This document shows, one piece after another, positions 1 through 64,000 of a DNA stretch of 64,000 bases (positions within the stretch are counted from its first letter, which is position 1; each line of letters begins with the position of its first letter). This stretch comes from Leptotrichia hofstadii. GTDB lineage: Bacteria; Fusobacteriota; Fusobacteriia; Fusobacteriales; Leptotrichiaceae. The position numbers and the translations under genes are program-made. The stretch is taken from positions 372,001 to 436,000 of the forward strand of contig NZ_AP019823.1 in the NCBI RefSeq assembly GCF_007990525.1, given 5' to 3'. The notes below the pieces were generated by a model. It was not told the DNA's origin. It did not search any database and was given only the letters and a program-made list of their open reading frames with translations.

Positions 1-99
1 TATTATTCTGTTGATAAAAACAGAAAAACAGTTTATAATAGACTAACTAACAAATATAAAGGAACAACGATTATTATTGATATTTATTATAAAAGATAA
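1..99 (+). CDS. C-terminal fragment, possibly a GHKL-type ATPase
   Basis: An open frame runs in from the left edge and stops with TAA at 97-99; only 32 residues are visible. The tail contains GTTIIIDIYYKR, which resembles the last strand of a GHKL (histidine-kinase-like) ATPase. That reading is an inference, prompted partly by the next gene: DUF4325 proteins are often encoded beside such ATPases. The stop lies 21 bp before the next start codon, so the genes are probably one operon. Confidence 0.35.
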   Translation, partial: YYSVDKNRKTVYNRLTNKYKGTTIIIDIYYKR

Positions 100-120
100 T
101 GATAGCTTAAAGGAGGAAAA

Positions 121-417
121 ATGGAAATAAATGTAAAAGAATTAATTAAAACAGAATTTGCAATTAAAGCTGAAAAAGGAGAAATTTTGCACAAAGAATT
201 AGAAAAAGGGATAAAAAAGAACGAAGAAATCGTGTTAGATTTTAGTGGAATCGAGGCGAGCACAACAAGATTTTTTAATGTTTCAATAGGGAAACTTTAT
301 GGAGAATTTTCAGAGGAAACAATTGACAACATAAAAATAAATAATGCCAACGAAGTTGTAGCTAATCAGATAGAGGTGTCTAAAAATGGATCAAAAATAT
401 TTTACTCATCTAAATAA
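121..417 (+). CDS. STAS-like DUF4325 protein
   Basis: The 98-residue protein has the DUF4325 look: a strand ending in IVLDFSGIEAS, then a conserved T..FFN segment (TTRFFNVSIGKLYGEF), then a weakly conserved C-terminal half. DUF4325 is a STAS-like domain thought to act in partner switching, but no biochemical role is established. The start follows a strong AGGAGG (111-116). Its 3' end overlaps the PIN gene by 32 bp in another frame, which implies translational coupling. Confidence 0.6.
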   Translation: MEINVKELIKTEFAIKAEKGEILHKELEKGIKKNEEIVLDFSGIEASTTRFFNVSIGKLYGEFSEETIDNIKINNANEVVANQIEVSKNGSKIFYSSK

Positions 418-958
418 TTATGATTTAAGAACAATTAATGAAAAAAAAGTAATATTTGATACAAATGTTCTGGTAAACCTCTATCATCCTGAAATAAACA
501 AAAATAATACGATAAACCAAAACTACATTTCAAAAATAGAAGATTTACTCATAGATTGTAAAATAAAAAAAATAAAAATAAAGATAATAATTCCCATTAT
601 ATCAGAATTTTATAATTTAGCATTGAATGCTGCTTTTGAAGACTATAAAATAAGTAAACTTAAAGATGAAAAATTTACTAAAAAAGATTATCGAAAAACT
701 CCTGAGTTTAAAATTTCAAACGCAGGAATAATAAAGATAATAAATGACATTCTTCTGCATCAAGAATTTGAAGTTGAGCATTATAATTTTGAATATGAAA
801 AAATAGAAAATAAAGAAACGTTGTTATCTAGTTTGGATTTTACAGATTTAATAATAAGTAAATATTGTGAAGAAAAAGATGTTTGTTTAGTAACTTTAGA
901 TAGTGATTTTAGAAAAACTTTTAGAAGAAATTTAAAATTTAGTATAATATCTAACTGA
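386..958 (+). CDS. PIN-domain protein, predicted ribonuclease
   Basis: The 190-residue protein begins its core with VIFDTNVLVNLY near residue 22, the first acidic strand of PIN nucleases, and ends with DFTDLIISKYCEEKDVCLVTLDSDF, which supplies the later acidic residues in the usual order. The middle is an unusual Lys/Ile-rich helical insertion. PIN domains are metal-dependent RNases found in VapC toxins and RNA-processing enzymes. No VapB-like antitoxin precedes it; the upstream partner is the DUF4325 gene, overlapped by 32 bp. It could be a toxin or the effector of a regulatory module. Confidence 0.65.
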   Translation: MDQKYFTHLNNYDLRTINEKKVIFDTNVLVNLYHPEINKNNTINQNYISKIEDLLIDCKIKKIKIKIIIPIISEFYNLALNAAFEDYKISKLKDEKFTKKDYRKTPEFKISNAGIIKIINDILLHQEFEVEHYNFEYEKIENKETLLSSLDFTDLIISKYCEEKDVCLVTLDSDFRKTFRRNLKFSIISN

Positions 959-996
959 TAAGTAAAGGCACTTTTAACTGGTTTCTTTTTTAATAC

Positions 997-1025
997 TTTC
1001 AATTTTCTTTGAAATATGATATAAT
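997..1025 (+). promoter_or_regulatory. Putative promoter of the 1060 lipoprotein gene
   Basis: A perfect TATAAT (1020-1025) lies 34 bp before the start codon. The matching -35 (TTTCAA, 997-1002, 17-bp spacer) is weak. Confidence 0.4.
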
Positions 1026-1059
1026 TTAATAAATTATAAAATAGAAAGCGAGGAAAAGA

Positions 1060-2022
1060 ATGAAAAAGATATTATTGGTTTTGACGATGATGTTATTTGT
1101 ATTCAGTTGTGGAACACCGCAAGCACAGAAAGATTTAGAAAGTGTATTAAAGGCACTTCAAACTGGAGATGCAAAAAAAATAAAGGAGTTGAATCCTAAT
1201 TCGGAAATGTCGGCAAACGATGAAACTGTAAAAATTTTCTTAAGCGGATACAAAAAAATGAGTTACAAAATCAAGAAAACAAAAGTGGAAGGAGACAAAG
1301 CAATTGTAAATCTTGATATAAAAGCTCCTGATCTGAGTTCTTATTTTCCAGAATTTATGCAACAAGGAATGGCATTAGCTTTTTCAAATTTTGGAAAAAG
1401 TGAAGAAGAAATGAAAAAACTTGGAGAAGAATTTACAACAAAATATTTTGAGGAAAAATTAAAGTCAAAAGATTTGAAGTTTAATGAGAAAAATATGGAT
1501 GTTGTGTTGAAAAAGAATGGTAAAAATTGGCAAGTTTATGGACAAGACGAAAAAAATAAAGAATTTTTTGAAGTGCTTACTTTTGGTTTTTCAAAATTAG
1601 CAGAAAATACAAATGGAGCTTCCGAACAAAAGCAACCTACCAAGTATTTTAAAAAAGGTGAAAGAGGCGTAATTGAAAATACGGCACAAACTGTAACAGA
1701 TGTTAAAGTTGTAGAAAAAGGAGAGTATTCACAACCTAAAGAAGGGAATGAATACATAGTTATAAAACTTACTAAAGAAAATGTTTCAAAAAATATAGTG
1801 CCAGGTGCAATATCAGAACATTACCAAATTGAAACTAAGGATAAAAAACTAATTAAACCAGACGTAAGTGTTGTTGAATTTGGAGAATTTAATTTTGATG
1901 ATATACCAGTTGGAAACAAAATTGACCAGACAATTGTCTTTGAAGTTCCAAAAGGGCAAGCAGGAACTTTTAACATAATAGAAAACGGACATAAACTGGC
2001 TGTATATGATATAGGATTATAA
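1060..2022 (+). CDS. Lipoprotein with DUF4352-like C-terminal domain
   Basis: The 320-residue product starts with a lipoprotein signal (hydrophobic run followed by FVFSCG; lipid-anchored Cys17). Residues ~18-180 form an accumulation-type domain with alternating helices and strands, similar to DUF5105/DUF4878-like lipoproteins. Residues ~200-320 (YIVIKLTKENVSKN... followed by VFEVPKG) fit the immunoglobulin-like DUF4352 fold. It has its own promoter and terminator, so it is a stand-alone unit. Whether it belongs to the host or is the outermost prophage cargo is not clear. Substrate unknown. Confidence 0.6.
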   Translation: MKKILLVLTMMLFVFSCGTPQAQKDLESVLKALQTGDAKKIKELNPNSEMSANDETVKIFLSGYKKMSYKIKKTKVEGDKAIVNLDIKAPDLSSYFPEFMQQGMALAFSNFGKSEEEMKKLGEEFTTKYFEEKLKSKDLKFNEKNMDVVLKKNGKNWQVYGQDEKNKEFFEVLTFGFSKLAENTNGASEQKQPTKYFKKGERGVIENTAQTVTDVKVVEKGEYSQPKEGNEYIVIKLTKENVSKNIVPGAISEHYQIETKDKKLIKPDVSVVEFGEFNFDDIPVGNKIDQTIVFEVPKGQAGTFNIIENGHKLAVYDIGL

Positions 2023-2032
2023 AAAATAAAAG

Positions 2033-2056
2033 GAAGCTGTAAAAAGCTTCTTTTTT
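2033..2056 (+). terminator. Rho-independent terminator after the lipoprotein gene
   Basis: Stem GAAGCT (2033-2038) pairs with AGCTTC (2045-2050) across a 6-base loop and is followed by six T. Confidence 0.75.
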
Positions 2057-2071
2057 GTTTTAAAAATTTTG

Positions 2072-2100
2072 TTGCAAAAATGTTACAAATGAGGTATAAT
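2072..2100 (+). promoter_or_regulatory. Promoter with operator-like half sites
   Basis: TTGCAA (2072-2077), 17-bp spacer, TATAAT (2095-2100). The spacer contains GTTACAAA (2082-2089), the same half site as in the dyad at 2308-2331, so the downstream HTH protein may repress its own promoter. Confidence 0.65.
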
Positions 2101-2118
2101 GATTTTGAGGTGATAAAA

Positions 2119-2295
2119 TTGAAAATAGAAGAAAAAAGAATGAGGACTATTAAAAGCCTTATTTTTTCAAGAGGTTTAACAATGAAAGAAGTGATGGAAA
2201 AATTTGGATACAATAGTTATGAAGGCTTTAAAAGAGCCATAAAACAAAATAGAAGAAACAGATATAATGAAGTCCTTAGTTATTTGAAGGATTAA
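2119..2295 (+). CDS. Small helix-turn-helix regulator (58 aa)
   Basis: A TTG start at 2119 is preferred because the -10 box ends at 2100 and GAGGTG (2107-2112) sits just upstream; any longer reading would begin before the transcript. The protein reads as a compact helical fold with GLTMKEVMEKFGY as the likely turn and recognition helices, followed by basic residues (KQNRRNRY). It resembles very short Cro/XRE-type phage regulators. The GTTACAAA sites on both sides of the gene are its probable targets. It is the only candidate lysogeny regulator on this side of the prophage. Confidence 0.5.
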   Translation: MKIEEKRMRTIKSLIFSRGLTMKEVMEKFGYNSYEGFKRAIKQNRRNRYNEVLSYLKD

Positions 2296-2307
2296 TTTTT
2301 TTGATTA

Positions 2308-2331
2308 TTTTGTAACATTAAAGTTACAAAA
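2308..2331. promoter_or_regulatory. Perfect 9-bp dyad, candidate operator
   Basis: TTTTGTAAC (2308-2316) and GTTACAAAA (2323-2331) form a perfect inverted repeat around a 6-bp A/T spacer. No T run follows, so an operator is more likely than a terminator. The half site recurs in the promoter at 2072-2100. Confidence 0.5.
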
Positions 2332-2364
2332 ACAAATCCCAAAAGAAAAGGAAGGAGGTGTGAG

Positions 2365-2397
2365 ATGAAAATAAGAGTTAAGAAAGGAGAGAAATGA
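2365..2397 (+). CDS. 10-codon leader peptide upstream of small membrane peptide
   Basis: MKIRVKKGEK, preceded by a strong GGAGGTG. Its TGA overlaps the next ATG (ATGA at 2394), a classic translational-coupling arrangement. The length alone is not evidence of function. Confidence 0.3.
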   Translation: MKIRVKKGEK

Positions 2398-2534
2398 AAG
2401 ATATAATAGCACTGATAATTTCTATGATAATTTATCATTTTTTTCAGGAAAAAATTAAAAAGATAGTGATGTATTCACTACCTTTTGCAATGTTGTATTT
2501 ATTGATTAAATCAATTTTGTACGTTACTTTTTAG
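2394..2534 (+). CDS. 46-aa membrane peptide
   Basis: The peptide begins MKDIIALIISMIIYHFF and has a second hydrophobic stretch (SLPFAMLYLLI), so one or two membrane spans are likely. Its last 11 bases overlap the 3' end of the minus-strand gene 2524-3213. A second small membrane peptide at 3301 has the same convergent geometry. Possible roles are a holin-like or toxin-like peptide or a small membrane partner; nothing in the sequence decides between them. Confidence 0.4.
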   Translation: MKDIIALIISMIIYHFFQEKIKKIVMYSLPFAMLYLLIKSILYVTF

Positions 2535-3213
2535 AAAGTTTTCTAAAAATAAAAGAAATAAAAGCAGGAGTTCCAATAGCAAAAGTAAGTTCAGCAAATT
2601 TCTTTGGAGTTTTATATTCCAAAACTATAACACCAAAAGATTTTAAAACTTCAACAATCCATTTGAGAACTTCTAATAAAACAGGCTCTAAAGCAGGAAC
2701 AAATGTCGCATATGGTGCAAGCCAAAGAAAAATATAACTTGCAAATCCTAAATAAACAGAAATATTTTCAGGAATTTCCAAGTTTTGAAATATCCTGATA
2801 TATTCATTTAATCGAGGTTTCAAAAAAATAACTGGAAAATTTTCGATAACAACTTCAAATTCCTCTTCTTGAGTAGAATTGTAAGCGTCAATAGCGGAAT
2901 TTATAACATTATTCCAGTAATTATGATTTTTTAGATAAACTTCAGATAAAATTTTAAGATTTGAACTTATGGATTCAAATTGTCTGTGAATATCAGGAAA
3001 ATTAATTTGTTTTGCCAAGATGTTTAGATTAGTCAAATTAGCAAAACTCATTTGTTGATTGATTAAATTAACACTTTGGAATGCTGAATTATTAATAGCT
3101 TCTTGTAATTTTTGAACATTATTCATTGCTAATTGGATTCTTTGAATATTAGGATTATTCATCAATCTTTGAGCAGCTTCCATAGAAGCAAGTGAATTTT
3201 TAGGAATAAGCAT
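2524..3213 (-). CDS. Unknown protein with C-terminal membrane segments
   Basis: The 229-residue protein is not recognised. Residues ~1-110 are Asn/Gln-rich and helical. Residues ~145-190 hold hydrophobic stretches (YLGFASYIFLWLAPY, FVPALEPVLLEVLKWIVEVL), and another lies near the end (FAIGTPAFISFIF). A strong GGAGGTG precedes the start on the minus strand, and a TATAAT box (3254-3259) lies upstream. It runs opposite to the phage early genes and overlaps the small membrane peptide gene tail to tail, so it is probably expressed in the lysogen. Confidence 0.5.
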   Translation of the reverse strand: MLIPKNSLASMEAAQRLMNNPNIQRIQLAMNNVQKLQEAINNSAFQSVNLINQQMSFANLTNLNILAKQINFPDIHRQFESISSNLKILSEVYLKNHNYWNNVINSAIDAYNSTQEEEFEVVIENFPVIFLKPRLNEYIRIFQNLEIPENISVYLGFASYIFLWLAPYATFVPALEPVLLEVLKWIVEVLKSFGVIVLEYKTPKKFAELTFAIGTPAFISFIFRKLSKK

Positions 3214-3253
3214 AATAACACCTCCTTTCAGTTTTAATATGTTTGGCGATATT

Positions 3254-3259
3254 ATTATA
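3254..3259 (-). promoter_or_regulatory. -10 box for the minus-strand gene 2524-3213
   Basis: TATAAT on the minus strand in the context TTTTGAGTTATAAT, nearly the same as TTTTGTGTTATAAT before the next minus-strand gene. The -35 is poor. Confidence 0.4.
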
Positions 3260-3300
3260 ACTCAAAAGGAGGTAAAAATGAAATAAGGGAGGCGTGAGAA

Positions 3301-3390
3301 ATGAATTGGAAAAAGATATTGCTACAAATAATTTTATCAGCAGCAACATCAATAATAACACTGTATATTTTGGCTAGATACTTTAGTTAG
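3301..3390 (+). CDS. 29-aa membrane peptide
   Basis: MNWKKILLQ is followed by one hydrophobic helix (ILSAATSIITLYILA) and a short basic tail. It is preceded by GGGAGG and, further up, by a minimal ATG-AAA-TAA cistron (3279-3287) with its own AGGAGG. The last 8 bases overlap the minus-strand gene 3383-3766. Same layout as the 2394 peptide. Function unknown. Confidence 0.4.
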   Translation: MNWKKILLQIILSAATSIITLYILARYFS

Positions 3391-3766
3391 TAGCTTTAAA
3401 AATCAAAGCGAACCATTTCCAATGATTTATTAGATACCATACAACAATTGTTGTTAAAATACTTGTTAATATTGGAACAAAAATAGAAGTTAATATTTTA
3501 AGTGAAAAGATTTTAAGTTCAGTAATAAATTTATTTTTACGTTCAATTTTAAAATCTTCAAGAAAGGCAATGCCGTTAGGATTAATTTCAATAATATCGT
3601 CATTAATGTTATTGTCGTAATAATTTGAAACATATTCAAAAATATTATTGATCCTTATATCTAAAACATCTCTTGAATGATGATTGAATCGTTTTAATAA
3701 ATCGTTATACCTAACTTTTTTCTTTTCAGAAATATATTTTAATATTTTCAAATCAATAGAGTTCAT
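3383..3766 (-). CDS. Winged-helix-like protein with C-terminal membrane anchor
   Basis: Residues ~1-72 look like a small winged-helix domain (IDLKILKYISEKKKVRYND... ending in IIEINPNGIAFLEDF). Residues ~85-120 contain one long or two short membrane segments (ILTSIFVPILTSILTTIVVWYLI, then WKWFALIF). A DNA- or protein-binding head tethered to the membrane is unusual, though winged-helix plus membrane-segment proteins do occur in phages. The gene is expressed opposite to the early genes from its own TATAAT and RBS. Confidence 0.5.
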   Translation of the reverse strand: MNSIDLKILKYISEKKKVRYNDLLKRFNHHSRDVLDIRINNIFEYVSNYYDNNINDDIIEINPNGIAFLEDFKIERKNKFITELKIFSLKILTSIFVPILTSILTTIVVWYLINHWKWFALIFKATN

Positions 3767-3792
3767 AGTAGTTCTCCTTTGTTTTTGTTGAT

Positions 3793-3798
3793 ATTATA
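3793..3798 (-). promoter_or_regulatory. Extended -10 box for the minus-strand gene 3383-3766
   Basis: TGTTATAAT on the minus strand gives an extended -10. The flanks match those of the 3254 box. Confidence 0.45.
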
Positions 3799-3837
3799 AC
3801 ACAAAATCAAAAAAGGAAAAATAAGGAGGCAAGAGAA

Positions 3838-4155
3838 ATGCAAACAAGAGGTACGAATCCTAAGCCGACAACTCCTAGACCGTCAAATCCGAGAATAAAG
3901 CAGTTATACATCAATCCAAGAGAAAATATAAAAAGAGTGCATGGTGTAACTTTGAAAGTTTTGAAAATTATTGAAGAAGAAGGTGTAACCGAAGATGAAT
4001 TTGATATAATTGTCAAATCAATTAGAAACGAATTTAAGAGATTGAACGGAAATAGGAACAGAAATGCTGAGTTTAAAATAAAATTTAAAAAGGCTTCGTT
4101 TGAACGATTTAAAGAAGTGCTTGAAAAAATATGTGATTCAAAAGGTGTTTTATAA
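3838..4155 (+). CDS. Unknown phage early protein (105 aa)
   Basis: A Pro/Thr/Arg-rich N-terminal tail (residues 1-22) precedes a helical, highly charged domain. No family is recognised. The RBS AAGGAGGC is strong. It lies just upstream of the replication genes and may be co-regulated with them. Confidence 0.5.
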   Translation: MQTRGTNPKPTTPRPSNPRIKQLYINPRENIKRVHGVTLKVLKIIEEEGVTEDEFDIIVKSIRNEFKRLNGNRNRNAEFKIKFKKASFERFKEVLEKICDSKGVL

Positions 4156-4162
4156 CAAAAAA

Positions 4163-4180
4163 GCACTTCAAATGAAGTGC
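4163..4180 (-). terminator. Hairpin between early genes, T run on the minus strand
   Basis: GCACTTCA pairs with TGAAGTGC with a 2-4 base loop. The run of A lies on its left, so the terminator polarity is leftward: it would block minus-strand readthrough into the control genes. The plus side has only a weak T-rich stretch. Confidence 0.45.
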
Positions 4181-4243
4181 ATACAAATATTTTCATAATT
4201 TGATTATATCAAATTTAGTAAATTAAGTAAAGAGGTGTAGGAA

Positions 4244-5065
4244 ATGAGATTCTCGACATATTTAAACAATGCCAAATGTATGGAGTGGAAAATAAATGCA
4301 CAGCAAGGAATATTATTTGCTTTGTTGTATGAAGCTCCAGCCTGGGCAAAAGAAGAAATAATTGAAAATAAAACTTATTATTTTGTATCAAGAAATTTGA
4401 TACTTGAAGAATTGCCGATGTTTTTTGAAAAATCTGATACTGTATACAGAAATTTAAAAGTATTGCAGGAAAAAGGGCTTATTGAATATATAAAGCAAGG
4501 CAAAAAAGATTTAATAAGAATTACCGCAAAAGGTAAAACTTGGAACGAGTTTAAAGATAATAACTCGGAGAAAAGTCCGAGTTCTGAACAAAATTCGGAA
4601 AAAAATCCGAATAATCTCGGAAAAAAATTCGACAAAGAGCCAAAAAACTCGGAAAAAAATCCGACAAATAATAATACTATATATAATTATAATAATACTA
4701 ATATATTAAATAATATATATAGTCAGGTTATTAATTATTTGAATAAAAAAGCGAACAGCAAATTCAAAACAACAAGCAAAGATAATCAAAAACATATAAA
4801 AGCTCGTATAAACGAAGGATATGGTTTTGATGACTTCAAAAAAGTTGTAGACAATATGTGTTCAGCTTGGAAAAATACAGAATTCGAGAATTATTTAAGA
4901 CCAAGCACCTTATTTGGTGTTAAATTTGAAAATTATTTAAACTGGAAAAAAACGGGAGGAAATAACAATGGCAACACCGCAAGAAATAAAAGATTTAATA
5001 CAGGAGAAAATAGCAAACACACAAAAAGACCAGACAGAACCAACGATGGAAACGGATGGAATTAG
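4244..5065 (+). CDS. Phage replication initiator (winged helix, phage replication C-terminal domain)
   Basis: The 273-residue protein has an N-terminal winged-helix region (residues ~1-90: MEWKINAQQGILFALLYEAP, then a helix pair ending RITAKGKTW), a repetitive NSEKNP-type linker (~105-145), and a C-terminal domain (~160-235: VINYLNKKANSKFKTTSKDN... LRPSTLFGVKFENYLN) of the conserved phage C-terminal family PF09524 type. Such proteins open the phage origin. The linker is encoded by four palindromic iterons next to an A/T stretch, as in lambda O. The DnaC-like loader gene overlaps it by 98 bp. Confidence 0.8.
   Translation: MRFSTYLNNAKCMEWKINAQQGILFALLYEAPAWAKEEIIENKTYYFVSRNLILEELPMFFEKSDTVYRNLKVLQEKGLIEYIKQGKKDLIRITAKGKTWNEFKDNNSEKSPSSEQNSEKNPNNLGKKFDKEPKNSEKNPTNNNTIYNYNNTNILNNIYSQVINYLNKKANSKFKTTSKDNQKHIKARINEGYGFDDFKKVVDNMCSAWKNTEFENYLRPSTLFGVKFENYLNWKKTGGNNNGNTARNKRFNTGENSKHTKRPDRTNDGNGWN
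4564..4735. other. Candidate phage replication origin: four iterons plus A/T-rich unwinding region
   Basis: Four 18-bp imperfect palindromes of the form CTCGGA-N6-TCCGAN start at 4564, 4594, 4616 and 4648 (the third is degenerate). Directly after them, 4666-4735 is almost pure A/T. Iterons inside the initiator gene followed by an A/T tract is the lambda-ori arrangement. Confidence 0.6.
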
Positions 5066-5720
5066 GGTAGAGAGAGTAAGTTTTAAGAAAATAGACAGGG
5101 AAAACAAAATAAGGGAATATCAAAATTTATCAAGCCAAATGATGTTTTATGATGATTACAAGTGCGATTTCAAAACTTCATACATAAAAAACGAAACCGA
5201 GAAAGAATACAAAAAATCTTTTGAGAAATTTTGCGAAAATTTTGAAAAATTTAGATATGAAGGCTTTGGAATTTATATGTCTGGAGAAGTGGGGACAGGT
5301 AAGAGCCATTACACAAATTGCATTTATAACGAGCTGAAGGACAAATATATTGTGTACAAGACAAGTTTGCAGACTTTATTTGACGAAATAATTGAAAAGT
5401 TTGGAGAGAAGACGGCTACAAGTTTTTTAAGGGAAAGATTAGGCAAAGCTGAAATAATCATTTTGGAAGATTTAGGAAACGAATTTATGAAAGACTGGGC
5501 AAAGCAAAATATGTTTTTCATATTTAATTTTCTATTCAATGCTAGAAAATCAGTAATTATAAATACAAACTTGTCAGACGATCAAGCAAGTGATTTTTTC
5601 AGAATAATGGGGACAGATAAGCTGTTTTCAAGGCTCAAGAGTAAGTGTAAATACTACAAATTTGACTGGGAGGACAGAAGAATAGGAATGTATAAGGATG
5701 AAATAGATAAATGGTATTAG
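4968..5720 (+). CDS. DnaC-like helicase loader ATPase
   Basis: The 250-residue AAA+ protein has Walker A GEVGTGKS (residues 106-113), Walker B IIILEDLG (163-170) and a sensor-1-like VIINTNLS (195-202). An acidic/Gln-rich N-terminal part probably contacts the helicase. DnaC/DnaI-type proteins load the replicative helicase at the origin; no phage helicase gene is seen, so the host DnaB is the likely partner. The start has GGGAGG and sits inside the initiator gene. Confidence 0.85.
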   Translation: MATPQEIKDLIQEKIANTQKDQTEPTMETDGIRVERVSFKKIDRENKIREYQNLSSQMMFYDDYKCDFKTSYIKNETEKEYKKSFEKFCENFEKFRYEGFGIYMSGEVGTGKSHYTNCIYNELKDKYIVYKTSLQTLFDEIIEKFGEKTATSFLRERLGKAEIIILEDLGNEFMKDWAKQNMFFIFNFLFNARKSVIINTNLSDDQASDFFRIMGTDKLFSRLKSKCKYYKFDWEDRRIGMYKDEIDKWY

Positions 5721-5728
5721 GAGGATAA

Positions 5729-5816
5729 ATGCAAAATTTAAAAAGAGAAAAACCAGGAACTTATAGAATATAGAGAAGAAAACTGTACATTAGACTGGAA
5801 CTGGAGGAACAAATGA
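5729..5816 (+). pseudogene. Small phage gene broken by an A-tract frameshift
   Basis: A good RBS (AGGAGG) precedes an ATG whose frame stops after 14 codons. One frame over, a coherent peptide NQELIEYREENCTLDWNWRNK continues to 5816. Loss of one A in the A-rich stretch 5740-5752 would join them into a protein of about 28 residues. Either a decayed gene or a homopolymer sequencing error. Confidence 0.35.
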
Positions 5817-6346
5817 AAAGATGTAAAAAGGACGTGACTTTAGGCGAAATAAAGGACATAGAGTATCTTTTTTATTATGAAAATCTTAGTGCTTATGAAA
5901 CAGCAAAAATTTTGGAGATAAAAAAAGGCAGAGTGGACAATATTAGCCACAAATATTTGAAAAATCAAAGAAAAAGAAAGAAAATAGACACGGAAGAAAA
6001 AAATAAAATAGTAAAAATGTTTGAAGAAAAACACCTGCATTATATCACGATAGCCCAAAAAATGAAGAGAAGCAAGTATACGGTAAGAAATATAATAAGG
6101 GAGGAAACAGGAAATTATAACAACAACAGATTTATTTTTAAGAATTCAAGAAAAATATGGACAAAAGAAGAATTTGATTATGTGAGAAAAAATTACAAAG
6201 AACACACAGCGAAAGAAATAGCCAGAACTTTAGGAAGAAGTGAAGTGGCTGTTTTTACTAAAATAAGAGATTTGAGAAAGAATGAAAAAATCGACTACAA
6301 GCCAAGGGGAGGACATCCTAACTTTCGCATCGTTCTGAAATTATAG
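5813..6346 (+). CDS. Phage HTH/Myb-like DNA-binding protein
   Basis: The 177-residue basic protein has two or three helix-turn-helix-like units. Residues ~18-45 and ~65-95 look like homeodomain-type HTH segments (YETAKILEIKKGRV, YITIAQKMKRSKYTVRNII). Residues ~113-155 are a SANT/Myb-like unit starting WTKEEFDYVRKNYKEHTAKEIARTLGR. Such proteins often act as phage early/late regulators or transposase-like binders, with no catalytic motif here. A regulatory role in the early operon is inferred. Confidence 0.6.
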   Translation: MKRCKKDVTLGEIKDIEYLFYYENLSAYETAKILEIKKGRVDNISHKYLKNQRKRKKIDTEEKNKIVKMFEEKHLHYITIAQKMKRSKYTVRNIIREETGNYNNNRFIFKNSRKIWTKEEFDYVRKNYKEHTAKEIARTLGRSEVAVFTKIRDLRKNEKIDYKPRGGHPNFRIVLKL

Positions 6347-6387
6347 ATTCTGGATAAATTTAAGCTGGAAGAAGGGAGAGAAAAGGA

Positions 6388-6742
6388 TTGATAAAATTAG
6401 AATTACCCATAATGCCACCGTCCGTAAATACATTGTGGGTAAATAAGCATAGAGGGCGGTATAAATCAAAAAGGGGCAAGGAGTTTGAAGAAATAGCCAA
6501 GCATGAATTAAAAAAGCAGTACAAGGGCGAGGCAACAAAAAAAACGGCTCAAGGTTGAAATATGGCTATATTTTAAAACTAGAGCCAAAAGGGATATAGA
6601 CAATTACAACAAGGCTATTTTAGACAGTCTTAAAGGAATTGTGATTGAGGATGACGAACTTATAGACGATTTGGCTGTGCACAAAATAAAAGGGTATGGC
6701 AAAGATAAGGTTTATATCGAAATTTTAGAGAGAGGGAATTAG
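6388..6742 (+). pseudogene. rusA: RusA-type Holliday-junction resolvase, frameshifted
   Basis: A TTG start at 6388 opens a frame with the RusA N-terminus (LPIMPPSVNTLW, then ...YKSKRGKEFEE), which ends at TGA 6556-6558. The rest of RusA, with its catalytic acidic residues (RDIDNYNKAILDSLKG, IEDDELIDD), lies in the +1 frame from 6545 to 6742. The break is at an A8 tract (6537-6544); seven A would restore one reading frame. RusA cuts four-way junctions before packaging. It may be inactive, phase-variable through the tract, or a sequencing artefact. Confidence 0.75.
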
Positions 6743-6745
6743 AAA

Positions 6746-7225
6746 ATGGTAAATGCAGAAATAATAAATTTAAGAAAAATGGATATGAGGTATTTAGAAA
6801 AAATGAAAAAACTTGTTAAGGAGTTCTATGTGGCTTTTGGACAAGAAAAATATCTGAACAAAGAAGTATATAGAGAGATAAGCGTTGAACGGATGAAACT
6901 AAGAAATAAATTATTTGATGAAGAACTAAAGGAATTTTTGGAAGCTGAAACAGATGTGGAGAAATTAGATGCTATTTGTGATATGTATTACATAGCGATA
7001 GGCACAACGCTTGAACTAGGAATATACGGTAATCAGTTTTTTGTAATTGATTATTACAAACAAAGAACTTGGTTTAACGATGAATTAATTATGGAAGCAT
7101 TTGAAGAAGTTCACAGAAGCAATATGTCAAAACTTGAAAATGGGAAAGCAATTTTCAGGGAAGATGGGAAAATATTGAAAGGGAAAAATTATTTTAGACC
7201 GAATTTAAAAAAATTTATTGAATAA
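6746..7225 (+). CDS. MazG/PRA-PH-like all-alpha NTP pyrophosphohydrolase
   Basis: The 159-residue helical protein shows FDEELKEFLEAET... and LDAICDMYYIAIGTTLELG, matching the EExxE...D metal-binding pattern of the MazG/phosphoribosyl-ATP pyrophosphohydrolase superfamily, and ends with AFEEVHRSNMSKL, typical of the phage-borne members. These hydrolyse NTPs or dNTPs to NMP and PPi. In phages they may tune nucleotide pools or blunt alarmone responses; the substrate cannot be read from the sequence. It begins 3 bp after the RusA frame ends. Confidence 0.7.
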   Translation: MVNAEIINLRKMDMRYLEKMKKLVKEFYVAFGQEKYLNKEVYREISVERMKLRNKLFDEELKEFLEAETDVEKLDAICDMYYIAIGTTLELGIYGNQFFVIDYYKQRTWFNDELIMEAFEEVHRSNMSKLENGKAIFREDGKILKGKNYFRPNLKKFIE

Positions 7226-7241
7226 AATAGGAGGAATATTA

Positions 7242-7856
7242 ATGAATGAATTGATGAATGTAGAAAGCAGAAACACATTGACAAGTTTGGAAGTGGCGGA
7301 GATAACAGGAAAAAGGCATGATAATGTTTTATCCGATATTAGAGATGAAATCGATAAACTAGGAGTAGAGAGAGGACTCCTAATTTTTCAGGAGTCCTAT
7401 TATATAAATTCACAAAACAAGCAACAGCCAATGTTTCTTTTGAATTACAAAGGAGTTTTACAACTTGGGGCAAGATATAATGCTGAAACAAGATTTAGGC
7501 TTATTGAAAAGATTGAACAGCTTCAAAAACCAATGACAATAGAAGATATGATCATATTGCAGGCAAATGAAATGAAGAGTGTCAAGCATAGAATTGACAT
7601 CGTGGAAAACAAAGTTGACAACGAGATAAGGATAGACCATACGGAACAAAGAAAATTACAAAAAGCAGTTTCGATAAGAGTTTATCAAAGGCTGGATGTG
7701 ATAGATGCTGACAGAAATTTAATGTTTCCTGCAATTTACAGAGATTTAAAGGACAGGTTTGGAGTTGCAAGCTACCGTGATATTAAGAGAAAAGACTTAA
7801 CTGAAGCACTGGCATACGTACAGAACTGGATAGAAAAAGCGGAATTAAGGAATTGA
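7242..7856 (+). CDS. Rha-family phage regulatory protein with ORF6C-type C-terminus
   Basis: The ATG at 7242 is chosen because AGGAGG (7229-7234) lies 7 bp ahead; the in-frame ATG at 7218 has no RBS. Residues ~8-85 match the pRha domain (SLEVAEITGKRHDNVLSDI, then LLNYKGVLQLGARYNAETR). Residues ~125-200 (QRKLQKAVSIRVYQRL...) match the ORF6C domain. Rha proteins are phage antirepressor-like regulators. The gene ends the early block just before the OLD cassette. A perfect 9-bp inverted repeat (7373-7381/7390-7398) lies inside it. Confidence 0.8.
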   Translation: MNELMNVESRNTLTSLEVAEITGKRHDNVLSDIRDEIDKLGVERGLLIFQESYYINSQNKQQPMFLLNYKGVLQLGARYNAETRFRLIEKIEQLQKPMTIEDMIILQANEMKSVKHRIDIVENKVDNEIRIDHTEQRKLQKAVSIRVYQRLDVIDADRNLMFPAIYRDLKDRFGVASYRDIKRKDLTEALAYVQNWIEKAELRN

Positions 7857-7881
7857 GATAGAAGAGATTAAGTTGATAAAA

Positions 7882-7911
7882 GGACAATGACAACTGAATA
7901 ATAACTGTGAT
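7882..7911 (+). repeat. 29-bp shared cassette box, left boundary of the OLD cassette
   Basis: Positions 7882-7910 match 28423-28451 at 26 of 29 bases. Its last 13 bases (7899-7911, TAATAACTGTGAT) are the exact reverse complement of 9840-9852 at the far end of the cassette. Confidence 0.65.
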
Positions 7912-7919
7912 AAATAATT

Positions 7920-7947
7920 TTGAAATTTTTAGATTTTTAGGTATAAT
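7920..7947 (+). promoter_or_regulatory. Promoter of the OLD nuclease gene
   Basis: TTGAAA (7920-7925), 16-bp spacer, TATAAT (7942-7947), 28 bp before the start codon. Confidence 0.7.
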
Positions 7948-7975
7948 AAATATTATCAGAAACAGGAGGTAATCA

Positions 7976-9823
7976 ATGAAATATAAGAAATTTAGAATAA
8001 GAAATTATAAGGCGATTAAAGATCTAACAATAGAATTGGATAATCAAAATTTGGTTCCAATAATAGGTTTAAATGAAACAGGAAAGAGCTCTATCTTACA
8101 AGCATTATTTGCATTTGATTGCTTTAATGACAAGCAATATAGTGGCGAATTTATAAATTATGACTATATAAAAAATAAATTCGAAAACAAACAAAATCCT
8201 ATTATCGAAGCCGAAATAGAAAATATAAATAAAAACGATTTGATAGAGAACGCAATAGGATATATAATTACACAAAAAGAAGATTATTTTATTTCTAACA
8301 GCCGATACAAAGATAATAGTGAATTTAAAAAGCATCAATATTTAAATTTTATTCGAGATAAATTATTAAGTTTTATGGAAAATGTATTTTTTGATATAAA
8401 AGAAGATAGTTTAAAAATCGCAAGAGAATTTTCAATTACTCAAAATGGTATGTACAATAATAGATATTTAATTTCACAATTAAAAATCAAGGAGTTTAAT
8501 GAAACAATATCAGTAAATGGTTATTCAATCGAAGAACTTTTATTTTATATACCAAAAGAAGAAATAGAACAATTAATAGGAGAATCAATTTTAAAATATT
8601 TACCTCATATAGTATATATTGATGATTTTAAAGATGCGATTCCAAATAGAATCAAAGAAAACGATGATTGGTATTTGTACATCAAGGAAATATTTTCTAG
8701 AAATAAAATGAATGTAAATGACTTTTTGAATAGCACTTTATCAGATAAAGGGACAATGCTGGAAGATATAAAATATGAACTTAATGAAAATCTAGCCAAT
8801 TTATGGGATAAAATGCATGAAAACAGAATAAAAGAAGAATTTAAAACTATAGAAATTGATTTAAAATACGAAGATAAAGAATTCCAATTTTTAATAAATG
8901 ATTTGAGAGAAAAAAGAGAAAACGGAAGACCAAGAACAGTGGTATTTCCAGTAAATATGCGTTCTAAAGGATTTCAGTGGTTTTTCAATTTTTTCATTAA
9001 AATGAAATATAATTGGAAACATATAAGTGATGAAAATTATGGGAGTATAATTTTATTGGATGAGCCAGGAGTATACTTACATACAACTTTTCAGTCAGAA
9101 TTAGTAAAAATATTGAAAGAATTATCGTTAGAAAACAAAATATTCTATACAACACATTTAGAAAATATGGTTAATCCAAAAGTAATAAAAATAAATCAAG
9201 TTCATATAGCAAAAAGAAAAAATGAAAAAGTGATATTAGAAAGAATCACTAAAATTGAAGACAATAAAAATTTAGGAGAAATGACACCGATAATAAATGC
9301 TCTAAAAATAGATAATTTTCCATTATTACATTTTAATGAAAAAATTATAATAACAGAAGGAATGACAGATAAAATATTTCTAGAGATGCTAAAGGAAATT
9401 GAATTGCTGGATACAAATATAAAGATTATTCCTGGTGTAGGAGTTACAAATCTTAGTATTTTAATAGGTTTATTTAGCGGAATTACAGATAATTATACTG
9501 TAATTTTTGATAATGATGATGAAGGAAGAAAATTTTTTGAAAAATATAAAAATGAATATGGTAAAAGAGAAAGTAAAAAATGGATATTACATCGGTCAAA
9601 GGATAAGGGAAAACAAGATATTGTATTGGAGAGTTATTATAGTCCTAAAATAAAAGAAATTTTAGAGAAATATCCGAATGGAATAAAAACAGGATTAATA
9701 GAGTTTTATTATTCTGCAACATCCGAAGAAAAAGAAATATTTTATAAAGAATTAAAAGATTTAAATAGAAAGGGAGAGGATATTCATATTCTTATAAATC
9801 AAATAAAATCAAAATTGAAGTAA
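7976..9823 (+). CDS. OLD-family nuclease (ABC-type ATPase plus TOPRIM)
   Basis: The 615-residue protein has Walker A GLNETGKSS (31-39), an ABC-type Walker B with ILLDEPGVYLH (~360) and a switch-like TTHLENMV, then a TOPRIM domain (~455-540: IIITEGMTDKIFLEML... VIFDNDDEGR) carrying the acidic E and DxD residues. OLD proteins are ATP-controlled nucleases; P2 Old blocks lambda growth, and related proteins serve in Gabija and retron systems. No UvrD-like GajB partner lies beside it, so a stand-alone class 1 OLD is likely. It has its own promoter and terminator inside the phage early region, and weaker A/T-rich codon use than the morphogenesis genes. Exclusion of rival phages is an inference. Confidence 0.85.
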   Translation: MKYKKFRIRNYKAIKDLTIELDNQNLVPIIGLNETGKSSILQALFAFDCFNDKQYSGEFINYDYIKNKFENKQNPIIEAEIENINKNDLIENAIGYIITQKEDYFISNSRYKDNSEFKKHQYLNFIRDKLLSFMENVFFDIKEDSLKIAREFSITQNGMYNNRYLISQLKIKEFNETISVNGYSIEELLFYIPKEEIEQLIGESILKYLPHIVYIDDFKDAIPNRIKENDDWYLYIKEIFSRNKMNVNDFLNSTLSDKGTMLEDIKYELNENLANLWDKMHENRIKEEFKTIEIDLKYEDKEFQFLINDLREKRENGRPRTVVFPVNMRSKGFQWFFNFFIKMKYNWKHISDENYGSIILLDEPGVYLHTTFQSELVKILKELSLENKIFYTTHLENMVNPKVIKINQVHIAKRKNEKVILERITKIEDNKNLGEMTPIINALKIDNFPLLHFNEKIIITEGMTDKIFLEMLKEIELLDTNIKIIPGVGVTNLSILIGLFSGITDNYTVIFDNDDEGRKFFEKYKNEYGKRESKKWILHRSKDKGKQDIVLESYYSPKIKEILEKYPNGIKTGLIEFYYSATSEEKEIFYKELKDLNRKGEDIHILINQIKSKLK

Positions 9824-9838
9824 ATTGAAATAAATTGA

Positions 9839-9870
9839 AATCACAGTTATTAATTTAGCTGTGATTTTTT
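9839..9870 (+). terminator. Terminator of the OLD cassette, carrying the right inverted repeat
   Basis: AATCACAG (9839-9846) pairs with CTGTGATT (9859-9866), followed by T6. The left arm with its loop (9840-9852) is the perfect inverted copy of 7899-7911. Confidence 0.8.
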
Positions 9871-9882
9871 TATGGAGGGAAA

Positions 9883-10059
9883 ATGGATGAAAATGTATTG
9901 GAAAAAATAAAAATTAGATTACTAAGTGGAATCGAAGTAAATGAAAGTGATTTTAATTTCATGAAGTTGAACGCTAATCTATTTAAGAATATTAAATTTA
10001 TCAAGAAAAGAAAGGCTAAAAAGAAATGGCTTACACGGAAATCAAAAACAGCGAGATAA
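9883..10059 (+). CDS. Small basic protein (58 aa)
   Basis: The start ATG follows GGAGGG, directly after the terminator. The N-terminal half is mixed and the C-terminal half strongly basic (KKRKAKKKWLTRKSK). It overlaps the HNH protein gene by 34 bp. No family recognised; DNA or RNA binding would fit the charge. Confidence 0.45.
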   Translation: MDENVLEKIKIRLLSGIEVNESDFNFMKLNANLFKNIKFIKKRKAKKKWLTRKSKTAR

Positions 10060-10742
10060 CAATAACATTAGCCGTAGAAAAAGTTTATCCAGGACTTAAG
10101 CAACAGCTGGAAGAGCGTCTTAATAATTTTCCAATCAAAGTTATTCCTGTAAAAAAATTGTCTAAGGCACAGAACGGACTGATACACGTTTTGTTAAAGC
10201 AGTTCGGAGATGAGATTGGGTACACTTTAATAGAGATTAAGGAACTAATGAAAGAGCAGTTTGCAGTATCCACAGATAGATTAGACTTTTCTACAGCAAA
10301 ATGCGATATGGAAACAGCAAATGAATTTATTTCGTTTATCATAGAACAAGCGTTAGAACTTGGAATAAATTTATATATACTTGGAAAACACGATAAAAGA
10401 TATAAACATATATTGGAAATTGACAATATAACACAAAGATACGTGATTGCCTGCTTGAGAAAAAGAGTTTGCTGTATCTGCGGAAAAGAGCATAACGAGT
10501 ACAGCACAATAGAACTGCATCATTGGAATTCGGTAGCGAGCATAGGCGGATATGAAAACTGTGACGGATTAAAAACACCATTTATGAGCTTATGTACCAA
10601 GCATCATCAGGAATTCCACGCAACAGGCAAGGAAACGTTTAAGAATAAATATTATATTGAAGGGGTTTGGTTAAATGTGGAACTTGTAAAAGAGTTGAAA
10701 AAGATTTACAAAAATCATTTTAGAGCATTTGAGGAGGAATAA
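10026..10742 (+). CDS. Putative HNH nuclease (phage HNHc_6 type)
   Basis: The 238-residue protein has an N-terminal NinB-like or unknown domain (~1-135) and a C-terminal zinc/HNH region: CCICGKEHNEYSTIELHHW, then LCTKHHQEFH. This order matches the 'putative HNHc nuclease' family found in phages of low-GC bacteria, probably in recombination or replication. The TGA-free frame overlaps the upstream small gene. The Cys pair and His cluster needed for metal binding are all present. Confidence 0.7.
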   Translation: MAYTEIKNSEITITLAVEKVYPGLKQQLEERLNNFPIKVIPVKKLSKAQNGLIHVLLKQFGDEIGYTLIEIKELMKEQFAVSTDRLDFSTAKCDMETANEFISFIIEQALELGINLYILGKHDKRYKHILEIDNITQRYVIACLRKRVCCICGKEHNEYSTIELHHWNSVASIGGYENCDGLKTPFMSLCTKHHQEFHATGKETFKNKYYIEGVWLNVELVKELKKIYKNHFRAFEEE

Positions 10743-10743
10743 A

Positions 10744-10953
10744 ATGAAATTTTTAAAAATATATTTGTTAGGATTTGCAATAGTTTTTGCATTTTTAACA
10801 ACAACTGAAACAATAGCGAAAATAGCATCATATAGAAGAACAGGAAGATGGAATAGCCGTAAGTTCGAGTGGAAATATGTTATATATTTTTCACTCTACA
10901 GTTTTGGATTCGTTGTTTTGCTTTTACATGATTATATCGAAAACAGGAGATAG
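10744..10953 (+). CDS. Small membrane protein with two predicted spans
   Basis: The start at 10744 follows GAGGAGG. The 69 residues hold LLGFAIVFAFLTTT and VIYFSLYSFGFVVLLL as membrane segments with a basic loop (SYRRTGRWNSRKFEWK) between. No family recognised. Confidence 0.5.
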   Translation: MKFLKIYLLGFAIVFAFLTTTETIAKIASYRRTGRWNSRKFEWKYVIYFSLYSFGFVVLLLHDYIENRR

Positions 10954-11048
10954 TTCAGTCACAGAAAGTCGATTGGATTAGAAAATTGCTGATGTCGGAA
11001 AAATGATATAAAGAACGTTTGGACGATGTAGGGAAAACGATAAATTAG
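10953..11048 (+). pseudogene. Remnant of a small phage gene
   Basis: One frame reads VQSQKVDWIRKLLMSEK, an in-frame TGA (11004-11006), then YKERLDDVGKTIN and TAG. No start codon is present. The residue pattern is coding-like, so this looks like a decayed small gene. Confidence 0.25.
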
Positions 11049-11057
11049 GAGGAATAA

Positions 11058-11279
11058 ATGGAAATAATAATAAGAATCATAAACGCTTTAATCACAGCAA
11101 CAACTACTTTGGTGCTGGTAAATTTTATTTACGGATTAGTAATGAAATTTAAAATCAAGATGAAGACATTTAAATTCAACATAAGCAACATAATAGCATT
11201 TTTGATTGCTATGATTGTAAATCTATCCGTGATTTACGGATTGATTTGGATTATAAAGTTTTTTGCTATTAAAGTATAA
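11058..11279 (+). CDS. Small membrane protein with two predicted spans
   Basis: The 73-residue protein has hydrophobic segments at ~3-28 and ~43-70 separated by a basic loop (KFKIKMKTFK). The RBS AGGAGG is 6 bp upstream. The size and topology resemble the previous small membrane protein, but the sequences are not clearly related. Function unknown. Confidence 0.5.
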   Translation: MEIIIRIINALITATTTLVLVNFIYGLVMKFKIKMKTFKFNISNIIAFLIAMIVNLSVIYGLIWIIKFFAIKV

Positions 11280-11290
11280 AGTGGTATAAT
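11263..11290 (+). promoter_or_regulatory. Promoter before the 11328 gene
   Basis: TTGCTA (11263-11268), 16-bp spacer, TATAAT (11285-11290). Confidence 0.6.
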
Positions 11291-11327
11291 TAATTATAAT
11301 AAAAAAAGCATTTAAGGAGGATGAAGA

Positions 11328-11564
11328 ATGAGTGATATTCTAATAGACCAAATAGAAGACAAAATATTTATTTTAAGAAAAAAAACGAACGCAGTTAATA
11401 GCGAAATAGAAGAAAGAGAAAGAGATTATGAAATAAAATATCCAAATTCATACGTGATAATTGATTTTAGACTATTTGATTTATACAAAGAAAGAAAGTG
11501 TTTAGAAAACGAATTGTCGGAGTTGAAAAAATTTTTACCATGTGGTTACGGTATTTTGTTTTAG
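11328..11564 (+). CDS. Unknown coiled-coil-like phage protein (78 aa)
   Basis: Two charged helices (ILIDQIEDKIFILRKKTNAV and LYKERKCLENELSELKKF) suggest a helical hairpin. The RBS AAGGAGG is strong. It is transcribed from its own TATAAT promoter. No family recognised. Confidence 0.5.
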   Translation: MSDILIDQIEDKIFILRKKTNAVNSEIEERERDYEIKYPNSYVIIDFRLFDLYKERKCLENELSELKKFLPCGYGILF

Positions 11565-11600
11565 TTCAGCAAAAAAACATTGGCAAAGAGGAGTGGACAA

Positions 11601-11903
11601 GTGGGAAATTATGAATTAATAGATGAAAAAAAGTTTTTTTATGAAAATTTAACAGATTTTGGTTGGGGAGAATTTCGTAAATTTAAAATGGATTTCCTAA
11701 AAGAACATTTTCCAGAAAAATTTAAAAACAAACAAGTGATTGTACTTTTTAAAGGAGAATTTACAGAAGAAATGGAATTAGAATTGATAAGAGAATTTAC
11801 AGAGAAAATGATTCGAGAAGAAGGGAAAAGATTTCTTGAATTTGCGGCAAATTATCTAGAAGAAAAAGAAAAACAGGAACAAAAGCAAAAAAAAAGGGGA
11901 TGA
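11601..11903 (+). CDS. Unknown phage protein (100 aa)
   Basis: A GTG start at 11601 is preferred because AGAGGAG (11588-11594) lies just ahead; a TTG at 11580 would give a 107-residue form. The product is acidic and helical with a Lys/Glu/Gln tail (LEEKEKQEQKQKKRG). No family recognised. Confidence 0.45.
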   Translation: MGNYELIDEKKFFYENLTDFGWGEFRKFKMDFLKEHFPEKFKNKQVIVLFKGEFTEEMELELIREFTEKMIREEGKRFLEFAANYLEEKEKQEQKQKKRG

Positions 11904-11969
11904 AAAACATCAAAAAAGTTTATTGTTTAAAATTTTAAATTTTTTCAAGAAAAAACAAAGCTCAAACAC

Positions 11970-11998
11970 TTGAAAAAACTGATAAAATAAGGTATAAT
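11970..11998 (+). promoter_or_regulatory. Strong promoter abutting the start of the 12010 gene
   Basis: TTGAAA (11970-11975), 17-bp spacer, TATAAT (11993-11998). The expected +1 (~12005) falls inside the Shine-Dalgarno, leaving a near-leaderless message. Confidence 0.65.
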
Positions 11999-12009
11999 TA
12001 GGAGGTAAC

Positions 12010-12210
12010 GTGAACACAAAAAAAGAACTTACAAAAGATGATATAACAGAATTATTAAAAGATGAAGAAATTTTATATTTACTTGAGGATCTAAAAAAAT
12101 CTAAAGAGCGTCAAGAAGATATAAAAATAACATTAGTATTAAAAAAAGGTAAAATTACTGGAAAAGAATATACGGTAAGAAAATTTAATAATAAAAACAG
12201 GGCAAGATAA
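12010..12210 (+). CDS. Unknown 66-aa protein with its own promoter and terminator
   Basis: A GTG start follows GGAGGT (12001-12006). The protein has an acidic helical N-terminal half (LTKDDITELLKDEEILYLLEDLKKSKE) and a basic strand-like C-terminal half (KITLVLKKGKITGKEYTVRKFNNKNRAR). The private promoter and terminator mark it as a cargo (moron-like) gene just upstream of the packaging genes. No family recognised. Confidence 0.5.
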   Translation: MNTKKELTKDDITELLKDEEILYLLEDLKKSKERQEDIKITLVLKKGKITGKEYTVRKFNNKNRAR

Positions 12211-12223
12211 ACCTCAGATGAGT

Positions 12224-12278
12224 GAGCCGCTGAATAGATAGATTAGAAATAGTCTATTTGTTTAGTGGCTCTTTTTTT
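12224..12278 (+). terminator. Long hairpin terminator after the 12010 gene
   Basis: GAGCCGCTGAATAGA pairs with TCTATTTGTTTAGTGGCTC (a few mismatches), followed by T7. Confidence 0.8.
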
Positions 12279-12306
12279 GTCTAAAAATCAAAGAAAGGGG
12301 GAACAA

Positions 12307-12606
12307 ATGTCGGTTATATTATTGATTGCAAGTTTTTTTATTAATATAGCAGTAATATTGATACTATTTCAAATTATTTGTTATGGGACAAAAAAATACA
12401 TAAAAGAAAGAATCAAAAGAAATTTGGAACTCTTAGACAAATTAGAAGAGATTGAAAAAGATATAGACAACAAGATAGATGGATTAAAGATAATGATATA
12501 TGATAAATATCTTGATAGATGTAGAGTAGGAATGAAGAAACAAAGAGAAGAAGACAAAGGATTGAGAGATAAGCTAGTAGAATTAGAGAATAAATACTCG
12601 AAATAG
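12307..12606 (+). CDS. Small protein with N-terminal membrane anchor and coiled coil
   Basis: The ATG at 12307 has AAGGGGG upstream. Residues 3-26 are a membrane helix (ILLIASFFINIAVILILFQII) and the rest is a charged coiled coil. The topology is that of an anchored cytoplasmic or periplasmic rod. Its place before the terminase does not fit a spanin; function unknown. Confidence 0.5.
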   Translation: MSVILLIASFFINIAVILILFQIICYGTKKYIKERIKRNLELLDKLEEIEKDIDNKIDGLKIMIYDKYLDRCRVGMKKQREEDKGLRDKLVELENKYSK

Positions 12607-12773
12607 CAAATACACCAAACAATCGTTAAAGCGAAAACAAAGAAAAAAAACAAAATTTTGATTAAAAAGGTACTTCCAGAGAGACAAAAAAGAGCGAACG
12701 GGTTCGAAGCCCCAGAAAAAATATGGGTACAATGTTTTTGAAACTTTAGTTCCGTACCAGAAAGGCGGTGTTT
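12607..12773. other. Non-coding stretch before terminase, candidate cos/packaging site
   Basis: No gene is seen here. In lambda-type phages cos lies just before the small terminase gene. This segment is G/C-richer than its surroundings, with a near-palindrome centred on TTCGAA (12701-12712) and three GTAC-containing motifs (~12670, ~12726, ~12753). The cut site itself cannot be read. Confidence 0.35.
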
Positions 12774-13343
12774 ATGGTAGTTAAGGAAGGTCAAATTGTA
12801 AGAGCAATGGATTTAGCAAAAATGCTTGGTGTTTCAGATAGGCATATTAGGGATTTAGCTAATGAAAATGTTGTAAAAAAAACGGCACAAGGAAAATATC
12901 TGCTTTTAGAAAGTGTACGTGGGTATATTGAGTATTTAAAATCTAGGAATGATGCTGATATTAGCTTAAAAGATGAAAAAATTAAGGAAGAAACTAAAAG
13001 GATTATTAAAGATACCGAAATTAAGGAACTCAAAATTAAAGAATTGAAAAATCAATTGCATTCGGCTGATGTTATTGAAAAAGTAATGACAGATAGTCTT
13101 ATAAATATGAAAGGTAAATTGCTTTCCTTATCTAACAAATTAGCACCGCAAATAATAGCATTAGATAATTTGGGAGAGATTCAAGATGTTATCCAAGATG
13201 GAATATTCGAAGCGTTGGAAGAACTTAGTGAATATAATCCAGAGATGTTCAGAAGTAAAAACTTTGTTGAAGACGATGAAGAAGAGGAAATGGAGGTTAA
13301 AAATGAAAAAAGAAAGCATGGCAGACCTAAAAAGAGCCAATGA
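12774..13343 (+). CDS. Terminase small subunit, Nu1 family
   Basis: The 189-residue protein begins with a winged-helix DNA-binding domain (DLAKMLGVSDRHIRDLANENVV, then GKYLLLESVRGYIEYLK), followed by a long helical region and an acidic/basic tail (DDEEEEMEVKNEKRKHGRPKKSQ). Nu1 proteins recognise cos and assemble with GpA. ATG 12774 sits 5 bp after AGGCGG; a GTG at 12768 would overlap the RBS. The 3' end overlaps the large subunit gene by 41 bp. Confidence 0.85.
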   Translation: MVVKEGQIVRAMDLAKMLGVSDRHIRDLANENVVKKTAQGKYLLLESVRGYIEYLKSRNDADISLKDEKIKEETKRIIKDTEIKELKIKELKNQLHSADVIEKVMTDSLINMKGKLLSLSNKLAPQIIALDNLGEIQDVIQDGIFEALEELSEYNPEMFRSKNFVEDDEEEEMEVKNEKRKHGRPKKSQ

Positions 13344-15156
13344 TTTATTTAAAAAGATTTTTTCAGTACTTAAACCTCCGCCAAAACTTACAATTGACAC
13401 TTGGTCTGACAAATATAGGATTTTATCAACTAAGACTTCTAGCGAACCAGGACGGTGGAATACTGATAGAGTTCCATTTCAAAGAGAGGTAATGAGAGCG
13501 ATATCAGATAAAAGGACTGAGAAGGTTGTAATGATGTATGGAGCTCAACTATCTAAAACTGAAATACTTATGAATACATTTGGGTTTTATGCTGATTATG
13601 ATCCAGCTCCAATCATGTTTTTAATGCCTACCAAAGATATGGCTCAAGATTTTTCAAGCACTAGGCTTAACGATATGATTTTGAGTACTCCACAACTTAG
13701 AAACAAAATAATTGAGAGCGATAATTCAAGGGATACTAAAAGGCAAAAGGAATTTGCTGGGGGTTATATAGTTTTGACTGGAAGTAATTCTGCGGCGGAA
13801 TTGTCAAGTAGACCGATTAGGATTTTATTAGCTGATGAAATTGATAGATTTCCGTCTAATGTAAAAGGCGAAGGTGATCCACTTAATCTAGCAATTGAAA
13901 GGACCAAAACATTTTGGAATAAAAAAATTGTGCTTACAAGTACGCCAACCATTAAAGGTGGAAGTAGAGTAGAACTGGAATACGAGAACAGCACAAAAGA
14001 AGAGTATTATGTGCCTTGTCCAAAATGTGGAGAAATGCAAACGTTAAAGTGGAGAAATATCATGTTTGAAGATGTGACACACAAATGTGAAAAATGTTTG
14101 GAAACTTCTAGTGAGTACGATTGGAAAAGAAATCTTATCAAAGGAGAATGGAGAGCACATAATAGTGAAGTTGACAGGTTTCAAGTAAGAGGATTTCATA
14201 TTTCGGAACTTTATAGTCCGTTTTCTAAATGGAGTAGCATTATTAATAAATTTAAAGCGGCAAAAGGTGATGAACAGCTTATGAAAGTATTTGTTAATAC
14301 AGCTCTTGGGGAATGCTGGGAAGAAAAAGTTGAAAGATTTAACTTTGAGGAAATACAAGCGAGAGCTGAAGATTACGGCGAATACTTGAATCATGAAGAT
14401 GGAACTTATGAGGAAGTAGAAATTCCTGACAAAGTCAATGTGCTTACAGCTGGTGTCGATGTTCAAGACAATAGACTTGAGGTTGAAATCGTTGGATGGG
14501 CAAAAGGTGAAGAAAGCTGGGGTATTTATTATAAAGTTATTATGGGAAATCCTGCTTTGCCTTATGTTTGGAATGAATTAGACCAAATTTTATTGAAAGA
14601 TTATTCTTATCAGAACGGAGAAAAAATAAGGGTTGCTTGTGCTTGTGTTGATACAGGTGGGCATCATACTGATGACGTTTATAGGTATGTGAAAGCAAGG
14701 GAACAACTAAATATATTTGGTATAAAAGGAAGTGGAGAAACTGGGAGACCTCTTATTTCGCGTCCTAGTAAGAACAATAAAGGAGGAATTTCCTTATTTG
14801 TCTTGGGAGTTAATACTGGGAAAGATACAATAATGAGTAATCTTAAAGTAAAAGAACCAGGAGCTAAATATATGCATTATCCAAGCAATCCTAAGCGTGG
14901 ATATGATGAAATTTATTTTAAAGGACTTACGTCCGAAATAAAAGTTGTTACATTTAGCAAAGGACAAGCTAAAATCGAGTGGAAAACAGTAGGAGATAAA
15001 AGAAATGAACCGCTCGATATTCGTAATTATGCACAAGCTGCATTAAGAATTGCTAATCCAGATTTAGACATTAGGTACTCAACCGATTTGTTAAATGGAT
15101 TAAGAACACAGAGAGTTAGTAGAAAAAGAAAAATACTGTCGAAAGGAATTAAGTAA
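13303..15156 (+). CDS. Terminase large subunit, lambda GpA family
   Basis: The 617-residue protein carries a GpA-type Walker A variant YGAQLSKTE (79-87), Walker B ILLADEID (174-181), a motor motif TSTPT, a CPKCGE...CEKC zinc pair (~240-265) and a C-terminal nuclease region (GVDVQDNRLEVEIVGW..., CVDTGGHHTDDVYRY). It cuts concatemers and pumps DNA into the capsid. ATG 13303 has TGGAGG upstream; longer in-frame starts lie inside the Nu1 gene without an RBS. Confidence 0.9.
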   Translation: MKKESMADLKRANDLFKKIFSVLKPPPKLTIDTWSDKYRILSTKTSSEPGRWNTDRVPFQREVMRAISDKRTEKVVMMYGAQLSKTEILMNTFGFYADYDPAPIMFLMPTKDMAQDFSSTRLNDMILSTPQLRNKIIESDNSRDTKRQKEFAGGYIVLTGSNSAAELSSRPIRILLADEIDRFPSNVKGEGDPLNLAIERTKTFWNKKIVLTSTPTIKGGSRVELEYENSTKEEYYVPCPKCGEMQTLKWRNIMFEDVTHKCEKCLETSSEYDWKRNLIKGEWRAHNSEVDRFQVRGFHISELYSPFSKWSSIINKFKAAKGDEQLMKVFVNTALGECWEEKVERFNFEEIQARAEDYGEYLNHEDGTYEEVEIPDKVNVLTAGVDVQDNRLEVEIVGWAKGEESWGIYYKVIMGNPALPYVWNELDQILLKDYSYQNGEKIRVACACVDTGGHHTDDVYRYVKAREQLNIFGIKGSGETGRPLISRPSKNNKGGISLFVLGVNTGKDTIMSNLKVKEPGAKYMHYPSNPKRGYDEIYFKGLTSEIKVVTFSKGQAKIEWKTVGDKRNEPLDIRNYAQAALRIANPDLDIRYSTDLLNGLRTQRVSRKRKILSKGIK

Positions 15157-15387
15157 ATGGGAAAATCGAATTATTCAAGAGAATATATTTTAGAAATGAT
15201 AGTTGAATATGGTAAAGCTGAACGAGCAGTTTTAACAGGAAAAAGCTATAAAATTGGGACAAGAGAACTTACTCGAATGGGAATAGATGAAATAAGAAAA
15301 GGGAGAGCTTATTGGGAAAATGAATTACAAAAATTAAATAGTATTGGAAAAAGAAGAGTGAGAAGAGGAGTTCCTAGAAATCTTTAA
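15157..15387 (+). CDS. Head-tail joining protein, gpW-like position
   Basis: The 76-residue basic protein starts directly after the terminase stop. Its segments TGKSYKIGTRELTRMGIDEIRKGRAYWENEL resemble the small gpW/DUF6148-type proteins that occupy this slot between terminase and portal. In lambda, gpW plugs the portal after packaging. Assignment rests on position and size more than on motifs. Confidence 0.6.
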   Translation: MGKSNYSREYILEMIVEYGKAERAVLTGKSYKIGTRELTRMGIDEIRKGRAYWENELQKLNSIGKRRVRRGVPRNL

Positions 15388-15407
15388 GTTAGAAAGAGAG
15401 GTGTGAT

Positions 15408-16961
15408 ATGAATTTAATTGACAATTTAGTGGCAGTATTTAATCCGCAAAAAGGAGTAGAAAGATTTAAAGCAAGAAGAAAACTGGAAATTTTAAATACA
15501 GGATATTCCAATCACGGAGCTTCAACTACTAAAAAAGCAATGATAGGTTGGCAAAGTACTGCGGGCGGTGTAAAAAAAGATATTTATAAAAATCGTAAGA
15601 AATTGATTGAGCGTTCAAGAGATTTATATATGGGAACTTCTGTTGCAACTGGAGCATTGAAAACCATTAACACAAATGTTGTGGGAAGTGGTTTGAAATT
15701 AAAAGCGGCTATTGATAGTGAAACAATAGGGATAAGTGATGATGAAGCGGCTAAGGTAGAAGAAATGATTGAAAAAGAATTTGAACTTTGGTCGAAAGAT
15801 AAGATTGATAATTTAGGAACTATGAATTTTTATCAAGTTCAAGAACTTGTATTTTTGACAGTGCTACTAAATGGAGAATGCTTTATAAAATTAAATTATT
15901 TTGAAACACCTAAAAATCCGTATAGTTTGAAGTTAGAAATTTTAGAGCCTGATAGAATTTATACTCCTAATAATATGATTTCGGATAAAAGTGTAGTTGA
16001 AGGAGTAAAGATAGATAAAAATGGAAGAGTTGAAGGTTATTATGTTTCATCTGAACATCCATTGGACGCAACTGGTGCAGTAACAGAAAAATTTATTAAA
16101 GTTTATGGAAGTGAGAATCAAAAAAACATAATCCATCTTCTTTTTACCGAAAGACCTGAACAAGTAAGAGGAATCCCAATATTGTCACCAGTTATCGAAA
16201 ATTTAAAACAGCTTGGAAATTATACTGAAGCAGAATTAATGGCTGCTGTTATAAGTGGATTGTATGCAATTTTTATTGAAAGTGAAGCTGATAGTCCGAG
16301 CGGGGCTGATGTCGGAGAACTTGAAGCGGTTGAAAATGATTTGCTGGTAGATTCAGAAGATGAAACCACTATAGAACTTGCACCAGGAATGATTGCTTCA
16401 CTTAATCCAGGAGAAAAAGCAAAAGCCACTAATCCAGGAAGACCGAATGCGCAATTTGACCCATTTGTAACGAGTATTTTAAGACAAATAGGGAGTGCTT
16501 TAGAAGTTCCGTATGAACTTTTGATTAAGCATTTCACGGCGAGTTATTCAGCAAGTCGTGCGGCACTTTTGGAAGCATGGAAAATGTTCAGAAAAAGACG
16601 AGAGTGGTTTTCTGAAAACTTTACTCAACCAATTTATGAAGAATGGTTAAATGAAGCTTATTTATTAGGGAGAGTAGAACTTAAAAACTATGGAACTGAT
16701 TTCCTTATAGATAAAGCTTGGTGTGGGTCACAATGGAATGGACCTTCGCAAGGGCAAATTGACCCATTAAAAGAGGCTAATGCTGCTGTTATAAGAATTA
16801 ATAATGGATTATCAACTAGAACTAGAGAAACGGCAGAGCTAAATGGTGGAGATTTTGAACAAAATGTAAGAATTTTAGCAAAAGAAAATAAATTATTAAA
16901 AGAGAAAGGAGTGGTAATAAATGCCGAAACAACTAAAATTTTGGAATCTAGTGAAGAATGA
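15408..16961 (+). CDS. Portal protein, lambda GpB family
   Basis: The 517-residue protein has the lambda-portal pattern: TGALKTINTNVVGSGLKLK near the N-terminus, ILEPDRIYTP and RPEQVRGIPILSPVIENLKQL in the middle, and PYELLIKHFTASYSASRAALLEAWKMF in the clip/stem region. It forms the dodecameric ring at the packaging vertex. The last 41 bp overlap the protease gene. Confidence 0.9.
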   Translation: MNLIDNLVAVFNPQKGVERFKARRKLEILNTGYSNHGASTTKKAMIGWQSTAGGVKKDIYKNRKKLIERSRDLYMGTSVATGALKTINTNVVGSGLKLKAAIDSETIGISDDEAAKVEEMIEKEFELWSKDKIDNLGTMNFYQVQELVFLTVLLNGECFIKLNYFETPKNPYSLKLEILEPDRIYTPNNMISDKSVVEGVKIDKNGRVEGYYVSSEHPLDATGAVTEKFIKVYGSENQKNIIHLLFTERPEQVRGIPILSPVIENLKQLGNYTEAELMAAVISGLYAIFIESEADSPSGADVGELEAVENDLLVDSEDETTIELAPGMIASLNPGEKAKATNPGRPNAQFDPFVTSILRQIGSALEVPYELLIKHFTASYSASRAALLEAWKMFRKRREWFSENFTQPIYEEWLNEAYLLGRVELKNYGTDFLIDKAWCGSQWNGPSQGQIDPLKEANAAVIRINNGLSTRTRETAELNGGDFEQNVRILAKENKLLKEKGVVINAETTKILESSEE

Positions 16962-17991
16962 GGAAGAAAAAACGGCGGAACTTATACTTTATGGGAGTAT
17001 AGGAAGTGATGAGTATTGGGATGATGTATCCGATAAGGTATTTAAACAAGATATAGAAAACCTTGGAGATGTGGAAAATATTACTTTATATATAAATAGT
17101 CCAGGTGGGAGTGTATTTAGTGCTGTGGCAATAGCGAATACTCTTAAAAATCACAAAGCTAAAGTGACGGCAAATATTGATGGTTTGGCAGCAAGTGCTG
17201 CAACTATTATAACAAGTGCTTGTGATACTGTAAGAATGCCTAAAAATGCTTTATTTATGATTCACAATCCAATTACTTTTGCTTATGGGAACAATCAAGA
17301 AATGCAAAAAACTGTTGAAATGCTTGATAAGGTTAAAAACAGTATTATTGAAACATATTTAAATAAAACAAAAACTGATAAGGAAACTTTATCTGAATTA
17401 ATGGATAATGAAACTTGGATGGATGCGGAAATGGCTAAAGATTACGGATTTGTTGATGAAATTGTGGATGAAGAAGTAGGGAAAGAATTTGTAGAAAATA
17501 AATTAATTATAAATAACATGGCTTTTGATATTTCAAAATTTAAAAATTTTAGAAAAGTAAAAGGTGTAGTTATTAATAATAAAAAAAATACTAAGGAGGT
17601 AAAAATGACTTTAGATGAGTTAAAAAACCAATTTCCTGATTTGTATGATTATGTATTAAATGAGGGAAAAAAGATTGGAAAAGAGGAAGAAAGGGAAAGA
17701 ATAAAAGCTATTGATGATATAGGGGTCAATAATTATTCTGACTTAATAGAAAATGCGAAATATGTAAATCCTATGTCAGCTAGTGAATTGGCTATTAATA
17801 TTTTGAAAAAGCAAAAAGAAGAAAAAGCTCAAAAGTTGCAAAATATTAAAAACGAAAGCCAAGGTAATTTTATACCACCAGCTGCGAATGATGGAACAAC
17901 GCATGGCAAAAAAGAAGAAAAACAGTTTATGGGACTTGATATTATGACTATTTTTTCTAAAATGAATAAAAAAACAGAGGAGGGGAAATAA
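16921..17991 (+). CDS. Clp-like head maturation protease with scaffold C-terminus
   Basis: Residues ~15-185 are a ClpP-fold serine protease: INSPGGSVFSA (59-69), the nucleophile in DGLAASAAT (Ser92), MIHNP (His115) and the conserved ETWMDAEMAKDYGFVDEI segment (164-181). Residues ~229-356 are a helical, charged scaffold. This matches the lambda C/Nu3 design, in which a protease-scaffold fusion and a shorter scaffold share a frame. It processes procapsid proteins before DNA entry. Confidence 0.9.
   Translation: MPKQLKFWNLVKNEEEKTAELILYGSIGSDEYWDDVSDKVFKQDIENLGDVENITLYINSPGGSVFSAVAIANTLKNHKAKVTANIDGLAASAATIITSACDTVRMPKNALFMIHNPITFAYGNNQEMQKTVEMLDKVKNSIIETYLNKTKTDKETLSELMDNETWMDAEMAKDYGFVDEIVDEEVGKEFVENKLIINNMAFDISKFKNFRKVKGVVINNKKNTKEVKMTLDELKNQFPDLYDYVLNEGKKIGKEEERERIKAIDDIGVNNYSDLIENAKYVNPMSASELAINILKKQKEEKAQKLQNIKNESQGNFIPPAANDGTTHGKKEEKQFMGLDIMTIFSKMNKKTEEGK
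17605..17991 (+). CDS. Nested scaffold protein (Nu3-like), internal start
   Basis: Inside the protease gene and in the same frame, AAGGAGG (17593-17599) is followed 5 bp later by ATG 17605. The predicted 128-residue product (MTLDELKNQFPDLYDYVL...) is the charged C-terminal scaffold only. Such a strong RBS inside a gene, right at the domain border, is good evidence for independent expression. Confidence 0.65.
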   Translation: MTLDELKNQFPDLYDYVLNEGKKIGKEEERERIKAIDDIGVNNYSDLIENAKYVNPMSASELAINILKKQKEEKAQKLQNIKNESQGNFIPPAANDGTTHGKKEEKQFMGLDIMTIFSKMNKKTEEGK

Positions 17992-18327
17992 ATGGATTTT
18001 GTAACAAAAGGCAATGAATATGCCAGTGAACAATTTTTGAGCGGTACAGGACACAGATATATGGAATTTGAAGTGCCGCAAGGTAAAAGTGTAAAAAGAG
18101 GTGATGCTGTAAATGTAACTGCCGAACTTTCAGATGGAACTGATTTATTTGGAATAGTTATGGAAAATGCTGACGGAACAACTGTGAAAACTAAAACAAC
18201 TGTAGCTATTTCAGGGGAATTCATTTTTGAGGGATTAAATGTGAAAGCAGGTACACAAAAAGCAGATTTTACAAAAGCAGCTAGAGATAAAGGTATTGTA
18301 ATAAAAGGATTAGGAGGTAAGGAATAA
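17992..18327 (+). CDS. Head decoration protein, gpD-like
   Basis: The 111-residue protein is strand-rich with VPQGKSVKRGDAVNVTAE and a closing ARDKGIVIKGLGGK, the pattern of the lambda gpD/HDPD family that trimerises on the expanded capsid. It starts 0 bp after the protease stop, with GAGGGGA as RBS, and abuts the capsid gene. Confidence 0.75.
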   Translation: MDFVTKGNEYASEQFLSGTGHRYMEFEVPQGKSVKRGDAVNVTAELSDGTDLFGIVMENADGTTVKTKTTVAISGEFIFEGLNVKAGTQKADFTKAARDKGIVIKGLGGKE

Positions 18328-19340
18328 TGCCAGCAGTAATAGAATTTATTGGGTTGTATGACCAGAATGTGATTAGACCGAAATCATTTATAAGAGACAG
18401 TTATTTTAAAAATAGAAAAACATCAGAAAATCAAAAAATGGAAATAGAATTTAGAAAAGGAAGACAACTTGTAGCACCTTTTGTATCTGAATTTATTCCA
18501 GGAACAGAAATGGTAAAGAACACTTATGAAAGTAAATTTTTTCAAGCTCCAAAAGTAGCACCAAAAAGAACTTTTTCGGCTTTTGAGTTGTTTTTTAATA
18601 AAACGGCAGGGGAAACAATTTATGGCGGGAAAAGTCCCGAGGAAAGAAAAGCAGACTTACTTGCAGAATCTTTTGCTGAATTTGAAGAACAAATTACAAG
18701 AAGAGAAGAAAAAATGTGTGCTGAAGCGTTGTTTGATGGGAAAGTAGTTGTAAAAGGTGAAGGAATAGAAGGGGAAATTAAATTTGGAACAGTTGAAGAA
18801 ATTACACCAGCTGTTTTATGGACTCAACCTAATGCTGATATAATTGGAGATTTACAAGCGGCAATAACAAAAATAGGAGAAAACACAGGTTTAAGACCTG
18901 AAATGATTTTAATGGACCCAGTAACTGCAAAATTATTTGTAGAAAATGAAAAAGTTCAAAAATTATTAGATGTAAGAAATTATCACATGGGAGAAATTGA
19001 TCCTAGAGAAATTGCAAGTGGAGCAATCTATATTGGAACTCTTGCACCATTTGGACTTCCTATTTATTCTTATCAGTCACAACATTCTGTGTTAAATGCT
19101 GATGGAAAAACTTATTCAACAAAAAATATTGTTCCTGAAGGTAAAGTGTTGTTAGCACCAAGCAATAATACAATTATCTACGGACCAGCAGCGGATGTAA
19201 AACAAGGAATTATTGTAGCAGAGCGTTCAGTTTTTACAGATGAAGATTCAAAATCTAACACTGTAGAAATCAGGACAGAATCAAGACCACTTCCTGTGGT
19301 TTATGATATCGAAGCTATAAAAATATTGAAAGTTAAATAG
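18327..19340 (+). CDS. Major capsid protein, lambda GpE family
   Basis: The 337-residue protein has the GpE landmarks: an N-terminal IRPKSFIRDSYF, RKGRQLVAPFVSEFIPG, TAGETIYGGKSPEERKADLLAESF, and ILMDPVTAKLFVENEKVQKLLD. It builds the icosahedral shell. Start and the decoration gene's stop overlap by one base. Confidence 0.9.
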   Translation: MPAVIEFIGLYDQNVIRPKSFIRDSYFKNRKTSENQKMEIEFRKGRQLVAPFVSEFIPGTEMVKNTYESKFFQAPKVAPKRTFSAFELFFNKTAGETIYGGKSPEERKADLLAESFAEFEEQITRREEKMCAEALFDGKVVVKGEGIEGEIKFGTVEEITPAVLWTQPNADIIGDLQAAITKIGENTGLRPEMILMDPVTAKLFVENEKVQKLLDVRNYHMGEIDPREIASGAIYIGTLAPFGLPIYSYQSQHSVLNADGKTYSTKNIVPEGKVLLAPSNNTIIYGPAADVKQGIIVAERSVFTDEDSKSNTVEIRTESRPLPVVYDIEAIKILKVK

Positions 19341-19349
19341 GAGGTAATG

Positions 19350-19565
19350 ATGAAATTTAGAACATTAAAGCCTATGATTTATGGTGGAGTTAGTTATGAA
19401 GTAGACGGTGAAGTAGATATACAAGAAAAGTCAGTAATAAAAAGCTGTCTTGAAAGAGGGCTTATTGCTGAAATAAACGGTAAAACTGAAAAGTCTGAAG
19501 AATCAATTGAAACAGAAAATACTGAAGAAACAGATAAAAAAGATACAAAAAATAAGAAAAAATAG
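19350..19565 (+). CDS. Small phage protein after capsid (71 aa)
   Basis: ATG 19350 has GGAGGT at suitable spacing (the ATG at 19347 is too close). An N-terminal strand-rich half (LKPMIYGGVSYEVDGEVDI) is followed by a helix (IKSCLERGLIAEI) and an acidic/Lys tail. It sits in the lambda FI slot; no sequence similarity to FI is apparent. Confidence 0.55.
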   Translation: MKFRTLKPMIYGGVSYEVDGEVDIQEKSVIKSCLERGLIAEINGKTEKSEESIETENTEETDKKDTKNKKK

Positions 19566-19574
19566 GTAAAAAAC

Positions 19575-19904
19575 ATGAATTTTAAAGATATTTTAGAAAA
19601 TGATATACAAAATACATTTTTAAATTCAGAAGAGTTTGGTGAAACACATAATTTGAATGGTACTGATGTTATTTGTGTGACAGATGAGGACAGTTTTCAA
19701 GAAAAGGAAATTAGTGGAAAATTAACAATAGAAAGTGGATTTTACAAGGAAGGGATTACGGTATTTATTGACAAAAAGTATTTGAAGTATAAGCCTGAAG
19801 GCAATATGAGGATAGATTTTGACAATAAGGAATGGATAGTTGCAAACTGTAAAGAGAACTTTGGTATGTATGAACTTGATTTATATAGATACACGGATTA
19901 TTAG
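19575..19904 (+). CDS. Head-tail joining protein, FII-like
   Basis: The 109-residue strand-rich protein (GTDVICVTDEDSFQEKEISG, GITVFIDKKYL, RIDFDNKEWIVANCKENFGMYELDL) matches the small attachment proteins (lambda gpFII-like) that finish the connector. Its position after capsid and before the gpZ-like gene fits. The family call is moderate. Confidence 0.6.
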   Translation: MNFKDILENDIQNTFLNSEEFGETHNLNGTDVICVTDEDSFQEKEISGKLTIESGFYKEGITVFIDKKYLKYKPEGNMRIDFDNKEWIVANCKENFGMYELDLYRYTDY

Positions 19905-19916
19905 GAGTTGATTTAG

Positions 19917-20468
19917 ATGTTTACGATTCAATTTGATGAAAGTGTCCTTAATGATATTGAGAATAAGTTCGTTGAATTTCCGCAACAAGCTCCAAAGGCT
20001 TTAGCAAGTGCTTTAAATAGGGTTTCAACTATGAGTAAAACTCGTATGGTTAGAAATGCAACTAAGACCTATACGGTTAAATATGGGGATTTATTAAGCG
20101 GATTGACTATGAAAAGAGCTAATCCTGGTAAGCTGATGGCTGAAATCAATTCTAATGGAGGTTATTTGGGATTAGACCATTTCCAATTGAATCCGAGCAC
20201 AAGAACAGGCAGAACATCGGTAACGGCTACAGTAAAGAATGGTAATGGGATAATGCTTAATGATAAAACATTTATAGCATATAAAGACGGTCATTTAGGG
20301 GCATTCGAAAGAGAAAGAAATGGACGATTGCCAATCAAAAGAAAATACGGACCGTCTGCTCCACAAATGTTAGGACCTACGACTTTTTTACCTGATCTCG
20401 ATGAATTTATGTCTCAAAAGTTAAATGAAAGGTTTGAACATGAGTTGAATAGGCTCTTGTCAATGTAA
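19917..20468 (+). CDS. Minor tail protein Z-like (tail completion)
   Basis: The 183-residue protein has the gpZ-family pattern: QAPKALASALNRVSTMSKTRMVR and YTVKYGDLLSGLTMKRANPG near the N-terminus, then FIAYKDGHLGAFERERNGRLPIKRKYGPSAPQML. Proteins of this family act at the tail end that joins the head. The RBS is weak (AGGAG 15 bp upstream); no better start exists. Confidence 0.7.
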   Translation: MFTIQFDESVLNDIENKFVEFPQQAPKALASALNRVSTMSKTRMVRNATKTYTVKYGDLLSGLTMKRANPGKLMAEINSNGGYLGLDHFQLNPSTRTGRTSVTATVKNGNGIMLNDKTFIAYKDGHLGAFERERNGRLPIKRKYGPSAPQMLGPTTFLPDLDEFMSQKLNERFEHELNRLLSM

Positions 20469-20471
20469 TTT

Positions 20472-20930
20472 ATGAGTATTAAAGTGATTGAAAAAAGTTT
20501 GTATGACTTTTTGTGTGAAGAATTTAAAGATACTGATTATCAGATATTCCGAGGAGCGTTGCCAGTTAGGAGATACGGTGAAATTGACAAAAATACAGGA
20601 CAGAAAAAGCCGTTTTTTCCTTGTGTGACATTAAGGGCTTTGAGTTCTAGGCAAGTTGCAGAAGGAATGGATAGCTATGATTGCGACGCTACTTTTGAAA
20701 TAATAGTTGGTACTAAGAATGAAGATTATATTGATAATCTTTATAAAGGTGAAGAAATTAGAAGTAAACTTTTAACTAAAGTTTATGATGAAAGAGGATG
20801 GGCAATACGGGAAGATAAAGAATTTAAGTGTGATTTATATAGTGACGAGTTCGGAGATTTTATATTTTCAAGAATTACATTTACAGTTTGGGATTATCCT
20901 GTTGAGCCTGAAATTTTTAAGGAGGAATAA
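20472..20930 (+). CDS. Tail terminator-like protein
   Basis: The 152-residue protein (FRGALPVRRYGEIDKNTGQKK, then FFPCVTLRALSSRQ, FEIIVGTKNED, ITFTVWDYPVEPEI) has the alpha/beta pattern of phage tail-terminator proteins. It starts 3 bp after the Z-like gene. In contractile-tail phages this slot completes the tube and sheath. Assignment is mainly by context. Confidence 0.55.
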   Translation: MSIKVIEKSLYDFLCEEFKDTDYQIFRGALPVRRYGEIDKNTGQKKPFFPCVTLRALSSRQVAEGMDSYDCDATFEIIVGTKNEDYIDNLYKGEEIRSKLLTKVYDERGWAIREDKEFKCDLYSDEFGDFIFSRITFTVWDYPVEPEIFKEE

Positions 20931-21169
20931 TGGAAGATAAAAAGCAATATATTTATTTAGGAGATACGCTTGAATTTAAAGATATTAGATTTACAAAAGG
21001 TGTTATTTACTACAGTAATGAAGTGATCGAAGAAAAATTTGAGAAATATCCGCTTTTGAAAAGAATTTTGGTGGATGTTAATCAAGCTAGTGAAGCATTA
21101 CAAAACGAAAAATTGCTTGAAACGGTAACACAGCAAATTAAAGACCAAATAAGGGAGGAGGCTGAATAA
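20930..21169 (+). CDS. Small phage tail-region protein (79 aa)
   Basis: A short strand-rich N-terminal half (YIYLGDTLEFKDIRFTKGVIYY) followed by an amphipathic C-terminal helix. It overlaps both neighbours by one base (ATGG/TAATGG junctions), so it is translationally coupled to the sheath gene. No named family. Confidence 0.55.
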   Translation: MEDKKQYIYLGDTLEFKDIRFTKGVIYYSNEVIEEKFEKYPLLKRILVDVNQASEALQNEKLLETVTQQIKDQIREEAE

Positions 21170-22614
21170 TGGGTTATAAACACGGAACTTATCAAACTGA
21201 GACATCGAGTGATATATCACTACCAATAGTGCTTGATTATGGGCATTTTATTGTAGGGACTGCACCGATGAACAAAGTAAAAAGAGAAAACAGAAGAGCG
21301 AATGAGATTGTAAGATTAGGAACTTATAAAGAAGCTATTCAGTATTTTGGGGACACTTACGACTTAGATTTTTCAATTTCACAAGCTATAAAAGTGTTTT
21401 TTGAACTATATAAAGTAGCGCCGCTTTATGTTGTGAATATCTTAGATCTTGAAAAACATAAAACAGCTAAAAAGACTCAAAATGATTTGAGCTTAACAAA
21501 TGGTAAAGTTGTTATTCCGAATCATAAATTGATAACAGATACATTAGTAGTTAAAGAGAATGCGACATCACAAGTTATTTCGGACGCTGTAACGATGTGG
21601 ACAGACGAAGGACTTGAAATATATGCTAAACTGTCAAATGGCACTAAAATTGATATTGAATATGAAGAAATTGATTTGTCAAAAGTAACGAAAGCACAGG
21701 CTCTAGGTGGATATGATATTTCAACAATGAAAAGAACAGGATTAGAGCTATTAGATGAAGTTTTTTTAAAATATTCGGAATTACCAGCTTTCATTGACAT
21801 TCCAGATTTTTCAAGTGATAGTGAAATTGCTGCGATTATGCAAACAAAAGCTAAAAATATAAATGGGAATATGTTTGAAGCAGTTGCATTGATTAATGCG
21901 CCGATTGACAAGCCTTATGACCAAATTCCTAAATGGAAAGATGATAATAATATTAATGGAAATGACCAAATTGTATTGTACGGAACATTAGGATTAGCTG
22001 GTAAAAAATATATTCAGTCTATTCAGTATGCTGCGTTGTCGCTATCAGTAGATAATGAAAATGGTGGAGTTCCATCACAAACTCCGTCTAATTATTTATA
22101 TAAATGTGACAGTTTATATTGGAAAAATTCGATTGGAAATCTTGAAGAGATAATTTTGGATAAAGAACAACAAGCTAACTTATTAAATAAAAACGGAGTA
22201 GTAACCGCTATTAATTTCAAAGGTTGGAAATGTTGGGGGTCTGAAACTGCACTTAATCCAATGGCAACAGATCCGAAAGACAAATTCATATATACTCGTA
22301 GAATGTTTAAGTATATAGGGAATGAACTGGTTATAAGTTATTTTGATAAAGTGGATAAGAAATTTTCTAAAAAATTAGCTGAAACAGTAACAAAATCAAT
22401 GAATATTAGATTAAATGCTATTGTAGCTAGAAATGATTTGTTGAGTGCAAATGCTGCTTTATCAGCTGAAGACAATGACACGATTAATGTTGCAAATGGG
22501 GATATAACTTGGGTTATTAAATTGGGAGTAATTCCTGGTATGAAATCAGCAACATTTAAGAAAAAATATGACGCAGACGCATTAACTGAGTTTGCGAATA
22601 GTTTAGGAAAATAG
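21169..22614 (+). CDS. Contractile tail sheath protein
   Basis: The 481-residue protein begins with YKHGTYQTETSSDISLPIVLDYGHFIVGTAP and has the sheath C-terminal pattern (YTRRMFKYIGNELVISYFDKVD, WVIKLGVIPGMKS). A sheath makes this a myovirus-type tail, in contrast to the lambda-type head genes just upstream. The sheath contracts to drive the tube through the cell envelope. Confidence 0.85.
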   Translation: MGYKHGTYQTETSSDISLPIVLDYGHFIVGTAPMNKVKRENRRANEIVRLGTYKEAIQYFGDTYDLDFSISQAIKVFFELYKVAPLYVVNILDLEKHKTAKKTQNDLSLTNGKVVIPNHKLITDTLVVKENATSQVISDAVTMWTDEGLEIYAKLSNGTKIDIEYEEIDLSKVTKAQALGGYDISTMKRTGLELLDEVFLKYSELPAFIDIPDFSSDSEIAAIMQTKAKNINGNMFEAVALINAPIDKPYDQIPKWKDDNNINGNDQIVLYGTLGLAGKKYIQSIQYAALSLSVDNENGGVPSQTPSNYLYKCDSLYWKNSIGNLEEIILDKEQQANLLNKNGVVTAINFKGWKCWGSETALNPMATDPKDKFIYTRRMFKYIGNELVISYFDKVDKKFSKKLAETVTKSMNIRLNAIVARNDLLSANAALSAEDNDTINVANGDITWVIKLGVIPGMKSATFKKKYDADALTEFANSLGK

Positions 22615-22625
22615 GAGGATAAAGA

Positions 22626-23153
22626 ATGGCTAAAAAGAAACTGCCTTTGGGAATCGTTGACGCTGACCTTTATGTCAATGGTTCGAATGCATTAGAAGGA
22701 GTTGGAGTAGTAGAACTTCCAAATGTGGAATCAGCGACAATAACGACTGAACAGTTTGGTATGGCTGCAGAATTTGAAGCTCCGTTGATTGGACATTATA
22801 AAAAAATGTCAGCTAAGGTAAAAATGGATAGTATGAATGATACATTATTAAATTTTAATAATAATGATTCAATCACACTAGAGTGCTTAGGAGCTTTGCA
22901 AGAATTAGATAGAATGTCGCACTCGCCAAAAGTAACTGGTGCAGATGCAACATTGAAAGGATTTATCACAAAATTTGATGGTCCAAAAGTTGAGAACGGT
23001 AAGAAATTTGAAGGTTCATTTGATTTGAGTATAACTTATTACAAATTAATGATAAATGGTAAAACGATCATTGAAATTGATGTGTTGAATGGAATTTCAA
23101 ATGTAAATGGAAGTTTGAATAATATCATAAGACAATTATTAGGACATATTTAG
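22626..23153 (+). CDS. Major tail tube protein
   Basis: The 175-residue protein follows the sheath, as in P2 (FI then FII). It has KLPLGIVDADLYVNGSNALEG at the start, strand-rich body SATITTEQFGMAAEFEAPLIGHYKKM, and INGKTIIEIDVLNGISNVNG near the end, all typical of the FII tube family. It polymerises around the tape measure. Confidence 0.85.
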   Translation: MAKKKLPLGIVDADLYVNGSNALEGVGVVELPNVESATITTEQFGMAAEFEAPLIGHYKKMSAKVKMDSMNDTLLNFNNNDSITLECLGALQELDRMSHSPKVTGADATLKGFITKFDGPKVENGKKFEGSFDLSITYYKLMINGKTIIEIDVLNGISNVNGSLNNIIRQLLGHI

Positions 23154-23163
23154 GAGGAATAGA

Positions 23164-23496
23164 ATGATTATAAAATTAACGAAAGAATATGATTTAGGAA
23201 GTAAAAAATACAAAGAAATAGATTTGAAACTGGATAATTTGACAGGGGCAGATTTATTGGAATGTGGAAAAGATTATAAATCAAGAATGAAATCTAATGC
23301 CGAAAACTTTAAAGATTTTGATGATGCTTGGGCTTTGACTGTAGCTGAAAAGGCATCAGGCATTAAATACGGGCATTTAATGACATTAGGCGCTGAAGAC
23401 TTTTTAAAAGTAGTAAATCAAACTAAGAATTTTTTAGTAAAAGGTTGGGGAACGGACGAAGACAAGGACGAGAAAACTCCAACGGCGGAAGTGTAA
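23164..23496 (+). CDS. Tail assembly chaperone, short (zero-frame) form
   Basis: The 110-residue protein (LTKEYDLGSKKYKEIDLKLDNLTGADLLECG...) matches the P2 gpE-like tail assembly family placed between tube and tape measure. A U UUU UUA heptamer at 23430-23436, in the correct phase, allows a -1 shift that replaces the last 19 residues by a 77-residue extension. Both forms normally chaperone the tape measure. Confidence 0.8.
   Translation: MIIKLTKEYDLGSKKYKEIDLKLDNLTGADLLECGKDYKSRMKSNAENFKDFDDAWALTVAEKASGIKYGHLMTLGAEDFLKVVNQTKNFLVKGWGTDEDKDEKTPTAEV
23430..23436 (+). promoter_or_regulatory. Programmed -1 frameshift slippery site
   Basis: T TTT TTA lies in the zero frame as AAT TTT TTA. The -1 frame opens at 23427, immediately after a TAA at 23424-23426, and is free of stops to 23669. 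Confidence 0.75.
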
Positions 23497-23669
23497 CAGA
23501 TGACTTTTTAGACTTGATTACAGATTTATTGAGTGGGCTCAACTATTTTAAAATGAATATTAGTTATGAAACACTTATGAAATGTACATTTGATGAGCTG
23601 GATTACTGGATAGCAAGGGCTAATAAGTTGATTGAGGAAGAAAAGGCAAGGCAAGAAGAAAGCGAATAA
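23436..23669 (+). CDS. Tail assembly chaperone, -1 frameshift extension (E' part)
   Basis: This frame has no plausible start of its own and begins just before the slippery site, so it is read as a fusion: 91 residues of the zero frame plus 77 here (168 residues in total). The segment FLDLITDLLSGLNYFKMNISYETLMKCTFDELDYWI resembles the tape-measure-binding E'/T parts of chaperones. The tape measure gene follows after 21 bp. Confidence 0.75.
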   Translation, partial: SKRLGNGRRQGRENSNGGSVTDDFLDLITDLLSGLNYFKMNISYETLMKCTFDELDYWIARANKLIEEEKARQEESE

Positions 23670-23690
23670 AAGGGAGGAAGGAGGTAAATT

Positions 23691-26600
23691 GTGGCAAAAA
23701 ATTTAGAGTTGAACATAGTTCTGGGTGCGGCAGTAGCTAGTGCTATTAGTGGAATGAGTCAAGTTGCAAACGCTTTAAAAAATACGACGAAATCTGTCAA
23801 AGAATTTGAAAAAGAAATCAAAAGCATGGAAAAAGCACAAAAAGCGTTCCAAAATATGGACAAGGCTCGTGATGGATTAAATAAAATTAATTCAGAGTAT
23901 AAAAAAGCTTCCGAACATTTGCAAAAATTGAAAGCTGAATATGAAAGAACTGGGAGTAGTAATAAACAGTTAGCTAAGGAAATAGAACAGGCTGAAAAAA
24001 ATGTTGGAAAATTGAATAAGCAAAAAGAACGACAACAACATGCATTTGAAGCTGCAAGAAGTAAGATAGAAGCTGAAGGCGCTAGTTTATCTAACTACAG
24101 AAACAAGGTTCAAGAAGTTGAAAAAGAAATTGAAAAAATGAATAAACTGAAAGAAGCTCGAAAAAGATATGACGCTAGGCAAGAAACTGTCGGTAAAATG
24201 AAAGACTTTGGGGATAAGCAAATAATGCAAGGTGTGGGAATGGCTGGAGCTTTGACTGTTCCTGTTAAATTAGCAGTTGATTTAGAAAATGCTCAAGCAG
24301 ACTTAAAAAAAGTTGCTGATTTTAGTTCGAAAGAAATGGAAACAGGATTTTACAAAGCAATGAGGAACTTTAGTGAAAATAGTCCACTTTCTCAAGTAGA
24401 ATTATTTCAAATTGCAGGAGCGGGAGCTCAAGCGGGAATAAAAACAGACGAATTAGAAAGATATACCAAAGACGCTGCTAAAATTAAAGTTGCATTTGAC
24501 ATGAATACTGAAGCAGCAGGGAACTTTTTAGCAAAAACTAGAGCACAACTTAACTTAGATCAAAATGGAGTAATGGAATATGCTAACGTAATCAACTATT
24601 TGGCAAACAATGTAGCAGCAACAGCTCCAGAAATTGCTGATATTTCAAGCAGAGTTGCTGGGTTAGGTGGAATGGCTGGTATTTCCAAAGAAGGAGTTGC
24701 AGCACTAGGAGCAAGTTTAGTATCGGTTGGAGTACCTTCGGAAGTTGCAGCAACTGGATTAAAAAATATCTCATTAGGATTAATGGCTGGAGCATCGGCA
24801 ACGAAAAAGCAATCAGCAGCTTTCAAATCTTTAGGGTTAGACGCAGAAGATGTAGCTAAAAGAATGACGAAAGATGGAGAAGGTACATTAATTGATGTTT
24901 TCCAAAGGATAAAGAAACTTCCAAAGGATGTACAGGCGGCGACACTTAAAAATTTATTTGGTAAAGAATCTATTCAATCTGCATCAGAATTGGCAAAACA
25001 TATTGACGAAGTTGGAACAAATATAAAAAATGCTCATGACAAGATGAAAACATCAGGGAGTGTTGATGCAGAATATAATCAAAGGTTGAAAACAATGGGG
25101 AATTCTTTTGATACTTTGAAAAATAGAATTGTTAATATGGGAGTAGATTTAGGTTCGGCATTGGGACCGAGTTTAGTTCAAGTTGCAAATTCTATTGGTC
25201 CACTTATTACTAAATTTTCTCAATTAATACAAAAACATCCACAACTGACTGCAAATATTCTAAAAGCTGTAGCCGGATTTGCAGCATTTAAAATAGGAAT
25301 TGGTGGCTTGGCAAAAGGATTCGCACCAGTTTTTAGCGGAATATCAAAAGGAATGTTGATATTTGATAAATTCAAGGCTGCTGGAAGTTTTACAGAAGGA
25401 TTTAAAACAGCATTTCCAACAATTTCTAAAATTGGTAGTGGGCTAAAGAAATTAGGACAATCTGGATTAAAAGTAGGAAAAGTACTCGGAAAAGGATTAG
25501 TAAAAGGAGTACAAGCAACAGGAAAAGTTGCAAAAATAGCAAGTAGCGGAATAGTCAAAGGTGCTAAATTTGTTGGAAGTGGTGCTATAAAAGGTGCAAA
25601 AGCAATCGGCTCAGGAGCAAAGGCTGTTGGTGGAATGGCAATTCAAGGAGCAGCTAAAGGAATGCAGCTTTTAGCAACAGGAGCGCAGAAAGCTATTGGA
25701 GCAGTAAGAGCAGTTGGTGTGGCTTTGAAAGTTGCTTTTATGGCAAATCCAGTTGGATTTATTATTGCTGCAATAGTTGCTGTTGTTGTGATATTAGTTG
25801 TGCTTTATAACAAATGTTCGTGGTTTAGGAATGGTGTAAATGCAGCTTTTAGAGCAGTAGGTAATTTCATAAAACAGGTTTGGCAAGGTATTAAGCCAGT
25901 TGTAATGGCTGTTATTTCAGGTATCGCAGCTTATATAAGAGTGTACGTTGCTATTTGGAAAGCTATATTTAAAGGGATAGGTATTATATTTAAAGCTATT
26001 TGGAACGGAATAAAAGTAGTTGTAAAAGTAGTAATGGTCGCAATATCGGCTTACATTAGAACGTACATAAATGTCTGGAAAACAATTTTTAAAGTAATTG
26101 GTACAGTTGCCAAAGCTGTATGGAACGCTATCAAATCAACAGCATTAGCATTATGGAATGCTCTAAAAAGTGGGATAACAACAGTAGGCTCATTTTTTAA
26201 ATCGACTTGGGAAGGAATAAAAGGAGCTGCAATTGCTGTATGGAATGGTATTAAATCAGCATTTGATAAAGTTGTTGAAGGATTAAAAAGTGCAATTAGT
26301 GGTGTTGTAAAATTTTTCACGGATAAATGGAACAGTTTAAAAAGCATGGTTTCTAGTGGACTTGGAGCAGTTGGAGGACTTTTAGGAATTGGAAAAAATG
26401 CAGCGGGAACTAACTACTGGAGTGGAGGACTTACAACAGTAGCTGAGCGTGGAGCAGAATTAATCCAAATGCCTGGTAAACCAGCTTTCTTAGCAGAACA
26501 CGAAATGTTATTAAATTTACCTCGTGGTACTCAAATCTTGAATAATCGTGAAACTAGAAATAGTTTTAGAGATAAAATTAGTGGACTAAAAGAGCGAATG

Positions 26601-26756
26601 TCAGGGCTTAGAAATAATGAAGGTTCGAGTGGCGGAGACACTATTAATATTAGTATAACAGTAAATGGAAATGCTGATACAAGTGCAATTGAGAAAGCAG
26701 TAATGAGAGCATTGGCGAAAGCTAAAAATAAAAAAGAAAGGACGGCGTTTGGATAA
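23691..26756 (+). CDS. Tape measure protein
   Basis: A GTG start follows GGAAGGAGG. The 1021-residue protein has an N-terminal coiled coil (~20-165), the TMP core (~190-480; LENAQADLKKVADFSS, ENSPLSQVELFQIAGAGAQAG), Gly/Lys-rich repeats (~600-680), a hydrophobic span (~685-710, VGFIIAAIVAVVVILVVLY), repeated W-x-x-IK units (~715-860) and a C-terminal tail (AERGAELIQMPGKPAFLAEHEM). Its length sets tail length, roughly 150 nm by the usual 0.15 nm per residue. Confidence 0.9.
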   Translation: MAKNLELNIVLGAAVASAISGMSQVANALKNTTKSVKEFEKEIKSMEKAQKAFQNMDKARDGLNKINSEYKKASEHLQKLKAEYERTGSSNKQLAKEIEQAEKNVGKLNKQKERQQHAFEAARSKIEAEGASLSNYRNKVQEVEKEIEKMNKLKEARKRYDARQETVGKMKDFGDKQIMQGVGMAGALTVPVKLAVDLENAQADLKKVADFSSKEMETGFYKAMRNFSENSPLSQVELFQIAGAGAQAGIKTDELERYTKDAAKIKVAFDMNTEAAGNFLAKTRAQLNLDQNGVMEYANVINYLANNVAATAPEIADISSRVAGLGGMAGISKEGVAALGASLVSVGVPSEVAATGLKNISLGLMAGASATKKQSAAFKSLGLDAEDVAKRMTKDGEGTLIDVFQRIKKLPKDVQAATLKNLFGKESIQSASELAKHIDEVGTNIKNAHDKMKTSGSVDAEYNQRLKTMGNSFDTLKNRIVNMGVDLGSALGPSLVQVANSIGPLITKFSQLIQKHPQLTANILKAVAGFAAFKIGIGGLAKGFAPVFSGISKGMLIFDKFKAAGSFTEGFKTAFPTISKIGSGLKKLGQSGLKVGKVLGKGLVKGVQATGKVAKIASSGIVKGAKFVGSGAIKGAKAIGSGAKAVGGMAIQGAAKGMQLLATGAQKAIGAVRAVGVALKVAFMANPVGFIIAAIVAVVVILVVLYNKCSWFRNGVNAAFRAVGNFIKQVWQGIKPVVMAVISGIAAYIRVYVAIWKAIFKGIGIIFKAIWNGIKVVVKVVMVAISAYIRTYINVWKTIFKVIGTVAKAVWNAIKSTALALWNALKSGITTVGSFFKSTWEGIKGAAIAVWNGIKSAFDKVVEGLKSAISGVVKFFTDKWNSLKSMVSSGLGAVGGLLGIGKNAAGTNYWSGGLTTVAERGAELIQMPGKPAFLAEHEMLLNLPRGTQILNNRETRNSFRDKISGLKERMSGLRNNEGSSGGDTINISITVNGNADTSAIEKAVMRALAKAKNKKERTAFG

Positions 26757-26977
26757 TGGCTAACATTAGAGTTTACAGGACACAAAGTGGTGACACTTGG
26801 GATTTGATAGCTTATAGAGTTTACGGAAGTGAAGGCTATTATCATGACCTTATAAGAAGTAATTTAGCTTTAATTGACATCGCCGTTTTTGATGCCAACA
26901 TTCCAATTATTCTTCCTGAAATTGCTGAAGAAAGTGATAATGATACAAGTTTACCGCCGTGGAAGAGAGGTGAATAG
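26756..26977 (+). CDS. Tail protein X (LysM-like)
   Basis: The 73-residue protein has RVYRTQSGDTWDLIAYRVYGSEGYYHDLI and IILPEI, the P2 gpX pattern related to LysM. It overlaps the tape measure stop by one base and precedes the gpD hub, as in P2. Confidence 0.85.
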   Translation: MANIRVYRTQSGDTWDLIAYRVYGSEGYYHDLIRSNLALIDIAVFDANIPIILPEIAEESDNDTSLPPWKRGE

Positions 26978-26979
26978 GA

Positions 26980-27834
26980 ATGGCTTTTGCTAGAAATATT
27001 AGGGTTATAGTTATATTTAATAAAGTTGATATTTCTGAAGAAGTAGCGCATTCTATTTCATCTCTTAACTACACGGACAATTCCAAAAATGCTATAGATG
27101 ATTTAGAAATAGAACTAGAAAATCTAGATTATAGATGGCTTAAAGAGTGGTATCCTGATGAGAACGCTCAATTACTTGTTGGGATTCACGAAGAGCTGGA
27201 AAATGAAACTAATTTTTTAGATTTGGGAACTTTTTATGTGGATGAGCCGACTTTTGAAGACCATAAACTTACTTTAAAATGTTTGGCTTTACCGCTTGAC
27301 CAAAACATTCGGGATCAGAAAAATAGCGTTGCTTGGGAAAATGTAACTTTGAAAGAGCTTGTTACACAGATTGCGAATAAACACGAAATGAATGCAGAGA
27401 TTTATGCAGAGAATGTGTTTTTTGAGAGATTGGACCAGAATCAGGAAACAGATTTAGCCTTTATTAATCGAGTTGTAAAAGAGATTGGCTTGAATATGAA
27501 AGTATCCGACGATAAAATAATTATTTTTGATGATGAGGAAATGGAAAAAAATGATACTATTGAAGTTTTTAACATTAAAGACTATCGAATTAGAAGTTTT
27601 AGCTTGAAAAAGAAAAACAAAGAGATTTACGATAAAGTTGAAGTTTCCTACTATGATCCTGATAAGAAAAAAGTCGTTAAGGAAATCATTACAAAAGAGG
27701 AACTTGACAAGCGTAATCAAGTTACAACTGAAGAAAAAGAATCTAAAAATAAAGATAATAAGAAAAATAATAAGAAGAGTCAGAAAAAGACTAACAAAAA
27801 GCCAGTCAAAAAGGTTAAATCTAAGAAAAAATAA
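26980..27834 (+). CDS. Baseplate hub, N-terminal part of a split gpD
   Basis: The 284-residue protein has the late-control-D hub start (VDISEEVAHSISSLNYTDN..., DLEIELENLDYRWL) and domain two (QNQETDLAFINRVVKEIGLNMKVSDDKIIIFDD). It ends in a Lys-rich tail at TAA 27832-27834. The same reading frame continues after the stop as the next gene, which carries the missing hub domain. gpD is normally a single polypeptide. Confidence 0.8.
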   Translation: MAFARNIRVIVIFNKVDISEEVAHSISSLNYTDNSKNAIDDLEIELENLDYRWLKEWYPDENAQLLVGIHEELENETNFLDLGTFYVDEPTFEDHKLTLKCLALPLDQNIRDQKNSVAWENVTLKELVTQIANKHEMNAEIYAENVFFERLDQNQETDLAFINRVVKEIGLNMKVSDDKIIIFDDEEMEKNDTIEVFNIKDYRIRSFSLKKKNKEIYDKVEVSYYDPDKKKVVKEIITKEELDKRNQVTTEEKESKNKDNKKNNKKSQKKTNKKPVKKVKSKKK

Positions 27835-27843
27835 GAGGTTGAA

Positions 27844-28413
27844 ATGAAGAAAAAGACAACTGGTAAGAAAAAAGGTAAAACAGTTAAAGAATCAAAAGAA
27901 AAATTACAGAAGAAAGCCGAAAGCAAGAAAAAAAGAACTAAAAAAGAAAAAACATTAAAGGTAAAAACAAAAGGAAAAACAGAGCCAAAGAAGGTTGCAA
28001 AAAAGACTTTGAAAGACAATCTTAAACAAGAATATCAGATAACTTTAAATGTTGATGGAAGTACTAAATACTTAGCTGGAGCAATAATTGAGCTTGATGA
28101 AAGCTGGGGAAAGTTTGAAGGTAAATACGTAATTGACAAGGTAACACACGAGATAAGCGGTGATTATACTTGCGAAATTACAGCAATGAAATTAGGTGCG
28201 AGAGAAAACGCAGAGAAAAAAGCAATAGCTCAAACTAAAGAAGAACAAAAGAAAAAAGAAGCTGAAAAAGCTAAGAAAAAAAGTGCGAAGAAGTCGAAAA
28301 GTAAAACAACTTCTAAAGGTAAAAACACTGTGAGAAAATCGGCTAAAAAAGTAAGAGATAAGAAAAATGGTAAAAAAGATAAAAGCATTAAAAAATCTGG
28401 TAAAAGGAAATAG
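27844..28413 (+). CDS. Baseplate hub, C-terminal part of a split gpD
   Basis: The frame is the same as that of the upstream gene, interrupted only by TAA and three codons. AGAGGTT offers an RBS for ATG 27844. Residues ~55-120 (YQITLNVDGSTKYLAGAIIELDESWGKFEGKYVIDKVTHEISGDYTCEITAMKLG) correspond to the hub's C-terminal domain. Lys-rich arms of about 50 and 70 residues flank it. Either two separately made subunits re-associate, or the stop is read through. Confidence 0.7.
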   Translation: MKKKTTGKKKGKTVKESKEKLQKKAESKKKRTKKEKTLKVKTKGKTEPKKVAKKTLKDNLKQEYQITLNVDGSTKYLAGAIIELDESWGKFEGKYVIDKVTHEISGDYTCEITAMKLGARENAEKKAIAQTKEEQKKKEAEKAKKKSAKKSKSKTTSKGKNTVRKSAKKVRDKKNGKKDKSIKKSGKRK

Positions 28414-28422
28414 AATTTTGTA

Positions 28423-28451
28423 GGACAATGATAATTGAATAATGACTGTGA
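28423..28451 (+). repeat. 29-bp shared cassette box, left boundary of the lipoprotein cassette
   Basis: This matches 7882-7910 at 26 of 29 bases. Its last 12 bases (28440-28451, TAATGACTGTGA) are the exact reverse complement of 29242-29253. Confidence 0.65.
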
Positions 28452-28509
28452 AACTAAAATATTTGTTTTTGAGAGATAACAAGCAATTTTAATTTTCTTA
28501 AAAATAAGG

Positions 28510-28515
28510 TATAAT
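28510..28515 (+). promoter_or_regulatory. -10 box of the cassette lipoprotein gene
   Basis: TATAAT 30 bp before the ATG; the -35 is weak. Confidence 0.5.
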
Positions 28516-28545
28516 ATAATAAAATTATTTTTAGGAGGAATTAAG

Positions 28546-29139
28546 ATGAAAAAATTACTAATCGTTTTAATTGTGTTGATTCTAGTTGCCAGTTGTGGAG
28601 AAGAACAAAGAGATAATTCTAAAGCGGAATCAACAAAACAACAAGTGGAAAATAATAATTTAAATTATGAAGTATTGAAAAATTCAAGAGATACAAGTAA
28701 CTTAACTAAAAAAGAAAATACAATAGATATCTTAGTTAAAGATAATATTTCTGAAGAAAATCTAAAGAAAGTAATGAGAAAAGCAGGAAAAGAGCAAATA
28801 AAAGATGCGGATATTCTGTTTATTCGTGCTTATGGAGATAAAAAATTCTTTAATCTTGGTGGCGAAACACACGGAATGATAACTTATTATCCTGATGGAA
28901 CTGTGAAAGATGAAACTTACAGGGCTAAAAAAGAAATTCCGAGTGATAAAGAAAAAGATATTTATATTGATTATTCAAAAACACTTCACGAAACTTTAAA
29001 ATCAAAAGGAAACTACACTAAACAAGAAGAAGAAAATATTGAAGAAGAAATCAATAAAAAAATAGCTAAGAAATATGGAATTTCACAAGAAGAAGTAGAA
29101 AAAATCTTTGATAAAGTTGTTATTTATCAGGGCATGTAG
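28546..29139 (+). CDS. Phage-borne lipoprotein (cargo gene)
   Basis: The signal peptide MKKLLIVLIVLILVASC ends in a lipobox with Cys17. An Asn/Glu-rich linker (~18-65) leads to an alpha/beta domain (~65-197; IDILVKDNISEENLKKVMRK, DILFIRAYGDKKFFNLGGETHGMITYY). The gene interrupts the baseplate operon and has its own promoter, terminator and cassette repeats. Phage lipoproteins made in lysogens often block superinfection or change the envelope; that role is inferred here. Family not recognised. Confidence 0.6.
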   Translation: MKKLLIVLIVLILVASCGEEQRDNSKAESTKQQVENNNLNYEVLKNSRDTSNLTKKENTIDILVKDNISEENLKKVMRKAGKEQIKDADILFIRAYGDKKFFNLGGETHGMITYYPDGTVKDETYRAKKEIPSDKEKDIYIDYSKTLHETLKSKGNYTKQEEENIEEEINKKIAKKYGISQEEVEKIFDKVVIYQGM

Positions 29140-29155
29140 TTTATAAAAAGGAAGA

Positions 29156-29227
29156 TTGTTTATTCGTACTTTGTTAGAAATATTAGGAATAAAAGCAAAT
29201 ATGGATAGAGAAAAAGAAGGAGCATAA
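29156..29227 (+). CDS. Possible 23-aa peptide in the lipoprotein cassette
   Basis: A TTG start with AAGGAAG upstream gives a short amphipathic peptide (LFIRTLLEILGIKANMDREK). It is small and may be chance or a gene remnant. Confidence 0.2.
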   Translation: MFIRTLLEILGIKANMDREKEGA

Positions 29228-29237
29228 GATTTAAAAG

Positions 29238-29272
29238 AAAATCACAGTCATTAATTTGATTGTGATTTTTTT
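29238..29272 (+). terminator. Terminator of the lipoprotein cassette, carrying the right inverted repeat
   Basis: AAAATCACA (29238-29246) pairs with TGTGATTTT (29261-29269), with an inner TCA/TGA pairing, and a T run follows. 29242-29253 is the inverted copy of 28440-28451. Confidence 0.8.
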
Positions 29273-29302
29273 GTTGCAAAATTTCGAAAGGCGGTGATTG
29301 AT

Positions 29303-29752
29303 TTGGTAGAAACATTAAAATCTGGAGAAGTAAGTGCAATAGACTCGAAAACTGGAAAAGTTAGAGTGCTATTAAAAGGTGATGACGATAAGACAACAGA
29401 TTGGCTTAATGTATTAGTTCCTTATTCTGAAAGCCATAGTGATAATTATACACTCAGTCTAGGTCAAACTGTTTATTGCTTATTCTTTTCAGAAATGCCT
29501 GAGCAAGGAGTAGTACTTGGCTGTCCTATGCGAGGTGCTTCTAGTAGTGAAAGTGAAGTAAAAAGAACTTTTTCTGATGGCGGAAGCTGGAGTTATGACA
29601 AAAACACGTTGACTTTAAATATTAAAAAAATTGTGATTAATGGAGATTTAGAAGTCAGTGGAACTACAAAAACTGGTGGAAGTATTAATCTTAATATACA
29701 TAGACATAGTGGCGTTATGATTGGTGGAGATAAGACAGGAGGACCTGAATAA
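29303..29752 (+). CDS. Baseplate spike protein V
   Basis: TTG 29303 is preferred, 8 bp after AGGCGG; a GTG at 29294 overlaps the RBS. The protein has the gpV OB-fold start (SGEVSAIDSKTGKVRVLLKGDDD, LGQTVYCLF... GVVLGCPM) and a short C-terminal beta-helix tip with HRHSGV, similar to the metal-binding His of P2-type spikes. It punctures the outer membrane on contraction. Confidence 0.8.
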   Translation: MVETLKSGEVSAIDSKTGKVRVLLKGDDDKTTDWLNVLVPYSESHSDNYTLSLGQTVYCLFFSEMPEQGVVLGCPMRGASSSESEVKRTFSDGGSWSYDKNTLTLNIKKIVINGDLEVSGTTKTGGSINLNIHRHSGVMIGGDKTGGPE

Positions 29753-30282
29753 TGATAGGAAGTCTTGGAGATGTAATATTTGAAGCGTCAGAAGATCAGA
29801 TTGTATCACTTAATAATCAAATAAGTAGGTCATACAAGGCTAAAATATCAGAGCATCAAGCGATTTGCGGTCCTGGAATGTTAAGATTCCAAGGGAGAGA
29901 TTTACTAGAAGTTAGTTTTACGATGACTTTGGTATCATCTTTAATACAGCAAACTACTTTAAAAGAGGAGCTAGATACAATCAAGCAAATGTTTGAACTT
30001 GGAGAGTATGCTAATCTAGTTTTTGGCGGTCAAGTATTTGGTGAATACCCTTTTTTGATAACAGAATTATCAGAAGAAAGCAGTTATTTTAATAAAGAAG
30101 AGGGGGGATTTGATGTTGTTAAGTTGAATATTACGCTTAAAGAGTATATTGAAAATCCTAAGTTGTATAATCAATTAATTGAACAAAGAAAAATGCAAAA
30201 AAATCAGCAAGTCACTGAAGAAAATCAAGACGACATCGAGAATGAGCAGAAGGAGGCTGTAAACAATGATAACAGTAAATAG
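29752..30282 (+). CDS. Tail protein U-like
   Basis: The 176-residue protein has the P2 gpU pattern: MIGSLGDVIFEASEDQI at the start, a middle LEVSFTMTLVSSL, and LVFGGQVFGEYPFLITELSEES. The acidic Gln-rich C-terminus (~145-176) is extra. In P2, gpU completes the tail; here it lies among baseplate genes. It overlaps the spike gene stop by one base. Confidence 0.65.
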   Translation: MIGSLGDVIFEASEDQIVSLNNQISRSYKAKISEHQAICGPGMLRFQGRDLLEVSFTMTLVSSLIQQTTLKEELDTIKQMFELGEYANLVFGGQVFGEYPFLITELSEESSYFNKEEGGFDVVKLNITLKEYIENPKLYNQLIEQRKMQKNQQVTEENQDDIENEQKEAVNNDNSK

Positions 30283-30580
30283 CTCTGAAGAAATAAATTA
30301 TAATCCAAAAAACACTTTAGAAGAAGTAGTTGCAAATGTAGGAATGATTTTAAGAGTTTGCAAAGAAGAACAGCCACTCAATCGAGATTTTGCATTTGAC
30401 AGTGATTTGATTGATAAGAACATTAATGTTGTGCAGAATAGGATCACAAGTCACTTGACTAAAATTATAAGAGAATACGAGCCAAGGGCTGTTTTAAGAC
30501 AAACTAGAATCATTATGAAAGATACATATAATAATGATTTTGACATTGAATTAGGAATTGAGGTGGTAAACATTGAGTGA
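30266..30580 (+). CDS. Baseplate wedge protein W (gp25 family)
   Basis: The 104-residue protein has the gp25/gpW signature: VANVGMILRVCKEEQPLNRDFAFD and ITSHLTKIIREYEPRAVLRQ. It has AGGAGG upstream and overlaps gpU by 17 bp. It links hub and wedges. Confidence 0.85.
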   Translation: MITVNSSEEINYNPKNTLEEVVANVGMILRVCKEEQPLNRDFAFDSDLIDKNINVVQNRITSHLTKIIREYEPRAVLRQTRIIMKDTYNNDFDIELGIEVVNIE

Positions 30581-31691
30581 ACAGATAGATGAAAATTATG
30601 AAATTATAGATGCTGATTCATGGGAACTTAAAAGAGATATGATTGATAAATTTCAGGAATTAAGTGGAAGAAAGCTTACAGAATCAAGCCCAGAGACATT
30701 GATTTTTGAAACAGTAGCGTATTTATTTGGATTAAGAGAAGAAAAATACAACGATGAAATGAAACAGAATTATTTAAGATTTGCAAGAAATGAGCGGCTA
30801 GATTTGAAAGGAGAGTTTTACGGAAATAGAGGTAAAAGACTTGTAGAACAACCAGCCGTGGCGACATTTAGATTTTATATTACTGATATTCAAGTAACGG
30901 ATATAATAATTCCGAAAGGGTCAAGGATTCAATACAATGAGTTGTATTTTTCAACAGATGAACAATATAAAATAGAGAAAGGCGATTTATATGTAGATGG
31001 AATCGCAACTTGCAACACATCAGGAACTGTTGGAAATGATATTCCAGTCGGACAAATTAACACGATGGTCGACATTTTTCCACATTACGATAAAGTCGAG
31101 AACATTACAGCATCAAATAATGGAGCTGAAATAGAGCAAGACGATAATTATAGAGCTAGAATCAGAGAAATCCCTGAATCGTTTACAACAGCTGGAAGTA
31201 AAGGAGCTTATGAATTTTGGGCTAAGTCGACAAGTACGAATATTGTTGATGTTGTAGCGTATAGTCCAAGTGCAACAAATGTGGATATTTATGTTTTAAC
31301 TGATTCTCTGACACTAACAAATGAGCTAAAAAAGAGAATTGAAGAAATGCTGAATACTGATAATATAAGACCTCTAACGGATAATGTAACAGTAAAACAG
31401 GCAATAAAAACATCATACACAATTGATTTTGACTACTACATTGATAAATCTAATGAAACGCTTGTAAATGTTATTAAAAATAATGTTGAAAAAGCCGTGA
31501 AAGATTTTAAGATTTGGCAACAAAATAAAATGGGCAGAGATATTAATCCAGACGAGCTTATAAAGTTACTAAAATTAGCTGGAGTAAAAAGAGTTGTATT
31601 AAGAAGTCCAACATTTAGAGTTTTAGATTTTAATGAAATAGCAGAGAATACAAGTGTTACAAGCAATTATTTAGGAGTTGAAAATATATGA
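30573..31691 (+). CDS. Baseplate wedge protein J
   Basis: A TTG start is used, with GAGGTGG upstream. The 372-residue protein contains the baseplate J core: LDLKGEFYGNRGKRL, IIPKGSRIQYNELYFSTDE, and GAEIEQDDNYRARIREIPESFTTAGSKGAYEFWAKS. It overlaps the W gene by 8 bp and the I gene by 4 bp. It forms the wedge that triggers contraction. Confidence 0.9.
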   Translation: MSEQIDENYEIIDADSWELKRDMIDKFQELSGRKLTESSPETLIFETVAYLFGLREEKYNDEMKQNYLRFARNERLDLKGEFYGNRGKRLVEQPAVATFRFYITDIQVTDIIIPKGSRIQYNELYFSTDEQYKIEKGDLYVDGIATCNTSGTVGNDIPVGQINTMVDIFPHYDKVENITASNNGAEIEQDDNYRARIREIPESFTTAGSKGAYEFWAKSTSTNIVDVVAYSPSATNVDIYVLTDSLTLTNELKKRIEEMLNTDNIRPLTDNVTVKQAIKTSYTIDFDYYIDKSNETLVNVIKNNVEKAVKDFKIWQQNKMGRDINPDELIKLLKLAGVKRVVLRSPTFRVLDFNEIAENTSVTSNYLGVENI

Positions 31692-32326
31692 TAACTATTG
31701 ATGATTTAAAATTAACTGATATAGCAGCAAAATCAACTTTGAATGATAAAACGACGCATTGGATATATGAATCAATAAATTTTGCTATCAAAAAGAAGCA
31801 TGAAGCGATTAAAAGAAAATTTTTTTTGGAGTTATCAGAGTTAAATGATGTAGAATTAGATTTTTTGATGTGGGAATATCATGTTGATTACATTGATTCT
31901 AATATCACAAGAGATACTAAAATAAAATTAATAAAAAGATCTGTTTTTTCACACTTTAACAAAGGGACTGTAGGCGGAATTAAAGAAATATGTGAAATAT
32001 TATTTAATGGAAACGTTGAAATAATAGAATGGTTTAAATATGGAGGAAATCCTGGATATTTTAAAGTAAATACAGATGGGAATTTATCAGATTATGAAGG
32101 CTACAAGAAAATAATTGAAGTTGTAGAGCAGTATAAAAATATTCGTTCTTGGCTTGAAGGAATAAGGCTTTTAAGAAAAGAAGAAAAGACAAATTATTAT
32201 GGTTTCGTTGAAAAAAATAAAAAGAAATATTACTTGAACTCAACTGACATAAATATTCCAAATGAAATTATAACAGAAAATTTTGGAACAGTACACAGAA
32301 CAAGAGTTCTAAGAGAAATAAGATAG
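31688..32326 (+). CDS. Tail protein I
   Basis: The 212-residue protein shows the gpI motif set: ELNDVELDFLMWEYHVDYID, RSVFSHFNKGTVGGIKEICEILF. ATGA overlap with gpJ. It joins the wedge to the tail fibre. Confidence 0.85.
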   Translation: MITIDDLKLTDIAAKSTLNDKTTHWIYESINFAIKKKHEAIKRKFFLELSELNDVELDFLMWEYHVDYIDSNITRDTKIKLIKRSVFSHFNKGTVGGIKEICEILFNGNVEIIEWFKYGGNPGYFKVNTDGNLSDYEGYKKIIEVVEQYKNIRSWLEGIRLLRKEEKTNYYGFVEKNKKKYYLNSTDINIPNEIITENFGTVHRTRVLREIR

Positions 32327-32336
32327 GAGGTAAATT

Positions 32337-33320
32337 ATGGCAAAATTTAATGGATTTATTTTAACGGAAAAAGGAAGAGAACTATTAGCAAAAGGATTGG
32401 CAGGAGAAACAATAACATTCACTAAAATGGCGATAGGAGATGGAACATCATTAACTTCTGAAAGAGAAAGGACAGCATTAGTCAATCAAATCACAACATT
32501 GCCAATTTTAAATATAAACGTAAAAAGAAATGGAACTTGTGAAATTAACGCTTTATTGACTAATAAATCAGTAACAACAGGGTTTTATATCAAAGAGTTA
32601 GGAATATTTGCACACGGAAATGATAACGTTGAAATACTTTATACTTACAATATTTCGACTAGTCCAGATTTTGTGCCGCCTTTTTCGGCTAACAATGTCG
32701 TAGAGATTGAATATGTAGATACGATTATTGTAGATCAAGTGGCAAATGTAACAGCTGTTATTGATCCGAGTATCACGTATATTACTAAAAAATATGCGGA
32801 CGAAAATTATTTAGTTAGTTCGAGATTAGCTGAAATTCTAGGTTTACAATTTGGTGGAAATATACAAGATATTGGAAACAAGACAAAAGGTAAATTTTAT
32901 TATGACAATGTGACCAAGTTCTATTATGAGTGCATAGCAGACACGAATTTGACTTACAATGATGTTACTAAATTTAGGGCTATTTCTAATAAGCCAATTT
33001 CAGATAGGATAGAAGATTTTTCCAAAACTGAAACTAAGTTTATGGCTGAAAAAGGAATCACTCTTTCTAAAAAGGGGAATTTAGTGATTCTTACTTGGGA
33101 CAGCAACTATTATCTGACAGGCTCCTTGCCCAGAGGAACTGTCTTAGCTACATTGCCAGCCGGGTATCGTCCAAACGTAAGTATTTCTGCCCCAGTTGCT
33201 TTTTGGAACAGCAATAACTCAGGAACTATAAGAATAGGGACAGATGGGCGTATAACTTGGGAGTCATCAATCAACTTTCAAGGTACAATTTATGCAAACG
33301 TTTCTTATTTCATTAAATAA
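32337..33320 (+). CDS. Tail fibre protein
   Basis: The 327-residue protein has the fibre N-terminal attachment domain (FNGFILTEKGRELLAKGLAG, FTKMAIGDG, TGFYIKELGIFAHG) and a short C-terminal tip with TLPAGYRPNVSISAPVAFWN, a pattern seen in receptor-binding ends. The shaft is short, so the fibre is probably a compact spike. It decides host range. Confidence 0.8.
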   Translation: MAKFNGFILTEKGRELLAKGLAGETITFTKMAIGDGTSLTSERERTALVNQITTLPILNINVKRNGTCEINALLTNKSVTTGFYIKELGIFAHGNDNVEILYTYNISTSPDFVPPFSANNVVEIEYVDTIIVDQVANVTAVIDPSITYITKKYADENYLVSSRLAEILGLQFGGNIQDIGNKTKGKFYYDNVTKFYYECIADTNLTYNDVTKFRAISNKPISDRIEDFSKTETKFMAEKGITLSKKGNLVILTWDSNYYLTGSLPRGTVLATLPAGYRPNVSISAPVAFWNSNNSGTIRIGTDGRITWESSINFQGTIYANVSYFIK

Positions 33321-33352
33321 AAAAACATCAGAGGATAAGGAGGAAAATATAA

Positions 33353-34060
33353 ATGAATGTTGTAATCTATAACAAAAAAAGTCTCGGAATAATAGCGAGA
33401 CCGATTATCACTAACTTGGAAGAGTTTAAAAGCAGTCCTAATCTGTTTTACCCAAATTGGGATTCAGAAAAGCATATCTGGAACGAATCAGAATATCAAA
33501 ATCCAGTTTTGGATAACGGAAATCTAAGAGAGGCGACAAAAGAGGAGCTGTATAAGGCAGAAAAATACACTCTTGCGGATAATGAAATATTTGCAGATGG
33601 AGAAGTCAAAACAGTTGAACTATCTGAATGCGAGTATGTTGAAAATAACATCATCAAGTTAAATAGGAAAAAACGCATAGAACAGATAAAAAATGAACTC
33701 TATGATATAAGACTTGAATACGATGTTGCCCCATTTGAGTTCGAAGTAGGAGGGGTTAAATACTTGCAGAATAATAGAAGTATTGACCAGTCCAACTTAA
33801 CAAGAATAGTAGTAATGTGTCAAGCGATGAAAAAGACGGAATTTGAAAACTGGAAATTTTACACAAAATACAGCAGTGAGAAGTACGTGAATCTGACGTT
33901 GCAGGACATGATGAAAATGGCGAATATAATGCAGTCACAAACAACTAAAGCCATGGCTACTGAAACATTACTGTCTCACAGCTTAGAAAATTTAACCGAT
34001 AAAGAGTTAAAAGAGTATGATGCTAAGGATAGATATGAAAAAGCGTATAAAAATATGTAA
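33353..34060 (+). CDS. DUF4376-containing protein, tail-fibre associated
   Basis: The 235-residue protein has a C-terminal DUF4376-like region (~110-215: KKRIEQIKNELYDIRLEYDVAPFEFEVGGVKYLQNN, then SNLTRIVVM). Such genes usually follow fibre genes and may serve in fibre assembly. The N-terminal half (FYPNWDSEKHIWNESEY) is typical of fibre chaperone partners. Confidence 0.6.
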   Translation: MNVVIYNKKSLGIIARPIITNLEEFKSSPNLFYPNWDSEKHIWNESEYQNPVLDNGNLREATKEELYKAEKYTLADNEIFADGEVKTVELSECEYVENNIIKLNRKKRIEQIKNELYDIRLEYDVAPFEFEVGGVKYLQNNRSIDQSNLTRIVVMCQAMKKTEFENWKFYTKYSSEKYVNLTLQDMMKMANIMQSQTTKAMATETLLSHSLENLTDKELKEYDAKDRYEKAYKNM

Positions 34061-34070
34061 GGAGGTATTT

Positions 34071-34547
34071 ATGCAATTAGAAAAAGACAAGCTATATATC
34101 AGCTTCCATAAGCCAAAGAGTATCATAGGCTTTCTGATAACATTAAGGACATTAGGGAAGTATTCTCATTGCGAATTCATCTATAATGACTATGTATATT
34201 TATCAAATCCTGGAGGAGTACGTATAAAGCCTTTTGTCTATAAGGATAATATGGATATTTTTGAACTGGATAGCCACATTGAAATTCCAGTTGTGCTAGA
34301 AGAGTTTATGAAACTGAAGGGCAAAGGATACGACTACGGTGCAATTTTCTTTAGCCAATTATTGGAGCTGGGAATTGAGCATAAGGACAGGTACTTCTGT
34401 TCGGAGCTGTGCTTACATCTAATTAACAAGGGATTAGATGAGAGCCTGACGTACAATTTAAAGACACTGAAGGCTAATCAATTTAGCCCAGCCAAATTAT
34501 ACAAATATTTAAAAGATATGGAACTGTTAGGAAGAAAGGCGGAGTGA
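34071..34547 (+). CDS. Permuted NlpC/P60-like (YiiX-type) hydrolase
   Basis: ATG 34071 follows AAGGAGG. The 158-residue protein has YSHCEFIY (~40) with the His and RYFCSELCLHLINKG (~118) with the Cys in reversed order, as in the YiiX/YaeF group of permuted papain-like amidases, plus GYDYGAIF. These cleave peptide or lipid amides. In the lysis region it may act on the cell envelope. Confidence 0.65.
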   Translation: MQLEKDKLYISFHKPKSIIGFLITLRTLGKYSHCEFIYNDYVYLSNPGGVRIKPFVYKDNMDIFELDSHIEIPVVLEEFMKLKGKGYDYGAIFFSQLLELGIEHKDRYFCSELCLHLINKGLDESLTYNLKTLKANQFSPAKLYKYLKDMELLGRKAE

Positions 34548-34549
34548 AA

Positions 34550-34702
34550 ATGGAAATAAGGAATTTAATCGGAACCGAAATCATGGAGCAGGGGAAAGTA
34601 TTAAAAGTAACAGATGCCATGCTTGAAGGGGATAATATTGTTCTAATAACTGAAACAGTGGAAAAAGATATAAAGAAAAATGAGAAAAAGGAAGTGGTTT
34701 AG
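34550..34702 (+). CDS. Small acidic phage protein (50 aa)
   Basis: The start follows AGGCGGAG, 2 bp after the hydrolase stop. The peptide is MEIRNLIGTEIMEQGKVLKV and an acidic/Lys tail. It overlaps nothing and leads into the endolysin with 1 bp between stop and ATG. Function unknown. Confidence 0.5.
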   Translation: MEIRNLIGTEIMEQGKVLKVTDAMLEGDNIVLITETVEKDIKKNEKKEVV

Positions 34703-34703
34703 T

Positions 34704-35693
34704 ATGGAAAGATTTGAAAGAATTTTTGACTATTTGTTAAGAGTTGAGGGAGGTTATTCTGATGACGAAAATGACAAGGGCGGAAAAACTAAGTATGGAA
34801 TTACAGAAGAAGAAGCAAGAGACTTTGGATATAAGGGAGATATGCAAGACTTGACAAAAGACTTCGCAAAAAATATATATCTAAAAAAATATTATCTTGG
34901 GAATAAATTAGATAAAGTCGTGGATGACAAAGTGGCTTTATCAATATGTGACTGGGCAGTTAATTCAGGAAGAAATGGAACAAAAAACGCACAGATTGCT
35001 ATAAACCAATTGACAAATGCAAATCTTGATGTAGACGGAATAATCGGAAACAAAACATTAGATGCATTAAATGCAGTAGATCCTGAAAAATTTTTAGAAG
35101 TTTATCATAACTTACAAAGAATCTATTACAAAGGAAAAGTTGAAGCTGACAGGACTCAAGAAAAATTTTTGACAGGATGGCTGAACAGGATTCAAAAAAA
35201 GGAGGAGTATTTGAGAGACTGGGATAAGGAAAATGTAGTAACAGAGAACAAAACATATTCTTTCAGCCAAACAAGTTTGGACAAAATGGAAAAAGTACAT
35301 CCAAAGCTGGTTGAAGTTATGAAAGAAGCAATTGAAAATAGCCCATTTGATTTTAGAATTACAGACGGAGCTAGGACAACGGAAGAACAGTTTGCCTTGT
35401 ATCAAAAAGGCAGAACTTTACCTGGACCAAAAGTAACAAATTGCGTTGGGAAAAAATTTAAATCTAATCATCAAATAAAATCTGATGGATTCGGACATGC
35501 TGTCGATATTTTCCCTTGCGGAGTTGTCGAAAATGGAGTATATAGAAAATTTACATCTGAAGAAGGGTATGACGAGAAAAAATTAAAATTAATTGCAAAT
35601 CACATCTTGGCAGTAGCAAAAAGTAAAAATATAAATGTCGAATGGGGTGGAAACTGGAAAATGAAAGATACACCACATTTTGAACTGAAGTAA
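34704..35693 (+). CDS. Two-domain endolysin: GH108-type muramidase plus M15 peptidase
   Basis: The 329-residue protein has an N-terminal lysozyme-like domain (~1-175) with the catalytic Glu15 in VEGGYSDDENDKGGKTKYGIT and a peptidoglycan-binding part (NLDVDGIIGNKTLDALNAV). The C-terminal domain (~195-329) is a VanY/M15-type endopeptidase: MEKVHPKLVEVMKEA, TDGARTTEEQ, GHAVDIFP and DTPHFELK supply the zinc His/Asp residues. No signal peptide, so export needs the holin. Cutting glycan and stem peptide with one protein is uncommon. Confidence 0.8.
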   Translation: MERFERIFDYLLRVEGGYSDDENDKGGKTKYGITEEEARDFGYKGDMQDLTKDFAKNIYLKKYYLGNKLDKVVDDKVALSICDWAVNSGRNGTKNAQIAINQLTNANLDVDGIIGNKTLDALNAVDPEKFLEVYHNLQRIYYKGKVEADRTQEKFLTGWLNRIQKKEEYLRDWDKENVVTENKTYSFSQTSLDKMEKVHPKLVEVMKEAIENSPFDFRITDGARTTEEQFALYQKGRTLPGPKVTNCVGKKFKSNHQIKSDGFGHAVDIFPCGVVENGVYRKFTSEEGYDEKKLKLIANHILAVAKSKNINVEWGGNWKMKDTPHFELK

Positions 35694-35850
35694 TGTACAA
35701 ATGGCTTGAGTACAAGCTGAATACAAGCGTTAAAAACAATTTTGGTATAAATGGCTGGCTGGCAAGAAAAAATTCACTGTAAAGCTTGCTAGCCACATTA
35801 GAAACGATATTAATAAAAACAAGGAAAAGGGAGAGATGAAAAATGGATAA
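35693..35850 (+). pseudogene. Small basic gene with an A-tract frameshift
   Basis: The ATG overlaps the endolysin TAA. The first frame gives MYKWLEYKLNTSVKNNFGINGW and stops after 29 codons. At the A6 run (35767-35772, in phase A AAA AAT) the -1 frame continues as KKFTVKLASHIRNDINKNKEKGEMKNG to 35850. The joined product would be about 52 residues. It is either decay, an artefact or a programmed -1 shift. Confidence 0.35.
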
Positions 35851-36169
35851 ATTAGCAGCAAAAATATATTTGACAGGTAAAATTTTAGAATTAGGGAAGA
35901 CTTTAATTTACAAAACAGAAATAGTTGCAAAAGGAAAAGCTGGAGCAGAAAAATTTAATCAAGTGTATGAAGGTTTTTGGGATAAATTAGAAGAGTTATT
36001 GGAAAAAGAAAAAACAATTGACAGAAAATGGATTCCTAACTTTGCTGAAGAAGTTGGGGAAGAAGTTCTGACAGAAGTCTTAAAGGAAGCTAGAAAAACA
36101 TTTGACTTAAAAGTTATATTGCAGCAAATTTTCGATGTAGAAAAAGCAGGAAACAAAAACATACTTTAA
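35843..36169 (+). CDS. Unknown phage protein in the lysis region (108 aa)
   Basis: The charged helical protein (KLAAKIYLTGKILELGKTLIYKTEIVAKGKAGAEKFN...) has no membrane segment and no recognised domain. Its RBS is GGGAGAG. It sits between endolysin and the holin-like gene. Confidence 0.5.
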   Translation: MDKLAAKIYLTGKILELGKTLIYKTEIVAKGKAGAEKFNQVYEGFWDKLEELLEKEKTIDRKWIPNFAEEVGEEVLTEVLKEARKTFDLKVILQQIFDVEKAGNKNIL

Positions 36170-36191
36170 AATTCATAAATAAGGAGCAGAA

Positions 36192-36551
36192 ATGGAAAAT
36201 TACTTGGTAGATGTGGTATTTATAGCGTATGGTCTAATTTTAGGAACATTAGGGAATTTGCTGTACAGGGTAAACAATCACTTGAAAATAAATCCGATAG
36301 CGGTTAGACTTCTGTACGGAATAATGGCATTGGCTTTATATGTATTGATGTATTTGGGATTCCTGAAAAAGATTCCTGAAATAGATATTGTAGTGATGTT
36401 GCTGATAATTGTTGTAGGATATTTTGTGGAACTGATAATTGAAGTTCTTGAGGACAAAGTGCCAAAGGCGTTGGACAGGCTTATTGATAAATGGTTAGGT
36501 GGTGGGAACAATGGCGACAGTTGGGGCAAAAAAAGACGATTAGGGATTTAA
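36192..36551 (+). CDS. Holin-like membrane protein
   Basis: The 119-residue protein has three predicted spans (VDVVFIAYGLILGTLGNLLY, LLYGIMALALYVLMYLGFL, IVVMLLIIVVGYFVELII) and a charged C-terminal tail. The topology and place after the endolysin fit a class I holin that forms the lysis pores. No sequence family is certain. Confidence 0.6.
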   Translation: MENYLVDVVFIAYGLILGTLGNLLYRVNNHLKINPIAVRLLYGIMALALYVLMYLGFLKKIPEIDIVVMLLIIVVGYFVELIIEVLEDKVPKALDRLIDKWLGGGNNGDSWGKKRRLGI

Positions 36552-36862
36552 TATTTAAGGATAAAAGGCATAAGGATTTTCAAGAAAGTGAAAAGATAAA
36601 TTTTGCAAATAAAGGGATAGTGAAATTGATTTTGCTTTATACTGTCAGTTCAATTTTGTCAGTAGCACAGAGAGACTGGCAGTACAAAAGAAATATAGAA
36701 AAATTGATCCTGGAAAATAAAACGCAAAAGATACATCTAATAGAGCAGTTAAGAGAAAAATCCTTGGTGGAAAATCTTATAATAGTCACGTTAAGTATAA
36801 TAGTGTCTTTGATAATATTGTATTATTACAACAAAAAAATGAATGAAGTGAATAAGGGGTAG
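36491..36862 (+). CDS. Small membrane protein of the lysis region
   Basis: The 123-residue reading overlaps the holin-like gene by 61 bp; a later TTG (36521) is possible. It has a hydrophobic stretch at ~44-57 (IVKLILLYTVSSIL), a charged coiled coil, and a C-terminal span (~97-113, NLIIVTLSIIVSLIILYYY). It could be a second holin, an antiholin or a spanin-type protein. It ends at the phage terminator. Confidence 0.5.
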   Translation: MVRWWEQWRQLGQKKTIRDLIFKDKRHKDFQESEKINFANKGIVKLILLYTVSSILSVAQRDWQYKRNIEKLILENKTQKIHLIEQLREKSLVENLIIVTLSIIVSLIILYYYNKKMNEVNKG

Positions 36863-36884
36863 CCAGAAATGGCTATCTTTTTTT
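36860..36884 (+). terminator. Terminator at the end of the phage late operon
   Basis: TAGCCA (36860-36865), GAAA tetraloop, TGGCTA (36870-36875), then TC and a T run. Confidence 0.85.
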
Positions 36885-36940
36885 GTGAAATGAAAAAGTC
36901 ATGATATTTTAAAAATATATTGAAAAAATACAAAAAATAT

Positions 36941-36969
36941 TTAATATTTTCAAATTTTTAGGGTATAAT
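36941..36969 (+). promoter_or_regulatory. Promoter of the HEPN operon
   Basis: TTAATA (36941-36946), 17-bp spacer, TATAAT (36964-36969). It lies between the late-operon terminator and the HEPN gene. Confidence 0.6.
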
Positions 36970-36997
36970 TGTAATAGATATACGATGCAGTATTAAA

Positions 36998-37044
36998 ATT
37001 TTTGTTGCACTTTTGCAATAAAAATGATAACATATGTAACATAT
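36998..37044 (+). promoter_or_regulatory. Two dyads in the HEPN operon leader
   Basis: 36998-37009 and 37014-37025 form a 12-bp inverted repeat with one mismatch around CTTT (core TTGCA/TGCAA). 37032-37044 is a perfect palindrome ATATGTAACATAT. Either may be an operator for a repressor made by the operon, or an RNA hairpin near the RBS. Confidence 0.5.
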
Positions 37045-37061
37045 CACAGTGAGGAGGAATT

Positions 37062-37523
37062 ATGAAACCATACAAGGATACTAGAATTGCTTTAGAGAAA
37101 AAATCTGAAGAATTTAAAAATGCAGGAAACGTATTAATGGCACTAGATAATCCTCATTGTAATTCAGCAGTAGGAAGATACTACTATGCCATTTATATAA
37201 GAATAATGCAATTAACAAGAGTTTTAAATAAAGTAAAAAATACAGGAGATAAAAAGGATTCACACCGATATACAATCAGAATGTTTAATAAAACATTGCA
37301 GCAAGACATAATACCTAAAATGATAAAAAAAGATGTGCAAGAAAAAGCGCTTTTATTAGTAGGAAGATTAGAAAAATGTTCTGATTACAGGTTAAAGGCT
37401 GATTATAAAGATGATTTTTTACAAGTTAATAATGTGAATTATTTAAAAAAGACTTTAGATATTTTTGATGAAATTTATGATGAAATTCTTGAAATAATGG
37501 ATGTAGAAAGTAATGAAGAATAA
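37062..37523 (+). CDS. HEPN-domain protein
   Basis: The 153-residue helical protein has the HEPN core pattern: helix one with EEFKNAGNVLMALDNPHCNSAV, GRYYYAIYIRIMQLTRVLN, then DSHRYTIRMF aligning with the usual 'YYA...sHk...F' order. HEPN proteins include RNase toxins of MNT-HEPN pairs and many defence effectors. The strict R-x4-6-H catalytic motif is not clear, so RNase activity is not assured. It heads a three-gene unit with its own promoter, strong GAGGAGG and a terminator. Confidence 0.6.
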   Translation: MKPYKDTRIALEKKSEEFKNAGNVLMALDNPHCNSAVGRYYYAIYIRIMQLTRVLNKVKNTGDKKDSHRYTIRMFNKTLQQDIIPKMIKKDVQEKALLLVGRLEKCSDYRLKADYKDDFLQVNNVNYLKKTLDIFDEIYDEILEIMDVESNEE

Positions 37524-37537
37524 AGGTAGGTGTAGAA

Positions 37538-38041
37538 ATGAAAAATGAAGAAATAAAATTTGGTGCTAAAAAAATACTGAAGAAGCTATCTGAAACTTAT
37601 AATGATTTAGAGGCTTTTGTATTTTATAACGATGAATTTGAACAATATGAACTCGTTATAAACTCGGTTTACGAAGAAGATGATGAATTTGTAAAAACAT
37701 TAAACAAACTTTTGATTTCTGAAATTATTTCAAAAAAAATGTATCTGTATTCTTATTTTACTGATGAATTTGAAGAGATGGCATCAAAATATCTTGATAC
37801 GGATGATTGTGAGATAAGTATTATTTCGGAAGAGTTTTTACAAAATGATATTAAACGAGCTGTTTCAAATTATGTGAAAAAAAATCCTGAGCAACTTGAT
37901 TTGACAATTACGTTAGATACAAATGAAGATGCCAAAAGGACAATCACGATTAAAGATGACTTGCTTATAAAGGAAAGTGTTTTTGGAGATATCCGACCTG
38001 TTTTACAAATAAAAGATGTCAAGAACACGAAAGAAGGGTGA
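37538..38041 (+). CDS. Unrecognised acidic protein in the HEPN operon
   Basis: The 167-residue acidic protein has a strand-rich segment (LEAFVFYNDEFEQYELVINSVYEEDDEF) and a helical middle, then a strand pair (LDLTITLDTNEDAKRTITIKDDLLI). It lacks the GS...DxD motif of MNT nucleotidyltransferases, which would be the classical partner of HEPN. It follows the HEPN gene by 14 bp. An antitoxin or sensor role is an inference from position only. Confidence 0.5.
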   Translation: MKNEEIKFGAKKILKKLSETYNDLEAFVFYNDEFEQYELVINSVYEEDDEFVKTLNKLLISEIISKKMYLYSYFTDEFEEMASKYLDTDDCEISIISEEFLQNDIKRAVSNYVKKNPEQLDLTITLDTNEDAKRTITIKDDLLIKESVFGDIRPVLQIKDVKNTKEG

Positions 38042-38046
38042 TTCAA

Positions 38047-38457
38047 ATGAAAAAAATAAATAGAAAAATTTTGATAGATGATATACGGTTAATAAATTCA
38101 AAACTTAATATACAGGAAAAATTAGTAGAAAAATTCAATAATTCAGATAACCGAACTTTAAAAATGGATTTACAATTTAAATCTCCGAGATTTACTGAGA
38201 TAAAAAAAGGTGCAGAAATGAAAAAAATATCGTTTGAACTTAAAATTTCAAACAATGATTATGAAATATTGAACATGGATTCAGAATACATAATTTCAAT
38301 TATGTCGGAGAGTAGTATTAAAGACGAAAAAGAAGTCAAAAAGATTGAAAAATACATCACAAATTTATTACGAGTAAAAATTACAGAGGATATAAACGCT
38401 GTTATAAAAAACAGTATTTTCCCAATAGGTGTTCCGCATACCATTGAAGAATTATAA
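38047..38457 (+). CDS. SecB-like chaperone domain protein
   Basis: ATG 38047 has GAAGGG upstream; a GTG at 38038 overlaps the previous stop. The 136-residue protein shows the SecB-like order: a strand start (KMDLQFKSPRFTEI), KKISFELKISNND, YIISIMSES, and a helix ending NAVIKNSIFPIGVPH, similar to the SecB C-terminal 'gFpp' region. SecB-like proteins in toxin-antitoxin-chaperone units guard the antitoxin. The family match is by eye and moderate. Confidence 0.45.
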   Translation: MKKINRKILIDDIRLINSKLNIQEKLVEKFNNSDNRTLKMDLQFKSPRFTEIKKGAEMKKISFELKISNNDYEILNMDSEYIISIMSESSIKDEKEVKKIEKYITNLLRVKITEDINAVIKNSIFPIGVPHTIEEL

Positions 38458-38460
38458 AAA

Positions 38461-38490
38461 AAGAGAGCTTAATCGCTCTCTTTTGTTTTT
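38461..38490 (+). terminator. Terminator after the HEPN operon
   Basis: AAGAGAGC (38461-38468) pairs with GCTCTCTT (38475-38482), followed by TTGTTTTT. An A run on the left makes it usable from the minus strand too. Confidence 0.8.
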
Positions 38491-38534
38491 ATAGCTGTTT
38501 CCGTTTTTATTTTCAAAATTTTCAAATCTTTCAT
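38469..38534 (-). CDS. Possible 21-aa minus-strand peptide
   Basis: AAGGAGC (38540-38546) is well placed before ATG on the minus strand. The peptide is short and Lys/Thr-rich, and its stop codon lies in the loop of the shared terminator. It may be a leader peptide or the end of a decayed gene. Confidence 0.3.
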   Translation of the reverse strand: MKDLKILKIKTETAIKTKESD

Positions 38535-38544
38535 TTATCGCTCC

Positions 38545-38573
38545 TTGATTTTTTGATAAGGATTTGATAAAAT
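38545..38573 (+). promoter_or_regulatory. Promoter of the candidate small RNA
   Basis: TTGATT (38545-38550), 17-bp spacer, TAAAAT (38568-38573). Confidence 0.45.
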
Positions 38574-38579
38574 GAATTT

Positions 38580-38752
38580 GTAAAGAGTTATTTTATTTCT
38601 CTATCAATGTTCTGGCATTGATAGAGGTATATTTATAATAATCAATATAAATAGTGCTCTAAGTATGTGTGGTTAAGATTAGTGCGTACTTTCGCACCAT
38701 TTGAAACTTAAAATTACCGATATATACAAGAGCAGAAATTGCTCTTTTTTTT
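38580..38752 (+). ncRNA. Candidate structured small RNA, class unknown
   Basis: Between a promoter and a strong terminator (AAGAGCA/TGCTCTT at 38728-38746, then T8) there is no open frame. The segment has a perfect 11-bp hairpin (CTCTATCAATG/CATTGATAGAG, ~38599-38626) and a second one with GTGCG/CGCAC (~38682-38696). It could be a free-standing RNA of about 170 nt or the attenuated leader of truA. It does not match 6S RNA, tmRNA or a riboswitch known to me. Confidence 0.45.
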
Positions 38753-38815
38753 ATAATTAAATCATAAAGTATAAATTCAAAAATAACGTAGGATTGAAAG
38801 AAAAAAGAGGAAAAA

Positions 38816-39568
38816 ATGGGAAAAAGAAATATAAAAATGATTTATCAGTATGATGGAAGTAAATTTTGCGGATTTCAGCGGCAAAAAAAGATGAAAACTG
38901 TACAAGGAGAAATTGAGAGAGCTGTTTTTAAAACTTTTAATCAAGAAATAAATATGATTTCATCGGGAAGAACTGATAAAGGAGTTCATGCTATGGAGCA
39001 GGTTTCTAATTTTGTCATTGATGAAAATATTCCGATAGAAGCGATAAAAAGACAAATTAATAAATGTCTAAAGGGAGAAGTTAAGGTTTTGGAAGTTGAG
39101 GAAGCTGGAAAAGATTTTAATGCACGGTTTGATGCAAAAAGTAGGACTTATCTGTATATTATGAGGAATGAGGAAGATATTACGCCGTTTGAAGCAAATT
39201 ATGTGACAGGATTGAGGGCAAGCGTGAATGTGGAAAAATTTCAGGAGATAATGAATGATTTTGTTGGAAAATATGATTTTAGCAGCTTTATGAAAAAGGA
39301 CAAGGCTTATAGGAATCCTGTGAGAGAAATTGTCTATATAAAATGCTATTATGATGAAAAAATTGGTCAAAAGCAGTTAAATGTCGAGATTTGTGGAAAT
39401 GGATTTTTGAAAACGATGGTTAGAATTATGATTGGTTCAGCACTTGCGGTTTATTTTGGAAATGTAGAAGAAGATTACATAAAAAGAAGGCTGGAAAATC
39501 CTAATGCTGATGATAAGAAAATTTTGGCAGCTTCGGAAGGTCTGTATTTGTATAAAGTGAATTATTGA
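38816..39568 (+). CDS. truA: tRNA pseudouridine synthase A
   Basis: The 250-residue protein has YDGSKFCGFQRQ near residue 12, the catalytic Asp54 in SSGRTDKGVHA, and the C-terminal GNGFLKTMVRIMIGSAL. TruA modifies U38-40 in tRNA anticodon arms. It is the first clear host gene to the right of the prophage, so the attachment site may lie just upstream. Confidence 0.95.
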   Translation: MGKRNIKMIYQYDGSKFCGFQRQKKMKTVQGEIERAVFKTFNQEINMISSGRTDKGVHAMEQVSNFVIDENIPIEAIKRQINKCLKGEVKVLEVEEAGKDFNARFDAKSRTYLYIMRNEEDITPFEANYVTGLRASVNVEKFQEIMNDFVGKYDFSSFMKKDKAYRNPVREIVYIKCYYDEKIGQKQLNVEICGNGFLKTMVRIMIGSALAVYFGNVEEDYIKRRLENPNADDKKILAASEGLYLYKVNY

Positions 39569-39714
39569 TAAATTTTAAAAATGAAAAAATGTATATTTTA
39601 AAATAGTGTTTACTTTTGTAAAGTATAGATAATTTGACAAAGTTATAAAATTGGCTCAAAAAATTTATACTAAAATAATTTTTATAAAAAATAAATAGAG
39701 AAAGGAAAATTTTT

Positions 39715-40185
39715 ATGGAAAGAAATTACAAAATAAAAATATTGGATGCAAAAAAGGATTCAGATTTGCTATTTAGGATTGTGGAGCATGAAAATGAGGT
39801 TTTTGGAGAAGCGACTGTCGGAAATTGGAATATTAAACCGTTTAGCAAATATGGGAAAGTTTTTGCGATGCTTAGTAATGATGTGAATGAGGAACTGATG
39901 TCAGTTATTGAAGTTTTGAGCAGCTTTGATAGGGAAGTGGCTTATGTGTATGGAGTTTCCACTGTTCCAAAGTTTGAAAGAAACGGATATGCAAGAATTT
40001 TGCTTGAGTATGTAATGAAAAATTTAAAGGAAATTGGTATAAAAAAAATAGAGCTTACTGTTGATATGGATAATTTTACAGCGAAAAAAATTTATGAAAA
40101 TCTAGGATTTGAAATAGTGGGAAATTTGGATAATGAATATGGAGATAATATTGAGCGGTATTTAATGAGATATTTAGTGAAGTAA
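39715..40185 (+). CDS. GNAT-family N-acetyltransferase
   Basis: The 156-residue protein has the GNAT acetyl-CoA motif VYGVSTVPKFERNGYARILLEYVMKNL and ends with a motif B helix (TAKKIYENLGFEIVG). The substrate is not predictable. The RBS AAAGGAAAA is weak to moderate. No partner gene on either side. Confidence 0.75.
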   Translation: MERNYKIKILDAKKDSDLLFRIVEHENEVFGEATVGNWNIKPFSKYGKVFAMLSNDVNEELMSVIEVLSSFDREVAYVYGVSTVPKFERNGYARILLEYVMKNLKEIGIKKIELTVDMDNFTAKKIYENLGFEIVGNLDNEYGDNIERYLMRYLVK

Positions 40186-40293
40186 TTGTGAAATGTACTA
40201 ATAATTAGTTTTAAAAATATTTGGATATTAAAATCTTATATAGATTTAATGATTTATTAATGATAAATACAGCATAAACAAATGGACTTAGGG

Positions 40294-40299
40294 TATAAT
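40294..40299 (+). promoter_or_regulatory. -10-like box before the 40436 gene
   Basis: A perfect TATAAT 137 bp upstream of the ATG; no good -35. A hairpin with TTTTCG/CGAAAA lies 14 bp downstream of it. Confidence 0.3.
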
Positions 40300-40384
40300 T
40301 TATGGTAGCATAGTTTTCGTTTATCGAAAATTTTGATAAAATTTGTGATTGAAGTGTCTGGGAATTCAACTATAAAATGAAATA

Positions 40385-40400
40385 TTAAACATCTCAATTT
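40385..40400 (+). repeat. Left arm of a 16-bp inverted repeat
   Basis: Positions 40385-40400 (core AAACATCTCAATTT) are the exact reverse complement of 40756-40771. The pair brackets the small secreted-protein gene. Confidence 0.65.
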
Positions 40401-40435
40401 TGCATTTCGGAAAACTTATAAAGGAGTGATTAATT

Positions 40436-40672
40436 ATGAAGAAACTAATATTAGCAATATTTTTATTATTTGGTGTACTTGGTTTTTCAAGATATGTAGA
40501 ACGTTGCAGAATAGTATCAGGTAATACTTGTGTGAGCCTTGAATCTGGAAAAAGATTTAATTTTAGAGGATACCCATTCTCAGGACTTGGAATTGGGGAT
40601 GTTTATAGAGTATACTTTGAAGGAAGTGGATACAGAAATTTATACTACACAGGATCATCTTACCTTTATTAG
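40436..40672 (+). CDS. Small secreted protein (78 aa)
   Basis: A signal peptide (MKKLILAIFLLFGVLGFS) leads to a mature part of about 58 residues with two Cys (VERCRIVSGNTCVSL) that could form one disulphide, and Gly/Tyr-rich strands. The RBS AAAGGAG is good. The gene lies inside a 16-bp inverted repeat. Function unknown. Confidence 0.55.
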   Translation: MKKLILAIFLLFGVLGFSRYVERCRIVSGNTCVSLESGKRFNFRGYPFSGLGIGDVYRVYFEGSGYRNLYYTGSSYLY

Positions 40673-40755
40673 ATAAGTTCTATAATTTAATTGTATAAAA
40701 AAAATTGAATAATTTTTAATTATTTTACCAGACATGAAAATTAAATTATTATGAT

Positions 40756-40771
40756 AAATTGAGATGTTTAA
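40756..40771 (-). repeat. Right arm of the 16-bp inverted repeat
   Basis: Exact reverse complement of 40385-40400; 355 bp lie between the arms. Confidence 0.65.
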
Positions 40772-40814
40772 AAAATAAAAAAACAAATAAAATATTGGAA
40801 AAGAGGAAATAATA

Positions 40815-41501
40815 ATGAAACTGTTATTTAAATTGGTTATTTTATTAAGCAGCGTAACAGGATTAATGAGTGCGGCTGAAAAAGTGTGCATTGATCCAGG
40901 ACATCAAGCTAAGGGAAATATGCAAACAGAAGAAATAGCGCCAGGTTCAAGCAAGAGAAAACCAAAAGTAGCCTATGGAACAAAAGGTGTTTCGACTAAA
41001 AAAACTGAGTATCAATTGGCATTAGAAATAGGATTAAAATTAAGAGATGCTTTAAAGGCCAAAGGATATTCTGTATTTATGGTAAGAGAAACAAATAATG
41101 TAAATATAAGTAACAAGGAAAGAGCCTTGATGACAAATAAGGCAGGGTGTTCAGTCTACTTGAGATTACATGCGGATGCAGGTGGAAGCAGCGCCAGAGG
41201 TGCAACTGTACTTACATCATCAGCTAAAAATCCACATACAAGAAGTGTACAAAAGTCAAGCGATAGATTTTCAAGAGCTATTTTGTCAGAATATACAAAA
41301 GCAACTGGATTTAAAAGTCGAGGAGTTGCCTATAGAGATGATTTAACAGGAACAAACTGGTCAACAGTTACAAATACATTACTAGAAATGGGATTTATGA
41401 CAAATCCTGAAGAAGATAGAAAAATGGCTTCTCCAGATTTTCAAAATGTAATGGTAAAAGGAATTGTGAATGGAATTGATAAATATTTCAGAGAAAGATA
41501 A
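40815..41501 (+). CDS. N-acetylmuramoyl-L-alanine amidase (Amidase_3), secreted
   Basis: The 228-residue protein has a signal peptide (~1-20), then VCIDPGHQ with zinc His30, a catalytic/zinc Glu in TEYQLALEIG, a second His in LRLHADAG, and the closing LLEMGFMTNPEED with the catalytic Glu. It cuts the bond between MurNAc and the stem peptide in the periplasm, for cell separation or recycling. A terminator follows. Confidence 0.85.
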   Translation: MKLLFKLVILLSSVTGLMSAAEKVCIDPGHQAKGNMQTEEIAPGSSKRKPKVAYGTKGVSTKKTEYQLALEIGLKLRDALKAKGYSVFMVRETNNVNISNKERALMTNKAGCSVYLRLHADAGGSSARGATVLTSSAKNPHTRSVQKSSDRFSRAILSEYTKATGFKSRGVAYRDDLTGTNWSTVTNTLLEMGFMTNPEEDRKMASPDFQNVMVKGIVNGIDKYFRER

Positions 41502-41570
41502 AATAAAAAAATTCTGAATTTCATAATAGAAAAAAATTAAAGTTAATAATATGTAGATATAAGGACTGTT

Positions 41571-41603
41571 TTAGTTATTGATGACTAAGGGAGTCCTTTT
41601 TAA
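41571..41603 (+). terminator. Terminator after the amidase gene
   Basis: AAGGACT pairs with AGTCCTT, with an inner TTAGT/ACTAA stem, then T5. Confidence 0.7.
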
Positions 41604-42251
41604 TTTTAGGATTTTGTATAATAATACTAAACTTCGTTTAAATAACAAATGTATTAAGAACTTATCTAGTAAGGGGTAAAAACTTATATTATTTCCCATT
41701 TAAATAATAGGAATCAGAAAATTCATGGAATTAAAGCTTTTTTTTACAAGGTTGTACTGTTTACAATCTATGTACTTATAAAATATCCTTTAATTAAATT
41801 TAATCATTAAGTATCCATCTTAAAGACTTTTGTGATTTTATTTATAAATATTATGATTAATAAATACTTTTTCTTATTTCATTTATATGTTTTTTTAACA
41901 TAAGGGCATCAGATGCCATGCCCTTTTTCGCAATAGCAGTTATTTTTACATGCATAACTGGTTATTATTTAAAGATAATGGTGAAACGTTCTACGAACTA
42001 CCCCGCTTAACGAAAAACTTTCTTATAAAGAAAAAACAAAATTCGCTTTTAGTAAAGGTTGCTTTCATTATTATCAATTTAAATAAAATAGAAAAGGTCA
42101 GACAAGTTGTATTTTACTGAAAAATTAAAATCTCAAAAATTTTATAATAAATATTTTAAAATTATAAACTTGATAAAACCCTGTGTTTATCATTGTTATT
42201 TTAATATTATAAAAATTTTCTGAAAAAATGAAAAAAATTTTAAAAAAAGTG
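41604..42251. other. 650-bp intergenic stretch with hairpins, possible IS200/IS605 remnant
   Basis: No gene can be supported here. It contains a terminator-like hairpin (41902-41928), a 7-bp hairpin (CAGTTAT/ATAACTG, 41938-41960), and G/C-richer motifs (GTTCTACGAACTACCCCGC around 41986-42008) reminiscent of the subterminal ends of IS200/IS605 elements. The element itself, if ever present, is gone. Confidence 0.3.
41902..41928 (+). terminator. Orphan terminator hairpin
   Basis: AAGGGCA (41902-41908) pairs with TGCCCTT (41919-41925), then T4. No gene precedes it on this strand. Confidence 0.5.
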
Positions 42252-42280
42252 TTGACAAATTTAAAAAAATGTAATATTAT
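42252..42280 (+). promoter_or_regulatory. Promoter of the hrcA-grpE-dnaK operon
   Basis: Consensus TTGACA (42252-42257), 17-bp spacer, TATTAT (42275-42280). Confidence 0.85.
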
Positions 42281-42290
42281 ATATTTGTAG

Positions 42291-42317
42291 TTAGCAACCT
42301 AAGTTAGAGAGTGCTAA
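42291..42317 (+). promoter_or_regulatory. CIRCE operator (HrcA binding site)
   Basis: TTAGCAACC-N9-GAGTGCTAA: exact CIRCE spacing with two mismatches in the left arm relative to TTAGCACTC. It lies at the expected transcript start, so HrcA would block initiation until heat stress. Confidence 0.9.
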
Positions 42318-42339
42318 CAATAAAAAGGAAGGTGCCGAG

Positions 42340-43350
42340 ATGAATGATAGGGAGCAATTAATTCTAAAGGCTATTATCAAGCATTATCTGGAATTTGGTG
42401 AAAGTGTAGGATCACGGACGCTGGAGAAAAAGTATAACATTGGAGTGTCGTCAGCGACTATCCGAAATACAATGGCAGATTTGGAAGATAAGGGCCTAAT
42501 TGTAAAAACACATACATCTTCTGGACGTATTCCGACAAGTGAAGGATATAAGCTGTATGTCGATGAGCTTTTGAAAATTAGAGATATTTCTCAGGAGGAA
42601 AAGGCGAAGGTCATGCAGGCGTACAATAAGAGGATGAATCAAATTGATACGATATTTGAGGAAACGTCTAGATTATTGTCAAAAATTAGTCAATATGCCG
42701 GAGTTGTATTGGAGCCGGCGTTTACGCAGGAAGGTGTAAAAAAGGTAAAATTGGTACATATTAATGAAACGACAGTACTTGCTGTAGTTGTAATGAATTC
42801 TTCCCTTACAAAAAATTTAAATATCTTTCTGGAAAATCCTGTAACTGAAAATGAAGTGGAAGCAATAAATAGTTTTTTAAATGAAAAAATTGCGAACAGT
42901 AAGTATTTTACATTATCTGACTTAAAGGATTTTTTCACGAATACAAATTTATTTATGCAAAGCGATTTTCAGGATAATATGATTTCCGATGAAGGAAAAT
43001 TATTTTTTGAAGGTGGAACGAATCTCATTGAAAATAACGCATCTGATGTAATGAACCTTATAAATCGGGTAAAACTGTTTAATAATCCGAATGATTTACG
43101 AAATGTATTTGCACAGTTTTTACAGATGGAGGAATTTAAAGATAGAGAAGTGAATGTAATTTTTGGAGAAGATTTGAATATTGCAGGACTAGAGGATTTT
43201 TCATTTGTGTTCTCGGTTTATACGCTTAATAATGCGAAGGGGATTATCGGTGTGATTGGACCAAAACGAATGGAATATTCAAAGACGGTTGGACTCGTTG
43301 AATATGTAGCAGAAGAAGTAAATCAGTTATTAAATCAAAAAAATAAATAA
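42340..43350 (+). CDS. hrcA: Heat-inducible transcription repressor HrcA
   Basis: The 336-residue protein has an N-terminal winged helix (GSRTLEKKYNIGVSSATIRNTMADLEDKGLI) with the family motif SSGRIPTSEGYKLYVD, then a GAF-like core and the closing GPKRMEYSKTVGLVEYV. HrcA binds CIRCE and is kept active by GroEL. It represses its own operon through the site 23 bp upstream. Confidence 0.95.
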   Translation: MNDREQLILKAIIKHYLEFGESVGSRTLEKKYNIGVSSATIRNTMADLEDKGLIVKTHTSSGRIPTSEGYKLYVDELLKIRDISQEEKAKVMQAYNKRMNQIDTIFEETSRLLSKISQYAGVVLEPAFTQEGVKKVKLVHINETTVLAVVVMNSSLTKNLNIFLENPVTENEVEAINSFLNEKIANSKYFTLSDLKDFFTNTNLFMQSDFQDNMISDEGKLFFEGGTNLIENNASDVMNLINRVKLFNNPNDLRNVFAQFLQMEEFKDREVNVIFGEDLNIAGLEDFSFVFSVYTLNNAKGIIGVIGPKRMEYSKTVGLVEYVAEEVNQLLNQKNK

Positions 43351-43374
43351 TAAGAAGGAGAGTGGGTTTTTTAA

Positions 43375-43962
43375 ATGGCGGAAAAAGATTTGGAAAAGGA
43401 AAATTTGGAAGGTGAGGCTGTACAGAATGAAGCGGTTGAAGAGCAAAATAAAAATGTAGAAAATCAAGAAGCTGAAAAAAGTGCAGAAGAAATTTCTGAT
43501 AATTGTGATGATAAGGTAAAGAAATTAGAAGCTGAACTTGAAGAATGGAAAAATTCATATACAAGAAAGTTGGCTGAATTTCAAAACTTCACAAAAAGAA
43601 AAGAAAACGAAGTTGCTGAAATGAGAAAATACGCTTCTGAAGGAATTATCGTAAAATTGCTTGACAATATAGATAATCTGGAAAGAGCGGTTGACGCATC
43701 GAAGGAAAGTCAAAACTTTGATTCATTAATCGAAGGAGTTAATATGATTTTGAATAATCTAAAAAATCTGTTGACAGAAGAAGGCGTAGAAGAAATTGAA
43801 GCAGCAGGAAAAGAGTACGATCCTTACGAACATAAAGCTATGATTACTGAAAACAAAGAGGAACTGGATGACAACGTGGTTGTGCGAGTTTTCCAAAAAG
43901 GTTACAAAATGAAAGGGAAAGTTGTAAGACCTGCGATGGTAACGGTTAATAAGAAACAATAA
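43375..43962 (+). CDS. grpE: Nucleotide exchange factor GrpE
   Basis: The 195-residue protein has an acidic N-terminal coil, KNSYTRKLAEFQNFTKRKENEV, and the C-terminal beta-wing signature KGYKMKGKVVRPAMVTVNK. GrpE releases ADP from DnaK and may serve as a thermosensor. It is 24 bp after hrcA and 65 bp before dnaK. Confidence 0.95.
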   Translation: MAEKDLEKENLEGEAVQNEAVEEQNKNVENQEAEKSAEEISDNCDDKVKKLEAELEEWKNSYTRKLAEFQNFTKRKENEVAEMRKYASEGIIVKLLDNIDNLERAVDASKESQNFDSLIEGVNMILNNLKNLLTEEGVEEIEAAGKEYDPYEHKAMITENKEELDDNVVVRVFQKGYKMKGKVVRPAMVTVNKKQ

Positions 43963-44012
43963 AAATTGAAATAAAAAATAAATAAATTAAATTTATAAAA
44001 AATTGATAATAA

Positions 44013-45854
<1,842 letters not shown>

Positions 45855-45890
45855 TTAAGAAATAGAAATTTAAAGTGAAAAATAGGATTG

Positions 45891-45917
45891 AGAAGGGGAA
45901 TTATTTCTCCTTCTTTT
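45891..45917 (+). terminator. Terminator after dnaK
   Basis: AGAAGGGGA (45891-45899) pairs with TCTCCTTCT (45906-45914), one G-T pair, then TTTG. Confidence 0.7.
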
Positions 45918-45928
45918 GTAAAAAATAA

Positions 45929-45957
45929 TTGATTTTTTCACAAAAAAAGTATATACT
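45929..45957 (+). promoter_or_regulatory. Promoter of the mazEF-like pair
   Basis: TTGATT (45929-45934), 17-bp spacer, TATACT (45952-45957). The -10 lies inside the operator below. Confidence 0.7.
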
Positions 45958-45969
45958 ATGTATATACTT
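45947..45969 (+). promoter_or_regulatory. Perfect 10-bp dyad, MazE-type operator
   Basis: AAGTATATAC (45947-45956), TAT, GTATATACTT (45960-45969). It overlaps the -10 box, so binding of the antitoxin or the complex would stop transcription. Confidence 0.75.
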
Positions 45970-45988
45970 ATTAGAAAGAGAGATTATT

Positions 45989-46240
45989 ATGGCAGAGGTT
46001 TTAAAAATACAAAAATGGGGAAACAGTCAAGGAATAAGACTTCCTAAAAAAATATTGGAAATGCTGGATTTAAAGGTAAATGATACTATTTTGATAGAAG
46101 AGGAAGATGATTGCCTTAAATTAAAAAAAATAAAAAAAGAAAAAAGAAAGACAATAAAGGAATTATTTGCAAATTATAATGAGGATTATGAAAAAAAGGA
46201 AATAGATTGGGGAGAACCAGTAGGTAAAGAGGTATGGTAA
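45989..46240 (+). CDS. mazE: Antitoxin, MazE/AbrB family
   Basis: ATG 45989 follows AAGAGAGA. The 83-residue protein has a swapped-hairpin AbrB DNA-binding domain (KIQKWGNSQGIRLPKKILEMLDLKVNDTI) and an acidic C-terminus (YNEDYEKKEIDWGEPVGKEVW) that would wrap the toxin. It overlaps the toxin gene by 7 bp. It should bind the AAGTATATAC dyad. Confidence 0.9.
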   Translation: MAEVLKIQKWGNSQGIRLPKKILEMLDLKVNDTILIEEEDDCLKLKKIKKEKRKTIKELFANYNEDYEKKEIDWGEPVGKEVW

Positions 46241-46563
46241 AACAAGGGGATATAATAAAGATAAATTTTAATCCGCAGGTAGGACATGAACAAGCTGGAT
46301 ATCGTCCTGCGGTTATAGTAAGCAATGATACTTTCAATAAGGTAACAAATTTAGTTTTAGTTTGTCCAATTACAAATTCAATAGACAAATTTCCGCTTCA
46401 TATAAAATTAGATAATCGGACTGCTACTACGGGCATAATTTTATGTGAACACCTTAAATCTTTGGATATTACTACAAGAAACTATAAAATTATTGAAAAA
46501 TTACCAGAGGATATTTTAGAAAAAGTCGTGGACATTATTTTTTCTGAAGTAGAAATTGAATAA
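46234..46563 (+). CDS. mazF: MazF-family endoribonuclease toxin
   Basis: The 109-residue protein has the MazF/PemK core: GDIIKINFNPQVGHEQAGYRPAVIVSND, LVLVCPITNS, and GIILCEHLKSLDI. MazF toxins cut mRNA at short motifs. It forms a type II pair with the gene before. The pair lies between dnaK and dnaJ and splits the usual heat-shock cluster. Confidence 0.92.
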   Translation: MVKQGDIIKINFNPQVGHEQAGYRPAVIVSNDTFNKVTNLVLVCPITNSIDKFPLHIKLDNRTATTGIILCEHLKSLDITTRNYKIIEKLPEDILEKVVDIIFSEVEIE

Positions 46564-46670
46564 AAAATAAATTTGAAATTGAGATAATAAGATTGAAAAA
46601 TAAATTTGGTACAATAATAAAATTGAAAAATCAAAATAAATAAAAATCTTTAAAAAAGGATGTGTTAAAA

Positions 46671-47552
46671 ATGGAAAGTACAATAAACACTCTAAAATAC
46701 GGAAATGTTGAAATTACAGTTGCGGATAGAGGAGCGGAATTACGAAGTTATAAAGTGGATGGAGAAGAGTTTATGTGGAACAGAAAGCCTGAGTTTTGGG
46801 CTGCCAGTTCACCTGTGCTGTTTCCATTTGTTGGAAGTATAAAAAATGGAGCTTATAGTTACAACGGAAAAGAGTATAAAATTTCTACACGGCATGGGTT
46901 TGCTCGGACTGAGGATTTTGAACTGGTTGAGAAAACTGAAAATTCTTTGAAATTTAGATTTTCTTCAAATAGTGAAACTTTAAAAAAATATCCGTTTGAA
47001 TTTGATTTGTTTTTAACTTATACAGTTAATGACGGTATCTTGGAAATTGGATATGATGTTGTAAATAAAAATAATTCTGAGATGTATTTTTCACTAGGAA
47101 CACATCCTGCATTTGCACTTAATGTGAACGATGGTCTAAAATTAGATGACTATTACTTGGAATTTGAAAAAAATGAAACTTCGCAAAAATATAAACTTAC
47201 TAATAATGGGCTAGTTTTTGATGAAAAAGTTGATTATTTGAATAATACTAACAAGATTCAAATTACTGAAAATGTATTTGATGATGATGCAATAGTATTT
47301 GAAGGTTTAAAATCAGAAAAAGTTACAATAAAAAATAATAAAAATTCTAAAGAATTAAGCGTTGAATATAAAGGATTCCCGTATATTGCATTTTGGAGTA
47401 AGCCAAAAGCTCCTTATGTGTGTATAGAACCTTGGTATGGAATTTCAGATTTTGAAAACTGTACAGGGAAATTGGAAGAAAAGACAGGGATTCTAAAATT
47501 GGAAAATGGTGAAAACTTTTTTGCAAAATTAATTGTAAAAGGTAAAAAATAA
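46671..47552 (+). CDS. Aldose 1-epimerase family protein (LacX-like)
   Basis: ATG 46671 follows AAAGGATG. The 293-residue beta-sandwich protein has RGAELRSYKVDGEEFMWNRKPEFW, SPVLFPFVGSIKNGAYSYNGKEY, HGFARTEDFEL, and GTHPAFAL with the catalytic His. It probably epimerises a hexose or hexose phosphate. Its neighbours give no pathway hint. Confidence 0.8.
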   Translation: MESTINTLKYGNVEITVADRGAELRSYKVDGEEFMWNRKPEFWAASSPVLFPFVGSIKNGAYSYNGKEYKISTRHGFARTEDFELVEKTENSLKFRFSSNSETLKKYPFEFDLFLTYTVNDGILEIGYDVVNKNNSEMYFSLGTHPAFALNVNDGLKLDDYYLEFEKNETSQKYKLTNNGLVFDEKVDYLNNTNKIQITENVFDDDAIVFEGLKSEKVTIKNNKNSKELSVEYKGFPYIAFWSKPKAPYVCIEPWYGISDFENCTGKLEEKTGILKLENGENFFAKLIVKGKK

Positions 47553-47728
47553 CGAAAAATTGAAAAAACTCAAATTTAGTGTTGGATTTCTTGGAAAATT
47601 AGGTTATAATATGTTTAATTAGCTTTAAAACCAATTATTAAATGATTATAATTTTTAGAGGTATTTAAGGTTTAATATAAACTTAAAAATTATAAATTCC
47701 TAATAATTAGAGAATATTTGTGGAATGT

Positions 47729-47734
47729 TATAAT
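47729..47734 (+). promoter_or_regulatory. Extended -10 box before the 47749 gene
   Basis: TGTTATAAT (47726-47734) gives an extended -10. The start codon is 15 bp downstream, so the leader would be very short. Confidence 0.4.
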
Positions 47735-47748
47735 AGAAGGATGTGAAA

Positions 47749-48237
47749 ATGTTAGAAGTACTAAAAAATAATTTAAAAAAGTTCGCGATTTTTGTAGGTG
47801 CAGGATCGCTTGGATTGTTATCTTATAATTATAATTTTAACTTTCCAAACTTGTACATGTTTATTATATATTTTCTAATTGTGTTAGGTCTCTATTATTT
47901 TATTAGCAAGGCACTAAAGGTAGGATTTGAAAGTGCGATTGTAGAAACTGTGCTAGTAATTATAATTTATATGATTCCCTCATTGAATCCAAATTTCAAG
48001 TCATTTTTATATGGAGTGTTTATATATATTTTAATTAGTTCAATTTTTAATAAAATAAAGGAAGTTGGAAAAATCAAAGAGGCTGTAATAGGAGCTTTAT
48101 ATTTATCAATTGCTCTGACGATAGTGTTTATAAATTATAAATATCCGGGATCTATAATGTATTTTAAGGGCATGGAAAATCTAAACAATGAAATGTTGCT
48201 ATTATTTAGTTTAATAAGCCTGATTGGAAGTATTTGA
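47749..48237 (+). CDS. Unknown multi-span membrane protein (162 aa)
   Basis: ATG 47749 has GAAGGATG upstream. Five hydrophobic segments are visible (~12-25, ~32-53, ~59-75, ~80-98, ~105-124, with a last one near the C-terminus). No family recognised. dnaJ follows after 82 bp. Confidence 0.6.
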   Translation: MLEVLKNNLKKFAIFVGAGSLGLLSYNYNFNFPNLYMFIIYFLIVLGLYYFISKALKVGFESAIVETVLVIIIYMIPSLNPNFKSFLYGVFIYILISSIFNKIKEVGKIKEAVIGALYLSIALTIVFINYKYPGSIMYFKGMENLNNEMLLLFSLISLIGSI

Positions 48238-48319
48238 GTTTTAAAATGCAGTAATTTATGAAAACAAGAAAAATTAGGGAAATAAAATTTGCAGAAGTGG
48301 AAAGGATAAAAGATAGAAA

Positions 48320-49492
48320 ATGGCAAAAAGAGATTATTATGAAGTGCTTGGCGTACCCAAAAACGCTTCGGAACAGGATATAAAAAAAGCGTATAGAAGT
48401 ATGGCAAAAAAATATCATCCAGATAGAAATAAGGATAATCCTGAAGCTGAAGCCAAATTTAAGGAAGTACAGGAAGCAAATGAAGTGTTAAGCGATCCTC
48501 AAAAGAAGGCAGCCTATGATCAATATGGACATGCGGCATTTGAAAATGGGGGAGCTGGAGCAGGAGGCTTTGGTGGACAAGGCTTTGGAGGCTTTAGCGG
48601 TAGTGCTGGCGGATTTGATTTTGAGGATTTAGGAGATATTTTTGGAAGTTTTTTTGGTGGAAGAGGTCGAAGTCAAGGACCAAGAGTGCATCAAGGGGAT
48701 GATTTAAGATACAATTTAACATTGACTCTTGAGGAAGTGGCTTTTGGTACAGAAAAAGAATTAAAATATAAAAGAAATGGGCAATGTAAAACTTGTCACG
48801 GAAGTGGAGCTGAACCAGGACACAGTATGAAAACATGTGATAAATGTAATGGTTCGGGACATGTAAGAGTGCAGCAGAGAACATTGTTTGGCATGACAAG
48901 TGGAATACAGGAATGTGACAAGTGTCATGGAACAGGAAAAATTCCTGAAAAAGAATGCCATACTTGTCATGGAACAGGACTGGAAAGAGAAACGTTTACA
49001 AAAAAGGTAAGATTCCCATCAGGACTTCAGACTGGACAAAGATTAGTAGTAAGAGAGTGTGGGGACGCAGGGGCAAATGGTGGAGTCTTTGGAGATTTGC
49101 GAGTGCATATAACTGTTGCAAAGCATGATATTTTTGAAAGAATAAGTGAATACGATATTCGTTGTGAAGTGCCTTTGAAAATGACAACGGCTATTTTAGG
49201 TGGAGAAGTAGAAGTGCCTACACTTAACGGCAAGAAAAAGATAGTAATTCCTGAAGGAACACAAAATGGAAAAACATTCAGATTGAGAAATGAAGGAATT
49301 AAATATGCTCGAAGTGAAAACAGGGGAGATGAAATTGTCGAAATAAAAGTGGAAACTCCGACAAATCTTACTGACAAGCAAAAAGAAATCTTACGTGAAT
49401 TTGACGACTCGCTTGACAATAAGAAAAACTATAAAAAGGCACATTCATTTAAGGATAAAATAAAAAGATTTTTCAGTAAATTTGAAAATTGA
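48320..49492 (+). CDS. dnaJ: Hsp40 co-chaperone DnaJ
   Basis: The 390-residue protein has the J domain with HPD at 33-35, a Gly/Phe region (~75-125), four CxxCxGxG zinc repeats (~155-220) and the C-terminal peptide-binding domains. It delivers clients to DnaK. It is 2.5 kb from dnaK, with its own terminator, and no CIRCE is seen before it. Confidence 0.96.
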
Positions 49493-49564
49493 GAATTTTG
49501 GTAAAGTGTCACATTAGTGTCGCAATTTATGGTAAATTAATGAAAATGAATAATAATAAAAAAT

Positions 49565-49602
49565 AGGAATGCAGATTATTAAGTTGATGAGCATTCCTTT
49601 TG
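49565..49602. terminator. Bidirectional terminator between dnaJ and the DUF441 gene
   Basis: AGGAATGC (49565-49572) pairs with GCATTCCT (49591-49598). T run on the right and A run on the left, so it serves both convergent genes. Confidence 0.8.
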
Positions 49603-49617
49603 TTATATTTGCATAAG

Positions 49618-50112
49618 TTATTTTTTAAAAAATAATTCAATAATTCTCAAAATGCAGAAAGTAATTCCACTGGCAATAACGGGACCTGCCGCAATGCCTT
49701 TGAAAAATACGACTCCCATAATAGTTCCGATTACCAGGGCAACTGTGATTTCAGGCTGTCCTGAGAGCAGCGCTACACCTTTTGAGGACAGGATGGAAAC
49801 TGTAATTCCACTAATAATCGCAACCCATCCAATTGGAGATTTGAAGGCGCTTAATAAATGGGAAAACCCAATTTCCCCTGTGGCTATTGGAATTAAGATG
49901 GCGACTGTAATTACTAAAACCCCCCAGCTAATTCCATTTTCCTTAAATTGAACCATCAAGCTGCCAATATTGACGCCTCTTACTTTATAAATTTCAGTAA
50001 TACTGAATAGACATTTTAAAATTAGTACAAAATTTGTTGCATAAACAATAGACTTGTTATTAGTAACTCTTCCGACTAATAAAATAATTCCTAAGAAAAT
50101 AAAGCTTTCCAA
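49618..50112 (-). CDS. DUF441 family membrane protein
   Basis: A TTG start follows GGGAG on the minus strand. The 164-residue protein has five hydrophobic spans and the DUF441 pattern (GISWGVLVITVAILIPIATGEIGF, GWVAIISGITVSILSSKGVALL, TVALVIGTIMGVVFFKGIAAGPVIA). Function is not known for the family. It is alone on this strand. Confidence 0.8.
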   Translation of the reverse strand: MESFIFLGIILLVGRVTNNKSIVYATNFVLILKCLFSITEIYKVRGVNIGSLMVQFKENGISWGVLVITVAILIPIATGEIGFSHLLSAFKSPIGWVAIISGITVSILSSKGVALLSGQPEITVALVIGTIMGVVFFKGIAAGPVIASGITFCILRIIELFFKK

Positions 50113-50194
50113 ATTTTTCTCCCTTCTTTTTTGTTTCGTACTACGATTTTATTATGATTATTATATTTTATCATAGTTTGAGAAATTTTAACAG

Positions 50195-50223
50195 TTGACA
50201 ATATATTTAATATTTGTTATTAT
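50195..50223 (+). promoter_or_regulatory. Consensus promoter with no adjacent gene
   Basis: TTGACA (50195-50200), 17-bp spacer, TATTAT (50218-50223), the same hexamers as the hrcA promoter. The next gene is 505 bp away. Confidence 0.6.
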
Positions 50224-50700
50224 ATATTCAAATCTATTTAATATCAAATTGTTAAAATTAAGAAATTCATGATTTAGATGGAATAGTTATAACTTTGAGT
50301 TTGGTTTTAAGTGAATAGATTGGCATGTTAGTAGGATAGTAGGGTAGAAGGAAATTTAATCTTAATTGAAAAATGAAGATACAGGGTAGTTTAGAGAATT
50401 AGTAGTGTTGAAGATTTGCAGGATTTACAAAAGAATAGAGACTTATAGTTAATTAATTTTGAATAATTTTGGAAAAATGAGAGATTTGAGGTTAATTAAG
50501 TGTAATTGCTGGATGTAGAGGTTTGAAGTATAATAATTGCTTATGATGATTAAAAGTATTTTTGATTTGTTTAGGCAAATTTTATAAATTTTGGCTGTAG
50601 TAAATAAACTATTAAAGTATCGTAAAATATAGAAATAAATGTTATGTATAAATATTTAGATTTATCCTCTCCTAAAGTCATTTTAAGAGAGTTTTTTTTT
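50224..50700 (+). other. 480-bp transcribed but non-coding stretch
   Basis: Between a consensus promoter and a hairpin terminator no open frame is convincing. A second TTGAAG...TATAAT-like site lies near 50513-50534. It may be a decayed gene, a long leader of the 50728 gene or an RNA gene. No known RNA class is recognised. Confidence 0.35.
50667..50700 (+). terminator. Terminator 28 bp before the YbjQ-like gene
   Basis: CTCTC-C-TAAA (50667-50676) pairs with TTTTAA-GAGAG (50681-50691), one mismatch, then T9. Confidence 0.75.
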
Positions 50701-50727
50701 ACAAAAATTTAGAAAAGAGGTAAAGAT

Positions 50728-51048
50728 ATGGTTATTACAACTACAAATGAAATTCAGGATAAGAAAGTCATTGAATATAAAGGGATTGTTTTTGGAGAGG
50801 TTATTTCAGGGATTAATATGTTCAAAGATATGGGGGCAAGCTTGAGAAATATTTTTGGAGGAAGATCTAAAGGCTATGAAGATGAGCTTTTGACGGCAAG
50901 AGAAAATGCTCTGGAGGAAATGAAAACTAGGGCTTCAAATCTTGGTGCAAATGCCATTATTGGTGTAAAAATGGATTACGAAGTATTAGGAGCAGATAAT
51001 GGGATGCTTATGGTAACTTGCAGCGGAACAGCTGTAGTTGTAGGTTAA
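50728..51048 (+). CDS. YbjQ/UPF0145 family protein
   Basis: The 106-residue protein has the YbjQ pattern: [42 protein letters not shown], and [18 protein letters not shown]. It forms pentamers in known structures; its role is unknown, with older 'heavy-metal binding' labels weakly supported. The RBS is AAAAGAGG. The terminator just upstream implies either a separate promoter or attenuation. Confidence 0.8.
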
Positions 51049-51110
51049 TTTGAAATTGTGCAGTGAAATCGTTTTATAATTTACGTAATGAAAATGGAAT
51101 AGGAGAAAAA

Positions 51111-52133
51111 ATGATGATTATTAAAGTAGATGGCGGAATAAGTGAAAAAATCTTGGAAAAATTGATAAACAGATTGGAAACGGAAAATAATGTAAGCGTT
51201 AAATTAATTGCTGGCAAAGAATATTCAATTTTAGGATTGGTTGGAGATATTAGCACAATTGATATAAAGCATATTCAGGCGCTAGATTACGTGCTGGATG
51301 TACAAAGGGTGCAAGAGCCTTATAAGAGAGCAAGTAGAAAATTTAAACCAGAGGACACTATTGTAAAAGTGGGAAATGTAGAAATTGGGGGAAATAGCCT
51401 TGTGATGATGGCAGGACCTTGTTCTGTGGAAAATGAAAAACAAATTATTGATACAGCAAAAGCTGTAAAAGCTGCTGGAGCAAATATCTTAAGAGGTGGA
51501 GTTGTTAAACCTAGAACATCGCCTTATGCCTTTCAAGGATTAGGTATGGAAGGTATTGAATTGATGAAAAAAGCAAAAGAAGAAACAGGACTTCCAATAA
51601 TATGCGAAGTTATGTCAATTGCTCAATTACATGAATTTGGTCCGCATCTTGATATGATTCAGTTAGGTGCGAGAAATATGCAAAATTTTGATTTGCTGAA
51701 AGAAGTTGGGAAAACAAATATTCCAGTATTGTTAAAAAGAGGATTGAGTGCAACAATAGAAGAATGGTTAATGTCGGCAGAATACATTTTGGCTGGCGGA
51801 AATGAAAATGTAGTTCTTTGTGAAAGAGGAATCAGAACTTATGAAACAGCGTACAGAAATGTATTGGACTTGAATGCAGTACCTATGATTAAAAAATTGA
51901 CACATTTGCCAATAATCGTAGATTCAGCCCATGCAACTGGAAAATACTGGATGGTAAAACCTCTTGCAATGGCAGGAATCGCCGCTGGAGCAGACGGATT
52001 AATGGTAGAAGTGCATCCTGAACCAGACAAGGCATTGTCAGATGGGCCTCAATCATTGAAATTTGAAGTGTTTGACGATTTAATGCAAGATGTGGAGAAG
52101 ATTGCAAATGTGCTGGGGAAAAGTTTTAAATAA
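51111..52133 (+). CDS. aroF: 3-deoxy-7-phosphoheptulonate synthase (DAHP synthase)
   Basis: ATG 51111 follows AGGAG. The 340-residue protein has an N-terminal regulatory ferredoxin-like (FXD) domain (~1-70) and the type I-beta barrel (~85-340): AGPCSVEN (101-108), RGGVVKPRTSPYAFQGLG, and HATGKYWMV. It makes DAHP from PEP and erythrose 4-phosphate, the first shikimate step. The N-terminal domain suggests feedback control. It heads the aromatic cluster. Confidence 0.92.
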   Translation: MMIIKVDGGISEKILEKLINRLETENNVSVKLIAGKEYSILGLVGDISTIDIKHIQALDYVLDVQRVQEPYKRASRKFKPEDTIVKVGNVEIGGNSLVMMAGPCSVENEKQIIDTAKAVKAAGANILRGGVVKPRTSPYAFQGLGMEGIELMKKAKEETGLPIICEVMSIAQLHEFGPHLDMIQLGARNMQNFDLLKEVGKTNIPVLLKRGLSATIEEWLMSAEYILAGGNENVVLCERGIRTYETAYRNVLDLNAVPMIKKLTHLPIIVDSAHATGKYWMVKPLAMAGIAAGADGLMVEVHPEPDKALSDGPQSLKFEVFDDLMQDVEKIANVLGKSFK

Positions 52134-52154
52134 AAATAATAGGAGAATTTAATA

Positions 52155-52400
52155 GTGAAAAGAAAGATAGAGTGGCAAACGTTACTATTTGGAATATTTT
52201 GGACAGGATATACTTTATTTACATTGTTTCAATATTTTAATGGAACCTTAGGCAGTTTTAGAGTTCCCAAAATAATAGCGTTGGTATATGATTCAATAGG
52301 ATTTATGCCAACAATGATTTTACAATTAGTTTTTGGATTATTTCTTATATTTATAGCGTTTTCTAAAAAAGAAGAAAAAAATGACAAAGAGAAAGAATAA
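52155..52400 (+). CDS. Small membrane protein in the aromatic cluster (81 aa)
   Basis: A GTG start follows AGGAG. Two spans are visible (LLFGIFWTGYTLFTLFQYF, MPTMILQLVFGLFLIFIAF) and a charged tail. It lies between DAHP synthase and tyrA with gaps of 21 and 3 bp, so it is in the same operon. Function unknown. Confidence 0.6.
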   Translation: MKRKIEWQTLLFGIFWTGYTLFTLFQYFNGTLGSFRVPKIIALVYDSIGFMPTMILQLVFGLFLIFIAFSKKEEKNDKEKE

Positions 52401-52403
52401 ATT

Positions 52404-53270
52404 ATGAAAAAACAAATAGAAAATTTGACAGTAACAATAGTTGGACTCGGAGTGATTGGAGCTGCTTTTGCACAGAGTTTTAAGGAGATTGGTATTAAGA
52501 CTGTTTATGGGATTGATATTGATGAGGAAACGATAAAGAAGGCAGAAGAGAAAAATATTATAAATAAAGGTTTTTTGGAAACAAGAGAGCCTTTGGAAAA
52601 ATCGGATTTTGTGGTAATTACTCTTTATCCGAATTTGATGAAGTCGTTTTTTGTGAATAATATTAATTATTTTAAGGAAAATGCGATAATTACTGATGTT
52701 GTTGGAATTAAAGAGAAAATCATTAAGGATATTGATCCAATTATTGAGAAGAGTGGAAGAAATATTGACTTTATTTTTGGACATCCTATGGCAGGACGTG
52801 AGAAACGCGGGATTGATTTTGCAGACAATAGAGTATTTAAAGATGCAAATTATATAATTATTAAGAACGAAAAAAATAAAAAAGAAAATCTAGAACTGCT
52901 GTCGGAAATTGTTAAGCTGATGGGCTTTAAGAAAGTCAGTTTTCTTATGGCACAGGAACATGATGAAATTATTGCGTTTACGAGCCAGCTTACGCATGCA
53001 ATTGCCGTTTCACTTGTAAACAGTGATAGTGAAAAGTACGATACAAACCGATTTATTGGGGATTCTTATAGGGATTTGACGAGGATTGCGAAAATAAACG
53101 AGGATTTGTGGGCAGAACTTTTTATGGGAAATAAAAAGAATCTTTTAAAAATGATACAGCAGTTTGAACGGGAACTTGATATAATAAAAGAAGCCTTAAA
53201 CAGCAATGATTTAGGAACTTTAAAGGAAAAGTTTATAATTTCAACAAAACGGCGGGAAAAAATTGATTAA
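52404..53270 (+). CDS. tyrA: Prephenate dehydrogenase
   Basis: The 288-residue protein has the NAD-binding GLGVIG (14-19), the family motif FGHPMAGREKRGIDFA, and QLTHAIAVSLVN in the C-terminal helical domain. It converts prephenate to 4-hydroxyphenylpyruvate for tyrosine. No ACT domain is present. Chorismate mutase and prephenate dehydratase are not in the window. Confidence 0.9.
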   Translation: MKKQIENLTVTIVGLGVIGAAFAQSFKEIGIKTVYGIDIDEETIKKAEEKNIINKGFLETREPLEKSDFVVITLYPNLMKSFFVNNINYFKENAIITDVVGIKEKIIKDIDPIIEKSGRNIDFIFGHPMAGREKRGIDFADNRVFKDANYIIIKNEKNKKENLELLSEIVKLMGFKKVSFLMAQEHDEIIAFTSQLTHAIAVSLVNSDSEKYDTNRFIGDSYRDLTRIAKINEDLWAELFMGNKKNLLKMIQQFERELDIIKEALNSNDLGTLKEKFIISTKRREKID

Positions 53271-53295
53271 GAGAGATTAATTTGGGAGGAATAAA

Positions 53296-53892
53296 ATGGA
53301 AAATAAGTCTGAGAAAAAGTATTTGAAAAAATTGACAGGAGATAACATTTATCTTTCGCCAATTTCTGTTGATGATGTTGAGGAATATGCTGAAATGGTA
53401 AATAATATAGAAGTTTCAGTAGGACTGGGATGCGTTGTTTATACAAGTATTATGGATTTTGAAAGTGAAAAAGAATTATTAAATTCAATCAAAAAAGAGA
53501 AAATATTTGCTGTCAGATTATTGGAAAATGATGAACTTTTGGGAAATGTAGGTTTTAAATCAGTAGGAGAGATACATAGAACAGCTGAAATGGGAATTAT
53601 GCTTGGAAATCCAAAATATCAGCGAAAAGGTTATGGAATGGAAGCTATAAACTTGCTGCTTGATTACGGCTTTTCATTTTTAAATCTGAGAAATATATCG
53701 TTAAATGTATTTGAATATAATGAGGTTGCTTATAATTTATATAAAAAAATAGGCTTTAAGGAAGCTGGGAGATTGCGTAAAGCAGTTGAGATTCTGGGAA
53801 AAACTTATGATGTAATTATAATGGATATGTTAAAAGAAGAGTTTCAGTCAGTTTATATAAAAAGGGAACTTGAAAAAAGATATAATTTGTAA
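53296..53892 (+). CDS. GNAT acetyltransferase, RimJ/RimL type
   Basis: The 198-residue protein has the GNAT core: GDNIYLSPISVDDVEEYAEMVNN at the start, AEMGIMLGNPKYQRKGYGMEAINLLLDYGF for acetyl-CoA, and NLYKKIGFKEAGRLRKAV. It may modify a protein N-terminus or a small amine. GGGAGG precedes it, 25 bp after tyrA. Confidence 0.8.
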   Translation: MENKSEKKYLKKLTGDNIYLSPISVDDVEEYAEMVNNIEVSVGLGCVVYTSIMDFESEKELLNSIKKEKIFAVRLLENDELLGNVGFKSVGEIHRTAEMGIMLGNPKYQRKGYGMEAINLLLDYGFSFLNLRNISLNVFEYNEVAYNLYKKIGFKEAGRLRKAVEILGKTYDVIIMDMLKEEFQSVYIKRELEKRYNL

Positions 53893-53930
53893 AACATTTT
53901 TGACAAACAAAAACTTATATGGAGGGTAAA

Positions 53931-54482
53931 ATGGCAGAAGTTATAAAAGATGAATTATTAGGTGAAATTGAATGTGTCGATGGATTTGAAACAGAGGTTA
54001 ACTGGGTAAATAATAAAAAAATAGATGTGTATTTTGATATATCTGATTATCAGCTGTTAAATGAGAAGGATGAGAAAAAGACTGATAAGGAAAGAATGGA
54101 AGACAGAATTAAAACTTTAAAGGAAATTCTGTCAGATGTGAATGGCTGGAATGAAAAAATTATAAAAAATTCGGCAGAAGTAATGTTGGAATTAGCAAAC
54201 GACTGGTTTGATGTCGAAGATTATTATGAAGACGATGAAATTGATGAATTTGTTGAAGATATGAAACAAGTGTTATCAGAAGAAAGTGCTGAAAAATTGA
54301 GAGATAGTGAAATAACACAAGAAACAATGGAAAAAATAATGTCTGTGGAAAGACTGACTATTTATGGGGATGGGAATTTCAGTATTTATCTTTCAGATAA
54401 CGATATGATATTTTCAGGACATATAATAAATGTTCTTGCAAATATTAATGGGGAATTTTCTGAAGGAGATATAATGGGATAG
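53931..54482 (+). CDS. DUF2262-type protein, copy 1
   Basis: ATG 53931 follows GGAGGG. The 183-residue acidic protein has KDELLGEIECVDGFETEVNW at the start and an end block LTIYGDGNFSIYLSDNDMIFSGHIINVLANINGEF. The same layout is seen in the 57207 gene, so they are paralogues. DUF2262 has no known role. Confidence 0.65.
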   Translation: MAEVIKDELLGEIECVDGFETEVNWVNNKKIDVYFDISDYQLLNEKDEKKTDKERMEDRIKTLKEILSDVNGWNEKIIKNSAEVMLELANDWFDVEDYYEDDEIDEFVEDMKQVLSEESAEKLRDSEITQETMEKIMSVERLTIYGDGNFSIYLSDNDMIFSGHIINVLANINGEFSEGDIMG

Positions 54483-54585
54483 TTTTAAATAAAATTTTAT
54501 TTATAGTAAAATCATTTTAAATTTTGAATTTAGTGGTTTTGCTATATTTTAATATACACATAAAGAATAGAAAATGGAGAAAATT

Positions 54586-55677
54586 ATGGAAATATTGAAT
54601 GTTGGATTAGGGGAAAATTCTTATGATATTGTAATTGGAAAGAATTTTTTTGATAAATTTCCTAAGTATATTGAAAAGATTTATAATGGAAAAAAATTAT
54701 TTGTGATTACGGATTCTAATGTGGATAAAATTTACAGGAATCAGTATGAGAAGATGTTTAAAGGCTTTGATTATACAATTTATGTGCTGGAAGCAGGAGA
54801 AAAAAATAAGCATATTGGAATAATGCCTGGAATTTATTCTGCAATGGTAAATGCAGGACTTACAAGAAAGGATATGGTTGTTGCATTTGGTGGTGGAGTT
54901 GTTGGAGATATTGCTGGATTTGCGGCTGCCAGTTATATGCGTGGGATTGGATTTATACAGATACCGACGACAATTGTTTCACAGGTTGACAGCAGTGTTG
55001 GTGGAAAAGTCGGTGTTGACTTGCCTGAGGGGAAAAATCTTGTTGGGGCGTTTCATCAGCCTAAGCTTGTTTTAATTGACAATTATTTTTTGAATACATT
55101 GACAGACAGATATTTTTATGACGGATTTGCGGAAATTGTGAAATATGGATGTATTTATGATAAGAAGTTTTTTGACAGACTTATGGAAATAGTGGAAACA
55201 GTTGAAGTTTCTTATGATGATGAAAATTATAAGCAGAAATTGCGTGAACATCTGATGAAGTATGTGAATGAACTTGTTTACCGTTCCTGTGAGATAAAGA
55301 AGGAAGTTGTGGAAAAAGATGAGAAGGAAAGTAATTTGAGAATGATATTGAATTTTGGACATACTATCGGACATGCAATAGAGCAGTTTACAAATTATGA
55401 GAAATATTCACATGGGGAAGCAATTTCTGCTGGAATGGTAGACATTACAAAAATTGGGGAGAAAAAAGGATTTACTAAAAAGAATGAATTTTTAAAAATT
55501 GAGAAACTATTGAGGGCATTGAATTTACCGACTGAGATTGAATATCCGAAAGACAGGATTTCTGAAATTATGAAAAGGGATAAGAAAAGTACGAATGACG
55601 GAATTAATTTTGTAATTCTGAAGGAAATTGGGGAAGTTGAAATTAGAAAGATAGGGGAGAGGGAGATTTTTGAGTAA
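54586..55677 (+). CDS. aroB: 3-dehydroquinate synthase
   Basis: ATG 54586 is used because GGAG lies 8 bp ahead; an ATG at 54574 has no RBS. The 363-residue protein has the NAD-binding GGGVVGD (102-108), IPTTIVSQVDSSVGGKVGVD, GAFHQPK, and LNFGHTIGHAIEQ with the zinc His. It cyclises DAHP to 3-dehydroquinate. Confidence 0.95.
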   Translation: MEILNVGLGENSYDIVIGKNFFDKFPKYIEKIYNGKKLFVITDSNVDKIYRNQYEKMFKGFDYTIYVLEAGEKNKHIGIMPGIYSAMVNAGLTRKDMVVAFGGGVVGDIAGFAAASYMRGIGFIQIPTTIVSQVDSSVGGKVGVDLPEGKNLVGAFHQPKLVLIDNYFLNTLTDRYFYDGFAEIVKYGCIYDKKFFDRLMEIVETVEVSYDDENYKQKLREHLMKYVNELVYRSCEIKKEVVEKDEKESNLRMILNFGHTIGHAIEQFTNYEKYSHGEAISAGMVDITKIGEKKGFTKKNEFLKIEKLLRALNLPTEIEYPKDRISEIMKRDKKSTNDGINFVILKEIGEVEIRKIGEREIFE

Positions 55678-55720
55678 ATTTTAGGTTGTAAAAATGAAAA
55701 TAGTTAAGCAAAGGAACTGA

Positions 55721-55744
55721 AAAGGTCAGACGCTGTCTGACTTA
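55721..55744. repeat. GTCAGAC palindrome, copy 1
   Basis: GTCAGAC-GCT-GTCTGAC (55725-55741) with one or two further pairs on each side. No T run follows. A second copy lies at 57143-57169. Confidence 0.5.
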
Positions 55745-55773
55745 ATTTGAAATATTAGAGGAGTTAAAAAAAT

Positions 55774-56550
55774 ATGTTACAGGAAAATTTTAAAAAAGTG
55801 GAAAAGGCGAACTGGTTAAAAATAATTTTTAATTCGGCAAAATTTTTAATTTCTTTGCTGGTATTAAATATAGGAGTAGTTTTATTATTTACAGTTGAAA
55901 TTAGCAGAAATTTTTATATTTCTACTATTATGATTTTTATAGTTTTATTAATTATATTGGGTATAGTAGATTTCTTTGTATTTTCGTATTATAAAAAGAA
56001 ATATCCAAATATTTATTTTTGTGATGATGGTTTTAGTGTAGGAAAAAATGAAAAAAATTATTATAAAAATTTGCAATATTTTCTTTCGAAGGAAGTATAC
56101 ATGCTGGGAAATACATTTACAGCCATCTTTTTCAAATCTAACGAAGGAAAGTGGGAAAAAATCAATGCAGGCGGGTATAGAAAAGATGCTTTTGATTTAT
56201 TTCAGGAAGATTTTGTAAAACAGAATTATCCAAGTGCATTAGAAAAGATTGAAAATGGGGGAAGTGAGGAGTTTCCATTTAGAAAATCACATAAATTAAG
56301 TTTCAGTCTTTTCTCAGACAAGAAGCAAATTGAGAATTTTGATAATTTAAAGAAAATAAAAGTTTCAAAAGAAAATATTACATTTGATGATGAAATATAT
56401 AACTGGGAAGAATATATAATTGGTGTAGCAGATGGAGTGATATTTGTAAAGGATTTAAATAATAATATTATTTTAGCTTTTGGAAATGAAATGGAGATTT
56501 TCTGCGAAAATTTGTTAATCTTTTTAATAGAAAAACTGAATGAAAATTAG
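55774..56550 (+). CDS. Unknown membrane-anchored protein (258 aa)
   Basis: Two N-terminal spans (~17-44 LIFNSAKFLISLLVLNIGVVLLF; ~49-75 FYISTIMIFIVLLIILGIVDFFVF) and a strand-rich cytosolic domain that resembles a YcxB-like C-terminal domain (IFFKSNEGKWEKINAGG, NWEEYIIGVADGVIFVKD). It follows the GTCAGAC palindrome. Function unknown. Confidence 0.55.
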   Translation: MLQENFKKVEKANWLKIIFNSAKFLISLLVLNIGVVLLFTVEISRNFYISTIMIFIVLLIILGIVDFFVFSYYKKKYPNIYFCDDGFSVGKNEKNYYKNLQYFLSKEVYMLGNTFTAIFFKSNEGKWEKINAGGYRKDAFDLFQEDFVKQNYPSALEKIENGGSEEFPFRKSHKLSFSLFSDKKQIENFDNLKKIKVSKENITFDDEIYNWEEYIIGVADGVIFVKDLNNNIILAFGNEMEIFCENLLIFLIEKLNEN

Positions 56551-56566
56551 ATGAAAGGGATTATTT

Positions 56567-57103
56567 ATGAAGAGATATTTAAATGGAATTTTATTTGCAG
56601 GGTTAAGTTCTATTGTTGCAACTATGATTTGCTTAGGATTTTCGATGATTTTTTTAGGATATAAAATAATTTCTATAATTATATTTTTTATAGTTTTTTT
56701 TGGCTGGATATTTGGAATAAAAATTAAAAAGACAGAGACAGAGGGTAAAAATATTGCCGAACCTATACGTCAAAGTAAATTTGGAGCAAATGCTAAAAAT
56801 GAAAATCTACTAAATCCAAAATATGAAGCTTTGCCAATGAGGGATATTACAAAAGGAATTCCTGTAATTACAATTTTTTCTATGATTGCAGTATACTTTG
56901 TTGATGTAGTTTTGGTAGCTTATTATTTGAAAAAAGAGCAAAAATTACCATTTCTAGAAGGTTTATCTTATTCGTGGATGGGAGTTTTTAAGATAAGTAG
57001 TGAAATATATACAGATTGGGCTTGGATAATTTTAGTTGCAATTGTATCTATAGTTGCTTTTATAAAAGCTGAGAAAAAGGAACAGATGAATAAGGAGAAT
57101 TAA
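56567..57103 (+). CDS. Unknown multi-span membrane protein (178 aa)
   Basis: Four spans are visible (~9-28, ~31-50, ~100-124, ~150-168), with a soluble loop at ~55-95. It follows the previous membrane protein by 16 bp, so the two probably work together. No family recognised. Confidence 0.55.
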   Translation: MKRYLNGILFAGLSSIVATMICLGFSMIFLGYKIISIIIFFIVFFGWIFGIKIKKTETEGKNIAEPIRQSKFGANAKNENLLNPKYEALPMRDITKGIPVITIFSMIAVYFVDVVLVAYYLKKEQKLPFLEGLSYSWMGVFKISSEIYTDWAWIILVAIVSIVAFIKAEKKEQMNKEN

Positions 57104-57142
57104 GAGGGAAATTAGATTTTATATAGTTTATTCAAAAAATGG

Positions 57143-57169
57143 AATTCGTCAGACAGTGTCTGATGAATT
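57143..57169. repeat. GTCAGAC palindrome, copy 2
   Basis: AATTCGTCAGAC (57143-57154), AGT, GTCTGATGAATT (57158-57169): 12-bp arms with one G-T pair. Shares the GTCAGAC core of 55725-55741. Confidence 0.5.
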
Positions 57170-57206
57170 TATTTGGGATTAAAAAAGAATAAAATGGAGG
57201 ACTAAT

Positions 57207-57737
57207 ATGAGTGATGCTATAAAAGATGAAGTTTTTGGAGAAATAAAAAATTTTGAAACTGAAGTTGAGTGGCTTGGGAGAAAAATAGGTGTGAGTTTTG
57301 ATGGTGGAATTGAGAGTGATTGGAATGAAGAGAAAAAAGTAGAGGAAGTTAAAGAGGCGGTTGAACAATTTAAAATTATGTATCTCAATCAAAAAGAATG
57401 GGACACAAAAATGAAAGATTTGGTAAGTGATTATAGGAAAGACCGAGTTATGGATTGGCTTTGTGTTGACGATGAAGAAGAATTGGAAGAATTTATTGAG
57501 AATATTCATGAAAATTCAGAGATTGAATTATCAGAGGAAGAAATTGAAGAATTGAAGAGAGAAATAGTTCCTGAAAGAGTATTTAGAAGTTGTATTTATT
57601 TGCAAGGTTTATGGGTAACTGCTGATGGAGATTTTACAGCATTTTATTATGACAATGACATATTTTTTCTTGGACATGCTATTATGTTAAGTGGAAATAT
57701 TAATGGAGAGTTGGATTGTGATGGTGAAGTAGGATAA
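57207..57737 (+). CDS. DUF2262-type protein, copy 2
   Basis: The 176-residue acidic protein begins IKDEVFGEIKNFETEVEWLGRKI and ends LWVTADGDFTAFYYDNDIFFLGHAIMLSGNINGEL, matching the 53931 gene block for block. GGAGG precedes the start. The central part is Glu-rich and helical. It lies directly before aroA. Confidence 0.65.
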   Translation: MSDAIKDEVFGEIKNFETEVEWLGRKIGVSFDGGIESDWNEEKKVEEVKEAVEQFKIMYLNQKEWDTKMKDLVSDYRKDRVMDWLCVDDEEELEEFIENIHENSEIELSEEEIEELKREIVPERVFRSCIYLQGLWVTADGDFTAFYYDNDIFFLGHAIMLSGNINGELDCDGEVG

Positions 57738-57776
57738 AATTTTTAAAGTAGAATGAATAAAAAGGAGAAAAAATTT

Positions 57777-59075
57777 ATGAAAATAAAAATAAAACCAAGC
57801 ATATTAAATGGAAAAATAGAAATCCCGCCATCTAAAAGTTATTCACACAGAGCAGTGATTGCAGCTGCATTAGCTGAAAATAAGGATAATCGGAAGTCTA
57901 AGATTGATAATTTGAAGTTCTCGGTGGATATTACAACAACAACGGATATTATGGAAAACTGGGGAGCAAAAATCAATCGAGAGGAAAGTTCTCTTGAAAT
58001 TATTGGAAATGGCGGAAAAGTCGTTCCAAAGGATAAGTATGTGCAATGTAATGAATCGGGATCTACAATCAGGTTTTTGATACCGATTGGGATTACAGAT
58101 GAAAATGAACTGATTTTCGACGGAAAAGGGAAACTCGTGGACAGACCGCTTGACTCGTATTATAGGATTTTTGATAAACAGGGAATTTTTTATAAAAATG
58201 AGAATGGGAAATTGTCGCTTACAGTGAATGGAAAATTGAAGGCGGGAAATTATGAAATTGACGGGAATATAAGTTCACAGTTTATTACGGGACTTTTGTA
58301 TGCCCTGCCACTCTTGGACGGAGATTCAAAGCTGACTATTAATAAGAATTTGGAATCTAAGGGGTATATTGATTTGACATTGGAAATATTGAAACTGGCT
58401 GGAATTGAGATTGTGAACAATGATTATAAGAGTTTTGATATAAGGGGAAATCAGATTTATAAGCCGTTTGATTATACTGTTGAGGGGGATTATTCACAAG
58501 TGGCGTTTTGGATTGTGGCTGGAATAATTTCTGCAAACAGGGATAACGAGGTGAAATGCCTGCATGTAAATAAAAATTCGTTGCAGGGCGACAGGGAAAT
58601 AATAGAAATTGTTGAAAGAATGGGGGCAAATCTTGAGATTTTTGATGATTATGTGATTGTTAAGCCTTCTAAAACTCAAGGAACAGTAATTGATATTTCG
58701 CAATGTCCTGATATTGGGCCAATTTTGACAGTATTAGGGGCCTTGAGTGAAGGGGAAACTAGGATTATTAATGGAGAAAGACTTAGAATTAAGGAGTCGG
58801 ATAGAATAACTTCGATAAAGACGGAATTGAATAAACTTGGAGCGAATGTAGCTGAGGAAGGGGACAGTTTGATTATTCAAGGTGTAGAAGGATTTACTGG
58901 TGGAGTAACGGTAAGTGCTTGGAATGACCATAGAATTGCAATGTCGCTTGCGATTGCTTCAACAAGATGTGAAAAGGAAATAATTCTAGAAGAGGCTGAA
59001 AGTGTTAGAAAATCTTATCCGCATTTCTGGGATGATTTTGTGAAAATGGGTGGAGAGATAAGGAAAGATTGCTAA
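57777..59075 (+). CDS. aroA: 3-phosphoshikimate 1-carboxyvinyltransferase (EPSP synthase)
   Basis: ATG 57777 follows AAAGGAG; an upstream in-frame start lacks an RBS. The 432-residue protein has PPSKSYSHRA (17-26), NESGSTIRFLIPIG, and the C-terminal RIKESDRI and WNDHRIAMSLAIA. It joins PEP to shikimate 3-phosphate. Confidence 0.95.
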   Translation: MKIKIKPSILNGKIEIPPSKSYSHRAVIAAALAENKDNRKSKIDNLKFSVDITTTTDIMENWGAKINREESSLEIIGNGGKVVPKDKYVQCNESGSTIRFLIPIGITDENELIFDGKGKLVDRPLDSYYRIFDKQGIFYKNENGKLSLTVNGKLKAGNYEIDGNISSQFITGLLYALPLLDGDSKLTINKNLESKGYIDLTLEILKLAGIEIVNNDYKSFDIRGNQIYKPFDYTVEGDYSQVAFWIVAGIISANRDNEVKCLHVNKNSLQGDREIIEIVERMGANLEIFDDYVIVKPSKTQGTVIDISQCPDIGPILTVLGALSEGETRIINGERLRIKESDRITSIKTELNKLGANVAEEGDSLIIQGVEGFTGGVTVSAWNDHRIAMSLAIASTRCEKEIILEEAESVRKSYPHFWDDFVKMGGEIRKDC

Positions 59076-59235
59076 AAAGATTTTTTAGAAAGATAAAGTT
59101 TATTTATAATTGATAAATAAGTTAAAAATGGTAAAATCTAAAATAAAAATTTTTTTAATGAGATAGAAAATTAATAGAATATACGGATGTAAAATTTAAT
59201 TAAATTTTGTTGATACCGTTAGGAAAGGAATTTAT

Positions 59236-59856
59236 ATGAGTAAATTATTTTTGACATCATATTTAGCAGGAACGAAAAATTTAGTGAAAGAATTTTTAAA
59301 AGATGTACCAGAAAAAGAAATTACATTTGTTCCGACTGCTTCAAACACTGAAGATTATAAAGGATATGTAGACGAAGCTAAGCAGGCATTTTTGAAATTG
59401 GGATTTTCAATAAATATTTTAGATATTTCAAAAACAGAAAGACAAAAAATAGAAAATATATTGAAAGATACAAAAATTTTGTATGTATCAGGTGGAAATA
59501 CATTTTATCTATTGCAGGAACTAAAACGTAAAAAAATTTTAGATACTATCAAAGACAAAATTTCAAATGGAATGCTTTATATAGGAGAATCGGCTGGGGC
59601 GATTATTACTTCTAAAAATATAGAATACAATCAGATAATGGATAATAAGGAAATTGCTCTTGATTTGGATAATTATGAAGCAATGAATATTACAGATTTT
59701 TATATTTTGCCACATAATAATGAATTTCCATTTGTCGAAAGTACAAAAGAAACTATAAAAATTTATGAAAATAAATTAAATTTACTTCCAATAAGCAATA
59801 ATGAGGCAGTTTTTGTAAATGGAAAAGATTTTGTTGTAAAAAATGATGATAAATAA
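59236..59856 (+). CDS. Peptidase E-like S51 family protein
   Basis: The 206-residue protein has the S51 glutaminase-like fold: KEITFVPTASNTEDY, ILYVSGGNTFYLLQEL, and the nucleophile elbow in GESAGAI. Members are dipeptidases for Asp-X or glutamine-amidotransferase-like hydrolases. The Ser is present, the rest of the triad cannot be fixed by eye. Its place between aroA and aroC is probably operonic convenience. Confidence 0.75.
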   Translation: MSKLFLTSYLAGTKNLVKEFLKDVPEKEITFVPTASNTEDYKGYVDEAKQAFLKLGFSINILDISKTERQKIENILKDTKILYVSGGNTFYLLQELKRKKILDTIKDKISNGMLYIGESAGAIITSKNIEYNQIMDNKEIALDLDNYEAMNITDFYILPHNNEFPFVESTKETIKIYENKLNLLPISNNEAVFVNGKDFVVKNDDK

Positions 59857-59883
59857 AAATGTGGGATAATAGAAAGGAAAAAA

Positions 59884-60981
59884 ATGGCAGCAAATTTTGG
59901 AAAAAATTATAAAATATCAATTTTTGGTGAATCACATGGTAGCGCATTAGGGATAAATATTGATGGAATTCCAGCAGGAACTGAACTGGATTTGGAATTT
60001 ATCTCGCAGGAAATGAGAAGAAGAGCGCCAGGAAGATCAAAATTGACAACACCTAGAGTGGAAAAGGATGAATTTGAGATTTTGAGTGGATTTTTTGATG
60101 GAAAAACTACAGGAACGCCACTTGCGATGATTATTAGAAATTCAAATCAGCGTTCAAAGGATTACAGCGAATTAAAAAGAAAGCCAAGACCGGGTCATGC
60201 AGACTGGAGCGGATTTAACAGATATAACGGATTTAATGATATTCGTGGAAGTGGGCATTTTTCTGGTAGAATAACGGCTTCACTGGTATTTGCTGGAGCG
60301 ATTGCAAAACAGATTTTGAAAGAGCAGGGGATTTTAATTGCAGCACATATCAAATCGGTAAAGGATATTAAAGATAGGGATTTTGTGGAAAGCGATATTA
60401 CAGAAGAAAATATTGATAAACTTAGAAATATGACTTTGCCTGTCTTGAATGAGGAAATTGTGGAAAAAATCGAGAAGGCTGTGGAAAAAACTAGGGAAGA
60501 AAAAGATTCACTTGGTGGAATTGTAGAACTTATGGTTACAGGGCTTCCTGCGGGAATAGGAGATCCATATTTTGAATCTATGGAAAGCGAGCTTTCAAGA
60601 ATGATTTTCTCGGTGCCAGCCACAAAGGGAATAGAATTTGGAGCAGGCTTTGGAATTACGGAAATGACAGGGTACGAAGCAAATGATGAAATGTTTTATG
60701 ATGAAAAAGGTAACATAAAATCATTTACAAATAATAACGGTGGAATCATAGGTGGAATAACGACTGGAATGCCAATTTCATTTAAAGTGGCAATAAAACC
60801 TACAGCTTCGATCGAGAAAGCGCAAAAAACTGTGAATCTTGAAACAGAGCAAAATGATATTTTGGAAGTGAGAGGAAGACATGATCCAATAATAGTGCCA
60901 AGAGTAGTGCCAGTATTGGAAGCGGCTACGGCAATTGTGATTTTGGATAGGGTTTTGGAAAGTAAAAAAAGAAAATTGTAA
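59884..60981 (+). CDS. aroC: Chorismate synthase
   Basis: The 365-residue protein has ISIFGESHGSALGI, the FMN/EPSP motif RRRAPGRSKLTTPRVEKDEFE, RGSGHFSGRITASLVF, and the closing RGRHDPIIVPRVVPVLEA. It makes chorismate from EPSP using reduced FMN and ends the common aromatic path. GAAAGGA is the RBS. Confidence 0.96.
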   Translation: MAANFGKNYKISIFGESHGSALGINIDGIPAGTELDLEFISQEMRRRAPGRSKLTTPRVEKDEFEILSGFFDGKTTGTPLAMIIRNSNQRSKDYSELKRKPRPGHADWSGFNRYNGFNDIRGSGHFSGRITASLVFAGAIAKQILKEQGILIAAHIKSVKDIKDRDFVESDITEENIDKLRNMTLPVLNEEIVEKIEKAVEKTREEKDSLGGIVELMVTGLPAGIGDPYFESMESELSRMIFSVPATKGIEFGAGFGITEMTGYEANDEMFYDEKGNIKSFTNNNGGIIGGITTGMPISFKVAIKPTASIEKAQKTVNLETEQNDILEVRGRHDPIIVPRVVPVLEAATAIVILDRVLESKKRKL

Positions 60982-61010
60982 AAATAATTATTTTGTTTAA
61001 GGGAGGTTAT

Positions 61011-61988
61011 ATGTGTAGAAAAAATTTATTTGTTTTATTTTTTATCTTTTTTATTTCCAGCGTGGTTCTGGCAGCTTCGGTAAGGAATGTTAAGATTGAA
61101 CAGACGGAAGTGAAAAATGAAGTTTTGTATATTGCTGGAGAGAATGAGCCATTTACTGGAATTGTACAGAAATTTTATGAAGATGGCAATTTGGAAATAG
61201 AAAGTGAATTTAAAGAAGGGATTTTGGATGGAGTATCTAAAAGTTACTATAAAAATACTAAACTGGAAATGGAGGGTTTTTATACAGAAGGTAGAAAAAA
61301 TGGTGTTTTTAAGGAATATTATGAAAATGGGAAAATAAAGTCAGAAATTAATTATTCCTACGATTTAAAAGAAGGTTTAGCCAAAACATACTATTCAAAT
61401 GGAAATGTAGAAGCTGAAGGAAATTTTGAAAATGGCGAGGAAATTGGAACAACACGTGTTTATTATGAAAATGGAAAGCTGAAAGAGGAAATACCTTATA
61501 CTAAAGGCGTTATTAACGGACATAATATTCAATATTCTGAAAATGGAAAAGTTTTAAAAAAGACATTTTATGATAATGGTGTGGAATATAAAGGTATTCC
61601 ATCTGAAACCATTGTATTAATAATAGCTGTTATTATTATCGTTATACTTATTGTGATAAAGATTGCGAGAACTTTGCCAAGTTTTAAGTTGCTGGAGGAT
61701 TATCAGAAAGAATGGATTCTAAAAAAATTTATTGAATACGACAATGGCGATGAGAACTTGTATTCTTCCTATAGGCTTAATGGCTGTGGAACAGGATTTT
61801 ACACAGTTAGAACTTTTACGGTATATAACGAAAAAATAAAAGTGCTAGCAAAAATGATTTCGGTATTTTTTATTCCAATTCCTTTTGCATTAGGCTATCT
61901 TGTATGTTATGATAACAAAAAAATTATCTGCTCGATTTCAAAAGAACACTTTAATATATTGAAAAAGGAAATTAAGGAGCAGTTGTAG
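61011..61988 (+). CDS. Secreted/membrane MORN-repeat protein
   Basis: ATG 61011 follows GGGAGG. The 325-residue protein has a signal peptide (~1-25), about six MORN_2-type repeats (FYEDGNLEIESEFKEG, YYENGKIKSEI, YYSNGNVEAEGNFENG; ~45-185), one membrane span (~200-220, ETIVLIIAVIIIVILIVIKI) and a C-terminal cytosolic domain of about 100 residues. Such YwqK-like proteins are common in fusobacteria; role unknown. Confidence 0.7.
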   Translation: MCRKNLFVLFFIFFISSVVLAASVRNVKIEQTEVKNEVLYIAGENEPFTGIVQKFYEDGNLEIESEFKEGILDGVSKSYYKNTKLEMEGFYTEGRKNGVFKEYYENGKIKSEINYSYDLKEGLAKTYYSNGNVEAEGNFENGEEIGTTRVYYENGKLKEEIPYTKGVINGHNIQYSENGKVLKKTFYDNGVEYKGIPSETIVLIIAVIIIVILIVIKIARTLPSFKLLEDYQKEWILKKFIEYDNGDENLYSSYRLNGCGTGFYTVRTFTVYNEKIKVLAKMISVFFIPIPFALGYLVCYDNKKIICSISKEHFNILKKEIKEQL

Positions 61989-62012
61989 AACATCTTGTAA
62001 ATAAAAAAATAG

Positions 62013-62040
62013 GCAAGGAGTTAATTTACTCCTTGCTTTT
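62013..62040. terminator. Bidirectional terminator between convergent genes
   Basis: GCAAGGAGT (62013-62021) pairs with ACTCCTTGC (62028-62036), with an A run on the left and T on the right. Confidence 0.85.
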
Positions 62041-62058
62041 TATAATTTAACTTGATAA

Positions 62059-62532
62059 CTAATTTCCAGTTTCTTGATTAAAAAAAGATCCAGTATCATT
62101 ATTTAGATTTGAATTATCTAAAGAATCTTCTTGTGGTGCAGTAACGGGAGCTACATCAAGATTTGATGGAGCAGTATAGCCAAGTTCAGGATGTAACTTA
62201 TATTCAGGTATTCTGTAATTGTTTATTCTTTGTATAGTTAGCACGCCATCTTTAGAAACAACCCCATTAACATCCAAATTGACTATATCTTCATCGGTTA
62301 CGCCATATTTTTTCCCAATAAAGTCATAAATACGATCAAGCAGCCCAGTAGAATCCTTTACTGTGTAGTTAAGAGTCTTATTTGGAAATACTAGATTATC
62401 CTTTATGTAGATAAAAGTATTTGTTGATCTTGAATAATCCCCCTTATAGGATTTGTTTGCAGCTTTTGATTTTGCAGCTGTCCCAATAACAGATATCATT
62501 AGCATCATTGCTGTTAATAATATTTTTTTCAT
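62059..62532 (-). CDS. Secreted protein of unknown function (157 aa)
   Basis: A signal peptide (~1-23, MKKILLTAMMLMISVIGTAAKSKA) leads to a strand-rich part with YVGVTDEDIVNLDVNGVVSKDG-like features (seen: KYGVTDEDIVNLDVNGVVSK), and a Pro/Asn-rich C-terminal tail. GGAGG precedes the start. No lipobox Cys. It follows the RNase H gene on the same strand by 22 bp. Confidence 0.55.
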   Translation of the reverse strand: MKKILLTAMMLMISVIGTAAKSKAANKSYKGDYSRSTNTFIYIKDNLVFPNKTLNYTVKDSTGLLDRIYDFIGKKYGVTDEDIVNLDVNGVVSKDGVLTIQRINNYRIPEYKLHPELGYTAPSNLDVAPVTAPQEDSLDNSNLNNDTGSFFNQETGN

Positions 62533-62554
62533 GAAAAGCCTCCTTCATTTAGTA

Positions 62555-63187
62555 TTATTTATGGAAACCTAAATCAGCAGGATTGACGTCTCCAGAGATT
62601 TTTTTTACAGTTCCACCTTTTTTTTCAAATTCATTTCTCATTAAAGTTACTTTTTTTATAAGTTCAATTGTGTCATTTTCCAGATTAGAACTATTATATC
62701 GTCCTTTTGACCAGTATTCAATAATTAGCGAACTATCTCCGCAAATAACCTTTGTGCCGTATTTCTTAGCATAGACAAAAGCTGTGTAAATCCCGACTAA
62801 TTCACCAAAATTATTTGTTCTGGTGTCAGCAACATAATAATTTCCAAATTCATTAATATTTTTTTCATTCATAATTTTGTAAAGCAGTGAATTACCGTTA
62901 AAATCAGTTAATCTAACTTCCACACCGTTACCACGCCCTGTTCCTGCATCGAAATAAATTGCATCTCGATTTAGTTCAGAGTACAGTTCTGTTAAATCAG
63001 CCTTTTCCTTTTTCTCGTAATTTGCTCCAGAATTTAGCCATTTTTCTGCTTCCAAAAAAGTTTTGAATGATTTATAACGTGCCTTCTTGCCGCTTACTTT
63101 TCTTTGACAATTTGACCAGTTTTCAAGTATTCCATTTTCATTTGTATCTATAATGAAATAAGCATAGAATTTTTTATTTTTTGACAT
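62555..63187 (-). CDS. Ribonuclease H with N-terminal viroplasmin domain
   Basis: Residues ~6-52 are a viroplasmin/RNase H1 hybrid-binding domain (FYAYFIIDTNENGILENWSNC, then YKSFKTFLEAEKWL). Residues ~74-210 are RNase H: AIYFDAGTGRGNGVEV with Asp80, NNFGELVGIYTAF with the Glu, VICGDSSLIIEYW with the second Asp and NPADLGFHK with the third. It removes RNA from RNA-DNA hybrids. The two-domain form is like eukaryotic RNase H1. Confidence 0.85.
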   Translation of the reverse strand: MSKNKKFYAYFIIDTNENGILENWSNCQRKVSGKKARYKSFKTFLEAEKWLNSGANYEKKEKADLTELYSELNRDAIYFDAGTGRGNGVEVRLTDFNGNSLLYKIMNEKNINEFGNYYVADTRTNNFGELVGIYTAFVYAKKYGTKVICGDSSLIIEYWSKGRYNSSNLENDTIELIKKVTLMRNEFEKKGGTVKKISGDVNPADLGFHK

Positions 63188-63208
63188 TTTTAAATAAATT
63201 TATTTAAA

Positions 63209-63919
63209 TTATAAATTTAATCCTCCATCAACTCTTAAAACTTGTCCTGTAACAAATTTAGACATATCACTTGCCAAATATAATGCGGCATTTGCAACAT
63301 CTTCAGCGTCTCCCATTTTTTTAAGCGGAGTATTTGCAAGTACAGTTTCTATAAGTTTTTCAGGCAATACATGTGTCATATTTGTTTCGATGAATCCTGG
63401 TGCAATTGCATTTGATCTAAGGTTTTTTCTACCGAATTCTTTTGCCCAAGTTTTTGCCATAGCTATTACTCCACCTTTTGTAGCTGCGTAGTTAGTTTGA
63501 CCAGCATTTCCATCAATTCCTACAACAGAAGCCATGTTTATTACACTTGAGGCTTTACTCTTCAATAGTAAAGAAACAAATCCTTGCATCACGTTGTAAA
63601 CACCCTTTAAGTTAATGTCAATTACTAAATCCCAGTCTTCTTCCTTCATTCTTTGAAGCAAGGAATCTCTTGTAATTCCTGCATTATTTACAAGAATATC
63701 CAATCTTCCGTACTTTTCCTTGATTTCGCTTGCAATTTCCTTTATGTTTTCTCTATCAGTAACATTTAATTTTACATGAGAAACATTTGCATGGCTATAA
63801 TCAGGATCAATCAAATCTCCAGAAATTACTGTCGCTCCATTTTCTGCAAATTTTAGTGCGATTTCCTTTCCAATTCCTCTTGAACCACCTGTAATTAATG
63901 CAATTTTACCATTTAACAC
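63209..63919 (-). CDS. fabG: 3-oxoacyl-ACP reductase FabG
   Basis: A GTG start follows AAAGGTGG on the minus strand. The 236-residue SDR protein has TGGSRGIG (9-16), LVNNAGITRDSLL, the catalytic Ser in NMASVVG and Tyr/Lys in NYAATKGG, and ends FVTGQVLRVDGGLNL. It reduces 3-oxoacyl-ACP in fatty acid synthesis. No other fab gene is within the window. Confidence 0.88.
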   Translation of the reverse strand: MLNGKIALITGGSRGIGKEIALKFAENGATVISGDLIDPDYSHANVSHVKLNVTDRENIKEIASEIKEKYGRLDILVNNAGITRDSLLQRMKEEDWDLVIDINLKGVYNVMQGFVSLLLKSKASSVINMASVVGIDGNAGQTNYAATKGGVIAMAKTWAKEFGRKNLRSNAIAPGFIETNMTHVLPEKLIETVLANTPLKKMGDAEDVANAALYLASDMSKFVTGQVLRVDGGLNL

Positions 63920-64000
63920 TATATTTCCACCTTTCTTTTCTCTATTTTAAGATTTATAATTATAATTCTAAAATAACTAAACAATTATTTTAAAGAATTT

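Follow-up and report, generated by a model that had tools for sequence, protein, structure and literature searches.

The window, by which we mean the whole 64-kb stretch of DNA that was analysed (positions 372001-436000), is a piece of the chromosome of Leptotrichia, a mouth bacterium, and carries a prophage. Past the early region of this prophage lie genes for terminase, portal, head protease, major head protein and tail sheath, as well as tape measure, baseplate, tail fibre and endolysin genes. As shown in Table 1, the early region holds a replication initiator gene followed by the gene of a DnaC-like helicase loader. In the initiator, the Phg_2220_C domain scored 97.8 bits against a curated cut-off of 27 and TIGR02220 scored 112.8 against a cut-off of 66.65, and the PHROG families matching the protein include PHROG 678, named 'O-like'; neither PF06970 (RepA_N) nor PF04492 (Phage_rep_O) was present among its Pfam matches with E up to 1. 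The first 105 residues, which are predicted to form a winged-helix domain (hereafter the N-domain), matched no Pfam or NCBIfam family at its cut-off. The initiator and loader genes overlap by 98 nt (4968-5065), where one stretch of DNA, read in two frames, specifies the C-terminus of the one and the N-terminus of the other. Upstream of the replication genes, HATPase-like, DUF4325 STAS-like and PIN-domain proteins are encoded in a tight row (121-958 in the window, and also at L193:3279-4100), and PADLOC gave no match for the DUF4325 STAS-like and PIN-domain proteins of this row. The early region also encodes an OLD-family nuclease (7976-9823, plus strand) with AAA_15 and an OLD-like TOPRIM (PADLOC Old, E 6e-27), which by these matches is a probable anti-phage defence gene.

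Table 1. Features of the initiator locus, in window coordinates.
Feature	Position	Strand	Remarks
Replication initiator gene, 273 aa	4244..5065	+	phrog_428 E 3.6e-46; PF09524 E 3.8e-28
Codons of N-terminal winged-helix domain, aa 1-105, predicted iteron binder	4244..4558	+	AlphaFold2, mean pLDDT 92.8
Codons of recognition helix KSDTVYRNLKVLQE, aa 63-76	4430..4471	+	DSSP helix 64-76 in model
Iteron 1, CTCGGAGAAAAGTCCGAG (CTCGGA-GAAAAG-TCCGAG)	4564..4581		exact
Iteron 2, TTCGGAAAAAAATCCGAA (TTCGGA-AAAAAA-TCCGAA)	4594..4611		exact
Iteron 3, CTCGGAAAAAAATTCGAC (CTCGGA-AAAAAA-TTCGAC)	4616..4633		one mismatch, right arm; different reading frame
Iteron 4, CTCGGAAAAAAATCCGAC (CTCGGA-AAAAAA-TCCGAC)	4648..4665		exact
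A/T tract, predicted DNA unwinding element	4666..4735		64/70 A/T
Codons of Phg_2220_C C-terminal domain, aa 162-233	4727..4942	+	predicted partner-binding part; E 3.8e-28
DnaC-like helicase loader	4968..5720	+	phrog_50 E 2.3e-35; Bac_DnaA and IstB ATPase domains

Between the codons of the two domains lies an array of repeats whose unit we defined as TCGGA-N6-TCCGA, or 18 bp when one flanking base per side is counted. A first-pass annotation of this DNA had described four 18-bp palindromic units 22-32 bp apart in the linker codons, and we indeed found three exact units and one with a single mismatch at 4564-4665, the motifs starting at 4565, 4595, 4617 and 4649 with start-to-start spacings of 30, 22 and 32. 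The counterpart of the mismatched iteron 3 is exact in loci L004, L005, L006 and L014. Against the three exact units and the four with at most one mismatch observed in the window, dinucleotide shuffles gave expectations of 0.01 and 0.35, and none of the shuffles attained three exact or four near-exact units. Moreover, the exact motif is present in three copies in the 2.6-Mb genome, every one within this array, and no further copy was found elsewhere in the genome, the repressor region included. The annotation had also noted some 70 bp of nearly pure A/T after the iterons, in agreement with the 64 A/T of 70 bases that we counted from 4666; just three runs as A/T-rich as this exist in the 64 kb. 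By nearest-neighbour energy, the lowest duplex stability of the window falls on 60 bp at 4666-4726, directly 3' of the iterons.

The distribution of the motif was followed by searching IMG/VR at the DNA level alone, without any protein criterion, for pairs of exact units separated by 3-33 bp; this returned at least 120 loci. Among the matches listed, the units lay just 3' of N-domain codons in 108 of 111 evaluable loci; the N-domain was lacking in 12 of the 120 listed, nine of them cut at the locus edge beside the iterons and three being exceptions (L048, L098 and L027). Because one Pseudomonas-type cluster dominates the listed loci, the set was reduced to 27 clusters at 70% identity, with N-domain identity to the window down to 26%. 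Among 98 Fusobacteriota genomes, the paired motif was found in six, each time at a strong N-domain locus, while a seventh such locus (G022) ends at a contig edge; the reversed-pattern control had zero occurrences in the same 98 genomes. Homologues selected by protein only, from Mannheimia phage 587AP2, Psychrobacter phage pOW20-A, Flavobacterium phage FCL-2, Pseudomonas phages F116 and Medea1 and Pseudoalteromonas phage Y7, likewise have two to six exact units after the N-domain codons, and more distant Parabacteroides phages have ACGGATTTAAATCCGA. Thus, the conservation of iterons in homologues, which the first-pass annotation had named as a check, is seen in phages of three phyla, Fusobacteriota, Pseudomonadota and Bacteroidota. 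Matches were also listed in Paraclostridium and Clostridioides plasmids. Of the distant N-domain matches, L009 and L166 (Fusobacteriota) showed no recognised word, and L174 and L175 a weaker repeat. The parts C-terminal to the N-domain vary (Phg_2220_C, or parts matching phrog_391, phrog_6950 or phrog_6451), as do the neighbouring genes (DnaC-like loader, replication protein P or the replicative helicase, phage DnaB). Judged by these sequences, the iterons travel with the N-domain.

The three exceptions are of two kinds. In L048 (3812-3871) and L098 (4481-4543 and 5884-5930), paired TCGGA-N6-TCCGA units stand beside S24-type repressor genes with no initiator, and are possibly operators that share the same half-site; the word is therefore not exclusive to initiators. 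In L027 (3986-4073), which is GC-rich there, the units belong to an initiator-like gene that is unrelated and has an HNH motif embedded in it; they occupy its linker codons at a distance of 36 bp and are perhaps convergent.

Since the repeats lie in codons, they could be nothing but a repeated linker peptide (SEKNP), with the palindromes a by-product of repetition at the protein level. Iterons 1, 2 and 4 do share one frame and encode SEKSP or SEKNP, and SEKNPT-like peptides recur among iterons of the family that are read in frame 0. Iteron 3, however, is read in another frame, in which it encodes LGKKFD, so that the earlier claim of iterons encoding a repeated NSEKNP linker stands for three of the four. 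We then re-drew synonymous codons for the linker from the window's own codon usage in 200,000 trials, of which 63 contained two exact units and none contained the three observed; the protein sequence thus does not force the iterons. Across the family, 84 exact units from 23 N-domain clusters are distributed over the three frames as 42, 31 and 11, and the same DNA is read as three unrelated kinds of peptide (SEKNPT-, LGNKSE- or TRKNIR-like), indicating that it is the DNA and not the linker peptide that is conserved. In addition, the iterons of L130 extend past the end of the N-domain ORF. On the frame data and the codon re-drawing we rejected the linker-peptide explanation, to which we give practically no chance. 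The annotation was right that linker and predicted binding sites are the same DNA, and needs amending in that the repeated peptide is only a by-product, all three frames being used. Loci that keep the linker and lose the palindromes, its proposed counter-evidence, were not seen; we saw the reverse, palindromes kept while the encoded peptide changes. In the 23 clusters, the commonest iteron spacing is 22 bp, equal to two helical turns, and the central six bases are A-rich. In most clusters, G+C-rich ones included, the A/T dip beside the iterons ranks with the most A/T-rich 50-mers of its locus; it is weak or absent in L008, L026, L017 and L124. In two loci (L130:4404-5100 and L081:8895-9278), the N-domain frame stops within or just before the array and some iterons fall outside the N-domain ORF, as with a frameshift or split gene.

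Taken together, we consider it very probable that 4564-4735 is the theta-type replication origin of the Leptotrichia prophage, set inside its initiator gene and acting through dimer binding, A/T opening and helicase loading. The first-pass annotation had remarked that iterons and A/T tract look like a phage origin, and this is supported by what computation showed: the motifs, their conservation and constraint at the DNA level, their tie to the N-domain, the co-variation of recognition helix and iteron word described below, the low-stability tract and the gene order. By analogy with lambda O, SPP1 gp38 and pSK41 RepA, described below, the N-terminal winged helix of the initiator would most likely bind each TCGGA-N6-TCCGA palindrome as a dimer spanning the A-rich centre, and dimers piling up on the array would form a nucleoprotein complex that favours opening of the A/T tract next to it. 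The C-terminal domain, together with the DnaC-like loader encoded by the next gene, would then bring in the replicative helicase. Dimer binding, unwinding, loading and actual origin activity are inferences in this scheme. In the open literature we found no experiment on this N-domain family.

Iteron binders often autoregulate, and TCGGA-N6-TCCGA pairs near the S24-type repressor genes of L048 and L098 would fit palindromes that serve as operators for the initiator or a phage repressor in transcription control, with the origin elsewhere. We regard this as very unlikely, as the exact motif is confined to the initiator gene in the 2.6-Mb genome with none at the repressor region, the sites are about 320 nt inside the gene and beside the least stable DNA of the window, and they track the initiator N-domain in three phyla. 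A further alternative is that the array aids partition or incompatibility, as a centromere-like or copy-number site, and not initiation. Iterons can also control copy number in iteron plasmids, and some loci of a sister clade (see below) adjoin a ParA-like gene (L163); here, however, a replication initiator gene is followed by that of a helicase loader and has a tract of the unwinding type beside the array, which makes such a function in place of initiation extremely unlikely, while as an additional one it would be compatible with an origin role.

A replication origin inside the initiator gene has counterparts in several known systems. In lambda, the middle of gene O holds an A/T tract and four to six iterons that are inverted repeats (PMC7466680), and the plan that the first-pass annotation had ascribed to lambda ori, inverted-repeat iterons plus an A/T tract within the initiator gene, is what we found here. 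Lambda O with oriLambda and the O of Stx phages also resemble the window in having the helicase loader gene (P) next (PMC7466680), but the DNA-binding family differs by sequence, the loader here is DnaC/IstB-like and not P, and the iteron word is another. In Bacillus phage SPP1, the direct repeats of oriL to which gp38 binds are part of gene 38 itself and lie next to an unwinding element rich in A/T (PMC6316719). Like the window initiator, gp38 has a Phg_2220_C C-terminal domain and an origin within its gene; the part of the protein that the two share appears to be this C-part, and the SPP1 loader gp39 is of another type. The SPP1 locus contains no TCGGA-N6-TCCGA units. The tblastn match of the window initiator to SPP1 begins at residue 71, and phrog_428 is common to both, the SPP1 protein also matching DnaD-like families. 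Francisella phage KIRK Fhv_0043 is, by description, alike in being a Phg_2220_C protein, with internal peptide repeats and a putative in-gene origin with four repeats (PMC7924643), which is a prediction there too. In pSK41, the ori occupies the middle of rep, and the linker that this DNA encodes can be dispensed with (PMC5703833). The inverted repeats that make up RepA_N iterons converge on poly-A (PMC7145576), and the winged-helix N-domain of the initiator binds these iterons (PMC5703833, PMC7145576). RepA_N initiators (pSK41, pTZ2162) thus have the origin inside rep and inverted repeats around a poly-A centre in common with the window; unlike them, the window protein lacks a match to PF06970 and has another C-terminal domain, and theirs are plasmids and not a phage. 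Their RepA N-domains (4pql, 4pt7) are also among the top Foldseek matches of our N-domain model, with Z of 8.6 and 8.3 over 102/110 residues. MarR-type winged helices score equally, however, so the fold alone does not decide the kinship of the N-domain, and a PDB sequence search with it gave nothing below E 0.04.

Within the N-domain, K63, D65, T66, Y68 and R69 of the recognition helix are invariant in 37 diverse sequences, and the window protein fits a family defined by a KxDTxYR helix and TCGGA-N6-TCCGA units in the linker codons. By profile, N-domains forming a sister clade were found both in viral contigs and in members of the same order as Leptotrichia; in these, the same place in the linker is occupied by CGACT-N4-AGTCG iterons, 21-24 bp apart where adjacent, and [DE]V[IL]xRR or DALRRR stands in the helix in place of DTxYR. 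As a test of this pairing, relatives were fetched by the first 65 residues only, with no choice by DNA or helix; among them, CGGA words went with D[TS]xYR helices, while other helices had CGACT, CGGTA or still other words. In 58 of 59 clusters, helix columns being excluded from the clustering, the class of the helix agreed with the presence of a CGGA word, and so it did in 32 of 33 clusters selected by protein only. The lone exception, L164, combines a DTIYR helix with mixed sites (CGGATGAAAAGTCGG). With the helix masked, L026 falls inside the sister clade, to whose members it is 46-49% identical, against 26% for the window clade, and nonetheless has a DTVYR helix and TCGGA units. The masked tree implies five to six switches, a number that is uncertain, given 94 alignment columns, few well-supported branches and only two independent pairs that can be counted. 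We lean towards the view that the gene belongs to a large phage and plasmid initiator family lacking a Pfam or NCBIfam domain model, in which five recognition-helix positions would follow a simple code in recognising the iteron word (D[TS]xYR for CGGA; [DE]V[IL]xRR and DALRRR for CGACT; DRLYR for CGGTA), at a largely fixed CG-N10-CG geometry; the allocation of single bases to single helix residues is putative. If this code is true, the origin word could be predicted from protein sequence alone, and natural switches of the word would have left the remainder of the domain and the position of the origin within the gene as they were. Ten CGACT-N4-AGTCG units were also found at L179:4813-5111 in codons of another winged-helix initiator-like protein, which had no match to the sister profile.

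The architecture of an origin within its initiator gene is already known from lambda oriO, SPP1 oriL in gene 38 and pSK41, and such origins have so far been worked out for these single models. What is new is the N-domain without a Pfam or NCBIfam model together with an apparently readable helix-iteron code; there appears to be no earlier description of the iteron word being spread over three phyla, or of its co-varying with the helix, and the exact iteron strings were absent from the open literature, which was the scope of our search. Here one iteron word can be traced from Fusobacteriota to phages of Pseudomonadota and Bacteroidota. As this one word occurs in each of the three reading frames, constraint on DNA and on protein can be cleanly separated, and as the word changes together with the recognition helix, origins could become predictable for unannotated phages and prophages. 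Changes of origin specificity among initiators could be studied on the natural variants that the family would offer, and so could the exchange of C-terminal loading domains behind a single DNA-binding module. The origin module is constant, while what first contacts the helicase of each host varies (DnaC-like loader, P-like protein or a phage DnaB neighbour). Relatives of the window locus occur in Leptotrichia and in an L. wadei plasmid. Small plasmids carry broken copies of the initiator gene (L022 and L195, L. wadei plasmid pJMUB3934p2; L194, G000:C3), one of which retains some iterons; these copies look like decaying relatives.

Follow-up and report, generated by a model that had tools for sequence, protein, structure and literature searches.

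Two unrelated cargo genes lie within a phage in the 64,000-nt stretch of the Leptotrichia hofstadii genome analyzed here (the window), each preceded by a nearly identical short box and closed by a terminator. This raises the question of what the matched ends do and how a gene that brings its own terminator can be accommodated in a foreign operon. The preliminary description had presented the two as cassettes closed by facing repeats, and direct reading confirmed the repeats at their positions as well as the identity of 26 of 29 bases between the boxes GGACAATGACAACTGAATAATAACTGTGA (7882-7910) and GGACAATGATAATTGAATAATGACTGTGA (28423-28451). The right-hand repeat is built into the terminator, as had been noticed: in both cassettes, an intrinsic terminator has this repeat as its 5′ arm and loop. 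The base that differs between the cassettes matches within each of them, so that box and terminator co-vary. The box itself falls into two parts. AGGACAATGRCARYTRAATA is constant, while the arm, its tail, varies and is complementary to the terminator's 5′ stem and loop (Table 1). The predicted arm-terminator duplexes, 13 bp and −16.4 kcal/mol in cassette 1 and 12 bp and −17.4 kcal/mol in cassette 2, compare to −13.6 kcal/mol for either terminator hairpin. Cargo 1 matched AAA_15 (1.6e-21) and OLD-like_TOPRIM (3e-7) in Pfam and Old in PADLOC (6.4e-27), and its GC content is 23.6% compared to 31.4% across positions 6746 to 38457. Cargo 2 gave a subthreshold Pfam match only (DUF6567) and none in the PADLOC or PHROG comparison. 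Both cargo GC values are well under that of the surrounding phage. A 59-amino-acid open reading frame lies between terminator 1 and the HNHc_6 gene.

Table 1. Parts of the two window cassettes and the genes next to them (window positions)
Feature	Position	Strand	Basis or remark
Rha-type antirepressor, upstream of cassette 1	7218..7856	+	Pfam Phage_pRha 3.6e-17; PHROG anti-repressor
Constant part of box 1, AGGACAATGACAACTGAATA	7881..7900	+	One of the 65 phylum sites (≤1 mismatch)
Arm 1, TAATAACTGTGAT	7899..7911	+	Complementary to ATCACAGTTATTA, 9840-9852
Promoter-like site TTGAAA-16-TATAAT, 3′ of box 1	7920..7947	+	11/12 consensus; shuffled p 0.02
Cargo 1, OLD-like AAA_15/TOPRIM protein, 615 aa	7976..9823	+	Pfam, PADLOC
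Terminator 1 (stem, loop TTAATT, T-run)	9838..9871	+	Intrinsic terminator
HNHc_6 putative nuclease, downstream of cassette 1	10026..10742	+	Profile match
Tail/baseplate-hub-like protein, upstream of cassette 2	27844..28413	+	
Constant part of box 2, AGGACAATGATAATTGAATA	28422..28441	+	Direct reading
Arm 2, TAATGACTGTGA	28440..28451	+	Complementary to TCACAGTCATTA, 29242-29253
−10-like TATAAT, 3′ of box 2, weak −35	28510..28515	+	9/12, within shuffles
Cargo 2, predicted lipoprotein, 197 aa	28546..29139	+	N terminus judged by eye; GC 27.1%
Terminator 2	29238..29272	+	Intrinsic terminator
Baseplate assembly protein, downstream of cassette 2	29294..29752	+	Start 22 nt past T-run

The box occurred twice in the window compared to none in 100 dinucleotide shuffles, and twice in the whole genome with none in the reversed control. 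The 12-mer arm alone, at up to two mismatches, was found at 22 window sites (17.3 expected), a count reached in 15 of 100 shuffles and hence within chance; therefore, it is the whole box together with the matched pair that carries the signal. Recurrence around other cargo, a test set beforehand, was borne out. Six of 13 genomes of the genus contain a total of 13 boxes, including the two in the window, and a count of box-terminator cassettes in the loci fetched first gave 21, which include copies of one another. Six arm sequences are known overall, each matching its own terminator; some are alike, and arm classes 2, 4, and 5 are partly so (cross energies down to −10.5). Across the phylum (98 genomes), the constant part was present in 21, every one in the window's family, the Leptotrichiaceae, and all 65 sites found phylum-wide at up to one mismatch fell in this family. 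Of 18 constant-part sites tested in IMG/VR (L014 and L015 from the same scan being left out), the 10 with a class 1 arm do pair, but 9 of these were already known. None of the other eight, on metagenome contigs, pairs (for four no terminator was found, and four gave p of ≥0.127), and for this reason they were taken as chance matches and a wider role in other phages was rejected. Rfam at the gathering cutoff gave no match in the window or five further loci, and a literature search yielded no paper that connects known binding sites of NusA with the constant part. A mini-ORF within the box (AGGA-CA-ATG-ACA-ACT-GAA-TAA) was dismissed by eye, its spacing being too short and its frame lost in 30- to 31-nt variants.

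The pairing was examined with terminators located without reference to the arm, within 3 kb downstream and on the same strand, and with a p value per box from 200 shuffled arms. Of 63 boxes with a terminator in that range, 49 paired at p of ≤0.01 and 52 at ≤0.05, whereas 189 control positions taken upstream of these boxes gave 0 and 4, respectively; the sites are kin by descent, and these counts are not independent. The 49 significant pairs comprise 33 of class 1 and 16 with other arms, and span 232 to 2,562 nt from box to terminator. The duplex is predicted to be stronger than the hairpin in 43 of them and in 7 of 8 representatives (in one by merely 0.1 kcal/mol), energies that omit the cost of closing the long loop. 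A cruder terminator finder agreed: of 83 box-like sites (≤2 mismatches), 19 yielded no terminator, and among the remaining 64, pairing reached p of ≤0.05 at 50 and ≤0.01 at 45. When eight arms were set against eight terminators, three of these pairs being class 1 or akin to it, the mean energy was −14.6 kcal/mol for own pairs compared to −4.2 kcal/mol for crosses, and the real assignment was the best of 40,320.

Complementarity is also kept while the sequence changes. Among the class 1-type end pairs, 22 are distinct, and in these, 18 cells had changed on both sides, a number reached in none of 500 shuffles, and slid controls collapsed. The base that differs between the window cassettes is a good example, as it was A:T in 13 pairs, G:C in 6, G:U in 2, A:C in none, and something else in 1. 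This last is T opposite C in L177, where the duplex (−10.0) is weaker than the terminator's own hairpin (−12.5) and the p value is 0.02. The first cassette of L076 has a deviating terminator and was joined to that of the second, and its row was excluded from the class 1 alignment. Beyond the core, pairing into the cargo flanks was inconsistent across cassettes (columns 13 to 15). Arm-terminator complementarity is shown by these comparisons. Eleven of the 63 boxes showed no pairing at p of ≤0.05, and for four further boxes no terminator was found. Those that do not pair include a hairpin-type repeat (L211 to L213), boxes whose terminators were seemingly lost (L216 and L223), and most class 4 phage boxes, one of which alone reached p of ≤0.01. 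In L062 and L094, a mismatch was acquired in the arm.

The matched ends had earlier been taken to suggest a mobile cassette format or gene conversion of the ends. An inverted-repeat transposon was rejected, as the constant part is found on the left only, the right end is an intrinsic terminator, the arms of other cassettes differ, and no target duplication was seen. Gene conversion is a poor fit as well, since the arm does not reproduce the 3′ stem but complements the 5′ stem together with the loop; where the class 1 stem has a wobble pair, the base in the arm is the exact Watson-Crick complement of the one in the 5′ arm. More is explained if a read-through transcript pairs, as RNA, with the terminator. 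At the sites compared, the box also did not prove to be ordinary conserved sequence that stands without cargo: site 1 is empty in L164, L165, L171, and L172, and none of these four loci has a box, although some constant-part boxes elsewhere stand without a pairing terminator. Cargo 1 thus sits, as a moron does, between genes that adjoin each other in relatives. The marR-rqcH site is filled in 5 of 13 genomes, and the empty gap is about 23 nt. The cargo there is intact in two genomes, split in two, and mostly deleted in one; box and terminator are recognizable in all five, with a single arm mismatch in the two with split cargo. In the three genomes with decayed cargo, the ends have thus persisted. 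A given cargo can recur at different sites and in tandem arrays, where each cassette has its own box (L069, L084, L103, and L152; the first unit of the L097 array is an exception, no box having been found for it) and 12 to 13 nt separate the cassettes. At phage site 2, one box type is found with different cargo and one cargo with different boxes. Comparison by eye with the empty relatives, which are diverged, revealed no clean target duplication or precise junction.

A common format that places unrelated cargo in phage operons, as had been suggested, is supported for phages, but it is not confined to them, because cassettes also stand in BREX, type III restriction-modification, conjugation, and housekeeping operons. 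The recognized cargo includes toxin-antitoxin, abortive-infection, OLD, and antirepressor genes. The position of the neighboring genes sets boxed terminators apart. No more than 60 nt separate the T-run from the start of the next gene in 27 of 48 boxed cases compared to 4 of 47 unboxed ones (Fisher p of 6e-7), leaving little room for a promoter. The upstream gene is co-directional in 30 of 33 boxed cases, and the downstream gene in 29 of 33 compared to 33 of 47 unboxed cases. L096 and L099 have terminators without a recognized box, yet with a gene directly behind. Evidence for the cassette promoters is weak: the promoter-like sites scored at least 9/12 in 33 of 35 cases, but only 14 of 35 beat shuffles at 0.05.

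Taken from these sequence patterns, the box probably lets transcription of the host operon pass a terminator that still ends the cargo's own message. The cassette would then be a self-contained gene (box, promoter, cargo, and terminator) set in a foreign operon, and the box a cis-acting RNA antiterminator aimed at a single terminator. Polymerase arriving from the host operon would transcribe the box first, and the arm in this read-through RNA would occupy the terminator's 5′ stem and loop by pairing, blocking the hairpin so that the downstream host genes are transcribed. As the putative cassette promoter lies 3′ of the box, RNA started there would have no box and would end at the terminator. 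In this way, the cassette would be insulated for its own expression and transparent to the host operon. Pairing at 1 to 2.6 kb competes with a local hairpin and is kinetically hard without tethering; we know of no tether for such long-range pairing. The constant part may serve here, anchoring the box to the elongating polymerase or a factor and helping it to pair over 0.23 to 2.6 kb. The pairing between RNAs, the read-through that results, and this anchoring are what we infer from the arrangement. Antitermination by a NusG paralogue (RfaH/LoaP) was rejected: each of 33 family genomes has a single NusG (PF02357) match, and no such paralogue is therefore evident.

Other explanations were weighed against antitermination. 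The arms could be the DNA ends of a mobile cassette that fold when single stranded, like integron attC sites and the substrates of hairpin-recognizing recombinases, with recombination keeping the ends matched. The arms matched inside each cassette, the recurrence of a cargo at different sites and in tandem arrays, the existence of both filled and empty sites, and the low GC of the window cargo would all agree with this. However, the right end has no constant sequence, junctions and target duplications were not seen by eye, the marR-rqcH ends persist after their cargo has decayed, and a promoter, a terminator, and co-directional placement would be superfluous, which makes such ends unlikely. 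Integrons moreover require an integrase, and the integron integrase model TIGR02249 (the one type searched) scored above its cutoff in none of 13 genomes, which also sets these elements apart from integron cassettes; its subthreshold matches in 13 of 13 genomes and in 14 of 14 controls are expected of ordinary tyrosine recombinases. We consider it very unlikely that the arm acts in finished RNA, where it would close a panhandle for protection or processing of the read-through message, with no antitermination involved. The same strong predicted duplex would form in full-length read-through RNA, but this RNA continues past the terminator, so that there is no 3′ end to protect at that point, and the genes without promoter room behind boxed terminators would go unexplained.

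Box and terminator might instead be mere shared homology through which cassettes are shuffled by general recombination, with the match of the ends having no function. Such shuffling has reportedly been put forward for the stem-loop regulatory cassettes in T4-like phages, and the differing pairings of box types and cargo at phage site 2 speak for it. General recombination is indeed a likely route of cassette spread, but it does not account for the end matching: the compensatory changes and the several arm sequences matched to their own terminators make the functionless version highly improbable. Finally, a standard terminator of the genus and a common intergenic repeat could share 12 bases by coincidence. 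The class 1 terminator is common, being found at 73 sites in 13 of 13 genomes, and 47 of 80 copies examined have no recognized box. Nevertheless, the other arm classes and the controls contradict coincidence, and with the 63-box pairing test refuting it at the sequence level, its probability is practically negligible.

The proposed antitermination has parts in common with several known systems. Attenuators and riboswitch antiterminators block a terminator by pairing its 5′ arm with RNA that is transcribed farther upstream. Classical attenuators do so within one leader of a few hundred nucleotides and sense a ligand or translation, whereas the cassette partners are 0.23 to 2.6 kb apart across whole genes, and the arm is accompanied by a constant sequence. 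Phage morons are genes of foreign composition with their own promoter and terminator between phage genes. Of these signals, the cassettes have clear terminators and a promoter-like site that is strong in cassette 1 and weak in cassette 2; unlike morons, the format is also found outside phages, and we know of no moron with a matched upstream antiterminator. PeSL cassettes of T4-like phages, in which a stem-loop comes after an early promoter between phage genes, and integron cassettes likewise have standard ends common to unrelated mobile cargo, although to our knowledge PeSL have not been shown to pair with a distant terminator. As described, put RNA of phage HK022, EAR RNA of Bacillus, and canT of Tn916 are early-transcribed RNAs that let polymerase pass downstream terminators, and like them, the proposed box would act on the transcripts containing it (PMC9378689, PMC11658703, PMC8955417). 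However, put acts on the elongation complex, whereas the box is complementary to one terminator. canT is described in its report as processive and effective with heterologous terminators (PMC11658703); here, by contrast, each box is predicted to pair with one terminator, every cassette has a new box, and the box is short and without an Rfam family. The conAn system of pLS20-type conjugative plasmids is bipartite (protein and RNA), is located at the start of the operon, and serves over 20 terminators, and as proposed here, terminators within the operon together with antitermination allow separate expression of a gene with an internal promoter and terminator; the control in the cassettes differs in being local, paired, and carried by the insert (PMC8955417). 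Among the matches listed in open-license papers on antitermination, toxin-antitoxin systems, morons, Leptotrichia prophages, and BREX, the element was not described.

A gene that enters an operon with its own terminator should silence everything downstream, and these cassettes seem to bring the remedy with them, which would explain the buildup of toxin-antitoxin and defense genes in phage and defense operons. The chances are about even that this amounts to programmable antitermination, in which a constant anchor RNA on the polymerase and a swappable guide arm would open one terminator kilobases downstream. Defense and toxin-antitoxin genes would then have a universal adapter that spares polar effects when they enter phage, BREX, restriction-modification, conjugation, and housekeeping operons. 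Should the arm act as predicted, it would be a switch specific to one terminator and governed solely by base pairing, and possibly a design rule for gene inserts that are insulated yet transparent. An operon need then not end at the terminator of a gene embedded in it.

The preliminary description held that two cassettes in the window, one carrying an OLD-like gene and the other a predicted lipoprotein gene, share a box and are each closed by a co-varying repeat. The sequences it named were found where it had placed them, and the two boxes were identical at 26 of 29 bases. Within either cassette, the box ends in the reverse complement of the 5′ arm plus loop of the terminator that follows the cargo, and the base in which the two cassettes differ is matched inside each. 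For the full box, the window gave two occurrences, compared to none in 100 shuffles, and the entire 2.6-Mb genome likewise two; the occurrence of the short arm on its own in the window was not significant. The GC content of the cargo is 23.6% (cassette 1) and 27.1% (cassette 2), compared to 31.4% for positions 6746 to 38457. With the two of the window included, 13 box sites were spread over 6 of the 13 Leptotrichia genomes, and the box is also present on a contig of Leptotrichia sp. oral taxon 879. Among the 21 box-terminator cassettes recognised in the initial batch of retrieved loci (L numbers denote loci), some of them copies of one another, the variable base agreed in 19; the two that deviate (L097 and L110) have G opposite T, still a pair in RNA, and A opposite C was found in 0 of 21. 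Four loci (L069, L084, L103, and L152) carry tandem cassettes, in which a terminator match is followed after 12 to 13 nt by the next box.

When a box sequence model was searched across the 33 genomes of the family (Leptotrichiaceae), there were strong matches and weaker ones that fit chiefly the first part of the box. Several of the weaker matches had, 3′ of this constant part, a different sequence that was complementary to another downstream terminator. The resulting arm classes are listed in the table, with partial sequence likeness among classes 2, 4, and 5. Pairing of the arm extends out of the stem into the loop, and at a wobble pair in the class 1 stem the base in the arm is the one that pairs exactly with the 5′ arm, so the arm does not duplicate the 3′ arm. 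The constant part, in which two tandem GACAAT-like hexamers can be seen by eye, has 65 sites with at most one mismatch, distributed over 21 of 98 Fusobacteriota genomes (the reversed pattern gave 2). All 21 belong to the window's family (21 of 33), and it was absent at this threshold from the remaining 65 genomes of the phylum (0 of 65). The class 1 terminator (TCACAGTYATTAATTTRRYTGTGATTTTTTT) recurs throughout the genus, with 73 sites at no more than three mismatches spread over 13 of 13 genomes; for 47 of the 80 copies inspected, no box was recognised. At L211, L212, L213, and L219, the constant part is followed by its complement within ∼40 nt (ACTGTG...CACAGT...AATTGTC); this short, box-like repeat carries no cargo and adjoins a TCTCAC..GTG hairpin-like sequence. 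A related yet distinct motif, AGGACAATGRGAAATGAATAGTA, occurs in L052, L093, L201, L205, and L207 (three genera) with no arm-terminator match, and L168 (reverse strand, box near 4954) has a 66% identical OLD homologue with a degenerate box and no recognisable terminator behind the gene.

Arm classes and cargo of the cassettes (cargo identified by profile search unless marked by eye)
Feature	Loci or setting	Arm	Terminator	Basis
Class 1	mostly phage-like loci, one chromosomal site	TRACTGTGA	TCACAGTYA	
Class 1 variant	L177, beside a gene read by eye as relaxase	TTATTGTGAT	ATCACAATCA	
Class 2	L218, L265	TTTAGTCTTGT	ACAAGACTAAA	
Class 3	BREX and type III restriction-modification loci, L259, L260, L274-L278	AAAAGAGAC	GTCTCTTTT	
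Class 4	phages, L226, L270	TTTTTGGTCTT	AAGACCAAA	
Class 5	L262, L272, L273	TTAATCTAGTCTT	AAGACTAGATTAA	
Class 6	L268, L162	ATTGAGGG	CCCTCAAT or CCCTCGAT	
OLD-like protein	window cassette 1			profile search
Lipoprotein	window cassette 2			by eye, no family match
SocA_Panacea, PemK-like partner just below cut-off	L015			profile search
PemK toxin	L152			profile search
Type III-like arrangement preceded by repeat	L152			by eye, no family match
Fic/SoFic	L110			profile search
Abi_2/AbiD	L058			profile search
DUF6290	L116			profile search
Bro-N antirepressor	L069			profile search
AbiEii	L262			profile search
P22_AR_N antirepressor	L268			profile search
RelB and short YoeB	L274			profile search
Two small hydrophobic peptides	L060, L066, L084, L151			by eye, no family match
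Acetyltransferase-like pairs	L089, L275			by eye, no family match

Pairing was tested on 67 boxes with at most one mismatch in the constant part, using terminators called by RNA folding alone; 63 had a terminator within 3 kb. Compared with 200 shuffled arms, pairing reached P ≤ 0.01 in 49 of the 63 and ≤ 0.05 in 52, at sites made non-redundant by local identity only, many of them related. Control positions placed upstream of the boxes at distances of 137, 211, and 389 nt gave 0 of 189 and 4 of 189, respectively. The 49 pairs span 232 to 2,562 nt and comprise 33 of class 1, 7 of class 3, 3 of class 5, 2 each of classes 2 and 6, 1 of class 4, and a further class 1-like variant (L078). For eight representatives, the mean duplex energy was −14.6 kcal/mol for the own terminator compared to −4.2 for cross pairs, and the real assignment ranked best of 40,320. 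Among 22 distinct class 1-type end pairs, two-sided changes were seen at 5 of 15 pairs, in 18 cells; as many cells were reached in 0 of 500 shuffles and as many pairs in 35 of 500, and pairing collapsed once the partners were slid. In 43 of the 49 pairs and in 7 of the 8 representatives (one by just 0.1 kcal/mol), the duplex was predicted to be more stable than the hairpin, the cost of the long loop not being counted. Complementarity and its variation, as well as the geometry, are direct observations.

The boxes start 9 to 283 nt (median, 29) past the stop of an upstream gene, which was co-directional in 30 of 33 cases. Behind the terminator, the gene was called co-directional in 29 of 33 boxed compared to 33 of 47 unboxed cases. 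At 27 of 48 boxed compared to 4 of 47 unboxed terminators (Fisher, 6e-7), the T-run was followed within 60 nt by a gene with a start signal; the median distances were 40 and 208 nt. The boxed figure is conservative because the start finder overlooked the baseplate gene 22 nt behind cassette 2, and of the four exceptions among unboxed terminators, two (L062 and L094) are actually boxed sites with an arm mismatch. Between box and cargo, promoter-like sites scored at least 9 of 12 in 33 of 35 cases, but only 14 of 35 exceeded shuffles.

Several cargo proteins had no reading either by profile search or by eye. Cassettes of ∼450 bp with two tiny hydrophobic ORFs (L060, L066, L084, L097, and L151) resemble, when read by eye, a type I toxin-antitoxin pair; an Rfam search of those in L066 and L097 gave no matches. 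The L262 cassette lies behind TrbL, that of L277 between an N6_N4 methylase (plus one further gene) and a ResIII subunit, and that of L275 is flanked by an Eco57I-type methylase, a SMODS gene, and an S_4TM gene to one side and by PglZ to the other. The L275 SMODS nucleotidyltransferase and S_4TM effector genes are nested between a BREX-like methylase gene and PglZ and adjoin the boxed toxin-antitoxin-like cassette.

Phage site 1, between Rha and HNHc_6, is empty in L164, L165, L171, and L172; there, the next small gene begins directly at the rha stop, and no box was found. A chromosomal cassette between a gene read as marR and rqcH (NFACT) occurs in 5 of 13 Leptotrichia genomes (G numbers). 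G001 and G003 have an intact Abi_2 gene, G002 and G008 a split one, and G000 one that is largely deleted. Box and terminator remain throughout these five genomes, the arm having a single mismatch in G002 and G008. Neither box nor terminator was seen within 1.5 kb upstream in the remaining eight genomes; the marR-to-rqcH gap is ∼23 nt in G010 and G004, and another gene comes before in G005, G007, and G009. That the ends are kept after cargo loss is easier to reconcile with a benefit to the operon than with a benefit to either cargo or mobility.

With operon genes following closely, the order of box, promoter-like site, cargo, and terminator can be read as an insert that is insulated but provided with a bypass. 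A transcript of the operon would carry the box and would open the terminator, whereas transcripts of the cassette would lack the box and would stop at the terminator. Such read-through is what we infer from the sequences. The constant part may bind a factor or the polymerase; no specialised NusG was evident in the family genomes. Kinetics are the main doubt about the bypass because the arm must reach a hairpin 0.23 to 2.6 kb distant. Known RNA antiterminators, such as put (PMC9378689) and canT (PMC11658703), and the bipartite conAn (PMC8955417) are described as acting in cis as RNA or through the elongation complex; several terminators are served by canT and by conAn. The same logic is reported in PMC8955417, where transcripts of the operon bypass a promoter and terminator internal to it. 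What seems new is a bypass matched to a single terminator and brought along by every inserted cassette; no description of one was found among the literature matches listed.
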